Positions 1-43,025 of a stretch of DNA of 43,025 nt are shown in pieces. The notes under the pieces were generated by a model. It was not told the origin of the DNA. It saw only the letters and a list, made by a program, of their open reading frames with translations, and did not search any database. The translations under genes and the position numbers were made by a program. How positions within the stretch are numbered: position 1 is the stretch's first letter; every line of letters starts with the position of its first letter. The stretch is from Stutzerimonas nosocomialis (GTDB lineage Bacteria; Pseudomonadota; Gammaproteobacteria; Pseudomonadales; Pseudomonadaceae), in assembly GCF_005876855.1 (NCBI RefSeq), contig NZ_QLAE01000040.1, positions 1-43,025 on the forward strand. Direction: 5' to 3'.

Positions 1-69
1 AGCTAGTCGCTCGGGGCGACCCACCCTCCCGCGTTCGACTGGTAAACTGGCCGCCTCTGTGGAGGCCCT

Positions 70-627
70 ATGCAAGACGACGACTTTTCCCTGTTCCAGT
101 CAGCCGTGCGCGGCGTGAAGCCGATCCGCCACGAGCGCGCCGAGACCGGAAAGGCACGCGACAACCGCGAGCAGATCGCGACACGCCGCGCCAACGCGAC
201 GGTGCGCACCGACGAGCCGCGTATCGACGGCCTGTCCGACCAGTTCGTCATCGACGTCGGCGCCGAAGACGAGCTGTACTGGAGCCGTGACGGCGTGCAG
301 GAGGCCCAGATGCGCAAGCTCAAGGCCGGGCAGATTCCGTTCGAGGGCAGCCTCGACCTGCACGGACTGACCGTCGAAAAGGCGCGAGAACAGCTGTGGG
401 ACTTCCTGGCCGAAGCCGGCAAATACGAGATCCGCTGCGTGCGCGTGACCCATGGCAAGGCCGCGCGGCTCGATGGCAAGCGGCCGCTGATCAAGAGCCA
501 CGTCAATACCTGGCTGCGTCAGCACCCGCAGGTTCTGGGCTTTACCTCGTGCCTGCCGCGCCATGGCGGCAGCGGCGCGCTGTACGTCATGCTCAAGCGC
601 ACCATGCTGGAGGGGCGGGACGAATAA
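70..627 (+). CDS. Smr-domain protein (SmrA/SmrB type)
   Basis: A 185-residue protein with a charged N-terminal half and a C-terminal Smr (small MutS-related) domain at about residues 95-180. The domain's hallmarks are visible: LDLHG near residue 98, a THGK motif near 140, and a GGSGALYV stretch near the C-terminus. Smr proteins are nucleic-acid endonucleases or nicking enzymes; E. coli SmrB, of similar length and layout, cleaves mRNA at collided ribosomes. The ATG follows a GGAGG-like site (around 61-65) at good spacing. It is upstream of folE on the same strand with a 93-base gap. Membership of the family is clear. Whether it is the SmrA or the SmrB orthologue cannot be decided by eye, so no symbol is given. 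Confidence 0.88.
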   Translation: MQDDDFSLFQSAVRGVKPIRHERAETGKARDNREQIATRRANATVRTDEPRIDGLSDQFVIDVGAEDELYWSRDGVQEAQMRKLKAGQIPFEGSLDLHGLTVEKAREQLWDFLAEAGKYEIRCVRVTHGKAARLDGKRPLIKSHVNTWLRQHPQVLGFTSCLPRHGGSGALYVMLKRTMLEGRDE

Positions 628-642
628 CGTACGAAACGTACG
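627..642. repeat. Tandem CGTACG palindromes upstream of folE
   Basis: The 7-mer ACGTACG occurs twice, separated by AA, just after the smr stop codon and about 80 bases before the folE start. Each copy contains the palindrome CGTACG and the two are 9 bases apart centre to centre. It could be a protein-binding site controlling folE, but no regulator is recognised and chance is possible. Confidence 0.3.
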
Positions 643-720
643 CCCATCCCGCACTTGCCAGCGCTGCGCTTGCCCCCTACCCTGCGCCTCTCGCGCTCCC
701 GACGCCTGACAGGTATTTCA

Positions 721-1266
721 ATGTCTCTGGAACAACACTACACCGCGATCCTTGGCCAGCTCGGCGAGGACGTCAACCGCGAAGGCCTGCTCGACACGCC
801 CAAACGCGCCGCCAAGGCCATGCAGTACCTGTGCAAGGGCTACCAGCAGACCCTCGAAGAGGTCACCAACGGCGCGCTGTTCAGCTCCGACAACAGCGAA
901 ATGGTGCTGGTCAGGAACATCGAGCTGTATTCGCTCTGCGAGCACCACATGCTGCCGTTCATTGGCAAGGCCCACGTCGCCTACCTGCCCAACGGCAAGG
1001 TGCTGGGCCTGTCCAAGGTCGCGCGCATCGTCGACATGTATGCCCGTCGCCTGCAGATCCAGGAGAACCTGACCCGCGAGATCGCCGAGGCGATCCAGAA
1101 CGTCACCGGTGCCTGGGGCGTCGCGGTGGTCATCGAGGCGCAGCACATGTGCATGATGATGCGCGGCGTGGAAAAGCAGAACTCCTCGATGGTCACCTCG
1201 GTGATGCTCGGGCAGTTCCGCGAGAATGCCGCCACGCGCAGCGAATTCCTGGGCCTGGTCCGCTGA
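721..1266 (+). CDS. folE: GTP cyclohydrolase I
   Basis: A 181-residue cytosolic enzyme that converts GTP to 7,8-dihydroneopterin triphosphate, the first step of tetrahydrofolate synthesis. The signature is visible: [10 protein letters not shown] (around residues 62-71) provides the zinc Cys and His ligands, and QHMCMMMRG (around 141-149) provides the second Cys. The length fits the shorter bacterial FolE proteins. The start is the ATG at 721 (MSLEQHY). An in-frame upstream ATG at 655 would add a basic, proline-rich extension unlike the family. Pseudomonads often carry more than one GTP cyclohydrolase I paralogue, and this may be the one usually named folE2 in P. aeruginosa. Convergent with the downstream GST gene, with a hairpin between them. 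Confidence 0.95.
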
Positions 1267-1278
1267 TTCGCCAATGAA

Positions 1279-1302
1279 AAGGGGCGCCGCCTGGCGCCCC
1301 TT
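1279..1302. terminator. Bidirectional terminator between folE and the GST gene
   Basis: A perfect 10-bp stem (AAGGGGCGCC / GGCGCCCCTT) with a 4-base loop lies between the convergent folE and GST genes. Read on the minus strand the stem runs into CCCCTTTTCA, a better U-tract than on the plus strand, so it should stop GST transcription well and folE transcription to some degree. Confidence 0.75.
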
Positions 1303-1335
1303 CGCTTCGCTACGGGCCTTGCCCGCCCCGCCTCG

Positions 1336-1938
1336 TCAGTCGTACATGCCGACATGCCGCGGATGGCTTGCCACCCGCTGCAGCCAGGCCCGTATCGCCG
1401 GATACGCCGCCAGATCGAATCCGCCCTCTTCGGCCACATGGGTGTAGGCATACAGCGCCACATCGGCGATCGAATACTGCTCGCCGACCAGATAAGGCGT
1501 GCGCTGCAGCTGCTGCTCCATCACCGCCAGGGCGTGATAGCCATCGAACTGCTTGGCCTCGTACTCCTCGCGGCGCTCCTCGGGCAGGCCGAGATAGAGC
1601 TTGATGTAGCGCGCCACCGCGATGTAGGGCTCATGGCTGTACTGTTCGAAGAACTGCCATTGCAGCACCTGGGTACGCAACCGCGGATCGCTCGGCAGGA
1701 ACTCGCTGCCGTCGGCCAGGTAGTTGAGAATCGCGTTGGACTCCCATAGGCAACTGCCGTCATCGAGTTCCAGCACCGGGATCTTGCCGTTCGGGTTCTT
1801 CTGCAGGAATTCCGGCGAGCGGCTCTCGCCGCGCAGGACATTGATCGGCACCCACTCGTACGCGCGGCCGAGCAGGTGCAGCATCAGCTTGACCTTGTAG
1901 CAATTACCCGAACGGTAATCGCCATAAACCTTGTACAT
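1336..1938 (-). CDS. Glutathione S-transferase family protein
   Basis: A 200-residue cytosolic GST. The N-terminal thioredoxin-like domain (about 1-80) starts MYKVYGDYRSGNCYKV, and the Ser or Cys near residues 10-13 is the likely catalytic position. NGKIPVLEL (about residues 50-58) carries the cis-proline, and WESNAILNYLA binds the glutathione glutamyl group. The C-terminal helical domain (about 90-200) has the SIADVALYAY N-capping motif typical of the fold. Substrate cannot be inferred. It begins 21 bases after the aminotransferase stop on the same strand, so the two are probably cotranscribed. Confidence 0.9.
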   Translation of the reverse strand: MYKVYGDYRSGNCYKVKLMLHLLGRAYEWVPINVLRGESRSPEFLQKNPNGKIPVLELDDGSCLWESNAILNYLADGSEFLPSDPRLRTQVLQWQFFEQYSHEPYIAVARYIKLYLGLPEERREEYEAKQFDGYHALAVMEQQLQRTPYLVGEQYSIADVALYAYTHVAEEGGFDLAAYPAIRAWLQRVASHPRHVGMYD

Positions 1939-1959
1939 GACATCCCCCTCGCTCTCGCT

Positions 1960-3126
1960 TTAGGCCGCCTCGGCCGGCAACGCCTCACGAATCACCGCCG
2001 CCAGCCGACGCAGCCCCTCGCCAAGCCGGTCGGGGCCGACATGGCTGAAATTCAACCGCAGATGGCCCGGATGCCGATCCGGGTCGACGAAGAACGGCTC
2101 GCCCGGCATGAAGGCGACGTTGCGCTGCAGCGCCGCGTCGAGCAGCGTGCGCGTATCGAGCGGCTGCCTGAGCGTCAGCCAGAAGAACAACCCGCCCTGG
2201 GGAATCTCCCAGTCGGCCAGGTCGGCGAAATGCTCGAGCAACGCCGCCTGCATGGCATCGCGGCGAAGGCGGTAGAAGTCGCGCAGCTCGGCCAGGTGGG
2301 CGCGATACTGCTCGCTGCCGAGCCACTGCAAGGCCTGCCACTGGCCGATGCGATTGGTGTGCAGGTCCGCCGACTGCTTGAGGCGCAGCAGGTAGGGGAA
2401 CAGGTCCGGCGAAGCGATCAGGTAGCCGACCCGCAATCCCGGCAGCAGGGTCTTGGAAACCGTACCGGTGTAGATCCAGCTGGCCTTGCGCAACCGGCTG
2501 ACGATGGGACGCGCACAGCCCTCGTCGAACACCAGTTCGCGATAGGGCTCGTCCTCGATCAGGGCTACGCCGAACTCGTCGAGCAGCGCGGCGACCGCCT
2601 CGCGCTTGGCTTCGCTGTAGCGCACCGCCGAGGGATTCTGGAAGGTCGGGATCAGGTAGGCGAAGGCCGGCGTGCTGCGCTCCAGCGCACGGCGCAGCGC
2701 CTCGAGTTGCGGACCGTCGCTTTCCTGCGGGACGGCGATGCAATCGGCACCGAAGAACTGGAACGCCTGCAGTGCCGCCAGGTAGGTCGGCGCTTCGAGC
2801 AGGACCTCGGTACCCGGGTCGATGAACAGCTTGGAGGCCAGGTCCAGCGTCTGCTGCGAACCACTGACGATGAGCACCTGGCTCGCCTCGCAGGGCACGC
2901 CGAGCGCCCGCGCCTCGGCTGCGATGGCTTCGCGCAGCGCAGGCTCGCCCTCGCTCATCCCGTACTGGCCGAGGGCTGCCGGCATCGGCGCCCAGTCGAC
3001 CTTGGGCAGCATCGCCTCGGCCGGCAACCCACCGGCGAACGACATGACTTCGGGACGCTGCGCGGCAGCCAGGATTTCACGGATCAGGGAGCTTTTCAGG
3101 CGGTCGACGCGTTTCGAGAAAGCCAT
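1960..3126 (-). CDS. PLP-dependent aminotransferase, class I/II (2-aminoadipate type)
   Basis: A 388-residue fold-type I aminotransferase. The N-terminus (MSFAGGLPAEAMLP) matches the LysN/2-aminoadipate and MocR-associated group of class I/II enzymes. YTGTVSKTLLPGLRVGYL contains the Schiff-base lysine, and LIEDEPYRELVFD contains the Asp that pairs with the pyridine nitrogen. FSHVGPDRLGEGLRRL lies near the C-terminus, and the Arg in LRLNFSH is the usual carboxylate binder. The exact substrate (2-aminoadipate, aromatic or branched amino acid) is not determinable here. It is divergent from the MarR gene across 80 bases with a shared operator-like repeat, so it is probably regulated by that protein. 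Confidence 0.88.
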   Translation of the reverse strand: MAFSKRVDRLKSSLIREILAAAQRPEVMSFAGGLPAEAMLPKVDWAPMPAALGQYGMSEGEPALREAIAAEARALGVPCEASQVLIVSGSQQTLDLASKLFIDPGTEVLLEAPTYLAALQAFQFFGADCIAVPQESDGPQLEALRRALERSTPAFAYLIPTFQNPSAVRYSEAKREAVAALLDEFGVALIEDEPYRELVFDEGCARPIVSRLRKASWIYTGTVSKTLLPGLRVGYLIASPDLFPYLLRLKQSADLHTNRIGQWQALQWLGSEQYRAHLAELRDFYRLRRDAMQAALLEHFADLADWEIPQGGLFFWLTLRQPLDTRTLLDAALQRNVAFMPGEPFFVDPDRHPGHLRLNFSHVGPDRLGEGLRRLAAVIREALPAEAA

Positions 3127-3157
3127 GGGAGTACCGGATGCAGGGGCGGGACAAATG

Positions 3158-3197
3158 AGTCAAACTACTTGACCGAAAGTACGCCCCCACCGATAAA
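3158..3197. promoter_or_regulatory. Divergent control region with MarR-type inverted repeat
   Basis: Between the divergent aminotransferase and marR genes lies a perfect inverted repeat, GTCAA-N5-TTGAC (3159-3173). Its right arm begins a plus-strand -35-like TTGACC (3169-3174). This is followed after 17 bases by GATAAA (3192-3197), a 4/6 match to the -10 consensus. Its left arm gives TTGACT on the minus strand, facing the aminotransferase. A bound MarR dimer would cover both -35 elements. The predicted start of the marR transcript lies only a few bases before its ATG at 3207, so the mRNA may be leaderless or nearly so. Confidence 0.5.
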
Positions 3198-3206
3198 AAC
3201 GTCAAT

Positions 3207-3650
3207 ATGCCTGACCTAAAAAAAAGCGCCGTTCAGCGTCAGTTCATGGAAAGCCTGTTCCACGGCTACCAGGCGTTCACCGCCAAGCCCGACGAAATCC
3301 TGGCGCGGCGCGGACTGTCGCGGGTGCACCATCGCATCCTGTTCTTCATCGCCAGCTATCCAGGGCTCAGCGTGACCGGCCTGCTCGGCCATCTGGGCGT
3401 CAGCAAGCAGGCGCTCAACATTCCGCTGCGCCAGCTGATCGAGATGCATCTGGTGGAAAGCCTCACGGCCGAAGAGGACAAGCGCAAACGCCTGTTACGG
3501 CTGTCGGCCCAGGGCGCGAAGCTGGAGCAGGCGCTGCGCCGTGAGCAGGCGCGGCTGCTGGAGAAGGTGTTCGCCGAGGTCGGCGAGACGGCGGTCGAAG
3601 GCTGGCAGGCGGTCAACCAGGCCCTGGCGCGCCTGCACAGGCACCGCTGA
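3207..3650 (+). CDS. MarR family transcriptional regulator
   Basis: A 147-residue winged-helix regulator. The central stretch at about 45-110 has the MarR layout: LSRVHHRILFFIASYPGLSVTGLLGHLGVSKQALNIPLRQL is the helix-turn-helix, and EEDKRKRLLRLSAQG is the beta-wing. N- and C-terminal helices form the dimer interface. Members of this family usually repress their own gene and a divergent neighbour. Here that is the aminotransferase-GST unit, and a matching inverted repeat lies in the shared intergenic region. The ligand is unknown. No clear Shine-Dalgarno sequence precedes the ATG, which agrees with the short or absent leader suggested by the promoter match. It ends 19 bases before the convergent fleR. 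Confidence 0.88.
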   Translation: MPDLKKSAVQRQFMESLFHGYQAFTAKPDEILARRGLSRVHHRILFFIASYPGLSVTGLLGHLGVSKQALNIPLRQLIEMHLVESLTAEEDKRKRLLRLSAQGAKLEQALRREQARLLEKVFAEVGETAVEGWQAVNQALARLHRHR

Positions 3651-3669
3651 GCGCCGCCTCGCGGGCCAC

Positions 3670-5055
3670 TCAGCTGGCGTAGAGATAGGCCTCGACGTCG
3701 AACCCGGCATCGCGCATCTGGGCCAGCTTGTAACGCAGCGTACGCGGGCTGATGCCGAGGCGATCCGCCGCCTCCTTGCGCCGCCCGCGCTCGTTGCGCA
3801 AGGTGTCGATGATCACCTGGAATTCGCACCGGCGCAGATCCTCGCCCAGCCCCGCCGCGCTTTGCGCCGCCTCGCTAACCGGAGCCGCCGGCGCTGCGCT
3901 GGCGGCAGCCGGCGGCACCAGGCCGATGGTCGAATTCAGGCACAGGTCGTGGGGCTGGATCAGTCCGCCCTGCTGCAGGATCAAGGCGCGCTGGATGGCA
4001 TTGTCCAGCTCCCGGACGTTCCCCGGCCATGGATGGGCCAGCAGGCAGCGCTGGGCATTGCCCGACAGGCGCACCGAGCCGGCCTTCATCTTCTGGGCGT
4101 GCATCGCCAGCAGGCGTTCGGCCAGGGGCAGGATGTCGGCCGGACGCGCGCGCAGCGGCGGCCAGGCCAGGGGGAACACCGAAAGCCGGTAAAACAGGTC
4201 CTCGCGGAATCGCCCGGCCGCGACTTCGGCCGCCAGGTCACGGTTGGTGGTGGCGATCACCCGGATGTCGAGGGTGATCGGCTTGCGGGCACCGACGCGC
4301 TCGACCTCGCGCTCCTGCAGTACGCGCAGCAGCTTGGCCTGCAGCCCAAGCGGCATTTCGGTGATTTCATCCAGCAGAAGGGTTCCGCCGTTCGCTTGCT
4401 CGAACTTGCCGGGCTGGGCCGCGATGGCGCCGGTGAAAGCGCCCTTCTCGTGGCCGAACAGCATGGCTTCGAGCATGTTGTCCGGGATCGCCGCACAGTT
4501 GATGGCGATGAACGGGCTGCCCTGGCGAGGGGATTGCTGGTGGATGTAGCGCGCCAGTACCTCCTTGCCGGTGCCGGACTCGCCCGAGATCAGGACGGTG
4601 GAGTCGCTCCGGGCGACCCGCGCCGACAACGCCAGCAGCTGCTGGCTGGCCGGCTCGCAGGCAACCGGGCCCTCGCGATCGGATCGGCCCAGGTGGCCGC
4701 AGGCATGCCGCGCCACCAGTTCGAGCAGCGTACGCGGCTCGAATGGCTTGACCAGGTAATCCACGGCGCCGAGACGCATGGCCTCGACCGCTCGCTCGAC
4801 CGCGCCGTAGGCCGTCATCAGCAACACCGGAATCTGCGGGTAGCGGGTGCGCACCATTCGCAGCAGCGCATGGCCGTCCATGCCCGGCATGTTCACGTCG
4901 CTGAGTACCAGGCCGAAGGCCTCTTCCTGCAACGCTACCAGCGCGGCTTCGGCGCAATCCACGGCTCTGTGCTCGTGGCCGCCAAGCATCAGCGTATCGC
5001 CAAGCGCCTCGCGCAAGGCCCGATCGTCTTCGACCAGCAGGATCTTCGCTGTCAT
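3670..5055 (-). CDS. fleR: Sigma-54-dependent flagellar response regulator FleR
   Basis: A 461-residue NtrC-family activator. A receiver domain (about 1-120) has an acidic pocket in LLVEDD and a phospho-acceptor Asp in LSDVNMPGMDG (about residue 53). The AAA+ domain (about 140-370) has Walker A GESGTGKE, the sigma-54 contact loop GAFTGA, and GNVREL. A Fis-type helix-turn-helix follows at the C-terminus (RLGISPRTLRYKL). In P. aeruginosa FleR, phosphorylated by FleS, activates class III genes for basal body and hook. A GTG codon at 5064 would overlap the fleS stop, but AAGGAG lies 8 bases before the ATG at 5055, so the latter is preferred. Follows fleS in the same operon. Confidence 0.93.
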   Translation of the reverse strand: MTAKILLVEDDRALREALGDTLMLGGHEHRAVDCAEAALVALQEEAFGLVLSDVNMPGMDGHALLRMVRTRYPQIPVLLMTAYGAVERAVEAMRLGAVDYLVKPFEPRTLLELVARHACGHLGRSDREGPVACEPASQQLLALSARVARSDSTVLISGESGTGKEVLARYIHQQSPRQGSPFIAINCAAIPDNMLEAMLFGHEKGAFTGAIAAQPGKFEQANGGTLLLDEITEMPLGLQAKLLRVLQEREVERVGARKPITLDIRVIATTNRDLAAEVAAGRFREDLFYRLSVFPLAWPPLRARPADILPLAERLLAMHAQKMKAGSVRLSGNAQRCLLAHPWPGNVRELDNAIQRALILQQGGLIQPHDLCLNSTIGLVPPAAASAAPAAPVSEAAQSAAGLGEDLRRCEFQVIIDTLRNERGRRKEAADRLGISPRTLRYKLAQMRDAGFDVEAYLYAS

Positions 5056-5060
5056 GGACT

Positions 5061-6257
5061 TCACTCCTTGTTTCCGGCCGCAGCCGGGAAAATCAGCGGT
5101 AGCGACAGCAGCACGCAGGTGCCGCGTCCGGGACGCGACAACAGGCTCAACTGGCCCTGGTGAGCGCGCGTCACCGCCTGTACGACCGCAAGACCCAGGC
5201 CCGTGCCGGTGGTCTTGGTGGTAAGAAAGGGTTCACCCAGGCGCGCCAGCAACGCCGGCTCGATACCCGGGCCGTTGTCGCTCACGCAGAGCCGGAGCGT
5301 CGTCCCGCGGGTGTAGAAATGCACCTTGATCCGCGCCTCGCGGCCGGCAGCCTGGATGGCGTTCTCCAGCAGGTTGAGCAGCGCGCCCACCAGGGTGTCG
5401 CGATTGCAGAGCAACTCGCCGGCGTGGCTGTCGCACTGCCAGCGCACCGCCACGCCCTCGACCTGGGTCTCGGCCGCCAGACGCAGGGCCTGCAACAGCG
5501 CCCCCGGGCTCAGACGGTCGGACATCGGCAGATCGCCCCGGGCGAACACCAGCATGTCGCGCACCTGATGCTCGAGCTCATGCAACCGCTCCTTGAGGCG
5601 GCCGGCGAAGCGCTGCCGGTGCTCGACCGCCAGCGCCGCGTCTGTCAGGTGGCCAGCGTAGAGCAGCGCCGCGGACAACGGCGTGCGAATCTGATGCGCC
5701 AGCGACGCGACCATCCTGCCCAGCGAGGAAAGCCGTTCGTGGCGAGCCAGTTGCGCCTGCAGGTGACGGGTTTCCGTCAGATCGGTGAGCAGCACCAACT
5801 GGCCCGGTTCGTCGGCCAGCGAGCGCGTGGCGATGGACAGGCGGCGGCCGTTGGACAGGGAAATCTCGTGGCCGTCATCGCGGCGCGGCGCGAAGCTGCG
5901 CGCAATGACGTCGCGCCAGCGCTCGCCTTGAAGCGGGCCGTCCAGCAGCTGGCATGCGGCAGGATTGGCCTCGCTGACGCGTCCTGCGCCATCGATCACG
6001 ATCACACCACCGGGCAGCAGGTCGAGCAGATTGCGCAGGCGCCCGGCAAGACGCTCCTTTTCCGCCAGCTCCTGCTCACGCTGCGCCCCGGCCAGCGCCA
6101 GTTCCTGCTTGAGTTCAGCCACGCGGTCTTCGAGCATTCCGTGCGACTGCCCCAGTTGGGCGGAGATCTGGCTGAACCGCCGCAGCGACTGCTCCAGCTC
6201 GAGCGTCGTCGCGGGCTCGGCGGATTCGGGGCTGGTCGGGTGGGTGATGGGCTTCAC
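5061..6257 (-). CDS. fleS: Sensor histidine kinase FleS
   Basis: About 398 residues and cytosolic, since no transmembrane segment is seen. An N-terminal coiled coil (about 15-80) precedes a PAS domain (about 80-170) containing GGVIVIDGAGRVSEANPAACQLL. Next come the dimerisation/phosphoacceptor H-box (SLAHQIRTPLSA, His about 188) and a HATPase domain with LLNLLENAIQAA, DNGPGIEP and TGTGLGLAVV. It phosphorylates FleR. Start choice: the reading frame stays open upstream to 6374. However, the in-frame ATG at 6311 lies inside a near-consensus sigma-54 promoter, and the first ATG at 6374 lies inside the fleQ terminator. Neither can be in the fleS message. The GTG at 6257 (MKPITHPTS) gives a length close to P. 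aeruginosa FleS (about 402). No strong Shine-Dalgarno is seen, so a TTG at 6278 remains possible. Confidence 0.9.
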   Translation of the reverse strand: MKPITHPTSPESAEPATTLELEQSLRRFSQISAQLGQSHGMLEDRVAELKQELALAGAQREQELAEKERLAGRLRNLLDLLPGGVIVIDGAGRVSEANPAACQLLDGPLQGERWRDVIARSFAPRRDDGHEISLSNGRRLSIATRSLADEPGQLVLLTDLTETRHLQAQLARHERLSSLGRMVASLAHQIRTPLSAALLYAGHLTDAALAVEHRQRFAGRLKERLHELEHQVRDMLVFARGDLPMSDRLSPGALLQALRLAAETQVEGVAVRWQCDSHAGELLCNRDTLVGALLNLLENAIQAAGREARIKVHFYTRGTTLRLCVSDNGPGIEPALLARLGEPFLTTKTTGTGLGLAVVQAVTRAHQGQLSLLSRPGRGTCVLLSLPLIFPAAAGNKE

Positions 6258-6302
6258 TGCGCGTACTCGTGCCGTCAAAAGATGGGCGTTCGCAGGGGCA
6301 GC

Positions 6303-6318
6303 AGCAAACATCGTGCCC
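6303..6318 (-). promoter_or_regulatory. Sigma-54 promoter of fleSR
   Basis: Minus strand GGGCACG-ATGT-TTGCT matches the TGGCACG-N4-TTGCW consensus at 11 of 12 positions, with the invariant GG and GC spaced correctly. Predicted start near 6292, some 35 bases before the GTG of fleS. In P. aeruginosa fleSR is a class II gene activated by FleQ with RpoN, and this site fits that. Confidence 0.85.
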
Positions 6319-6360
6319 GGCCGTGGCCGCAACCGGACGAACGGAGCAAGGGCGGATACG

Positions 6361-6386
6361 AAAACGCCCCGCACGTGGCGGGGCGT
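6361..6386 (-). terminator. Rho-independent terminator of fleQ
   Basis: Minus strand ACGCCCCGC-CACGT-GCGGGGCGT followed by TTTT: a perfect 9-bp GC-rich stem with a 5-base loop, about 20 bases after the fleQ stop. It separates fleQ from the independently promoted fleSR unit. Confidence 0.9.
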
Positions 6387-6406
6387 CGGTGAAACGCAAC
6401 CAGACG

Positions 6407-7879
<1,473 letters not shown>

Positions 7880-7959
7880 CGTGGTTTCAGAACTCTATGG
7901 GGCTGGAAGAAAGCCGGCGCTACGTCCACGACGATCGCACCAACAGGCATTTGGCCACT

Positions 7960-7988
7960 AGTTAAGTAAAAAATGAGCACTGAGTCAA
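7960..7988 (-). promoter_or_regulatory. Candidate sigma-70 promoter of fleQ
   Basis: In the AT-rich 220-base gap upstream of fleQ, minus-strand TTGACT (7983-7988) is followed after exactly 17 bases by TTAACT (7960-7965). The -35 is strong (5/6) but the -10 is weak (3/6). fleQ of P. aeruginosa is known to be sigma-70-dependent. The remaining sequence of this gap shows no gene. Confidence 0.4.
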
Positions 7989-8052
7989 ATTTATGACGTG
8001 ATTTAAACACGAAGACGGTTAGGTAACGCAACCACGAAAGTGAGGCATCGGT

Positions 8053-8070
8053 GCCGGAAATGATTCCGGC
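8053..8070. repeat. Inverted repeat between fliT and fleQ
   Basis: Perfect 7-bp arms GCCGGAA / TTCCGGC around a 4-base ATGA loop, 30 bases after the fliT stop. No U-tract follows on either strand, so it is either a weak terminator or attenuator for fliT, or a protein-binding site upstream of the fleQ promoter. Confidence 0.45.
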
Positions 8071-8099
8071 GCGACGGGCGGGAGGGCGAAGCGGCGGGA

Positions 8100-8396
8100 T
8101 CAGCCGAAAAGCTGGTAGACCTTCGCCCCCTGCTTGGACTGGTTGAGCTGCATGAGCTCATCGGCGATGCGGCGCTGCTCGGCCTGGCACATTCCGACCA
8201 GTTCGCGATAGAGCTCGAGCAATTCCTGGATGCGCAGGCGAATGACGCCCTCGTCCCGCTCCGGCTCCCGCATCGCGTCTTCCACGGCTTGCCGGCACAG
8301 CAGGTCCAGCTCGCCGATGGCGGTCCAGTCCTGCTGCGCCAGGGCCGAGCGCAACGCGCTGCCGGTTTCTTCGAGACGCTTCACAGAGGCATTCAT
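8100..8396 (-). CDS. fliT: FliT-like flagellar export chaperone/regulator
   Basis: A 98-residue, highly charged, largely helical protein with no signal peptide (MNASVKRLEETGSALRSAL...). Size, predicted all-helical content and position immediately upstream of fleQ match the small FliT-type gene found between fliS and fleQ in other pseudomonads (fleP/PA1096 in P. aeruginosa). FliT proteins chaperone the cap protein FliD and can bind other export or regulatory partners. Sequence conservation in this family is poor, so the call rests mainly on context. The ATG at 8396 is chosen; the open frame extends upstream to 8690 but crosses a promoter and hairpin. fliD and fliS are not in the window. A consensus sigma-28 promoter precedes the gene, fitting a late flagellar function. 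Confidence 0.6.
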   Translation of the reverse strand: MNASVKRLEETGSALRSALAQQDWTAIGELDLLCRQAVEDAMREPERDEGVIRLRIQELLELYRELVGMCQAEQRRIADELMQLNQSKQGAKVYQLFG

Positions 8397-8443
8397 GAAT
8401 CTACTCCGATTGTCCTGCGTCACCGGGCATCCACCGGGACGGT

Positions 8444-8496
8444 AAAAAGGCGCGCTGTTCGCCGCTTGACCCTTTATCGGCAAGCGGCGGAACAGC
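8444..8496 (-). terminator. Long hairpin upstream of fliT, terminator-like
   Basis: Arms at 8454-8468 and 8481-8496 pair over 15 bp (GCTGTTC plus GCCGCTTG against CAAGCGGC and GAACAGC) with one bulged G. On the minus strand the stem is followed by GCGCC and then five Ts. It probably ends transcription coming from the lipoprotein/ccm side. The spacer before the T-run is longer than ideal. The sigma-28 -10 box lies mainly in the loop. Confidence 0.5.
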
Positions 8497-8500
8497 TTTA
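8474..8500 (-). promoter_or_regulatory. Sigma-28 (FliA) promoter of fliT
   Basis: Minus strand TAAAGCTG-N11-GCCGATAA. The -10 box GCCGATAA is an exact match and the -35 box TAAAG is correct at exactly the consensus spacing of 11. The predicted start near 8467 leaves a leader of about 70 bases before the fliT ATG. Confidence 0.8.
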
Positions 8501-8544
8501 GCCCGAATGACCGTCGCAGCCGCTCGCCAGAGCGTGCCGTCGAT

Positions 8545-8979
8545 TCAGTGACGGTTGCGCAATCCCGGCGGCACGCTCGGCAGCGCGACCGGCTCCCAGG
8601 GGCCGTCAGGCCGGCCGGCGCACAGCCACTCGCCATCCCAGCGGTAATAAAGCCGTTCACGGTAGTAGAGATCCCTGCCTTCCACCACATAGACGCCCAG
8701 GCGATTGTCCCAGTGCGCCGGTGCGTGTGGCGGCGGGGCGTAACGGGGATGGCTCTGCTGGGTGGCCGGCGGGCGCGGTGCCGGGGACGTCTGCACCGGC
8801 GGAGGGGGCGTGATCACCGGACCCGGCGCAGGTGTCTGCGGCACCGGTGGCTGAGTCTGGGGAGCGGTCTCGTAGGGCGTGCCGGCGCACGCCGCGAGCA
8901 AGGCGCCCAGGGCAGCCACGGTCCCCAGGCGCACACGCCTGAAGGCCGTCTGGCGAGGGGGGAAATCCTGTACGGTCAT
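8545..8979 (-). CDS. Proline-rich lipoprotein, YXWGXW-like C-terminus
   Basis: A 144-residue predicted lipoprotein. A basic n-region and hydrophobic stretch (TVAALGALLAAC) end in a lipobox with Cys at about residue 31. Next comes a Pro/Thr/Gln-rich linker (about 35-95) that could span the periplasm. The C-terminal segment (about 105-140) contains GRDLYYRERLYYRWDGEW and PDGPWEPV, resembling YXWGXW-type repeats of secreted and outer-membrane lipoproteins. Function unknown. The start has GAGG six bases before the ATG. It begins 25 bases after the ccmI stop and may be the last gene of the ccm transcript, although nothing in it suggests a role in cytochrome maturation. Confidence 0.75.
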   Translation of the reverse strand: MTVQDFPPRQTAFRRVRLGTVAALGALLAACAGTPYETAPQTQPPVPQTPAPGPVITPPPPVQTSPAPRPPATQQSHPRYAPPPHAPAHWDNRLGVYVVEGRDLYYRERLYYRWDGEWLCAGRPDGPWEPVALPSVPPGLRNRH

Positions 8980-9004
8980 GCAGTACCTCGGTCGTCAGAA
9001 CGAA

Positions 9005-10222
9005 TCAGCGGCGCTCTGGCGTGTCGATGGTCAGCTGAACCGGGCGCTCGGCGCTCGCAGCGAGATCCAGCGCATCGCTCTGCCCGGACCATTCGCCCCG
9101 GGTGGCATCGCCATCGCGGGAAATCCGGGCAACCAGTTGCACCTGTTCGAAGTTGGACAACTTCAGTTGCGGCATCATTGCATCGGCATCGGCCAACGTG
9201 ACCTCGGCGGGCAGGTCGGCGACGCTCAAGCGCTTCACGGCCAGCGGCATCGGCGGACCCGATACGGCGCGGGCGAAGACGAAGACGCTGTCATTCGGCC
9301 GCACCTCGTCGGCAAGCTCGGCGCTGAGCCGGACGCTTACCTTCACCTCCACCGCCGCGGCCGATTCGGCCTGTCCGGGCGCAGTCGGTTCGGGCGCCGA
9401 TTCGCCGAGTTCGGCGCGGGCACGGGCGATGCCACCCTCGATGGCGGCGCGAGACGGGTCCTGCTCGCCCAGCACCGAGACCAGGCGCTCCCAGAAAGCG
9501 ATCGCCTGAGCGAACCGGCCCTCTTCATAGGCCGCGATGCCAAGCAGGCCGAGGCTGGTGACCTCGTCCGGGTCAGCCTTCAGCGCTTCGTCGGTCAGAG
9601 CCTGAAGCTGTTCGGTCCACTGCTTGTCGCCCGCGAAATACAGGGCCTGGGCCCACTGCCCCAGCAGCTCGGGCTGGCGACCCGCCAGATTGGCCGCGCG
9701 CTCGAAGGCCACGGCCGCATCGGCGGCCCGCTCCTGGGCCATGTAGGCGCGACCGAGGAAGTACCAGCCCTCGGCGGACTCCGGCTGGGCCTCGACGGCG
9801 CGCTCGAGACGCTGGGTGACCTCTTCGATCGAGCCGGCCTGCTGGGCGAACTGGCGCGCCAGCTCCACCTTGTCGCTGGCGCCCCAGTGCAGATAAAGCC
9901 CATAGCCCATCAACGGCACCAGCAGTGCGGCCACCAGCGGCGCCCCCCTGCCCAGCCGCGACACGCGATGCGCTTCGCCGCCTTCGGTGTCGCTCAGCAG
10001 TTCGCGGGCGGCCTCTGCCCTGCCCGCCTCGAGCTGTTCGGATGTGAGCGTGCCGGCGGCATGCTGAGCCGCCAGTTCATCGAGCCGCTCCTGATAGAGC
10101 GCGACGTTGAGGGAGGTGCGGTCCTCCTCCGTCTGGGCGCGGCGACCGCGCATGATGGGCAGCAGTAGAAACAGCAGCGCGGCCATCAACAGCAGGCCGG
10201 CGCCAATCCAGAAATCGATCAT
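9005..10222 (-). CDS. ccmI: Cytochrome c biogenesis protein CcmI
   Basis: A 405-residue inner-membrane apocytochrome chaperone (also called CycH). The N-terminus has a transmembrane helix ([19 protein letters not shown]), then a basic loop, a second helix around residues 90-110, and a periplasmic TPR domain ([28 protein letters not shown]). A beta-rich C-terminal domain of the fused CcmI/CycH type follows. CcmI holds the C-terminus of apocytochrome c and hands it to the CcmF/H haem lyase. Its ATG overlaps the ccmH stop by 4 bases (ATGA), so it is translationally coupled. Confidence 0.93.
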
Positions 10223-10692
10223 GGGTCTTTGTTATCCAGCAGCGTGGCGAGCCGTTCGCGCTCGGCTTCGGAAAGGGTGTTTGAGGTGGGGCCGTCGACC
10301 CGGCGGCGACGCCGCAGGAGGATCATCGCCACGGTGCCGAAACCGATCGCCAGGAGCACGAACGGGCCGTACCAGAGGATCAGGGTCTTGGCGTTGACCG
10401 GCGGCTTGTAGCGCACGAAATCGCCATAGCGGGCGACCAGATAGTCGACGATCTGCTCGTCGCTCTTCTGCTCTTCGAGCATCCGGAAGATTTCCTGGCG
10501 CAGGTCCATCGCGATCGGCGAGTTCGAGTCGGCGATGTTCTGGTTCTGGCATTTCGGACAGCGGAGCTCCTCGGTCAGCGTGCGATAGCGCTGGCGCTCG
10601 GTCTCGTCGCGAAACTCATAGGTATCGATCGCCGCGAACGCACCGGCGCTCAGGGTCAACCCGATCAGCAGGGCGCAAAGGTATCTGTTCAT
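10219..10692 (-). CDS. ccmH: Cytochrome c biogenesis thiol oxidoreductase CcmH
   Basis: A 157-residue membrane-anchored periplasmic protein. It has a signal peptide ([14 protein letters not shown], cleavage near 20) and the CcmH/CcmL signature [14 protein letters not shown] with redox cysteines at about 45 and 48. A transmembrane helix near 105-125 ([23 protein letters not shown]) is followed by a basic tail. It keeps the CXXCH cysteines of apocytochrome c reduced, with CcmG, and forms part of the haem lyase with CcmF and CcmI. Overlaps both ccmG (upstream) and ccmI (downstream) by 4 bases. Confidence 0.95.
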
Positions 10693-11222
10693 TCGTCCAC
10701 CAGCTCCTGATAGAGCACGGCGAGCTTTTCACGCCAGACACGCTCGTCGATGACGCCGACGAACTTGTGTCGGATCACGCCGTGCTTGTCGATCAGAAAC
10801 GTCTCGGGCGCGCCGTAGACCCCCAGGTCAAGGCCCAGGCTGCCCTGCTCGTCGCGGATGTTCAGCTGATAGGGATCATGGAACTCGCGGAGCCACTTCT
10901 GCGCCGCGGCGTTGTCGTCCTTGTAGTTGACCCCGTGGATGTTCACGCCCTGCGCCGCCAGGGCATTGAGCACCGGATGCTCGACCTTGCAGGCCACGCA
11001 CCAGGTCGCCCAGACGTTGACCAGCGCAGGCTTGCCCTTGAGGTCGGCCTCGCTGATCAGGCGCTGCTCGTCTTCGACCGAAGGCAGCGAGAACTGCGGC
11101 ACGGGCTTGCCGATCAATGCCGAGGGCAGCTCGGACGGATCGAGAAACAGCCCGCGGTAGAGGAAGACGGCGATACCGAGGAAGATCGCCAACGGCAACA
11201 GCATCAGCACTCGTTTCATCAT
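10689..11222 (-). CDS. ccmG: Periplasmic thiol:disulfide interchange protein CcmG/DsbE
   Basis: A 177-residue thioredoxin-like protein tethered by an N-terminal helix (MLLPLAIFLGIAVFLY). The active site WATWCVACKVEHP has cysteines at about 75 and 78, and the cis-Pro loop is in YGAPETFLID. It receives electrons from DsbD/CcdA and reduces CcmH or apocytochrome c. The start ATG overlaps the ccmF stop (TGATG). Family length is normal. Confidence 0.95.
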   Translation of the reverse strand: MMKRVLMLLPLAIFLGIAVFLYRGLFLDPSELPSALIGKPVPQFSLPSVEDEQRLISEADLKGKPALVNVWATWCVACKVEHPVLNALAAQGVNIHGVNYKDDNAAAQKWLREFHDPYQLNIRDEQGSLGLDLGVYGAPETFLIDKHGVIRHKFVGVIDERVWREKLAVLYQELVDE

Positions 11223-13195
11223 CAGGCTCCTTGCGCGCCCAGGCCCAGGGCCTCGCGTACGCGTGTCTTGACCTTGACCCGATAGCGCTGGTCGCAGGCC
11301 GCCAGCACGCCGCCGAGGCCCATCAGCAGGCCACCCAGCCAGATCCAGCGGACGAAGGGCTTGATGTGCACGCGCACGGCCCAGGCGCCGTCTTCCAGCG
11401 GCTCGCCCAGCGCGACATAGAGGTCGCGGGTGAAGCCCGGGTCGATACCGGCCTCGGTCATGGGCATCTGCTGAACGGTGTAGAGCCGCTTCTCCGGATG
11501 CAGCACGGCGATCTGGCGCTCGCCCTTGAGCACGCGGATGGTGGCCTTGTCCGAGGTGAAGTTGGGGCCGTCATGATGGACGGCGCCCTCGAAGATGAAG
11601 CTGTAGCCGCCCATCTGCAGCGAGTCGCCCGGCGCCATGCGCAGGTCGCGCTCGTCGCTCTGCTGGCTGGACAGCACCACGCCCAGTGCGCAGACCGCGA
11701 TGCCCAGGTGGGCGATCTGCATGCCCCAGTAACTGCGCGACAGGCCACGGGCGCCGGCCAAGAGTCCCTTGTGACGAGTCTTGTCGAGCAGGTCGCGTAC
11801 CCCGGCGACAACCACCCAGGCGGCGAGGAAGCAGGTCGCCAGGACCGTCCAGTGGAAATCGCCGAAGGCAAACGCGGCGACCACCCCGAGCACGCCACTG
11901 GTGATCAGCACCGGCACCAGCATGCCCGTCAGCCACTTCACCGGCGTGTCCTTCCAGCGCACCAGGATACCGACCGACATCGCCAGCATGACCAGCGCCA
12001 TCAGCGGCAGGAACATGGCGTTGAAATACGGAGGGCCGACCGACAGCTTGGCTCCCGACAGCGCGTCGAGCAGCAAGGGATACAGCGTGCCCAGCAGGAT
12101 CATCGAGGTGGCCACCACCAGCAGCAGGTTATTGACCAGCAACAGGGTTTCCCGGGACCAGAGGCCGAAGCCGACCTGGCTCTTGACCACCGGCGCACGC
12201 AGCGCGAACAGCCCCAGCGAACCGCCGACGACCAGCAGCAGGAAGCACAGGATGAACACGCCACGCTCAGGATCGGTCGCGAAGGCATGCACCGAGGTCA
12301 GCACCCCGGAGCGCACCAGGAAGGTTCCCAGCAGGCTCAGCGAGAAGGCCGCGATCGCCAGCAGCACCGTCCAGCTCTTGAATACGCCGCGCTTTTCGGT
12401 CACCGCCAGGGAGTGGATCAACGCGGTGCCGACCAGCCAGGGCATGAAGGAGGCGTTTTCCACCGGGTCCCAGAACCACCAGCCGCCCCAGCCCAGTTCG
12501 TAGTAGGCCCACCAGGAGCCGAGCACGATGCCGATCCCGAGGAACGCCCAGGCCACCAGGGTCCAGGGACGCGACCAGCGGGCCCAGGCCGCGTCGAGCC
12601 GGCCACCGAGCAGGGCCGCGATGGCGAATGAGAAGGCCACGGAGAAGCCGACGTAGCCCATGTAGAGCATCGGCGGGTGAACGATCAGGCCGAAGTCCTG
12701 CAGCAGCGGGTTCAGGTCGCGGCCATCGACCGGCGCCTGCGGCAGCAAGCGCTCGAACGGGTTGGACGTGACGATCAGAAAGAGCATGAAGCCGATGCTG
12801 ATGAGTCCCATGACGCCGAGCACGCGCGCCAGCATCTCTTCGGGAAGCTGGCGGGAGAACACCGACACGGCGAAGGTCCAGCCGGCCAGGATCAGCGCCC
12901 ACAGCAGCAGCGAGCCCTCATGGGCACCCCATACGGCGCTGAACTTGTAGTACCACGGCAAGGCGCTGTTGGAGTTGTTCGCCACGTAGGCGACGGAGAA
13001 GTCGTCGACCATGAACGCATAGGTCAGACAGGCGAAGGAGAACGCCAGGAAGGCGAACTGCCCCCACGCCGCCGGCTGCGCCAGGCTCATCCACAGACGA
13101 TCACCGCGCCAGGCGCCGATCAGCGGGAAGACCGCCTGCACCAGTACCAGGCACAGGGCCAGAATCATGGCCAGATGGCCGAGCTCCGGAATCAT
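11222..13195 (-). CDS. ccmF: Haem lyase subunit CcmF
   Basis: A 657-residue polytopic inner-membrane protein with at least a dozen hydrophobic segments. The tryptophan-rich WWD motif ([20 protein letters not shown], around residues 230-250) presents haem to apocytochrome c. Conserved histidines lie in periplasmic loops. A large soluble loop follows before the last helix ([13 protein letters not shown]...). With CcmH and CcmI it ligates haem from holo-CcmE to the CXXCH motif. Overlaps ccmE by 4 bases (ATGA). Full length for the family. Confidence 0.97.
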
Positions 13196-13659
13196 TTCGC
13201 GTACCCCTGCTTGCCGCCTTCGTAATGCTTCATCATGCCGCTCTGCTCGAGCGCCTGGGTGACTTCGGGCGGCATGTAGTTTTCATCGTGCTTGGCCAGC
13301 ACTTCGTCGGCCACCAGGATGCCCTCCTCGTTCACCCGCCCAAGCGCGACGATGCCTTGCCCCTCGCGGAACAGGTCGGGAAGGATGCCCTGGAAGCGGA
13401 TGGTGACCGTTTCGGCACCGTCGGTGACACGGAAATCGACCGCCAGCGATTCGCGGTCACGCTTGACCGAGCCCTCTTCGACCAGGCCGCCCGCGCGGAT
13501 CCGCGTGCCTTCGGGCGCTTCGCCACGGGCGATCTGGGTCGGGGTGTAGAACAGGTTGATGTTCTGCTGCAGCGCGGAAAGCGCCAGGGCAACGGCGATA
13601 CCGACCCCGGCGAGGATCGCCAGGACGATGTAGAGCCGCTTTTTGCGTACCGGATTCAC
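13192..13659 (-). CDS. ccmE: Periplasmic haem chaperone CcmE
   Basis: A 155-residue haem shuttle anchored by an N-terminal helix ([22 protein letters not shown]), with a beta-barrel OB-fold domain. [13 protein letters not shown] carries the His (about 124) that binds haem covalently and the Tyr (about 128) that is an axial ligand. It takes haem from CcmABCD and delivers it to CcmF. The start codon is GTG, overlapping the ccmD stop (GTGA). Normal family length. Confidence 0.95.
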
Positions 13660-13832
13660 TTCATTTCCTCCCGGCGCAAACGGCGCGCCTCGTCTTGCAG
13701 GTGCCGCCGGCGTGCCAGCAGGGGCAGCGCGACGTTCAAGGCCAGTACCGCCAGGCTGATGCCATAGGACGACCAGACATAGACGCCATGGTTGCCCATG
13801 GCGACGAATTCGGCGAACGAGGAGAAATTCAT
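13656..13832 (-). CDS. ccmD: Haem exporter accessory protein CcmD
   Basis: A 58-residue small membrane protein: [24 protein letters not shown], a transmembrane helix ([16 protein letters not shown]), and then a basic cytoplasmic tail ([18 protein letters not shown]). This is the standard CcmD layout, with the conserved F-x-x-M-G-x-x-x-x-Y-V-W-x-x-Y-G stretch. It helps release holo-CcmE from CcmC. The ATG at 13832 overlaps the ccmC stop by 4 bases. A longer open frame upstream is only read-through of ccmC in another frame. Confidence 0.92.
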
Positions 13833-14584
13833 CGCGAGCCCCCTACCAGTGCCTTGATCTCGCTTTTCACCCAGCTGCTGCGCGCCTCGCGACGCAACAC
13901 CTCGAGGCGCATGCGCATCAGCAGCACGGCAGTGAAGAAACAATAGAAACCGATCACCATGACCAGCAACGGCAGCCACATCTCCATCGGCATCGCCGGC
14001 TTCTCGGTGACCTTGAAGGTGGCCGGCTGGTGCAGGGTGTTCCACCACTCCACCGAATATTTGATGATCGGGATGTTCACCACGCCGACCAGCGCCAGCA
14101 CCGCGCAGGCCTTGGCCGCGCTGTCCCGGTTACTGATGGCGTTGCCCAGGGCGATGATCCCGAAATAAAGGAACAGCAGGATCAGCATCGAGGTCAGGCG
14201 CGCGTCCCAGACCCACCAGGCGCCCCAGGTCGGCTTGCCCCAGACGGCGCCAGTCAAGAGTGCGATGAAAGTCATCCAGGCGCCGATCGGCGCGGCCTGC
14301 TGGAGTGCGACGTCCGCCAGCTTCATCTTCCAGATCAGCCCGACGGCACCGGCGACGGCGAGCATCAGGTAGATGGACTGGGCCAGGAAGGCGGCCGGCA
14401 CATGGATGTAGATGATCCTGAAGCTGTTGCCCTGCTGGTAATCCTGCGGCGCGAACGCCAGCCCCCAGACCACGCCCACCGTCAGCAGCAGCGCGGCGCT
14501 CCAGCCGAACCAGGGCAGCCAGCGCCCGCTGATCTCGTAGAACCATTTGGGCGAACCCAGCTTGTGAAACCATGTCCAGTTCAT
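13829..14584 (-). CDS. ccmC: Haem-handling protein CcmC
   Basis: A 251-residue inner-membrane protein with six hydrophobic segments and the WWD signature [21 protein letters not shown] (around residues 110-130), flanked by conserved His-containing loops. It loads haem onto CcmE. The start is taken as the ATG at 14584 ([12 protein letters not shown]), preceded by GGAAACG. A TTG at 14611 would add nine residues and is less likely. It is separated from ccmB by 84 bases in which I see no gene. Confidence 0.94.
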
Positions 14585-14668
14585 CGAATGACTCGTTTCC
14601 GGCGAGGGCAAGCCCCCGGAGAATGCTCGGCCAGGGCGACGTCGAGCCCCAGCGGTCGGTACCTGCGT

Positions 14669-15340
14669 CTATTCACCGACGCTGATCTTCAGCCCGGCGG
14701 CAATCGCAAAGGGTGTCAGGGTCACCGCCAGTGCGGTGAGGCTGGCCAGCCACAACAGGTAGCCGGCCGTCGGCAATCCTTGCAACGCCGCCTGCAACGC
14801 CCCGCTGCCAAGGATCAGCACCGGGATGTACAGCGGCAGAATCAGCAGCGCCAGCAACAGGCCGCCGCGCTTGAGACCGACGGTCAGGGCCGCGCCCACC
14901 GCGCCCAGCAGGCTCAGGGTGGGCGTGCCCAGCAACAGCGAGAGCAGCAGCACCGGCAGCGCCTGGACCGGCAAGCCCAGCATCAGCCCCAGCAAGGGAG
15001 CCAGCAGGACCAGCGCCAGGCCCGAGAACACCCAGTGTGCCAGCACCTTGGCGAGCACCAGAAGCGCCAGAGGGTGCGGCGAAACGACCCACTGCTCAAG
15101 GGAACCATCTTCGAAATCGCTGCGAAAAAGCCCGTCGAGCGAGAGCAGCACGGCCAGCAGCGCCGCTACCCACAACAAACCTGGGGAAATGCTTTGCAAC
15201 AGTTGAGACTCCGGCCCGACCGCCAGCGGAAACAACGCGATGACGATGGCGAAGAACACCAGCGGATTGGCCAGCTCCGCGGGACGCCGAATCAGCAGGC
15301 GCGCCTCCCGCTTGAGGAGCAAGGTGAAGACACCGCTCAT
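14669..15340 (-). CDS. ccmB: Haem exporter membrane subunit CcmB
   Basis: A 223-residue, very hydrophobic permease with six predicted helices, starting [22 protein letters not shown]. The internal [24 protein letters not shown] is the conserved CcmB region. It pairs with the ATPase CcmA and with CcmC/D in the complex that releases holo-CcmE. Its ATG overlaps the ccmA stop by 4 bases. An upstream extension of the frame to 15988 is a shadow of ccmA. Confidence 0.95.
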
Positions 15341-15978
15341 GCCGTCTGCCCCAACAGAATCTCGTCGAAACCCGACGGCCGTGTCTGCAGGCTGTGATGC
15401 GTGGTCAACACCACCACACCGCCCTGCTCGCAATGGGCCACCAGATGCGCTTCGAGCTGGGCCACGCCATGCTTGTCCAGCGCGGTGAACGGCTCGTCGA
15501 GGATCCACAGGGGCGCCGCCGTGAGATACAGCCGGGCCAGGGCGACACGGCGCTGCTGGCCGGCCGAGAGCGTATGGCAGGGCACATCCTCGAATCCGCG
15601 CAGCCCAACCGTCGCGAGGGCCTGCCAGATGGCCTCGCGGCTGACCGGCTGCTGCAGCGCGCAGAGCCATGCCAGGTTCTCCTCCGGACTGAGCAGCCCC
15701 TTGATGCCCGCGGCATGGCCGATCCACACCAGGTTGCGGGCCACATCGGCGCGGGACGCCAGCGGCTCGCCATCGAGCAGGACCTCCCCGGCGGTCGGCT
15801 GCATCAGGCCGGCGAGCACGCGCAGCAGGCTGGTCTTGCCGCTGCCGTTGGGCCCGGAGACCTGCAGCATCTGGCCTCGCTCGAGGCTGAAGGCCAGGCC
15901 GTCGAACAGCAGCCGCCAATCCCTCTCGCAGGTGAGCGCAACAGCTTGAAGGAAAGGATCGGACACGCTTGGGGACAC
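15337..15978 (-). CDS. ccmA: Haem exporter ATP-binding subunit CcmA
   Basis: A 213-residue ABC ATPase. Walker A is GPNGSGKT (about 42-49), the signature is [14 protein letters not shown], Walker B is [12 protein letters not shown], and a switch His lies in LTTHHSL. It powers release of haem-loaded CcmE from CcmC. First gene of the ccm operon. The start is a GTG at 15978, with another GTG four codons inside at 15966; the ribosome site is weak (AGGTG), so the exact start is uncertain. Divergent from the FliK-like gene. Confidence 0.94.
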
Positions 15979-16012
15979 CTGCTGGCATTCAAGAAGGGAA
16001 TGGACGGGCCGC

Positions 16013-16052
16013 TATACTGACCGGGCGCCGGGCCAACCGGGGCGCGATTATA
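16013..16052. promoter_or_regulatory. Divergent promoter region, ccm operon / fliK-like gene
   Basis: The 137 bases between ccmA and the plus-strand gene hold two facing -10 elements. One is a perfect minus-strand TATAAT (16047-16052) directly preceded by TG, aimed at ccmA. The other is TATACT on the plus strand (16013-16018), aimed at the FliK-like gene. No good -35 is seen for either, so these are candidates only. Confidence 0.4.
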
Positions 16053-16115
16053 CATGGCATCCATGACCGCCGAAGACCGCTAAACCGTCAGGTTGTAAGG
16101 GCATTTGAAGCAAAC

Positions 16116-17645
16116 ATGACCGAGATCAAGGCCGCGCAACCTCTTCCAGCCGCCCCGCCCCGCTCCGCGGCAGCCGCTGCGGATCTGGCGCTCAAGCTGC
16201 TCCAGCCCATGCAGGGCCTGCTCGCCGCGGGCGAGAGCGCCGAGGCGGAAGTCGTCAGCGTCAAGGAAAGCGGCCAGGCCTTCCAGCTCATCCTGCGCCT
16301 GACCCTCGACAACGGTCGCCAGACCACGCTCGAAGCCCTCAGCAACCGCGCCGTGGCCACGGGCACCGCCTATGCCGTCACCGCCCTGTCCGACAATCGG
16401 TTGATGGCCAACCTGCAGGCACTGGCGCGCCAGCCAACGGGCAGCATCGACCTGGACCGCGTGCCCATCGGCACCATCCTCCAGGGCAAGGTGGTGGCCA
16501 GCCAGCAGATCGCGGCGGCCAAGGGCGAACACGCCGTATTCAAAATGGTGGTCCAACTGCTCAACACCGCCATGGCCAATGAAAAACTGGAGATCGCGTC
16601 CACCACACCATTGCCGCTGGGCACCCTGCTGACCGCCCAGGTCAAGGGCAGCCAGGCCTTGAGCTTCCTGCCGCTGAGCGGTCGCCTGGACCAGCTCGCG
16701 CTCGGCCAGCAGATGGCCGCGCAACAGGAGCGCCAGGCATCGCTCGAGGGCCTGCTCGGAGCGCTGCGCAATGCGGGCTCGCTGCCGGAGGGGCTCAAAG
16801 GCGCCGCGGAAAAACTGCTCGGCCTCATGCCGGAGGTGAGCGAGCTCACCGACCCGAAGGCCCTTGCCCAGGCGCTGGAAAAAAGCGGCACGCTGCTGGA
16901 GGCACGACTGCTGGCGGGTCAACACGGCGCGGCCCAGGGCGACATGAAGGCCGCCCTGCTGCGGCTCATCGCCCAGCTGCTGCCCAGCCTGCCCGGCAGC
17001 ACGCCATTCGCCTCGGCCCAGGCCGGCGCGGCCATGGGCCAGGCGCTTCCGGCCTTCGCCCGTCATGCACTCGGGGTATTCGGGCAGAACGGCGCGCGCC
17101 AGCAGGCGATGGGCTTTCCGCTACCGAGCCGGCTGCTTCAGGGCATGGACGAGGAAGCGGACCTGGAAACCCTGCTCAAGCTCGCCGCAGCCGCCGTCTC
17201 GCGGCTGCAGACCCATCAGTTGTCGAGCCTGGCTCAGTCCCAGGTCGGCCCGGAAGGCACCTTGCTGACCACCTGGCAGATGGAAATCCCCATGCGCGAC
17301 CAGCGCGACATCGTGCCCCTGCAGGTCAAGCTGCAGCGCGAGGAAAGCCCGCCCGAACAGCGCAAGGAAAAGCAGGAAATCGTCTGGCGCGTCGAGCTCG
17401 CCTTCGACCTGTCCCCTCTCGGCCCGCTGCAGGTCCAGGCTCAGCTCGCCCAGGGCAACCTCTCGAGCCAGCTCTGGGCCGAGCGCGCCAGCACCGCGCA
17501 CCTGATCAACGGGGAACTCGACCACCTTCGCGACCGACTGGTGGCCGCCGGGCTCGCGGTCGGCGAACTGGCCTGTCGCCAGGGCACGCCGCCCCAGGGG
17601 CCGAAGACCTCGCTCGAACAACGCTTCGTGGACGAAACCGCATGA
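16116..17645 (+). CDS. FliK C-terminal-domain protein (second FliK-like)
   Basis: A 509-residue cytosolic-looking protein without a signal peptide. The N-terminal half is rich in Ala, Leu and Gln. The C-terminal part (about 370-500) has the beta-rich layout of flagellar hook-length control C-terminal domains: TWQMEIPMRDQRDIVPLQVKL..., WRVELAFDLSPLGPLQVQAQL, LWAERASTAHLINGELDHLRDRLVAAGLAV. The classical fliK of this cluster is at 39042-40352, so this is a paralogue. It is translationally coupled (ATGA) to an orphan FlhB C-terminal domain gene, and FliK is known to act on FlhB. Start ATG at 16116 (MTEIKAAQ). A longer frame from 15969 would cross the promoter. Confidence 0.8.
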   Translation: MTEIKAAQPLPAAPPRSAAAAADLALKLLQPMQGLLAAGESAEAEVVSVKESGQAFQLILRLTLDNGRQTTLEALSNRAVATGTAYAVTALSDNRLMANLQALARQPTGSIDLDRVPIGTILQGKVVASQQIAAAKGEHAVFKMVVQLLNTAMANEKLEIASTTPLPLGTLLTAQVKGSQALSFLPLSGRLDQLALGQQMAAQQERQASLEGLLGALRNAGSLPEGLKGAAEKLLGLMPEVSELTDPKALAQALEKSGTLLEARLLAGQHGAAQGDMKAALLRLIAQLLPSLPGSTPFASAQAGAAMGQALPAFARHALGVFGQNGARQQAMGFPLPSRLLQGMDEEADLETLLKLAAAAVSRLQTHQLSSLAQSQVGPEGTLLTTWQMEIPMRDQRDIVPLQVKLQREESPPEQRKEKQEIVWRVELAFDLSPLGPLQVQAQLAQGNLSSQLWAERASTAHLINGELDHLRDRLVAAGLAVGELACRQGTPPQGPKTSLEQRFVDETA

Positions 17646-17953
17646 GCAAGCAAGTCATCGCACTGGCCTACGACGGCCGCAACGCACCGAGCGTGACCGC
17701 CAAGGGCGACGATGCGCTGGCCGAGGCGATCCTTGCCATCGCTCGCGAACACGAGGTGCCGATCTACGAGAACGCCGAACTGGTCCGTCTGCTGGCCAGG
17801 CTCGAACTCGGCGACGCGATTCCCGAGGCGCTCTACCGCAGCATCGCCGAGATCATCGCCTTCGCCTGGTACCTCAAGGGCAAGGCACCCGAGGGATTCG
17901 GCCAGCGCGACGACGGCGACGCACCCCTGCTGCTCAGTGGGCCTGGGCGCTGA
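17642..17953 (+). CDS. Orphan FlhB C-terminal-domain protein (FhlB type)
   Basis: A 103-residue protein lacking all FlhB membrane segments. MSKQVIALAYDGRNAPSVTAKGDD aligns by eye with the FlhB of this window just after its NPTH cleavage site (FAVALKYDAERGNAPMLLAKGGD). The match continues to the C-terminus: AREHEVPIYENAELVRLLARLELGDAIPE against GQEHKVTVLESPALARAVYYSTEVDQEIPA. It thus mimics the released C-terminal fragment of cleaved FlhB, the part that switches export specificity. It is coupled to the FliK-like gene by a 4-base overlap. Its last 20 bases overlap the end of the convergent rhodanese gene. Confidence 0.85.
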   Translation: MSKQVIALAYDGRNAPSVTAKGDDALAEAILAIAREHEVPIYENAELVRLLARLELGDAIPEALYRSIAEIIAFAWYLKGKAPEGFGQRDDGDAPLLLSGPGR

Positions 17954-18374
17954 GGGTGGAGAGTTCACCCTCCATGCTCTTGCCCTGGGGAAAGTCCGCC
18001 AGCTGCCAGGCGAAGTAGCCCTCGCGAAAATAGAACACCTGCTTGTAACCCCAGGCCACCGCGCGCTGCGCCGCGGCCGCGCCACTGGGGCAGACCTCGC
18101 TGTCGCAATAGATCACCAGCGGCACCTCGCGCGGCCACTGGCCCTGGGCCAGTCCCGGGAAACGGCCATGCAGGTCGAGATGGACGGCACCATGGATATG
18201 CCCCCAGCTCCACTCGCGCGTCGGCCTGACGTCCACGAACACCGCCCCCAGGTCGTAGAGGCGCTTGGCCTGAAAGACGTTGACCGTCATCGCGCCTTCC
18301 ACTTCCAGCGGCGCTTCTTCGGCATGCCCCCAGGCGGGGACGCTGAACAGGATGAGAACCAGAATGCGCAACAT
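17934..18374 (-). CDS. Periplasmic rhodanese-like protein
   Basis: A 146-residue protein with a signal peptide (LRILVLILFSVPAWGHA, cleavage near 18-19) and one rhodanese domain. Visible are VFVDVRPTREWSWGHIHGAVHLDL, then the active-site loop VIYCDSEVCPSG with a candidate catalytic Cys, then AVAWGYKQVFYFREGYFAW. Rhodaneses move sulfane sulfur or act as redox and thiol partners; the substrate is unknown. Position next to the cytochrome c maturation operon suggests periplasmic thiol chemistry, but this is only inference. The ATG at 18374 has GGGGAGGG upstream. Upstream in-frame ATGs would destroy the signal peptide. Convergent with the FhlB-like gene and overlapping it by 20 bases. Confidence 0.85.
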   Translation of the reverse strand: MLRILVLILFSVPAWGHAEEAPLEVEGAMTVNVFQAKRLYDLGAVFVDVRPTREWSWGHIHGAVHLDLHGRFPGLAQGQWPREVPLVIYCDSEVCPSGAAAAQRAVAWGYKQVFYFREGYFAWQLADFPQGKSMEGELSTLSAQAH

Positions 18375-18545
18375 CACGCCCTCCCCGGCCTGAGCCATGC
18401 GGAGCCCGAATGACCGGAGGGTCATTCCTGAACGTTTGAGGGCAGGAAGTCGCGAGGGGTTCAATCGACCTGATGTCGAACGGGAACGGCCGGGCATCGC
18501 GCCGGCGGGGGAAGGACTCGAGGCCGGCAGGCCGGCGCCCAGCGA

Positions 18546-18950
18546 TCAGCGCTGCGGGCGCCGACTCTGGTGCAGCTTGCTCATCAGTTCGGCTTCGGCC
18601 TGGGTCAGGCCGCAGGACTGGGTCAGGTCATCGACGCTGGCACCCATGCCCACCAGCCGGGCGGCCTGGCTGAACGAAAGGCTGCCCGGATCGCGCTGTT
18701 CGAGCTGGGTCAGCTTGTCCGGCAACGGCGCGACGAGACGGCGCAGCTCATGCAGCTCTTCGCCGATGCGGATGCTGCCTTCGAGATAGGCATCCAGCCG
18801 CTTGCCGAGCTCCTTGATGCGCTGGTCACGCATGGCGTCGCGCTCGGCCTGCAGCTGTACCTGCAACTTGTGGCTTTGCATCAGCCACAGCAGCAGGCCC
18901 AGCAGGCCGACGCAACACACCGCGAGCACAACCACCGCAGCGATCAGCAT
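18546..18950 (-). CDS. DUF2802 membrane-anchored protein
   Basis: A 134-residue protein. It has an N-terminal transmembrane helix (MLIAAVVVLAVCCVGLLGLLLWLMQS), then a coiled-coil segment (about 30-90), then a C-terminal DUF2802 motif (FSQAARLVGMGASVDDLTQSCGLTQAEAELMSKLH) resembling a small helical DNA- or protein-binding fold. It follows cheW by four bases and is conserved at this position in pseudomonad chemotaxis clusters (PA1465 in P. aeruginosa). Function unknown. Confidence 0.82.
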   Translation of the reverse strand: MLIAAVVVLAVCCVGLLGLLLWLMQSHKLQVQLQAERDAMRDQRIKELGKRLDAYLEGSIRIGEELHELRRLVAPLPDKLTQLEQRDPGSLSFSQAARLVGMGASVDDLTQSCGLTQAEAELMSKLHQSRRPQR

Positions 18951-18954
18951 GGGA

Positions 18955-19434
18955 TCAGATGTTCTCCAGGTCCGACCATTCTTCTTCGGTCATCATCTTG
19001 TCGAGCTCGACCAGGATCAGAAGTTCGCCGTTCTTGTTGCAAACGCCCTGGATGAACTTGGCCGACTCGTCGTTGCCCACGTTGGGCGCGGTTTCGATCT
19101 CGGACTGACGCAGGTAGACGACCTCGGCGACGCTATCGACCAGAATGCCGACGACCTGGCGATCGGCCTCGATGATGACGATGCGGGTGTTGTCGCTGAT
19201 CGGCGCGGGATCGAGGCCGAAACGCTGGCGCGTATCGATCACCGTCACCACGTTGCCACGCAGGTTGATGATGCCGAGCACGTAGCTCGGCGCACCCGGC
19301 ACCGGGGCGATCTCGGTGTAACGCAGCACTTCCTGGACCTGCATCACGTTGATGCCGTAGGTCTCGTTGTCCAGGCGGAAGGTCACCCATTGCAGAATGG
19401 GATCTTCCGAACCCTGTGAAGACGTCATTTTCAT
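18955..19434 (-). CDS. cheW: Chemotaxis coupling protein CheW
   Basis: A 159-residue cytosolic adaptor linking CheA to chemoreceptors. It has the CheW beta-barrel signatures: WVTFRLDNETYGINVMQVQEVLRY, then VLGIINLRGNVVTVIDTRQRFGL, then RIVIIEADRQVVGILVDSVAEVVYL. The C-terminus (MMTEEEWSDLENI) is acidic. The gene lies 73 bases after parP and is presumably cotranscribed with it from the sigma-28 site upstream of parP. Confidence 0.96.
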   Translation of the reverse strand: MKMTSSQGSEDPILQWVTFRLDNETYGINVMQVQEVLRYTEIAPVPGAPSYVLGIINLRGNVVTVIDTRQRFGLDPAPISDNTRIVIIEADRQVVGILVDSVAEVVYLRQSEIETAPNVGNDESAKFIQGVCNKNGELLILVELDKMMTEEEWSDLENI

Positions 19435-19477
19435 AGCCCAGCCTCTCAGTTACCGCTGTGACGGTCGATTATCCATG

Positions 19478-19499
19478 CCGGGCGCAGGAACACGCCCGG
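19478..19499. repeat. Inverted repeat between parP and cheW
   Basis: Seven-base arms CCGGGCG / CGCCCGG around an 8-base loop in the parP-cheW gap. No T-run follows on the minus strand, so it is not a convincing terminator. It could be an mRNA stability or processing structure. Confidence 0.3.
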
Positions 19500-19507
19500 G
19501 TTTCCAT

Positions 19508-20407
19508 TCAGTTTCGCTTGCGCCCGGCCGGCTTCACGGCCAGCGCCTGCTCCTGCTCGGCGCGCTTGGCCGCGCCGCTCGCGATCAACTCGGCCAACGC
19601 GGCCACATCGAGCAGCGCACACATGTGCTCGATCACCGTTCCGGCGAGCCAGGGACGCTGGCTGCGCTGAGAACGCCACTTGACCTGCCGAGGATCGAGC
19701 CGGATCGAACGGCTGACCTGATGCACCGCCAGGCCCCACTCGTACCCTTCTACCGAAATCACATACTGCAGGCCTTCGCGGAAATCGTCGCGGTAGCGGT
19801 CCGGCATCACCCAGCGCGCCGCATCGAGCACCTTGAGATTGCCCGCCTGGCACGCAAGTATGCCCAGGAACCAGTCAGGCTGGCCGAACAATGGCGTCAG
19901 CTCCTGCCCTGCCAGCGGGTAGATCGAACCCAGACTGACCAGCGGAACGGCCAGGGTCAGCCCCGCGACATCGAACAGCAGGCATTCGAACGGCTCTTCA
20001 CCCCACGCCGGCTGGCCATCGAACTGCAACGGCGGCGTTGCCGGCGGCTCGACCCCGGGCACCCGCTCGAGCACAGGCGAGCCGATGTCCAGCACAGGCG
20101 CAACGACGGGCGCAGGCGCCGCCACCGGCGGAACCGGCAGCGGCTTTTCCGCAACCGGCGCGACCAGCACAGGCGCGGCCGGCGCTACCGCAACGGGAGC
20201 GGCTACAGGTGCCGGAGCCCGAACAGGCGAGGCGACCACGGCCACCTTCGGCGCCGCGTCGCGCTGCTGCTCTTCGAGCACGGCAGCCTGGAACTCGTCG
20301 AGCGTGACCGAATCGGCCAGCTCGATCGCCGCTTCCTGCAGCAGCGCGTCGAGGTAGGACTGAAGCGCCACCTGAGGGCGGGTTGCGGTGAGAACGGAGC
20401 GACTCAT
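19508..20407 (-). CDS. parP: Chemotaxis array-tethering protein ParP (CheW-like)
   Basis: A 299-residue protein with three parts. The N-terminal region (about 1-65) includes QSYLDALLQEAAIELADSVTLDEFQAAVLEEQ. A Pro/Ala/Val linker follows (about 66-150). The C-terminal domain is CheW-like (array-integrating; about 155-290), with FECLLFDVAGLTLAVPLVSLGSIY, FLGILACQAGNLKVLDAARWV and WLAGTVIEHMCALLDV. In vibrios and pseudomonads ParP links ParC at the pole to CheA and the receptors. The start is the ATG at 20407 (MSRSVLTATRP). A longer frame to 20479 would run across the sigma-28 promoter. Confidence 0.85.
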   Translation of the reverse strand: MSRSVLTATRPQVALQSYLDALLQEAAIELADSVTLDEFQAAVLEEQQRDAAPKVAVVASPVRAPAPVAAPVAVAPAAPVLVAPVAEKPLPVPPVAAPAPVVAPVLDIGSPVLERVPGVEPPATPPLQFDGQPAWGEEPFECLLFDVAGLTLAVPLVSLGSIYPLAGQELTPLFGQPDWFLGILACQAGNLKVLDAARWVMPDRYRDDFREGLQYVISVEGYEWGLAVHQVSRSIRLDPRQVKWRSQRSQRPWLAGTVIEHMCALLDVAALAELIASGAAKRAEQEQALAVKPAGRKRN

Positions 20408-20438
20408 CAAACGCACTCGTAAAAAATATCTGAACAGG

Positions 20439-20466
20439 CTATCGGCTGGCACCGGCGCGGACTTGA
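20439..20466 (-). promoter_or_regulatory. Sigma-28 promoter of parP-cheW
   Basis: Minus strand TCAAG (20462-20466) and GCCGATAG (20439-20446), separated by 15 bases, match the Pseudomonas FliA pattern TCAAG...GCCGATA. The site lies in the parC-parP gap with a predicted start about 25 bases before the parP ATG. It would make parP, cheW and the DUF2802 gene FliA-inducible, independently of upstream read-through. Confidence 0.65.
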
Positions 20467-20494
20467 GCCCCGGCCACAATTAGTTGCGTACACC

Positions 20495-21283
20495 TCAGGC
20501 TACCTGCGGGGTGGCCTGGAAGGCCAGCAGCTGCTTGAGCAGCGCCCGATAGGCGATCACCGCACGGCTGCCCGGATCGAACTGAGAAGGCACGAGGCCC
20601 GCCCGGCTCGCGTCGCGCAGACGGGTGTCGATGGGAATGAACGCCGGCCACAGATTGGCTTCGTAACCCTGACGCAGGACCTTGAGCGTATTCATCGAGG
20701 CCTGGGTGCGCCGGTCGAACAGCGTCGGCACGATGGTGTACGGCAACGCCTGCTTGCGCGAACGGTTGATCATCGCCAGGGTCGCGACCATCCGCTCGAG
20801 TCCCTTGACCGCCAGGAACTCCGTCTGCACGGGGATGACCAGCTGCTGGCTGGCGGCCAGGGCATTGACCATCAGCACGCCGAGCAGCGGCGGGCTGTCG
20901 ATGATCGCATGATCGAAGTCCTGCCACAGCTGCGTCAGACTTTTGGCCACCACCAGCCCAAGGCCGCTCTGCCCCGGCGACTGTCGCTCGAGCGTCGCCA
21001 GCACGGTGCTGGACGGCAGCAGCGAGATGCGTTCATGGCTGGTCGGCAGCAGCAACTGGCGCGGCAAGCCTTCCGGCACGCTGCCCTGATGCTGGAACAG
21101 GTCGAAGACGCTGTGCTCGAGGTTATCGGGGTCCTGGCCGAAATAGCTGGTCATCGACCCGTGCGGATCCAGATCGACCACGACCACGCGCTTGCCCGAA
21201 TCGGCGAGCAAGCCTGCCAGCGCGACAGAGGTAGTGGTCTTGCCCACACCGCCTTTTTGATTGGCTACAGCCCAGACTCTCAT
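20495..21283 (-). CDS. parC: ParA-like chemosensory array positioning ATPase ParC
   Basis: A 262-residue ParA/MinD-family ATPase. The deviant Walker A is NQKGGVGKTTTSVALA (about 8-23), the Walker A' is VVVVDLDPHGSMTSYFG, and the Walker B is HAIIDSPPLLGV. Located between motD and parP, as in other polar-flagellated gammaproteobacteria, where ParC recruits chemotaxis arrays to the cell pole with ParP. This is not the topoisomerase IV subunit of the same symbol. Start ATG 21283; full length for the family. Confidence 0.9.
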   Translation of the reverse strand: MRVWAVANQKGGVGKTTTSVALAGLLADSGKRVVVVDLDPHGSMTSYFGQDPDNLEHSVFDLFQHQGSVPEGLPRQLLLPTSHERISLLPSSTVLATLERQSPGQSGLGLVVAKSLTQLWQDFDHAIIDSPPLLGVLMVNALAASQQLVIPVQTEFLAVKGLERMVATLAMINRSRKQALPYTIVPTLFDRRTQASMNTLKVLRQGYEANLWPAFIPIDTRLRDASRAGLVPSQFDPGSRAVIAYRALLKQLLAFQATPQVA

Positions 21284-21373
21284 GACGTTCTTCCTCCCGG
21301 ACCGTTACGGATCGGGAACTGGCGCCGCGCCGAAGGGACGCGACGGTGATTTGACGTTGCCGACATCGGCAGC

Positions 21374-22210
21374 CTACCTGTCGGCACGGGGTGCAGTTTG
21401 CGTGCCAGCACGTTGCAGCGTCGTGTCCGCGTGGGTGTTGGCGCTGCCGGCACTGGTCACGCTGCGGCGTACATCCAGGTTGCGCGAGACCACCAGCACG
21501 ACACGCCGGTTGCGCGCGCGTCCCTCGGCCGTCGCGTTGTCGGCGACCGGCTGGAATTCCCCATACCCGACGGCGGCCAAACGGTCGGCGTCGACGCCCT
21601 GCGCCGCCAGCATGCGCACCACGCTGGCGGCGCGGGCGGCGGACAGCTCCCAGTTGGTGGGATAACTGGCGGTGCTGATCGGCAGGTTGTCGGTGAACCC
21701 CTCCACATGGATCGGGTTCTGGTAGGGCGCGAGAATGCTGGCGACCTTCTCGATCAGCTCGAACGCATGGTCGTTGGGAATCGCATCGCCACTGGGAAAC
21801 AGCAGGCTCGAGCTCAGTTCCAGCTCGATCCACAATTCGTTGCCCCGGACCGTCAGCTGCCCGTCGCCGATCAGGTCGCCGAACGCCTCGCGCATGCTCC
21901 GGGCGATGCTGTCCAGCGGATCTTCAGGTGTTTCGACCTGAGCGTTGGTCGCACCCTGATCGAAATCCAGGCGAGTGGTGTCGGTGGTGCGCGGCCGCTC
22001 CTCGCCGATCGGGATCGGCCTGATGGAACGGTCCTGGCTGCTGAAGACCCCCACCAGCGACTCGGAGAGAATCTTGTATTTGCCTTCGTTCACCGACGAG
22101 ATCGAATACATCACCACGAAGAACGCGAACAACAGCGTGATGAAGTCGGCGTAGGAGACCAGCCAACGTTCGTGGTTTTCATGCTCTTCCTCACGCCTGC
22201 GTCGTGCCAT
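21374..22210 (-). CDS. motD: Flagellar stator protein MotD
   Basis: A 278-residue MotB-type protein. After a basic N-terminus (MARRRREEEHENHERW) comes the single helix SYADFITLLFAFFVVMYSIS, with the proton-carrying Asp at about 22. A plug/linker region follows. A C-terminal OmpA-like peptidoglycan-binding domain has VEGFTDNLP, LSAARAASVVRMLAAQGVDADRLAAVGYGEFQPV and RARNRRVVLVV. It pairs with MotC as the second stator of Pseudomonas polar flagella, supporting swarming and motion in viscous media. Begins 4 bases after motC. Confidence 0.95.
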   Translation of the reverse strand: MARRRREEEHENHERWLVSYADFITLLFAFFVVMYSISSVNEGKYKILSESLVGVFSSQDRSIRPIPIGEERPRTTDTTRLDFDQGATNAQVETPEDPLDSIARSMREAFGDLIGDGQLTVRGNELWIELELSSSLLFPSGDAIPNDHAFELIEKVASILAPYQNPIHVEGFTDNLPISTASYPTNWELSAARAASVVRMLAAQGVDADRLAAVGYGEFQPVADNATAEGRARNRRVVLVVSRNLDVRRSVTSAGSANTHADTTLQRAGTQTAPRADR

Positions 22211-22214
22211 CGCA

Positions 22215-22955
22215 TCAATCCATGAAGCCTTGCAGCTTGAGTTCGATGGAGCGCGGATTTTCCCCTTCGGCGATCGACAGCACGCCTTCGAGAATCATCT
22301 CCCGGTAGGCCGACTGCTTCTGCACCACGGACTTGAGCTTGTTGCCGATGGGCAGCACCAGGAGGTTGGCGAAGGCGACCCCGTAGATGGTCGCGACGAA
22401 GGCCACGGCAATACCGCTGCCGAGCTGGCTGGGGTCGGCGAGATTGCCCATGACGTGGATCAGGCCCATCACCGCGCCGATGATGCCGACGGTCGGCGAA
22501 TAGCCGCCCATGGCTTCGAACACCTTGGCCGCGCGCAGATCACGCGTCTCCTGGGTGTAGAGATCGACTTCCAGAATGCTGCGGATGGCTTCGGGCTCGG
22601 CACCGTCGATGAGCAACTGCAGACCCTTGCGTGCGTAGGGATCGGCCTCGCTGTCGGCGACCGGCTCCAGGCCCAGAAGACCTTCCTTGCGCGCCGTCAT
22701 GCTCCAGCCGACCACACTGGAAATCCCGCGTGCCAGGTCGATGCGCGGCGGGAAGAAGATCCAGCGACCTATCACCATGGCGCGCTTGAACACCGTGATC
22801 GGTGTCTGCAGCAGTACCGCGCCAAGCGTACCGCCCAGCACGATCAGCGCGGCCGGCCCGTTGAGCAGCGCCGAAATGTGGCCGCCTTCGAGGAAGTTGC
22901 CACCGACGATCGCGATGAACGCCAGGGCAAGCCCGATGAGGCTCAGTACATCCAC
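22215..22955 (-). CDS. motC: Flagellar stator protein MotC
   Basis: A 246-residue MotA-type proton channel subunit with four hydrophobic segments (VLSLIGLALAFIAIVGG; ALIVLGGTLGAVLLQ; TVGIIGAVMGLIHVMG; VAFVATIYGVAFANLLVLPI). The cytoplasmic loop includes RKGLQLLIDGAEPEAIRSIL. Two starts are possible. The ATG at 22964 has its GAGG only one base away. The GTG at 22955 has it about 10 bases upstream, overlaps the cheB stop by one base (TAGTG), and gives MDVLSLIGL and 246 residues, the P. aeruginosa length. The GTG is chosen. Confidence 0.92.
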   Translation of the reverse strand: MDVLSLIGLALAFIAIVGGNFLEGGHISALLNGPAALIVLGGTLGAVLLQTPITVFKRAMVIGRWIFFPPRIDLARGISSVVGWSMTARKEGLLGLEPVADSEADPYARKGLQLLIDGAEPEAIRSILEVDLYTQETRDLRAAKVFEAMGGYSPTVGIIGAVMGLIHVMGNLADPSQLGSGIAVAFVATIYGVAFANLLVLPIGNKLKSVVQKQSAYREMILEGVLSIAEGENPRSIELKLQGFMD

Positions 22956-24046
22956 TAGATGCATGCCTCGGCGAGGTGACGACCGATGTCGTCGAGGCTG
23001 TAGATCGCATCGCTGAGATTGGCCTTGACCACCGCCATCGGCATTCCGTAGATCACACAGCTGGCCTCGTCCTGCGCCCAGACCTGGCTGCCGCACTGCT
23101 TGAGCAGGCGCGCACCTTCACGGCCATCCGCGCCCATGCCAGTGAGCACGACCGCCAGCACCTTGTCGTTGAACGACTTGGCCGCCGAGCCGAAGGTGAT
23201 GTCGACGCAGGGCTTGTAGTTCAGGCGCTCGTCGCCGGGCAGGATGCGGACCGAGCCGCGCCCGTCGATCATCATCTGCTTGCCGCCAGGAGCCAGCAGC
23301 GCCAGGCCGGGGCGCAGCAGATCGCCGTCCTCGGCCTCCTTGACCCTGATCCGGCAGAGCTTGTCCAGCCGCTCGGCGAAGGCCTTGGTGAAGGCGGCCG
23401 GCATGTGCTGGATCAGCACGATGGGCGTCGGGAAATCGGCCGGCAACTGGGTCAGGACCCGCTGCAGAGCCACCGGACCGCCGGTGGAAGTGCCGATGGC
23501 GACGAGCTTGTAGTGCTTGCGCTTGGGCGCCGCGCTGACGGCCGGCGTCGCGCTGCTCGCCCGCGGCGCCGGGGCGGCGGCGTTGCGCGAAGCCGGTGCC
23601 GCGGCAGGCGTCGGCGCCGAGGCCCCGGAAAAACCGCTGTAACGTCGATTGCTCCGCGCGATGGTATGCACCTTCTCGCAGAGCATCTGCTTGACCTTCT
23701 CGGGGTTGCGCGAGATGTCTTCGAAATTCTTCGGCAGGTAGTCGACCGCGCCGGCGTCGAGCGCATCGAGGGTGACCCGGGCGCCTTCGTGAGTAAGCGA
23801 AGAGAACATCAGGACCGGCGTCGGGCAGCGTTGCATGATCTGCCGAACCGCGGTGATGCCGTCCATCATCGGCATCTCGTAGTCCATGGTGATGACGTCC
23901 GGCTTGAGCGCCAGCGCCTGGTCGATCGCCTCGCGGCCATTGGTCGCGGTGCCGACCACCTGGATATTCGTATCGGATGAAAGGATCTCGGAGACGCGCC
24001 GGCGGAAAAAGCCGGAATCGTCTACCACCAGGACCTTGACTGCCAT
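22955..24046 (-). CDS. cheB: Protein-glutamate methylesterase CheB
   Basis: A 363-residue chemotaxis adaptation enzyme. The receiver domain (1-125) has VLVVDDSGFFRR and phospho-acceptor Asp 55 in TMDYEMPMMDG. An Ala/Pro-rich linker (about 150-185) is longer than in E. coli. The C-terminal methylesterase domain has its catalytic Ser in IGTSTGGP, His in IQHMPAAFT and Asp in GMGADGREG. It removes methyl groups from receptors (and deamidates glutamines) when phosphorylated by CheA. No cheR is in the window. Confidence 0.96.
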   Translation of the reverse strand: MAVKVLVVDDSGFFRRRVSEILSSDTNIQVVGTATNGREAIDQALALKPDVITMDYEMPMMDGITAVRQIMQRCPTPVLMFSSLTHEGARVTLDALDAGAVDYLPKNFEDISRNPEKVKQMLCEKVHTIARSNRRYSGFSGASAPTPAAAPASRNAAAPAPRASSATPAVSAAPKRKHYKLVAIGTSTGGPVALQRVLTQLPADFPTPIVLIQHMPAAFTKAFAERLDKLCRIRVKEAEDGDLLRPGLALLAPGGKQMMIDGRGSVRILPGDERLNYKPCVDITFGSAAKSFNDKVLAVVLTGMGADGREGARLLKQCGSQVWAQDEASCVIYGMPMAVVKANLSDAIYSLDDIGRHLAEACI

Positions 24047-24095
24047 TGAGTACTCCTAGCGGCGGCGACCGCCATGCGACCGCCGCCTCGCTGAA

Positions 24096-26306
24096 TCAGA
24101 TCTTGCGTGCGTAGCGCTTGAGCATGCTCGGCACGTCGAGGATCAAGGCAATGCGTCCGTCGCCGGTGATGGTCGCGCCGGACATGCCAGGCGTGCCCTG
24201 CAGCATCTTGCCCAACGGCTTGATGACCACCTCTTCCTGGCCGACCAGCTGGTCGACGACGAAGCCGATGCGCTGGTTGCCGATGCTGAGGATCACCACG
24301 TGCCCTTCGTGCTGTTCTTCGTGGGCGGCGCCCTGCACCAGCCAGCGCTTGAGGTAGAACAGCGGGAGCGCCTTGTCGCGGACGATGACCACTTCCTGGC
24401 CGTCCACCACGTTGGTACGCGACAGATCCAGGTGGAAGATCTCGTTGACGTTGACCAGCGGGAAGGCGAAGGCCTGGTCGCCCAGCATCACCATCAGGGT
24501 CGGCATGATCGCCAGCGTGAGCGGGACCTTGATCACGATCTTCGATCCGCTGCCCTTGGTGGAGAACACGTTGACCGTGCCGTTGAGCTGGGAAATCTTG
24601 GTCTTGACCACGTCCATGCCCACGCCACGCCCGGAGACGTCGGAGATCTCGGTCTTGGTCGAGAATCCCGGCGCGAAGATCAGGTTGTAGCACTCCAGCT
24701 CGCTCAGGCGATCGGCGGCGTCCTTGTCCAGCAGTCCCTTCTCGACCGCCTTGGCGCGCAGGACCGCCGCGTCCATGCCCTTGCCGTCATCGGTGATCAT
24801 CAGCAGGATGTGGTCGCCTTCCTGCTCGGCGGACAGCACCACCCGGCCGGTGCGTGGCTTGCCGGCAGCCTCGCGCTCGTCCGGCGACTCGATGCCGTGG
24901 TCGACCGCGTTGCGCACCAGGTGCACCAGCGGATCGGCCAGGGCCTCGACCAGGTTCTTGTCCAGATCGGTGTCCTCACCGACCAGCTCCAGGTTGATCT
25001 CTTTCTTCAGGTTGCGGGCCAGGTCGCGGACCAGCCGCGGGAAGCGCCCGAAGACCTTCTTGATCGGCTGCATGCGGGTCTTCATCACCGCGGTCTGCAG
25101 ATCGGCGGTCACCACGTCCAGGTTGGACACGGCCTTGGACATCGCCTCGTCGCCGCTGTTGGAGCCCAGGCGCACCAGGCGGTTACGCACCAGGACCAGC
25201 TCGCCGACCATGTTCATGATCTCGTCGAGACGCGCGGTGTCGACCCGAACGGTCGTCTCCGCCTCGCTGGCCGCGGCCGGCTTGTCGGCCGGTGCGGCCG
25301 CCGCGCGTTTGGGCGCTTCGGCAGCCACCGCCGCCTTGGCCGGCGCAGCGGCCGCTATCGGGGCAGGCGCAGCAGGCTTCGGTGCGGGGGCCGGCGCGCT
25401 GGAGGCCGCGGCGGCGGGTTCGGCGAACTTGCCCTTGCCGTGCAGCTGGTCGAGCAGCGCTTCGAATTCGTCGTCTGTGATTTCGTCGCCCGAAGCCGCG
25501 GCGGGCGCGGGAGCAGCAGGCGCGTCTTCGGCGGCAACCACCGCCGGCTCGAACTTGCCCTTGCCGTGCAACTGGTCGAGCAGCGCCTCGAACTCGTCGT
25601 CGCTGATCTCGTCGCTCTGCGGGGCGGCGGCCGACGCGGCCGGTGTCGCAGGCGCCTGAGCCGGGGGCGCTGCGGAAAACTGCCCCTTGCCGTGCAGCTG
25701 GTCGAGCAGGGACTCGAATTCGTCGTCGGTGATTTCGTCCGTAGCCGCTCCCGTCGCGGCCGGCTCGGTAGCCGGGTCAGGCTGGCCCAGCGCGTCGAGC
25801 ATCTGTTCGAATTCTTCTTCGGTGATGTCGCCGGAAGCGGGCTGCGCGGCGGCGGCCGGTGCGACCGCGACCGGGGCCGGCGCAACAGGCGCCGCGGTCA
25901 CCGGAGCGGCATCGGACGCCGGCTCGGCCAGCCGCGCGAGGGCTGCGAGCAGCTCGGGCGAGGCAGGCGTCATGTCGGTCCGCTCGCGGACCTGGCCGAA
26001 CATCTCGTTGACGGCGTCCAGTGCCTGGAGCACGACGTCCATCAATTCCGAGTCAACGCGACGCTCGCCCTTGCGCAGGATGTCGAACACGTTTTCGGCG
26101 ATGTGGCAGCACTCGACCAGCTCGTTGAGCTGGAGGAAGCCGGCGCCCCCCTTGACCGTATGGAAACCGCGAAAGATGGCATTGAGCAGTGCCGTGTCGT
26201 CAGGGCTGCTTTCCAGCTCCACCAACTGTTCGGATAACAACTCAAGAATCTCGCCAGCCTCAACTAGGAAATCCTGAAGGATTTCTTCATCGGCGTCGAA
26301 GCTCAT
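24096..26306 (-). CDS. cheA: Chemotaxis histidine kinase CheA
   Basis: A 736-residue kinase. The P1 Hpt domain (about 1-105) has phosphorylated His 49 in FHTVKGGAGF. An Ala/Pro linker at about 130-350 carries three near-identical copies of an acidic peptide at 190-208, 232-250 and 274-292, plus a degenerate one near 160-174. P3 dimerisation (about 350-410) begins VRVDTARLDEIMNMVGEL. The P4 kinase has the N-box VRNAVDHGIE, DDGKGMD and GRGVGMDVV. P5, the CheW-like domain, is about 600-736. A recognisable P2 (CheY/CheB-binding) domain is not visible between P1 and P3; the repeats take its place. It phosphorylates CheY and CheB. Start ATG 26306, with cheZ 12 bases upstream. Confidence 0.96.
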   Translation of the reverse strand: MSFDADEEILQDFLVEAGEILELLSEQLVELESSPDDTALLNAIFRGFHTVKGGAGFLQLNELVECCHIAENVFDILRKGERRVDSELMDVVLQALDAVNEMFGQVRERTDMTPASPELLAALARLAEPASDAAPVTAAPVAPAPVAVAPAAAAQPASGDITEEEFEQMLDALGQPDPATEPAATGAATDEITDDEFESLLDQLHGKGQFSAAPPAQAPATPAASAAAPQSDEISDDEFEALLDQLHGKGKFEPAVVAAEDAPAAPAPAAASGDEITDDEFEALLDQLHGKGKFAEPAAAASSAPAPAPKPAAPAPIAAAAPAKAAVAAEAPKRAAAAPADKPAAASEAETTVRVDTARLDEIMNMVGELVLVRNRLVRLGSNSGDEAMSKAVSNLDVVTADLQTAVMKTRMQPIKKVFGRFPRLVRDLARNLKKEINLELVGEDTDLDKNLVEALADPLVHLVRNAVDHGIESPDEREAAGKPRTGRVVLSAEQEGDHILLMITDDGKGMDAAVLRAKAVEKGLLDKDAADRLSELECYNLIFAPGFSTKTEISDVSGRGVGMDVVKTKISQLNGTVNVFSTKGSGSKIVIKVPLTLAIMPTLMVMLGDQAFAFPLVNVNEIFHLDLSRTNVVDGQEVVIVRDKALPLFYLKRWLVQGAAHEEQHEGHVVILSIGNQRIGFVVDQLVGQEEVVIKPLGKMLQGTPGMSGATITGDGRIALILDVPSMLKRYARKI
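25431..25829 (-). repeat. cheA: Tandem acidic-peptide repeats in the CheA linker
   Basis: Three 57-base units at 25683-25739, 25557-25613 and 25431-25487 recur at exactly 126 bases (42 codons). They encode the pattern D-E-I-S/T-D-D-E-F-E-A/S-L-L-D-Q-L-H-G-K-G. A fourth, degenerate unit (D-I-T-E-E-E-F-E-Q-M-L-D-A-L-G) lies at about 25785-25829. Spacers are Ala/Pro-rich and not conserved. The constraint on the peptide but not on the spacers suggests repeated binding sites on a flexible tether. Confidence 0.9.
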
Positions 26307-26318
26307 ATTGGCATACCC

Positions 26319-27107
26319 CTAGAAACCAAGACTGGAAAGCAGATCGTCGACATCGTCCTGACCGGATACGACGTCTTCACGCTTATCGGCATGAATCTGC
26401 GGACCTTCACCTTTGGAAGGACCTTTTTGTAGTTCTTGCTCTTTTTTGATCTGTTCATGGTCGTGCGTCACATTGGTGAAGCGGTCGACCTGACTGGCCA
26501 TGAGCACCAGCCTGACCAGGTTCCCCTCGACCTCGGTCACCAGTTGGGTAACGCGCTTGATCACCTGCCCGGTCAGGTCCTGATAGTCCTGCGCCAGCAT
26601 GATGTCGTTCAGGTGAGAAGACAGCTTCTGCGTGTCGCGCTCGCTGCGCGCCAGGTAGAGCTCGATGCGCTTGGCCAGTTCGCGGAACGACTCCAGGCCG
26701 ATCTCGCGGCGCAGCAGCTTGCCCCATTCGGCGCTGAGCACCTTGGCTTCGTCGTTCAGGTCGTTGACCAGAGGCGCGCACTCCTCCACCAGATCCATGG
26801 TCCGGTTGGCGGCGCGCTCGGTCATCTGGACGACGTACGAAAGCCGCTCGGTGGCATCGGAAATCTGCGATACCTCCGTCGCGTGCGGAGTCCGGGGGTC
26901 GATCTGGAGATTGACGATGGCGGTGTGCAGTTCGCGGGTCAGCTTGCCGACCTCACGGTACAGGCCGTTGTCGTGAACCTGCGCCATCGCGTGAATCAAT
27001 TGCGCCGCATCGCTGAACTGGCCTTTTTCCAAATGCTCCGTCAGCTCGCGGGCATGGTTTTTCAGGGTCGACTCGAGGTCACCTGGTTGTGGTTCGATAT
27101 TCGCCAT
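26319..27107 (-). CDS. cheZ: CheY-phosphate phosphatase CheZ
   Basis: A 262-residue helical protein that dephosphorylates CheY. The long hairpin helices contain AQDYQDLTGQVIKRVTQL, whose Asp and Gln correspond to the catalytic region of E. coli CheZ. A disordered, charged linker follows. The extreme C-terminus (GQDDVDDLLSSLGF) is the conserved peptide that docks on CheY-P. Start ATG 27107 is preceded by GAGGG. Lies between cheY and cheA. Confidence 0.95.
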   Translation of the reverse strand: MANIEPQPGDLESTLKNHARELTEHLEKGQFSDAAQLIHAMAQVHDNGLYREVGKLTRELHTAIVNLQIDPRTPHATEVSQISDATERLSYVVQMTERAANRTMDLVEECAPLVNDLNDEAKVLSAEWGKLLRREIGLESFRELAKRIELYLARSERDTQKLSSHLNDIMLAQDYQDLTGQVIKRVTQLVTEVEGNLVRLVLMASQVDRFTNVTHDHEQIKKEQELQKGPSKGEGPQIHADKREDVVSGQDDVDDLLSSLGF

Positions 27108-27126
27108 AGTGCCCTCGCGGCATACA

Positions 27127-27501
27127 TCAGCCGTTAACCCGCTCGAAGATCTTCTCGATCTTTTCTTTCAATACCTGAGCCGTGAACGGCTTGACCACGT
27201 AACCGTTCACCCCGGCCTGGGCGGCTTCGATGATCTGGTCGCGTTTGGCTTCGGCGGTCACCATCAGCACCGGCAGGTGCTTGAGGCGCTCATCGGCGCG
27301 CACGGCGCGCAGCAGGTCGATGCCGGTCATGCCGGGCATGTTCCAGTCGGTCACGAGGAAATCGAAACTTCCGCTCTGCAGCATCGGCAACGCGGTGGTG
27401 CCGTCATCCGCTTCGGCAGTATTGGTGAAACCAAGATCACGCAAGAGATTCTTGATGATCCGTCTCATCGTCGAAAAATCATCGACGATGAGGATTTTCA
27501 T
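27127..27501 (-). CDS. cheY: Chemotaxis response regulator CheY
   Basis: A 124-residue stand-alone receiver: [20 protein letters not shown], acidic pocket Asp 7/8, phospho-acceptor Asp 52 in [11 protein letters not shown], Thr in MVTAEA, and Lys in VVKPFTAQ. Phosphorylated CheY binds FliM/FliN at the motor switch. Start: the ATG at 27501 gives the usual 124 residues but has no near ribosome site. A good GGAGG lies at 27519-27523, five bases before a TTG at 27513 that would add MDKN to the N-terminus, so the true start may be the TTG. It lies 73 bases after fliA. Confidence 0.96.
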
Positions 27502-27574
27502 GTTCTTGTCCAAGTCGACCTCCGTAAGTCCCAAAATGCCTTAGCAGCTGAGCACGTCATCCATCGAGAACCGC

Positions 27575-28321
27575 TCAGCGTGCGCGCCATTCGCCGAGGC
27601 GAGCACGCAAGCGGGCGGCACATTGACTGTGCAGCTGACTCACCCGCGATTCGCTGACGCCGAGCACCTGCCCGATTTCCTTCAAATTCAGCTCTTCGTC
27701 GTAGTACAGCGACAACACCAGTTTTTCGCGCTCGGGAAGATTGGCGATCGCCTCGGCCAGGGCCTGCTGGAAGCGCTCGTCTTCAAGGTCGCGAAAAGGC
27801 TCGGGGTGGGCGCTGCTGGCGTCTTCGTTCAGTTCGCCGTGTTCGCCCTCCTGAAGCAGGTCATCGAAGCTGAACAGGCGGCTGCCCAAAGTGTCGCCAA
27901 GGATGCCGTAGTACTCATCGAGACTCAATTTAAGTTCGGCAGCAACTTCGTGATCTTTAGCGTCACGTCCGGTTTTCGCTTCGATCGAGCGAATCGCGTC
28001 GCTGACCATGCGCGAATTGCGGTGTACCGAACGCGGCGCCCAGTCGCCCTTGCGCACTTCGTCGAGCATGGCGCCGCGTATTCGAATACCCGCATAGGTC
28101 TCGAAACTGGCGCCCTTGCCGGCGTCGTATTTCTTGGAGGCCTCGAGCAGACCGATCATGCCGGCCTGCATCAGATCATCGACCTGAACGCTGGCCGGCA
28201 GACGCGCCAGCAGGTGATAGGCGATGCGCTTGACCAGGGGGGCATACTGCTCGATCAGCTGGTACTGCGAGTCCTTCGCTTGCGACTTGTTTTCATACAT
28301 ACGAAGTCCGGCTGCTGTCAT
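27575..28321 (-). CDS. fliA: Flagellar sigma factor FliA (sigma-28)
   Basis: A 248-residue sigma factor. Region 2 contains QYAPLVKRIAYHLLARLPASVQVDDLMQAGMIGLLEA and GASFETYAGIRIRGAMLDEVRKGDW. Region 3 follows. Region 4 has LPEREKLVLSLYYDEELNLKEIGQVLGVSESRVSQLHSQ, the -35-binding helix-turn-helix. It directs late genes (flagellin, FliT, chemotaxis) and is held by FlgM until hook completion. The ATG overlaps the fleN stop (ATGA), so it is coupled. Sigma-28 sites before fliT and parP in this window are its likely targets. Confidence 0.97.
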   Translation of the reverse strand: MTAAGLRMYENKSQAKDSQYQLIEQYAPLVKRIAYHLLARLPASVQVDDLMQAGMIGLLEASKKYDAGKGASFETYAGIRIRGAMLDEVRKGDWAPRSVHRNSRMVSDAIRSIEAKTGRDAKDHEVAAELKLSLDEYYGILGDTLGSRLFSFDDLLQEGEHGELNEDASSAHPEPFRDLEDERFQQALAEAIANLPEREKLVLSLYYDEELNLKEIGQVLGVSESRVSQLHSQCAARLRARLGEWRAR

Positions 28322-29145
28322 ACGGGGTTATCTGCGGTTGGTCGAACGAGGCGTTCCACGAAGAACTCGAGGTGGCCGCGCGGGTTTGCCGGCAGCGGCC
28401 AGGTATCGACCTTCTGCGCGATGGCCTTGAAGGCCAGCGAGCATTTGGAACGGGGATAGGCTTCATATACGGCGCGCTGCTTCTGTACCGCCTTGCGCAC
28501 CGTCTCGTCGTACGGCACGGCCCCTACGTACTGCAGGGCCACGTCGAGGAAACGCTCGGTCACCTTGGTGAGTTTGGCAAACAGGTTGCGCCCTTCCTGC
28601 GGGGTGTGGGCCATGTTGGCCAGCACACGGAAACGGCTCATGCCGTAATCGCGGTTGAGCAGCTTGATCAGGGCATAGGCGTCGGTGATCGAGGTCGGCT
28701 CGTCGGTCACCACCAGCAACACTTCCTGGGCGGCGCGAACGAAGCTCACCACCGAATCGCCGATGCCCGCCGCGGTGTCGACGATCAGCACGTCGAGGTT
28801 CTCGCTGATGTCGCTGAACGCCTGGATCAGGCCGGCGTGCTGCATGGGCGAGAGCTGCACCATGCTCTGCGTGCCGGACGCGGCCGGAACGATGCGGATA
28901 CCGCCTGGGCCCTGCAGGATGACGTCGCGCAGATCGCACTCGCCTTCGATCACGTCGGCCAGGGTGCGCTTGGCGCTGAGCCCGAGCAGGACGTCGACGT
29001 TGGCAAGCCCGAGGTCGGCATCGAGCAGCATCACCCGGCGACCGAGGTCGGCCAGGGCCAGCGCCAGATTGACCGACACGTTGGTCTTGCCGACGCCACC
29101 CTTGCCGCCGGTCACCGCAATCACCTGTACGGGATGCATACCCAT
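28318..29145 (-). CDS. fleN: Flagellar number regulator FleN (FlhG)
   Basis: A 275-residue MinD-like ATPase. The deviant P-loop is GGKGGVGKTNVSVNLA (about 13-28), the switch is MLLDADLGLANVDVLLG, and the Walker B is VLIVDTAAGIGDSVV. A C-terminal amphipathic stretch follows. FleN opposes FlhF and binds FleQ to limit Pseudomonas to a single polar flagellum. The ATG at 29145 has AAAGGTG about 9 bases upstream. The gap to flhF (94 bases) holds a plus-strand terminator-like hairpin. Confidence 0.96.
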   Translation of the reverse strand: MGMHPVQVIAVTGGKGGVGKTNVSVNLALALADLGRRVMLLDADLGLANVDVLLGLSAKRTLADVIEGECDLRDVILQGPGGIRIVPAASGTQSMVQLSPMQHAGLIQAFSDISENLDVLIVDTAAGIGDSVVSFVRAAQEVLLVVTDEPTSITDAYALIKLLNRDYGMSRFRVLANMAHTPQEGRNLFAKLTKVTERFLDVALQYVGAVPYDETVRKAVQKQRAVYEAYPRSKCSLAFKAIAQKVDTWPLPANPRGHLEFFVERLVRPTADNPV

Positions 29146-29186
29146 TTAATTAAACACCTTTGTCTCGCTGAGGCCTGTGGGGCCAT

Positions 29187-29217
29187 AGATGCGTCCCACT
29201 GGACGCGTCTGTTTTTT
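29187..29217 (+). terminator. Plus-strand intrinsic terminator in the flhF-fleN gap
   Basis: Read on the plus strand, AGATGCGTCC-CACT-GGACGCGTCT forms a 10-bp stem (one G-U pair) with a 4-base loop, followed by G and six Ts. On the minus strand, the direction of all annotated genes here, there is no T-run after the stem and one pair becomes a mismatch. It is therefore best oriented to stop antisense transcripts coming from the fleN/fliA side. Confidence 0.6.
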
Positions 29218-29239
29218 GTCTGGCCGGTGCGGGTAACGT

Positions 29240-30535
29240 TCACCCGACCCGACGCGAAGAGTCGTTGTACAGCCCTGCGAACATATCAGCCATGGCTTCC
29301 TCGCTGGGATCTTCGGTGCTTTGCAGGCTTACCGCCCGGCTGACCAGCTGGTGGGCGCGCGGCAGATGCAGGTCATCCGGAATCCGCGGACCGTCGGCGA
29401 GATAGGCTACCGGCAGACGCTGGCTTATGGCCAGCCCCAGCACTTCACCGAGGCTACCGGCCTCATCCAGCTTAGTCAGGATACAGCCGGCCAGCCCGCA
29501 GCGTTTGTAGCTGTGCCAGGCGGCCTTGAGGACCTGACTCTGGCTGGTCGCCGCCAGCACCAGGTAGTTCCTGGACTTGATGCCACGGCTGGCCAGGGCC
29601 TCGAGCTGCATGCGCAGCGCCGGATCGCTGGCCGGCAGCCCGGCGGTATCGATCAGGATCACGCGCTTGCGTGCCAGCGGCGCGAGCGCCTGGGTCAGCG
29701 ACTGGCCGGCATCCACCGGCGTCACCGACACGTCAAGAATCCGTCCGAGCGTCTTGAGCTGCTCCTGGGCGCCGATGCGATAGCTGTCCATGCTCACCAG
29801 CGCGATGTTGCGCGCGCCGTACTTGAGAACGTAGCGGGCGGCCAGCTTGGCCAGCGTGGTGGTCTTGCCGGCGCCGGCCGGACCGACCAGGGCGATCACC
29901 CCGCCCTCTTCCAGCGGCTCTTCCTTGGTGGTCTTGATCGCCTGGGCCAGGTAGGCCAGGACCATGCGCCACGCCTTGCGGGGCTCGTCGATGCCAGCCA
30001 CCTTTTCCAGCAGCGCACGCGACAGCTCGGCGGGCAGGCCCATGCGCTGCAGGCGGCGCCAGAGGCTGGCCTGCTGCGGCTTGCGGCTTTGCATCTGGCC
30101 CCAGGCGATCGAGCCGAGCTGGACTTCGATCAGCTCGCGCAGGCCATGCAGTTCGGAGCGCATCGCATCGAAGGCGCGCGGATCGACAGTGGCAGCCGCG
30201 GCAGCCATCGGCGCTGGCGCGGACGCGGCCGGAGCGGCAGCAGGCTTCTGTTCGCTCTGCAGCTGGCGATTGCTCACGGCATCGGCCTGGGCGCGGCTGC
30301 TCAGCTCGGCGTGGGCGGCGGCGATGCGCGACTGGGTCTTGCGCAGCTCGGCTTCGAGCGCGGGGTTCGGCTGGCGAGCCGCCGGCGCCTGCACGGGGTA
30401 GTCCAGCGCAGCGGTCAGCTCGACCCCGCCGGCAACCTTGCGGTTGCCGAGGATCGCGGCATCGGCGCCCAGCTCGTCACGCACCAGTTTCATGGCTTGA
30501 CGCATATCGGCTGCGAAGAAACGTTTGACCTGCAT
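29240..30535 (-). CDS. flhF: Polar flagellar assembly GTPase FlhF
   Basis: A 431-residue SRP-type GTPase. The basic N-terminal domain starts MQVKRFFAADMRQAMKLVRDEL. An Ala/Pro-rich variable region follows (about 60-130). The NG domain has G1 VGPAGAGKTTTLAKLAARY, G3 LIDTAGLPASD and G4 LTKLDEAGS. It marks the pole where the flagellum is built. A GTG at 30544 would add three residues, but GAGGG is 8 bases before the ATG at 30535, which gives the family's MQVKRFF start. It follows flhA by 15 bases. Confidence 0.96.
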   Translation of the reverse strand: MQVKRFFAADMRQAMKLVRDELGADAAILGNRKVAGGVELTAALDYPVQAPAARQPNPALEAELRKTQSRIAAAHAELSSRAQADAVSNRQLQSEQKPAAAPAASAPAPMAAAAATVDPRAFDAMRSELHGLRELIEVQLGSIAWGQMQSRKPQQASLWRRLQRMGLPAELSRALLEKVAGIDEPRKAWRMVLAYLAQAIKTTKEEPLEEGGVIALVGPAGAGKTTTLAKLAARYVLKYGARNIALVSMDSYRIGAQEQLKTLGRILDVSVTPVDAGQSLTQALAPLARKRVILIDTAGLPASDPALRMQLEALASRGIKSRNYLVLAATSQSQVLKAAWHSYKRCGLAGCILTKLDEAGSLGEVLGLAISQRLPVAYLADGPRIPDDLHLPRAHQLVSRAVSLQSTEDPSEEAMADMFAGLYNDSSRRVG

Positions 30536-30550
30536 GGCCTGCACCCTCGA

Positions 30551-32671
30551 TTAATTCTGACCCACCGTCGAAACGATGGTGACCTGCTTGTTGTCCGGTA
30601 TTTCCTGGTACGCCAGCACATGCATGTTCGGAACCGCGAGCCGGGCGAAGCGCGAGAGCATCGCGCGGACCGGACCGGCTACCAGCAGGATCGCCGGCTT
30701 GCCGAACATTTCTTGACGCTGTGCCGCGTCTATCAGGGAACGTTGCAACTTCTCGGCCATTCCGGGTTCCAGCAGAATTCCGTCGTCGGAGCCCTGTCCG
30801 GCCTTCTGCAGGCTATTGAGCAATATCTGTTCCAACCTGGGTTCCAGAGTGATCACAGGCAGCTCGGGCTCTAGTCCCACAATGCTTTGCACGATTGCGC
30901 GGGACAGCGCGACGCGGACCGCAGCGACCATCGCGGCGGGATCTTGACTCCGCGGCGCGACGTTCGCGATGGCCTCGGCGATGGTGCGGATGTCGCGCAC
31001 CGGCACCTGCTCCTGCAGCAGCGCCTGCAACACCTTGAGCAGCGTCGACAGGGAAATCATCCCCGGCACCAGCTCTTCGGCGAGCTTGGGCGAGCTCTTG
31101 GCCAGCAGCTGCATCAGCTGCTGCACTTCCTCGTGGCCCAGCAGCTCGTGGGAATGCTTGTGCAGCACCTGGTTCAGGTGGGTCGCGACCACGGTACTGG
31201 CATCCACCACCGTGTAGCCCAGCGACTGCGCCTGATCGCGCTGGCTGGCCTCGATCCACACCGCTTCCAGGCCGAACGCCGGGTCCTTGGCGGCGATGCC
31301 GTTGAGCGTGCCGAACACCTGGCCCGGGTTGATCGCCAGCTCCCGATCCGGATACACCTCCGCTTCGGCCAGGCTCACGCCCATGAGCGTCAGCCGATAG
31401 GCATTGGGCATCAGGTCCAGGTTGTCGCGAATGTGTACCGAGGGCATCAGGAAGCCGAGCTCCTGGGAGAGCTTCTTGCGCACGCCCTTGATCCGCGCCA
31501 GCAGCTGGCCACCCTGGTTGCGATCGACCAGCGGGATCAGCCGATAGCCCACTTCCAGGCCGACCATGTCGACCGGCGTCACGTCATCCCAGCCAAGCTC
31601 CTTGGTCTCGGCCGCACGCTGGGCCGGCAACAGCTCCTGCTGCTTCTGGACTTCCTGTTCGGCCTGCACCTTGACCTGCTTCTGGCGGTGCCAGATCCAG
31701 TAGGCCCCCCCCGCGGCGAGGCCACCCAGGCTGAGGAACGACATGTGCGGCATGCCGGGGACGAGCCCCATGGCGATCAGAATGGCCGCCGAGACCGCCA
31801 GCGCCTTGGGCGAGGCGAACATCTGGCGCTGGACCTGCTGGCCCATGTCTTCAGAGCTGGTGACGCGGGTCACCATGATGGCCGCGGCGGTGGACAGCAG
31901 CAACGACGGGATCTGAGCCACGAGGCCGTCACCGATGGTCAGCAAGGCGTAGACCTTGCCGGCCTCGGAGAAGCTCATCGCGTGCTGCGCCATGCCGATG
32001 GCGATGCCACCGATGAGGTTGATGAAGAGAATCAGCAGGCCGGCGATGGCATCGCCGCGCACGAACTTGCTCGCACCGTCCATCGAGCCGTAGAAGTCGG
32101 CCTCGGAGGACACCTCGGAGCGGCGCTTCTTGGCCTCCGCCTGGTCGATCAGGCCGGCGTTGAGGTCGGCGTCGATCGCCATCTGCTTGCCGGGCATGGC
32201 ATCGAGGGTGAAACGCGCGCTCACCTCGGAAATACGGCCGGCACCCTTGGTGACCACCACGAAGTTGATGATCATCAGGATCGCGAAGACCACGATACCG
32301 ACGACGTAGTTGCCCCCGATCACCACGTTGCCGAAGGCCTCGATCACGTGGCCGGCGGCGGAACCGCCCTCGTGACCGTTGATCAGCACCACGCGGGTCG
32401 ACGCCACGTTCAGCGCCAGGCGCATCAGGGTCGCGACCAGCAGGATCGTCGGAAACACCGCGAAATCCAGCGGGCGCAGCGCGTAGACGCTCACCAGCAA
32501 CACCACGATCGACAAGGCGATGTTGAAGGTGAACAGCAGATCCAACAGGAACGGCGGCACCGACAGCATCATCATGCCCATCATGACGAGCAGCAGCAGC
32601 GGCACCCCGAGGTTGCCACGGCTGAGTCCCGCCAGGTTGTTGCGCATATTGACCAGTTGCGTGCGATCCAC
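30551..32671 (-). CDS. flhA: Flagellar type III export component FlhA
   Basis: A 706-residue export gate protein. The N-terminal half (about 1-330) has eight hydrophobic segments and the FHIPEP-family region (PTILLVATLMRLALNVASTR; VVTKGAGRISEVSARFTLDAMPGKQMAIDADLNAG). The C-terminal cytosolic domain (about 350-706) forms the nonameric ring that docks chaperone-substrate complexes. The GTG at 32671 (MDRTQLVNMRN) is taken as start; an ATG at 32647 is an alternative. GGGGG lies 4 bases before the GTG. Head of a transcript from a sigma-54 promoter just upstream. Confidence 0.97.
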   Translation of the reverse strand: MDRTQLVNMRNNLAGLSRGNLGVPLLLLVMMGMMMLSVPPFLLDLLFTFNIALSIVVLLVSVYALRPLDFAVFPTILLVATLMRLALNVASTRVVLINGHEGGSAAGHVIEAFGNVVIGGNYVVGIVVFAILMIINFVVVTKGAGRISEVSARFTLDAMPGKQMAIDADLNAGLIDQAEAKKRRSEVSSEADFYGSMDGASKFVRGDAIAGLLILFINLIGGIAIGMAQHAMSFSEAGKVYALLTIGDGLVAQIPSLLLSTAAAIMVTRVTSSEDMGQQVQRQMFASPKALAVSAAILIAMGLVPGMPHMSFLSLGGLAAGGAYWIWHRQKQVKVQAEQEVQKQQELLPAQRAAETKELGWDDVTPVDMVGLEVGYRLIPLVDRNQGGQLLARIKGVRKKLSQELGFLMPSVHIRDNLDLMPNAYRLTLMGVSLAEAEVYPDRELAINPGQVFGTLNGIAAKDPAFGLEAVWIEASQRDQAQSLGYTVVDASTVVATHLNQVLHKHSHELLGHEEVQQLMQLLAKSSPKLAEELVPGMISLSTLLKVLQALLQEQVPVRDIRTIAEAIANVAPRSQDPAAMVAAVRVALSRAIVQSIVGLEPELPVITLEPRLEQILLNSLQKAGQGSDDGILLEPGMAEKLQRSLIDAAQRQEMFGKPAILLVAGPVRAMLSRFARLAVPNMHVLAYQEIPDNKQVTIVSTVGQN
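30621..30636 (-). promoter_or_regulatory. Possible internal sigma-54 promoter for flhF
   Basis: Within the 3' end of flhA, minus strand CGGTTCC-GAAC-ATGCA keeps the invariant GG-N10-GC but matches the rest of the consensus only partly. It is about 90 bases before the flhF ATG. flhF of P. aeruginosa is a class II gene with its own promoter, which gives some weight to this site. Confidence 0.3.
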
Positions 32672-32727
32672 GGAGCCCCCACAGGCATAACAATCTTTTG
32701 ACGCTCTCTGCGTCTCGCATGAGCTAT

Positions 32728-32743
32728 AGCAAGAAGGGGTCCA
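32728..32743 (-). promoter_or_regulatory. Sigma-54 promoter of flhA
   Basis: Minus strand TGGACCC-CTTC-TTGCT: the invariant GG-N10-GC is present and the -12 element TTGCT is perfect. The predicted start is about 45 bases before the flhA GTG. Fits FleQ/RpoN control of flhA. The rest of the 225-base gap between flhA and sodC shows no gene. Confidence 0.7.
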
Positions 32744-32896
32744 ACTTTTTCGACGCTGGCGTGAAAGCCGCGCAGCCGCCGCTACGAGTCACCAGGCACG
32801 GGCCAGGGGCCGGCTACGGCGAACCCGACCGCCCTGCGGCAGTCAGAACTCAACGGTAGCCACACCGTCCTTTCCCCCTCGTACAGGAGACGAGAC

Positions 32897-33418
32897 ATGA
32901 AGCAATGGATAATCGCCGCGCTGGCCAGCTGCACGGCCGCGGGCCTACACGCCGAAACGCTCTCGGTCCCGATGAATCTGGTCAACGAACAAGGCGTCGG
33001 CCAATCGGTCGGTACGGTGAAGATCGAAAGCAACGAATACGGCCTGGTGTTCCGTCCCGAACTCAAGGACCTGGCGCCTGGCATCCACGGCTTCCACCTG
33101 CATGCCAAGGGTAACTGCGGCACCGCCGAGCAGGATGGCAAGACGGTACCGGCCGGCGCCGCGGGCGGCCATTGGGACCCCCAGAACACCGGCAAGCACG
33201 GCGAGCCATGGGGCGACGGGCACCTGGGCGACCTGCCTGCGCTGATGGTCGAAAGCGATGGCAGCGCGAGCCAGCCCGTGCAGGCACCGCGACTCAAGAG
33301 CCTGGGCGATCTCAAGGGCCTGGCGCTGATGGTCCACAAGGGCGGCGACAACCATGCCGACCATCCCGAGCCGCTGGGCGGTGGCGGCGCCCGTGTCGCC
33401 TGCGGTGTGATCGAGTAA
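32897..33418 (+). CDS. sodC: Periplasmic Cu/Zn superoxide dismutase
   Basis: A 173-residue secreted enzyme with a signal peptide ([19 protein letters not shown], cleavage near 19). Metal-binding motifs are [10 protein letters not shown] (copper His pair and disulfide Cys), [25 protein letters not shown] (bridging and zinc His, zinc Asp) and [26 protein letters not shown] (copper His and second Cys). It converts periplasmic superoxide to peroxide and oxygen. AGGAGA lies 7 bases before the ATG. It is the only plus-strand gene between 18 and 43 kb, placed between flhA and flhB and convergent with flhB at 18 bases. No obvious terminator separates them. Confidence 0.95.
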
Positions 33419-33436
33419 CGCCGCAAGCGCCACCCG

Positions 33437-34573
33437 CTATTCGTCGCGGCGCAGGTCCGGCGGAATCGGCAGGTCCGGCAGCGGGTCGGGCCTGCGTCCC
33501 TTGCCCGAGCGGTACTGACGCAACTGGTAGACGTAGGCCAGCACCTGCGCGACCGCCAGGTACAGCCCGGCTGGAATCTCCTGGTCGACTTCGGTCGAGT
33601 AGTACACCGCACGGGCGAGCGCCGGCGACTCCAGCACCGTGACCTTGTGCTCCTGGCCGATCTCCCGGATCTTCAGCGCCAGGAAGTCACCCCCCTTGGC
33701 CAGCAGCATCGGCGCGTTGCCCCGCTCGGCGTCGTACTTGAGCGCCACCGCGAAGTGGGTCGGGTTGGTGATGATCACGTCGGCCTCGGGGATCGCCTGC
33801 ATCATCCGGCGGTCGGCCATTTCACGCTGCATCCGCCGAATGCGCGCCTTGACCTCGGGTTTGCCCTCGGTGTCCTTGTATTCGTCACGCACTTCCTGCT
33901 TGGTCATCATCAGCTTCTGCTTGTTGTCCCAGAGCTGGAACGGCACGTCCACCGCCGCGATCAGGATCAGGCCACAGGCCATCCACAGGGAACACCAGCC
34001 GACGATCTCGGCGCTGTGCATGATCGCCAGGTCCAGCGGCTGCTTGGCGATGGACAACAGGTCGTCCTGATAGGCCGAGAGCACCACCAGCGCCACCAGC
34101 AGCACCACCAGGAACTTCCCCAGCGCCTTGAGCAGCTCGACCAGCGCCTTGGTCGAGAACATCCGCTTGAGCCCCGCGCCGGGGTTCATCCGGCTGAATT
34201 TGGGCGCCATCGCCTTGGCCGAGAACAGCCAGCCGCCCAGGGCGATCGGACCGATGACCGAAGCCACCAGCAGCACCACCAGCAGCGGCATGATCGCCTT
34301 GAGCGCGATCATGCCGCTGCTCATCAGCATCATCGCCATGGCGCCTTCTTCGAGCAGGGTTTCCCGGCTCAGGGCGAAGTTGCCGCGCATCATGCCCATC
34401 ATGGCCTGGCCCAGGCTGCCGCCCGACGCGAGCAGCCCGCCTACGCCGGCAAGCGTGACCGCGACGGTGGTGAGATCGCGCGAACGCGCGATCTGGCCTT
34501 TCTCACGGGATTCACGGAGCCGTTTCTCCGTGGGTTCCTCGCTTTTGTCGGCACCGCTTTCGCTTTCAGCCAT
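33437..34573 (-). CDS. flhB: Flagellar export switch protein FlhB
   Basis: A 378-residue export-apparatus protein. The N-terminal tail (SEEPTEKRLRESREKGQIARSRDL) is typical. Four hydrophobic segments lie between about 35 and 215. The cytoplasmic domain has the autocleavage site NPTH (270-273) followed by FAVALKYDAERGNAP. Cleavage, together with FliK, switches export from rod/hook to filament substrates. Last gene of the fliL-flhB operon. The ATG at 34573 is 27 bases after fliR. It ends in a Pro/Arg-rich tail. Confidence 0.97.
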   Translation of the reverse strand: MAESESGADKSEEPTEKRLRESREKGQIARSRDLTTVAVTLAGVGGLLASGGSLGQAMMGMMRGNFALSRETLLEEGAMAMMLMSSGMIALKAIMPLLVVLLVASVIGPIALGGWLFSAKAMAPKFSRMNPGAGLKRMFSTKALVELLKALGKFLVVLLVALVVLSAYQDDLLSIAKQPLDLAIMHSAEIVGWCSLWMACGLILIAAVDVPFQLWDNKQKLMMTKQEVRDEYKDTEGKPEVKARIRRMQREMADRRMMQAIPEADVIITNPTHFAVALKYDAERGNAPMLLAKGGDFLALKIREIGQEHKVTVLESPALARAVYYSTEVDQEIPAGLYLAVAQVLAYVYQLRQYRSGKGRRPDPLPDLPIPPDLRRDE

Positions 34574-34600
34574 GCGAAATCGCCTCCATGAAAGACCTGT

Positions 34601-35377
34601 TCATCGCGACCCCACCAGCTCGCGCAGCAACTGCAGCGCCTCGGTGGCGAACAGCTGGTACTGCGCCAGGAAATCGACCATGCCGGCCCAGACGATGACC
34701 AGCCCCAGCACCAGCGTCAGCGGGAAACCGATGCTGAAGATGTTCAGTTGCGGCGCCGCGCGGGTCATCAGGCCGAACGCCAGGTTGACCACCAGCAGCG
34801 CGGTGATCGCCGGCAGCACCAGCAGCAGGCCGGCGCCGAACACCCAGCCCAGCTTGCCGGCCACCTCCCAGAAATGGTTGCTGCTCAGCCCGCCGCCCAC
34901 CGGCAGGGTGACGAAGCTCTCGGTGATGATTTCGAGCACCACCAGGTGGCCGTTCATCGCCAGGAACAGCAGCACGACCAGCATGTTGAAGAACTGGCCA
35001 ATCACCGCCACCGAGACGCCGTTGGCCGGGTCGACCATCGAGGCGAAACCAAGGCCCATCTGCATCGCCAGCAACTGGCCGGCGACGATGAACACATGGA
35101 AGAACAGTTGCAGCGCGAACCCCAGCATCGCCCCGATGAGAATCTGCTCGGCGATCAGCAGCAACGCCCGCGGCGTCAGCGCGTCGACCACCGGCATCGG
35201 CGGCAGGGCAGGCACCAGCACCACGGTGATCGCCAGCGCCAGGTACAGCCGCACCCTCCCCGGCACGAGCTGGGTACCGATGATGGGCATGGTCATCAGC
35301 AAGGCGGCGATGCGAAACAGCGGCAGCAGGAACTGCGCCACCCAGCCGCCGATCTGCGCGTTGCTCAGCTCAAGCAT
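34601..35377 (-). CDS. fliR: Flagellar export protein FliR
   Basis: A 258-residue integral membrane protein of the export gate, with six hydrophobic segments (FRIAALLMTMPIIGT; LALAITVVLVPALPPM; LLIAEQILIGAMLGFALQLFFHVFIVAGQLLAMQMGLGFASMVDP). The MGLGFASMVDPANG stretch is characteristic. Together with FliP and FliQ it forms the helical channel core. Begins one base after the fliQ stop. Confidence 0.96.
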   Translation of the reverse strand: MLELSNAQIGGWVAQFLLPLFRIAALLMTMPIIGTQLVPGRVRLYLALAITVVLVPALPPMPVVDALTPRALLLIAEQILIGAMLGFALQLFFHVFIVAGQLLAMQMGLGFASMVDPANGVSVAVIGQFFNMLVVLLFLAMNGHLVVLEIITESFVTLPVGGGLSSNHFWEVAGKLGWVFGAGLLLVLPAITALLVVNLAFGLMTRAAPQLNIFSIGFPLTLVLGLVIVWAGMVDFLAQYQLFATEALQLLRELVGSR

Positions 35378-35378
35378 G

Positions 35379-35648
35379 TCAGCCGATCAGCATCGGAATG
35401 TTGCGGACCAGGGTCTCGGTGTACTCCATGAACACCCGCACCAGCCAGGGCCCCGCCCAGATCAGGGTCAGCAGCATCACCAGCAGCCTCGGCAGAAAGC
35501 TCAAGGTCTGCTCGTTGATCTGGGTCGCGGCCTGGAACATCGCCACCACCAGGCCGATCAGCAGGCTCGGCACCACCAGGATGCCGACCATCATGGCGGT
35601 CATCCAGAGCGCTTCGCGGAACAGGTCGACTGCGACTTCGGGTGTCAT
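35379..35648 (-). CDS. fliQ: Flagellar export protein FliQ
   Basis: An 89-residue protein with two transmembrane helices: TPEVAVDLFREALWMTAMMVGILVVPSLLIGLVVAMFQAATQINEQTLSFLPRLLVMLLTLIWAG. The FQAATQINEQTLSF loop is the family signature. Four copies pack against FliP/FliR in the export gate. Normal length; ten bases after fliP. Confidence 0.97.
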   Translation of the reverse strand: MTPEVAVDLFREALWMTAMMVGILVVPSLLIGLVVAMFQAATQINEQTLSFLPRLLVMLLTLIWAGPWLVRVFMEYTETLVRNIPMLIG

Positions 35649-35658
35649 GGTCGCGCTC

Positions 35659-36435
35659 CTAAAGGGTTCCGAAACTGCCGGCCAGGGTCCCGATGATCAG
35701 CCCCCAGCCATCGACCAGCACGAACAGCATGATCTTGAACGGCAACGAGATGATCAGCGGGGACAGCATCATCATGCCCATCGCCATCAGCACGCTGGCG
35801 ACCACCATGTCGATGATCAGGAAGGGAATGAAGATCATGAAGCCGATCTGGAAGGCGGTCTTGAGCTCGGAGGTCACGAAGGCCGGCACCAGGATCGTCA
35901 GCGGCGTGGCGTCCGGGCTCTGGATATCGGTACGCCGTGACAGGCGCACGAACAGCTCCAGATCGCTTTCGCGGGTCTGCGCCAGCATGAAGTTCTTCAT
36001 CGGCACCTCGGCCCGCGCGATCGCCTCCTGTGCAGGCAATTGTTCGTTCAGGTAGGGCTGCAGGGCGTCGCGGTTAATCTGGTCGAACACCGGCGCCATG
36101 ATGAACAGGGTCAGGAAGATGGTCAGGCCGACCAGGATCTGGTTCGACGGCGTCTGCTGCAGGCCCAGCGCCTGACGCAGGATGGAAAACACGATGATGA
36201 TCCGGGTGAAGCTGGTCATCAGCATGACGAACGCCGGGATGAAGCTCAGCGCCGTCATGATCAGCAGGATCTGCAGGCTGACCGAATACTCCTGCTGCCC
36301 CTCCGCGTTGGTGCTCAGGGTGATCGCGGGGATCGACAGCGGGCTGTCGCCCTGCGAAAGCAGCCCGCCGGCATCCTGACCGAGCGCGAGGGGCGCGACC
36401 AGCGCCAGGAAAATCGCCAGCAGAATACGCGGCAT
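35659..36435 (-). CDS. fliP: Flagellar export protein FliP
   Basis: A 258-residue export gate protein with a cleavable signal ([19 protein letters not shown]) and then hydrophobic segments. The family signatures are [40 protein letters not shown] and [44 protein letters not shown]. The start ATG at 36435 overlaps the fliO stop (TGATG). A TTG one codon upstream is not needed. Confidence 0.96.
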
Positions 36436-36863
36436 CAAAGCTTGTCCTTGTTGTCCCTGCCCAGCAGCTCCATCAGGCGCTGGGCGAATTCCGGATTGGC
36501 CGGTTCCGCATCGGGAAGATGCACCGGCTCCTTGAGTACGTGCAGCGGCGTGATCCGCCCCGCGCTGATGCCCAGCAGCACCTGCTCGCCGCCGACCTGT
36601 ACCAGCACCAGGCGATCGCGCGGCCCCAGCGCCTGGGTGGAGATCAGCTTGATGACCTGGGCGCCGCGCGGGTTGAGCTGCTGGACCCGGCGCAGCAGCC
36701 AGGCCAGCAGGAAGATCAGACCGATGACCAGCAGCAGCCCGAGCAACAGCTTGGTCACCTGCGAGCCCATGCTCGCGCTGCTCATGGTGGCCGCAGGCTC
36801 GGCGGCGAAAGCGGGCAACGCGGCGAGCGAGGCCAGCGAGGCGAAAAGTCCGAGGATTCGCAT
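36435..36863 (-). CDS. fliO: Flagellar assembly protein FliO
   Basis: A 142-residue protein with a signal-like N-terminus ([18 protein letters not shown]) and one strong transmembrane helix ([22 protein letters not shown]). A soluble cytoplasmic domain follows ([42 protein letters not shown]). FliO helps assemble the FliP ring and is the least conserved export component; position between fliN and fliP confirms it. One base separates it from fliN. Confidence 0.93.
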
Positions 36864-36864
36864 G

Positions 36865-37329
36865 TCAGCGCAGCTTCTTGATGCGTTCGCTGGGGCTGAT
36901 CACGTCGGTCAGGCGGATGCCGAACTTCTCGTTGACCACCACCACTTCGCCATGGGCGATCAGGGTTCCGTTGACCAGCACGTCGAGCGGCTCGCCCGCC
37001 AGGCGGTCCAGTTCTACGACCGAACCCTGGTTGAGCTGCAGCAGGTTGCGGATGCTGATTTCGGTGCTGCCGACTTCCATCGAGATCGATACCGGGATGT
37101 CCAGAATGACATCCAGGTTCGGCCCCTCCAGGCTCACCTGCCCGCTGGGCTTGGGCATCCCGCCGAATTCTTCCATCGGTGCGCGTGGTGCGGCAGGCGC
37201 CGCGGCTGCGGCCCCGTTCATCAGCGCATCGATGTCGTCCTGGCTGGCATCGCCCGCCTCGGCCAGCGCGGCCGCCCATTCGTCGGCCAGTGCCTGCTCT
37301 TCGGGGGACTGTTCGTTCTCGTCTGCCAT
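36865..37329 (-). CDS. fliN: Flagellar motor switch protein FliN
   Basis: A 154-residue C-ring protein. An acidic N-terminal region (1-45) includes SQDDIDALMNG at about 29-39. An Ala/Pro linker follows. The SpoA (surface presentation of antigens) domain (about 70-150) has ILDIPVSISMEVGSTEISIRNLLQLNQGSVVELDRLAGEPLDVLVNGTLIAHGEVVVVNEKFGIRLTDV. The N-terminal peptide resembles the CheY-binding peptide of FliM, and FliN is a known second CheY-P contact in some bacteria. Follows fliM by 42 bases. Confidence 0.97.
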   Translation of the reverse strand: MADENEQSPEEQALADEWAAALAEAGDASQDDIDALMNGAAAAAPAAPRAPMEEFGGMPKPSGQVSLEGPNLDVILDIPVSISMEVGSTEISIRNLLQLNQGSVVELDRLAGEPLDVLVNGTLIAHGEVVVVNEKFGIRLTDVISPSERIKKLR

Positions 37330-37371
37330 TGCTAATCCTCGACCGGCACGAAATTAAAAAAGAAAGATTGC

Positions 37372-38343
37372 TTAGCGGGGCCGTTCTACCGGCGACAGCA
37401 CCTGCAGCGCCAGGTTGCCCTTGTGCGCGCCGAGCTTGACCCGGAATGCCGGCATGCCATTGGCACGCATGATCATGTCTTCCGGCACCTCGACCGGAAT
37501 GATATCGCCCGGTTGCATGTTCAGGATGTCGCGCAGCTTGAGCTGCCGGCGCACGACGGTGGCCCCGAGCGGCACGTTGACGTCGAGAATGTCTTCACGC
37601 AGCGCCTTGACCCAGCGCTCGTCCTGATCGTCGACGTCGGACTGGAAGCCGGCATCGAGCATTTCCCGGATCGGCTCGATCATCGAATAGGGAATGGTGA
37701 TGTGCAGATCGCCGCCGCCACCGTCCAGCTCGATATGGAAGGTGGAGACCACCACCACTTCGCTGGGGCTGACGATGTTGGCCAGCGCTGGGTTCACTTC
37801 GGAGTTGATGTATTCGAAGTTGACGTCCATCACCGCATGCCAGGCTTCCTTCAGATCGACGAAGGCCTGGTCCAGCACCATGCGCACGACGCGCAGCTCG
37901 GTGGGGGTGAATTCACGACCTTCGATCTTGGCGTGGCGGCCATCGCCGCCGAAGAAGTTGTCCACCAGCTTGAACACCAGCTTGGCGTCGAGGATGAACA
38001 ATGCCGTACCGCGCAGCGGCTTCATCTTCACCAGATTCAGGCTGGTCGGCACGTAGAGCGAATGCACGTATTCGCCGAACTTCATCACCTGCACGCCGCC
38101 GACCGACACATCGGCCGAGCGCCTCAGCAGGTTGAACATGCTGATACGGGTGTAGCGGGCGAAACGTTCGTTGATCATCTCCAGCGTCGGCATGCGTCCG
38201 CGGACGATGCGATCCTGGCTGGTCAGGTCGTAGCTCTTGATGCTCCCCGGTTCGGCATCGCTTTCGGTCTCGACCAGACCGTCGTCGACTCCATGCAGGA
38301 GCGCGTCGATTTCGTCTTGTGAGAGCAGGTCTTGAACGGCCAT
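37372..38343 (-). CDS. fliM: Flagellar motor switch protein FliM
   Basis: A 323-residue C-ring protein. The N-terminal CheY-P-binding peptide is LLSQDEIDALLHGVDDG (about 6-22). The middle domain (about 45-230) has NERFARYTRISMFNLLRRSADV, FFGGDGRHAKIEGREFTPTELRVV and INSEVNPALANIVSPSEVVVV. A C-terminal SpoA domain completes it. It receives the chemotaxis signal and reverses rotation. The ATG at 38343 gives the family start MAVQDLLSQDE; a TTG three codons upstream is rejected. Follows fliL by 15 bases. Confidence 0.97.
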   Translation of the reverse strand: MAVQDLLSQDEIDALLHGVDDGLVETESDAEPGSIKSYDLTSQDRIVRGRMPTLEMINERFARYTRISMFNLLRRSADVSVGGVQVMKFGEYVHSLYVPTSLNLVKMKPLRGTALFILDAKLVFKLVDNFFGGDGRHAKIEGREFTPTELRVVRMVLDQAFVDLKEAWHAVMDVNFEYINSEVNPALANIVSPSEVVVVSTFHIELDGGGGDLHITIPYSMIEPIREMLDAGFQSDVDDQDERWVKALREDILDVNVPLGATVVRRQLKLRDILNMQPGDIIPVEVPEDMIMRANGMPAFRVKLGAHKGNLALQVLSPVERPR

Positions 38344-38358
38344 CTGGGGCAAGCCCTT

Positions 38359-38886
38359 CTATTGCAGTACGAAGTTGGTGAACAGCACTTGCTCGACAGC
38401 AAGCTTGCCGGTTTCTTTCTGGGCCAGTTCCTGCACGCCAGCGGTCACCTGCTGACGCAGCATCTCCTTGCCGACCGGCGTCATCAGCGCGGCGAAATCC
38501 TGGCTGGACAGGAGCATCACCAGCCGGTTGCGCAACAGCGGCATGTGTTCCTTGAGCGCGTCGAGCGCCGCCTGGTCGCGCGACATCAGCGTGATGCTCA
38601 CCTGGATGTAGCGTTGGCGGCCCTTGTGATTGAAATTGACCACAAAAGCAGGCGCCAGTACTTCATAAACCGCTTCCTGTCTGACGGTCGGTACCGCCGA
38701 GGCGGCCTCGTCACGCGCGGGCGCCTCGCTGCCGTCCTTCTTCATCAGAAACCAGGTCGCGCCGACCGAGGCGCCCACGGCGAGCAGCAGCGCCAGAACC
38801 ATGAGGATGATGAGTTTGAGTTTGCCCTTGCCGCCGGGGGAAGCGTCCGGCCCTGCCGCAGCGGCAGGGGCCTGTTTCTTAGCCAT
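38359..38886 (-). CDS. fliL: Flagellar basal body-associated protein FliL
   Basis: A 175-residue single-pass membrane protein: a short cytoplasmic N-terminus, helix LIILMVLALLLAVGASVGATWFLM, and a periplasmic stomatin-like domain (YEVLAPAFVVNFNHKGRQRYIQVSITLMSRDQAALDAL...). It associates with stators and supports torque. First gene of the fliLMNOPQR-flhB operon, with a candidate sigma-54 site upstream. Downstream spacing to fliM is 15 bases. Confidence 0.95.
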   Translation of the reverse strand: MAKKQAPAAAAGPDASPGGKGKLKLIILMVLALLLAVGASVGATWFLMKKDGSEAPARDEAASAVPTVRQEAVYEVLAPAFVVNFNHKGRQRYIQVSITLMSRDQAALDALKEHMPLLRNRLVMLLSSQDFAALMTPVGKEMLRQQVTAGVQELAQKETGKLAVEQVLFTNFVLQ

Positions 38887-39006
38887 GACAAAAATCCGTC
38901 GTTAAGCGCGCCGTCCCGAGCGTCAAATGCCGGACAGCAACGTGATAGGTCGAAGTATCGGACACGCCGGCGATGCCGTAAATGGCGAAGCCCGCCGTAT
39001 TCACGA

Positions 39007-39022
39007 AGCCAGTCGCGAACCG
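39007..39022 (-). promoter_or_regulatory. Candidate sigma-54 promoter of the fliL operon
   Basis: Minus strand CGGTTCG-CGAC-TGGCT keeps GG-N10-GC and matches 8 of 12 consensus positions. It lies in the 155-base fliK-fliL gap, about 120 bases before the fliL ATG. The rest of that gap shows no gene and no convincing terminator for fliK. Confidence 0.45.
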
Positions 39023-39041
39023 CGGCGAGTCGCCATGAGAA

Positions 39042-40352
39042 TCAGGCGTAGTAGTCCACCAGGCCACGGTCGCCGGAGACGCGGGAACCGCTGATCTCGC
39101 TGACGCCCAGCACGTTCTCCTCGTCCTGCGAACCACCGCTGTCGGCACGGCCCGCATTGCGCCCACCGCCCTCGCCCTGGCCCTGCCAGCCGCGGGACTG
39201 GTCGGAGACGTTCACGTCCACCAGGTTCATGCCCTGCTGGGCGAACATGTCGCGCAAGCGCGACAGCTGTCCCTCGAGCGCATCGCGCACGCCGGCGTGC
39301 GGGCTGAGGAAGGTCACCTGGGTCTGATCCTTGTTCATGTCGATGCGCACTTCCATGCGCCCGAGTTCGGCGGGGTCGAGCTTGATCTCGGCCGACTTGA
39401 GGTTCTGGCTGGACAGCCACATCACGCGGTCGACCACCGCCTCGCTCCAGCCTTCCTGCTGCATCTGCACCGGCTGGCCCGGGGCGAGCGCCGCCCTGTG
39501 CGTCTGGACCTGGGCCGCGGCCGGCTGAGTCAGCGCATTGACACGGTTGTCCTGCGATTCGCTGGCCAGCGCGCGGCTGTCCTTGAGGCTCACCGCCCCG
39601 CCCACCAGCTCCTCGAGATCCGCGTCCAGCTCCACCGAGGATTCGCCTTCTGGACTCTGCGCCCCCAGCAACGCGCTGGCGAAGGACTGCAATGCCTCAG
39701 GTTCGGCCTCGCCGTCGCCGGTCGCCGGCAGCGACAGCTTCTGCAGGGCCAGTTCGTCGGTGGCAGGCTCGCTCAGGCCGGCCAGCGACAACATCGGGTC
39801 GGCAGCGTCGCCCTCCGCCGCCGGTACGCCCTCGGCCCCCTGCGGCAGCAGGCCCCCGAGCCCGAACTGGGCCGCCTGCTGGGCAGCGAGCGGATCGACC
39901 GCAGGCTGGAACTGACCGGAGAGCCCGAGCATCAGCAGCGGATCGAGCTCGCCGTCCTGCGGCGCCTCCTGTCCGGCCTCGGTCGCAGGCAAATCGTTGC
40001 CGCTAGCGGCAACGCTGGCCGGTGCGGCGGCAGGCGTACCCGTCGAGGCGGCCTGCGCGCCGTCACGCGGATCGGCCTTGGGCTTGGCATCCGCCGGCTT
40101 GTCCCGTTGAGGCTTGGCTGCGGTGCTGTCGGTGCGCTCGGCAGGCCTGGACGGCTGCGCCGGCTTGGCCTGGCGCTCCTGCGCGAACACCTGGGCGAAG
40201 CTGGCGGCGTCGCTGCGGCTGGTGGTCTTGCCCGTATTGGGTGCCGTGCTCGCGCCCGCGTTGTTGACAGGCGCGTTCTGCCCCTGGGAAAGCGCCTTGG
40301 TGCGCAGGTCGGGTGGCGTGAGCTTCAATAGCAGATCAGGGGAAACGGACAT
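39042..40352 (-). CDS. fliK: Flagellar hook-length control protein FliK
   Basis: A 436-residue secreted ruler protein. The N-terminal two-thirds is low-complexity and rich in Ala, Pro, Gln, Asp and Glu (about 20-290). The C-terminal FliK domain (about 315-390) has VMWLSSQNLKSAEIKLDPAELGRMEVRIDMNKDQTQVTFLSPHAGVRDALEGQLSRLRDMFAQQGMNLVDVNVSD, the substrate-switching signature. A Gly/Arg-rich tail ends it. It measures the hook and triggers the FlhB switch. It lies between hptB and fliL, with its own strong sigma-54 promoter 36 bases upstream. Confidence 0.95.
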   Translation of the reverse strand: MSVSPDLLLKLTPPDLRTKALSQGQNAPVNNAGASTAPNTGKTTSRSDAASFAQVFAQERQAKPAQPSRPAERTDSTAAKPQRDKPADAKPKADPRDGAQAASTGTPAAAPASVAASGNDLPATEAGQEAPQDGELDPLLMLGLSGQFQPAVDPLAAQQAAQFGLGGLLPQGAEGVPAAEGDAADPMLSLAGLSEPATDELALQKLSLPATGDGEAEPEALQSFASALLGAQSPEGESSVELDADLEELVGGAVSLKDSRALASESQDNRVNALTQPAAAQVQTHRAALAPGQPVQMQQEGWSEAVVDRVMWLSSQNLKSAEIKLDPAELGRMEVRIDMNKDQTQVTFLSPHAGVRDALEGQLSRLRDMFAQQGMNLVDVNVSDQSRGWQGQGEGGGRNAGRADSGGSQDEENVLGVSEISGSRVSGDRGLVDYYA

Positions 40353-40387
40353 CGTTATTTCCGCTTTGATGGGTCGTACCGCTATCG

Positions 40388-40403
40388 AGCAATTTCCGGG
40401 CCA
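40388..40403 (-). promoter_or_regulatory. Sigma-54 promoter of fliK
   Basis: Minus strand TGGCCCG-GAAA-TTGCT matches the sigma-54 consensus at 11 of 12 positions with perfect GG-N10-GC spacing. It is in the 75-base hptB-fliK gap. The predicted start near 40377 gives a 25-base leader. It makes fliK separately inducible by FleQ or FleR with RpoN. Confidence 0.85.
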
Positions 40404-40427
40404 GCGAAAACCGTCAGAGACTTGGCA

Positions 40428-40784
40428 TCAGGGCTGACCGTAACGCTGCCGCTCGGCGAGGAACAGAGCGCGGACGGTCGCGAACTCGTGTTCCGCCTCT
40501 TCGATGAGGGTTGCGGCGTCGCCCAGCAGCCCCTTGCCCGCCTGCGCTTCGAGCCTGCGCAGCAGGTCGCTCAGGGCCGCGGCGCCCAGATTGCTGCAGC
40601 TGCCCTTGAAGCTGTGGGCGGCCCGCCGCAGCGCCTCGGCATCCTTCGCCTCGCAGGCAAGGTGCAGCGAGCGCAGGCGCTCTTGCGAGTCGTTGAGAAA
40701 GGTCTCCAGCAGCACCGGATATTCGGCTTCCATCACGTCCTGCAGCGTAGCCAGTACGGCACTGTCGAGATGAGGTAGGGACAC
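40428..40784 (-). CDS. hptB: Histidine phosphotransfer protein HptB
   Basis: A 118-residue four-helix Hpt protein with phospho-accepting His at about 57 in RRAAHSFKGSCSNLGAAAL. In P. aeruginosa HptB relays phosphate from hybrid kinases to HsbR, which then controls HsbA; the layout here (hsbA-hsbR-hptB) matches. The start is a GTG at 40784 with GGAG 7 bases upstream. Lies 24 bases after hsbR. Confidence 0.88.
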   Translation of the reverse strand: MSLPHLDSAVLATLQDVMEAEYPVLLETFLNDSQERLRSLHLACEAKDAEALRRAAHSFKGSCSNLGAAALSDLLRRLEAQAGKGLLGDAATLIEEAEHEFATVRALFLAERQRYGQP

Positions 40785-40808
40785 GGGCCCGCTCCAGGAA
40801 AAAGATGA

Positions 40809-42503
40809 TTATGCGCCGAGCGACCAGCTGAACTCCACGCGTACGCTTCTGCCGTCGGCCTCCCACTCGCAGCGGTCGGAGAGCTCTTCTACCAGGCGCA
40901 ACCCTCGCCCGGCCAGCTCCTTGGTGTCGTGGCGAAGCGCACACACGCGGGTCGCATCGAAGCCGCCCCCGCTGTCTTCCATGATGATGCACAGGCGCCC
41001 GCCCTCCGCCGTCGGCTGCAGGTGGAAGTGGAACCTCACGTAGCCTTCTTCGAGGGCCTGCAGGCGTTGCTGCCTGAGCGCGTAGTAACGGGCGAACCCC
41101 TCGGCGTCGCGCTTGATCGACGAGTCCAGGCCGAGCACCCCGTGTTCCAGCGCATTGGAGTAGAGCTCCGCCAGCACGGTGTAGATGGTGCCCGCCTGCG
41201 GCCTGAGCGGCTGGACCTGCAGCAGCAGCTGCAAGAGCAGCGGCAGCGGGTTGTAGCTGCGCAGGGTTTCGGCGCGCAGCTCGAAATTCACCGACCAGTC
41301 CAGCGGACTCGGCTGCAGGGCACCGCTCGGGACCGCGGGCAATGCGCCGCTTTCGGCGCCTTCGACCAGGTGGACCTCGACCATGCTGAGGTCGTCCTGG
41401 AGTTCGCCGTGGAAGGCCATCAGCGCGCACTGGAGTTCGTCGAACAGACTGGCCGGGTCGTGACCGGCGATCAGGCCGAGCAAGCGCTCCTCGCCGAACA
41501 GCTCGCCCTGAACGTTGCGGCTTTCCACCACGCCGTCGGACACCAGCAGCAGACGATCGCCGAGGGCCAGCGAATGGCTTTCGAAACGATTGTCGAAGGC
41601 CTGCGCATCGAGCACGCCGAGCGGCAGATGCCGCGAACGCAGCGTCACCGGCTCCGCCTCGCCCGGCCGGATCAGGTAACCGTCGGGAAGCCCGCCGGCC
41701 CAGACCTGCAGAAGCCCCTGCGCGACGTTGATGTCCAGCAGCGTCGCGCAGCAGAACACCCCGACCGGAAGGATGCGCTTGAGCTTAGTGTTGAGTTCGC
41801 GAACGATGTCCTGGCTCGAATAGCCCTTGGCGGTCATGCCGTAGAAGGTCTCGGCCAGTGGCATGGCGCCGATCGCGGCAGGCAGGCCGTGCCCGGTGAA
41901 GTCGCCGAGCAGGACGAACATGTTGCCGGTGGGGGCCTGCGCGGCGAGCAGCAGATCGCCGTTGAACAGCGCCAGCGGCGACTGCAGGTAGCGAATGTTC
42001 GGCGCGCCCAGGCAGCCGGCATGGGCCACCTTGTCGAAGATGGCCTTGGCCTGGCGCTGCTCGTCGAGCAGTTGCCGGTTCTGCCGGGCGATCAGATCAC
42101 GTTGCTCCAGCACCGTCGCCTGCAGCTGCCGCAGACGGCCCATGGCATGGATCTTCGCTTCGAGGATGATCGGGTTGTAGGGCTTGGCGACGAAGTCGTC
42201 GCCACCGGCCTCGAGGCACTTGACCAGCGCCTCGTTCTCGGCGAGCGAGGTGAGAAAGATGATCGGTACCAGCTCGTCGCCAGCCAGCGTCTTGATGCGG
42301 CGGGCGGCGTCGAAGCCGTCCATTATCGGCATCAGCGCATCGAGCAGGACCAGTTGCGGTCGCGCCTGCTCGAACATCGCCACGGCCTCCAGGCCGTTGC
42401 CCGCGGTCAGCACGCGGTGCCCCTGGCGACTGACGATGGCCGAGAGCAGCATGCGGTCGGCCGGATTGTCCTCGGCGATGAGTATCGTCAGGCCACGGGC
42501 CAT
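40809..42503 (-). CDS. hsbR: Response regulator with PP2C phosphatase and anti-sigma kinase domains, HsbR
   Basis: A 564-residue three-domain protein. The receiver (about 1-125) has AEDNPADR and phospho-acceptor Asp near 55 in LLDALMPIMDG. The PP2C/SpoIIE-type phosphatase (about 150-370) has LLGDFTGHGLPAAIGAMPLAETFY and LLVSDGVVESRN. The RsbW-like HATPase (about 400-560) has LAELYSNALEHG, MEDSGGGFDATRV and GRGLRLVEEL. It would phosphorylate or dephosphorylate the antagonist HsbA according to HptB input. The ATG at 42503 overlaps the hsbA stop (TGATG); a GTG one codon upstream is equally possible. Confidence 0.9.
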   Translation of the reverse strand: MARGLTILIAEDNPADRMLLSAIVSRQGHRVLTAGNGLEAVAMFEQARPQLVLLDALMPIMDGFDAARRIKTLAGDELVPIIFLTSLAENEALVKCLEAGGDDFVAKPYNPIILEAKIHAMGRLRQLQATVLEQRDLIARQNRQLLDEQRQAKAIFDKVAHAGCLGAPNIRYLQSPLALFNGDLLLAAQAPTGNMFVLLGDFTGHGLPAAIGAMPLAETFYGMTAKGYSSQDIVRELNTKLKRILPVGVFCCATLLDINVAQGLLQVWAGGLPDGYLIRPGEAEPVTLRSRHLPLGVLDAQAFDNRFESHSLALGDRLLLVSDGVVESRNVQGELFGEERLLGLIAGHDPASLFDELQCALMAFHGELQDDLSMVEVHLVEGAESGALPAVPSGALQPSPLDWSVNFELRAETLRSYNPLPLLLQLLLQVQPLRPQAGTIYTVLAELYSNALEHGVLGLDSSIKRDAEGFARYYALRQQRLQALEEGYVRFHFHLQPTAEGGRLCIIMEDSGGGFDATRVCALRHDTKELAGRGLRLVEELSDRCEWEADGRSVRVEFSWSLGA

Positions 42504-42808
42504 CACTCGATGGAGAACAGCTGTTCGAAATTGGAAATCGACAGGATCTTGCGAACCTCGGGGCTGCAGTTGATCAAGCGGATCATGGCGCCCTCGCCGC
42601 CCGCATGGTCGCGAAGCAGGAGCAGCATGCCCAGGGCCGAACTGTCCAGGTAGGTGGCGTCCTTGAGATCGATCACGTAGCGCTTTGGCGTCTCGCTGAC
42701 GCGCTGGTAGGCATCACGGAAAGCTTGATGGGTACTGAAGTCGAAGCGGCCCTGGATATAGATGGTCAATTCCTGTCCATCTGCCGAAGGCTGCGAAGTG
42801 ATGGTCAT
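42503..42808 (-). CDS. hsbA: STAS-domain anti-sigma factor antagonist HsbA
   Basis: A 101-residue STAS protein: MTITSQPSADGQELTIYIQGRFDF..., with the phosphorylatable Ser at about 56 in DATYLDSSALGMLLLLRDHA. In P. aeruginosa unphosphorylated HsbA binds the anti-sigma factor FlgM, freeing FliA and favouring motility, while phospho-HsbA favours biofilm through a diguanylate cyclase. The ATG at 42808 has AGGGAG at good spacing. The longer frame to 42895 has no ribosome site. It lies 88 bases after fliJ. Confidence 0.9.
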   Translation of the reverse strand: MTITSQPSADGQELTIYIQGRFDFSTHQAFRDAYQRVSETPKRYVIDLKDATYLDSSALGMLLLLRDHAGGEGAMIRLINCSPEVRKILSISNFEQLFSIE

Positions 42809-42896
42809 GTAGCGCTCCCTGATCCTGAACGAACTGCGCGGCGACGACATACGCCACGCCCTTGAAGATTTAGCACTCAACCTCGGGAGCGGCAAC

Positions 42897-43025
42897 TCAA
42901 TCGTTCCTGACCCGACCGGCTAGTCGCTGCGAGAACTCGTCAAGCAGACGCTGTTCACGCTTGTCGGCCGCCACGCGTGCTTCCTGCAGATACCGCTCGA
43001 CCAGCTTGCGCAGCCCTTCGAGCCT
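42897..43025 (-). CDS. fliJ: Flagellar export chaperone FliJ (3' end only)
   Basis: The last 42 codons of a minus-strand gene cut by the window edge. The peptide (RLEGLRKLVERYLQEARVAA...FSQRLAGRVRND) is a charged coiled-coil helix like the C-terminus of FliJ. fliJ preceding hsbA-hsbR-hptB-fliK is the order known in P. putida-type clusters. FliJ is the stalk-like partner of the ATPase FliI. Sequence alone is too short for certainty; context carries the call. Confidence 0.75.
   Translation of the reverse strand, partial: RLEGLRKLVERYLQEARVAADKREQRLLDEFSQRLAGRVRND

Follow-up and report, generated by a model that had tools for sequence, protein, structure and literature searches.

In E. coli, FliM, CheZ and the P2 domain of the kinase CheA all use the α4-β5-α5 face of CheY, and P2 releases CheY after phosphorylation. 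The N-terminal peptide of E. coli FliM has been reported to bind CheY-P with 20-fold higher affinity (PMC7355467). In one survey, which describes the Pfam P2 models as insensitive, over half of the CheAs are without P2, and E. coli CheA lacking this domain still phosphorylates CheY, only more slowly (PMC10782961), so that docking is not obligatory. Other proteins have been linked to the same regions of CheA and FliM. A CheA localization and inheritance domain (LID) has been placed between P2 and P3 and is reported only where ParC and ParP exist (PMC7534058, PMC5706961). In monotrichous bacteria FlhG interacts with FliM through the FliM N-terminus (PMC12826062), and full or degenerate EIDAL motifs have been noted sporadically in FliN and FliY (PMC6946799).

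The DNA analyzed here is a 43,025-nucleotide stretch of Stutzerimonas nosocomialis (contig NZ_QLAE01000040.1, hereafter the window), in which all of the features described below lie on the minus strand. Its CheA (24096..26306) is placed among the flagellar CheAs of Gammaproteobacteria that the literature names F6. Pfam matches were found for P1 (Hpt, residues 8-100), P3 (H-kinase_dim, 351-410), P4 (HATPase_c, 458-597) and P5 (CheW, 604-731), but no match to a P2 or CheY-binding domain was identified in this protein. P1 and P3 are instead separated by a long linker (residues 127-351; 25254..25928) in which a helix motif, I-[ST]-[DE]-[DE]-E-F-E-x-L-L-D, occurs four times, always in frame: a divergent repeat 1 (GDITEEEFEQMLDALG / GDITEEEFEQMLDALGQPD; 25776..25832), repeat 2 (DEITDDEFESLLDQLHGKG; 25683..25739), repeat 3 (DEISDDEFEALLDQLHGKG; 25557..25613), which starts 42 residues further on, and repeat 4 (DEITDDEFEALLDQLHGKG; 25431..25487; 32.5 bits on the CheA-repeat profile described below), after another 42 residues. 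The original prediction had listed three copies of DDEFEALLDQLHG in CheA; the repeats are indeed there and in frame, but one of the copies reads DDEFESLLDQLHG. Of the 21 codons in each of the three full repeats, 4-5 differ synonymously and 1-3 non-synonymously in any pairwise comparison.

An AlphaFold2 model of the window CheA, based on a 53-row alignment, presents the linker as mainly low-confidence coil, mostly with pLDDT <50 outside of four isolated short helices (163-172, 194-204, 236-247 and 278-288). These are the only helices in the linker and all of them are at the repeats, so each repeat is predicted to be a short helix on a disordered tether. The model contains no P2 fold in the linker and none of the 53 motif-bearing CheAs had a Pfam match to P2 or a CheY-binding domain, which is in keeping with the view that these kinases carry a string of peptides rather than a folded P2. 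Among 32 motif-less CheAs, Pfam matched P2 in four and a receiver domain in five. A hidden P2 was rejected on the same two grounds, the Pfam results for the 53 CheAs and the fold of the window model. The CheA of Pseudomonas putida, unlike the window CheA as analyzed here, has been described with a Pfam-predicted P2, and it pulled down both CheY and CheZ (PMC11978298); at the pole of P. aeruginosa, CheY-eYFP overlaps CheA-CFP (PMC12410967).

The repeats are widespread and their core is well conserved. A search of 274 genomes gave matches in 174, from which 94 loci were picked by hand; certain partial matches at the ends of contigs were left out, as were matches of non-F6 appearance. At least one repeat scoring 12 bits or more was found in 93 of 95 gammaproteobacterial CheAs (the 94 loci plus the window), as counted with a profile built from these very repeats, those of the window excluded. 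Of the other two CheAs, one has a degenerate copy (L098, 11.6 bits) and one has two copies that were recognized by eye in a different frame, next to a gap in the assembly (L088). Copy number per CheA ranged from one to four, with eight in a single case. Five loci contributed nothing to the profile, two with no P3 start found by pattern (L095 and L097) and three with no repeat under a stricter first pattern (L065, L078 and L088); L065, L095 and L097 do carry repeats, as the later profile scan revealed. Among the best 80 named matches, repeats were present in all nine Pseudomonas and both Stutzerimonas CheAs (P. putida and P. aeruginosa were not among them) and in Vibrio- and Shewanella-type CheAs, but were found in none of the 31 CheAs from other groups such as Helicobacter and Sulfuricurvum, all of which scored 10 bits or less. 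Within 231 repeats the core positions are near-invariant (E in 224, F in 226 and L in 225), with the proviso that the search pattern itself favors such residues, and the spacers between repeats drift while the core stays. The phyletic pattern of the repeats tracks CheA phylogeny and therefore reflects few independent events. A full-text literature search, covering few of the subscription papers, turned up no account of repeats like these in CheA; they may already have been published.

Related acidic peptides had also been noted in FliM, FliN and CheZ, and every one of them was located in frame: the FliM N-terminal peptide LSQDEIDALLHG (38290..38325; 13.9 bits on the CheA profile) and the CheZ C-terminal peptide SGQDDVDDLLSSLGF (26322..26366), both of known CheY-binding site classes, and the FliM-like SQDDIDALMNG at FliN residues 29-39 (37213..37245), which scored 19.9 bits on the FliM profile and just 4.8 on the CheA profile. 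To relate the families, profiles were scanned at 12 bits or more over 93 loci and the window, the remaining locus having been dropped since its coding sequence was too scant for the codon-usage gene caller. The CheA-repeat profile was built from the repeats of other genomes, with the window left out. It matched FliM in 66 of 71 cases, compared to three of 1549 shuffled proteins, and it also matched FliA (1/71), ParP (2/43), CheZ (1/85) and CheW (1/77). Conversely, the FliM profile matched CheZ (53/85), CheA (27/97), FliN (4/69), CheB (1/79) and one of 397 unannotated proteins, with no matches in other families. The counts for FliM and CheZ under their own profiles hold by construction, but the cross-family counts do not. 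By this measure the CheA repeats are closer in sequence to the CheY-binding FliM peptide than to any other family of the cluster, and they have the sequence features of a FliM-type docking peptide, a motif of the kind that surrounds EIDALL, with an N-cap S/T. The CheZ profile found none of 97 CheAs at this threshold, and most CheZ tails scored low on the CheA profile (median 5.4). The proposal of one short motif for all of these proteins therefore needs to be recast: FliM is central, and CheA and CheZ each resemble it. The FliN copy occupies a narrower place in that scheme than had been supposed, since the FliM-like peptide is present in each of the 19 genomes studied from the genus of the window (its own included) but is rare elsewhere.

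The possibility that such peptides arise by chance was estimated by counting a DNA pattern for [DE][DE]phi[DE]x[LF]phi over the 4.76-Mb genome, which gave 107 matches versus 66 for a reversed control. Approximately one match per 43 kb is expected; seven were observed in the window, of which six lie within the reading frames of CheA (three), CheZ, FliN and FliM. Thirty of the 107 genomic places were read in frame, and two of these were identified. The two best-scoring look-alikes in recognized domain families were in a solute-binding protein (VDEIDALL, 21.8 bits on the FliM profile) and an aminotransferase (12.0). The seven-residue core is by itself non-specific, and chance was retained as its explanation because these two look-alikes score well. 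Chance was rejected for the ten-residue match, for its conservation and for its placement in linkers or at protein ends.

The proposed common partner, CheY (27127..27534, Pfam Response_reg; possibly beginning at the ATG at 27501), was aligned across 152 sequences, 131 from motif-bearing loci and 21 from loci without the motif. I95, A98, G105, Y106, F111, L116 and K119 were invariant in all 131 of the former, and K91 (123/131), K117 (115/131) and K122 (125/131) would provide positive charge that suits an acidic peptide. Much of this face is equally conserved in motif-less loci (A98, Y106, K109, P110 and F111 in 21/21, K119 in 20/21, V103 in 15/21), and so its conservation is permissive and not specific. 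R92 and Q94 are more telling than the rest of the face, judging from their frequencies of 113/131 and 127/131 in motif-bearing loci versus 2/21 and 3/21 in the others; V103 was present in 129/131 of the motif-bearing set. F6 CheYs recruited to an F7 CheA are described as changed at three P2-facing positions, R92K, Q94N and V103A (PMC7184735). When CheY and FliM were compared with solved structures, known entries for the two proteins were listed and no partner information emerged.

We propose, with a probability of about 0.7, that the CheA repeats are tethered CheY-docking peptides that replace P2. The four short amphipathic acidic helices of the disordered P1-P3 linker would mimic the FliM N-terminal peptide, and each would probably dock CheY via its α4-β5-α5 face. 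CheY held in this way would be kept near phosphorylated P1, which may raise the rate of phosphotransfer much as P2 does, and each dimer of CheA would have six to eight such sites approximately 42 residues apart. Related peptides are found on FliM, CheZ, CheA and, within this genus, FliN, so that binding of CheY by one of these proteins would be expected to exclude the others. The analysis establishes that the repeats are present, conserved, located in the linker, predicted to be helical, similar to FliM and retained where ParC and ParP were not found; we infer the partner, the binding face, the effect on rate and the competition. More tentatively, and with rather more doubt than conviction, the scheme could be extended to say that gammaproteobacterial flagellar CheAs lost or never had the folded P2, that an array of the motor's own motif wires the kinase to CheY, and that kinase, motor and phosphatase (with FliN in this genus) share an interchangeable code. 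Separately, the CheA repeats depart from the FliM peptide in ways that could mean another partner: they have F where FliM has I/V, and their D-x-L-H-G-K-G tail is conserved.

The most substantial alternative is that the repeats are the LID, which would bind the AIF domain of ParP and hold the array at the pole. The described LID occupies the same stretch of CheA (PMC7534058, PMC5706961), the window has genes for a ParC-like ParA ATPase (20495..21283) and a ParP-like protein with a CheW-type (AIF) domain (19508..20479), both identified with Pfam, and ParC and ParP were found in 68 and 45 of the 94 loci, respectively, in stretches that end approximately 5 kb past cheA. The two genes were then sought in whole genomes, 40 of the 94 (mostly those whose stretch was without ParC or ParP) and nine named ones. 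Nine of the 40 had no ParC orthologue and eight of these also had no ParP above the level of CheW, yet all eight keep repeats: six score at least 20 bits, L098 is weak (11.6) and those of L088 were recognized by eye. Five of the nine named genomes, four of them drafts, were likewise without both but had repeats at 23-31 bits: Acidithiobacillus sp. YTS05 (a complete genome), Dyella acidisoli, D. monticola, Allochromatium palmeri and Hydrocarboniphaga sp. Stenotrophomonas rhizophila, with ParC but no clear ParP, also kept its repeats. In total, 13 genomes in which the searches found neither protein retain repeats (weak in one case and recognized by eye in another), with the caveat that ParP is divergent (some ParC-containing genomes score only 41-47 bits) and a highly diverged one could escape the search. 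The co-conservation with ParP or ParC that would have spoken against CheY as partner is accordingly not the pattern seen in these genomes. On these distributions an identity with the LID appears weakened and we consider it unlikely, but a single repeat or its tail could serve ParP.

The FliM N-terminus has a further known binder, FlhG/FleN, which the original prediction did not name; it could be bound by the repeats and so tie the array to flagellum counting at the pole. The interaction in monotrichous bacteria (PMC12826062) and the position of fleN (28318..29145; Pfam ParA/AAA_31), which lies four genes upstream of cheA, are in keeping with this; however, FlhG is too common to discriminate, with matches of at least 243 bits in 12 of the 13 genomes in which ParC and ParP were not found, and the remaining one (G154) keeps three repeats although its match reaches just 179 bits. 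We consider FlhG a highly improbable partner. A different view is that the repeats are SHOCT-like helices for self-association of CheA or stiffening of its linker and resemble FliM through convergence of short acidic amphipathic helices. SHOCT functions as a C-terminal oligomerization element. The window CheA does exceed the curated Pfam cut-off for this domain (35.5 versus 27 bits), as one of 31 CheAs among 53 with a match, and look-alike stretches exist elsewhere in the genome. The best stretch, though, covers only positions 11-27 of the 28-position profile, SHOCT did not match the FliM, FliN or CheZ of the window at E values of up to 1, the likeness of the repeats to FliM far exceeds that to every other family, and predicted single helices isolated in coil suit docking peptides at least equally well; we regard this origin as very unlikely. 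Least probable of all, in our estimation, is a low-complexity, recombination-prone linker element without a notable partner. The range of one to eight copies, the Ala/Pro-rich spacers and the dispensability of P2 for E. coli phosphotransfer (PMC10782961) would fit such an element, but a near-invariant core among drifting spacers would not, and the synonymous to non-synonymous codon differences suggest selection on the peptide.

On the more tentative reading, if the docking peptides of CheA prefer CheY-P as the FliM N-terminus of E. coli does, the polar array would be a multivalent CheY-P buffer with a capacity set by repeat number, the opposite of the E. coli P2 logic. A conserved, countable and easily mutated peptide array would also provide a direct answer, testable in Pseudomonas and its relatives, to how kinases without P2 find CheY efficiently, and could help to explain the P2-facing changes in CheY upon a switch of kinase class (PMC7184735).

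Compared with the E. coli-type P2 domain, the repeats occupy the same place between P1 and P3 and have the same expected role, CheY recruitment, but P2 is folded and the repeats have neither its Pfam match in 53 CheAs nor its fold in the model. They share their region of CheA with the vibrio LID, in a window that also has parC- and parP-like genes, and differ from it in occurring where ParC and ParP were not found, as the LID reportedly does not. Unlike SHOCT, those of the window are repeated and sit in an internal linker. The FliN of the window's genus resembles the FliY and FliN proteins with EIDAL motifs in carrying a FliM-like motif, here in a gammaproteobacterial FliN, approximately 30 residues in and in 19 genomes of one genus. 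The CheZ C-terminal peptide has acidic residues, phi-[DE]-x-L-L and an L three residues later (L-L-x-x-L) in common with the CheA repeats, but it is a single C-terminal copy whose profile retrieves 0/97 CheAs. The closest likeness is to the FliM N-terminal peptide and its EIDAL motif, with which the repeats share the register I/L-[ST]-x-[DE]-[DE]-phi-[DE]-A-L-L and the predicted form of a short helix on a disordered tether; they differ from it in having F for I/V and the additional D-x-L-H-G-K-G tail, and in being multiple and within a kinase.

The window contains a flagellar and chemotaxis cluster of a Pseudomonas relative, and the product of its cheA gene (24096–26306, minus strand), which among the CheAs aligned is nearest to that of Stutzerimonas azotifigens (locus L170, 94% identical), has Pfam Hpt, dimerisation, ATPase and CheW domains but no Pfam match to a P2 or CheY-binding domain. 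Its P1–P3 region carries four helix motifs (unit starts at residues 159, 190, 232 and 274), the last three spaced 42 residues apart, and the three full repeats show more synonymous than non-synonymous codon differences. In the AlphaFold model (mean pLDDT 78.4), residues 133 to 351 are mostly coil with pLDDT <50, and the only helices there (163–172, 194–204, 236–247 and 278–288; block means ~60–79) are the four repeats. Together with this model, the original prediction that CheA has no folded P2 was supported by the lack of a Pfam P2 or CheY-binding domain in all 53 motif CheAs searched (38 of the 46 repeat-bearing CheAs among the best 80 loci of a genome-contig scan, 14 others and the window); motif-less CheAs had a Pfam P2 in 4 of 32 cases and a receiver domain in 5 of 32. 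These counts should be read with the statements in PMC10782961 that Pfam models overlook many P2 domains and that P2 is absent from more than half of CheAs even with profile–profile searches.

The Pfam name given to the repeats of the window CheA (24099–26306, minus strand) is SHOCT, at 35.5 bits, and 31 of the 53 CheAs, the window counted, have this match; an annotation of the repeats based on Pfam alone could be misleading. Antisense to cheA is a 645-codon open frame (24300–26237, plus strand), on present evidence a GC-rich shadow frame and no gene.

The repeat consensus is [DE]-[DE]-I-[ST]-[DE]-[DE]-E-F-[ED]-A-L-L-D-x-L-H-G-K-G, and at least one repeat scoring at least 12 bits was present in 93 of 95 CheAs: one copy in 8, two in 32, three in 39, four in 13 and eight in one (the linker at L060, the other CheAs counted having at most four), with a median spacing of 41 residues (range 23–69). 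The CheA of L098 has a degenerate repeat (11.6 bits), and that of L088 has two by eye, in another frame adjoining a run of N. At L042, from a genome in which a search found neither ParC nor ParP, three near-identical repeats end in EITDDEFEALLNQRD without the usual LHGKG tail. CheAs of 540 residues or more were present at 78 of the best 80 loci, and 46 of these carried a repeat scoring at least 20 bits; because the loci were selected for resemblance to F6-type CheA, they cannot be counted as independent events. The bearers were Pseudomonas, Stutzerimonas, Shewanella, Vibrio, Photobacterium, Aeromonas, Alteromonas, Colwellia, Marinobacter, Succinivibrio, Dyella, Stenotrophomonas, other Gammaproteobacteria and Acidithiobacillus. 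Among the 32 repeat-less CheAs, one was from a gammaproteobacterium (Lysobacter, with a degenerate copy of 11 bits); the remaining 31 belonged to other groups, scored no higher than 10 bits and included four betaproteobacteria with CheZ, Campylobacterota, Nitrospirota and Acidobacteria. The linker of E. coli CheA carries no repeat. An F6-type CheA with repeats lies on a contig titled Klebsiella pneumoniae MAG (L156), probably a mislabelled or mixed bin.

The peptides listed for FliM, FliN and CheZ in the original prediction are present in the window, where six of the seven listed matches to the DNA pattern for [DE][DE]phi[DE]x[LF]phi are the CheA, CheZ, FliN and FliM peptides. Genome-wide, that pattern had 107 matches versus 66 for a reversed control, and the seven-residue core alone is weak evidence, since VDEIDALL also occurs inside an unrelated solute-binding protein of the same genome. 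More telling evidence came from 94 loci of other gammaproteobacterial genomes. A ten-residue CheA profile, built from 227 CheA repeats with the window left out, was run alongside FliM and CheZ profiles against the 1646 genes that a simple codon-usage script predicted in the window and 93 of the loci. Outside CheA, and with a cut-off of 12 bits, the CheA profile picked out FliM (66/71), with few matches in FliA (1/71), ParP (2/43), CheZ (1/85), CheW (1/77) and shuffled proteins (3/1549). The FliM profile matched CheZ (53/85), CheA (27/97), FliN (4/69), CheB (1/79) and unannotated genes (1/397), and the CheZ profile matched FliM (61/71), FliN (4/69), FlhF (2/83) and FliL (1/67) but none of 97 CheAs. 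FliM tips and CheZ tails are themselves near-invariant (own-profile scores of at least 12 bits in 69/71 and 84/85). These results place FliM at the centre of the peptide family. The proposal of one motif common to all four proteins held for the separate links of CheA and CheZ to FliM, but a single code is argued against by the low CheA-profile scores of CheZ (median 5.4 bits) and the window FliN (4.8 bits). The four FliN matches to the FliM profile were the window, L007 of the same genus, L073 and L074; in a search of 29 relatives, FliN was present in 27, of which 19/19 from the window's genus (its own counted) had the motif, L232 had a weak form (10.0 bits) and 7 had none. A weak likeness to the CheA repeat is also seen at the C-terminal ends of the window CheW (18955–19434; MMTEEEWSDLENI, 6.0 bits) and the L063 CheW (LLTDEEWEELASL, 12.2 bits).

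On the CheY side, 131 sequences from motif-bearing loci were aligned with 21 from loci without the motif, at the positions of the face that E. coli FliM uses. All 131 keep I95, A98, G105, Y106, F111, L116 and K119, and most have K91, K117 and K122; however, the 21 also share A98, Y106 and F111 throughout and K119 almost throughout, so this conservation is not specific. According to PMC7184735, F6 CheYs recruited to F7 CheA have changes at the P2-facing R92, Q94 and V103, as well as at K117, which lies in the helix that contacts FliM. The motif set retains R92 in 113, Q94 in 127, V103 in 129 and K117 in 115 of 131, versus R92 in 2, Q94 in 3 and V103 in 15 of the 21. This pattern is consistent with, but does not prove, a kinase that contacts that face through an element other than P2.

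FliM-type peptides have two known readers, CheY and FlhG (the latter described in PMC12826062), and the presence of FlhG does not separate it as a partner of the CheA repeats. ParP is a known reader of the same part of vibrio CheA, through the localization and inheritance domain (LID), which is said to exist only together with ParC/ParP (PMC5706961, PMC7534058). In Vibrio and Photobacterium (L146, L154, L177) the third repeat is followed by a conserved tail, GKGPSx[DE]EL[DE]xAT[KR]P, which was absent from the ten further linkers compared and is a candidate ParP-binding LID; one repeat there may thus serve ParP. That ParP is the main partner is nevertheless improbable. Of the 94 genomes, 40 were searched for both proteins. 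Nine had no ParC orthologue (best match at most 205 bits, versus at least 288 in the remaining 31); 8 of the 9 also had no ParP above CheW level (at most 36 bits), the ninth, G179, having a ParP-like match of 89 bits. The repeats persisted in all 8, scoring at least 20 bits in six, weakly in L098 and recognised by eye in L088. Of 9 named genomes searched, 5 showed neither protein and kept the repeats as well, among them Acidithiobacillus sp. YTS05, whose genome is complete. Retention in these 13 genomes suggests that the repeats are independent of ParP, although ParP is divergent and a very diverged copy could be missed in such searches. A ParC-like match (~289 bits) without a clear ParP (at most 40 bits) was seen in genomes G012 and G165, Stenotrophomonas L173 and Lysobacter L205.

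The CheA motif is genuine: it resembles FliM, recurs along the linker, is predicted to be helical and is widespread in one type of CheA. Mechanistically, the simplest reading is a linker that would act as a string of putative CheY-docking peptides standing in for P2, and we put the probability that the repeats dock CheY at roughly 70%. A more ambitious idea, in which the proteins compete through a shared peptide code and the repeats buffer CheY-P, is less likely than not. CheA–CheY association in Pseudomonas is reported in PMC11978298 and PMC12410967, and the passages concerned map it in neither case to the linker. The absence of a Pfam P2 from the window CheA disagrees with the description in PMC11978298 of P. 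putida CheA as having five domains per Pfam. According to PMC12410967, genes related to ParC/ParP are lacking in P. aeruginosa, whereas parC-like and parP-like genes lie near cheA in the window (19508–21283) and at 11 named Pseudomonas/Stutzerimonas loci, P. aeruginosa not among them (L136–L138, L142–L144, L148, L160, L162, L170 and L192; parC-like 427–510 bits, parP-like 313–490 bits).
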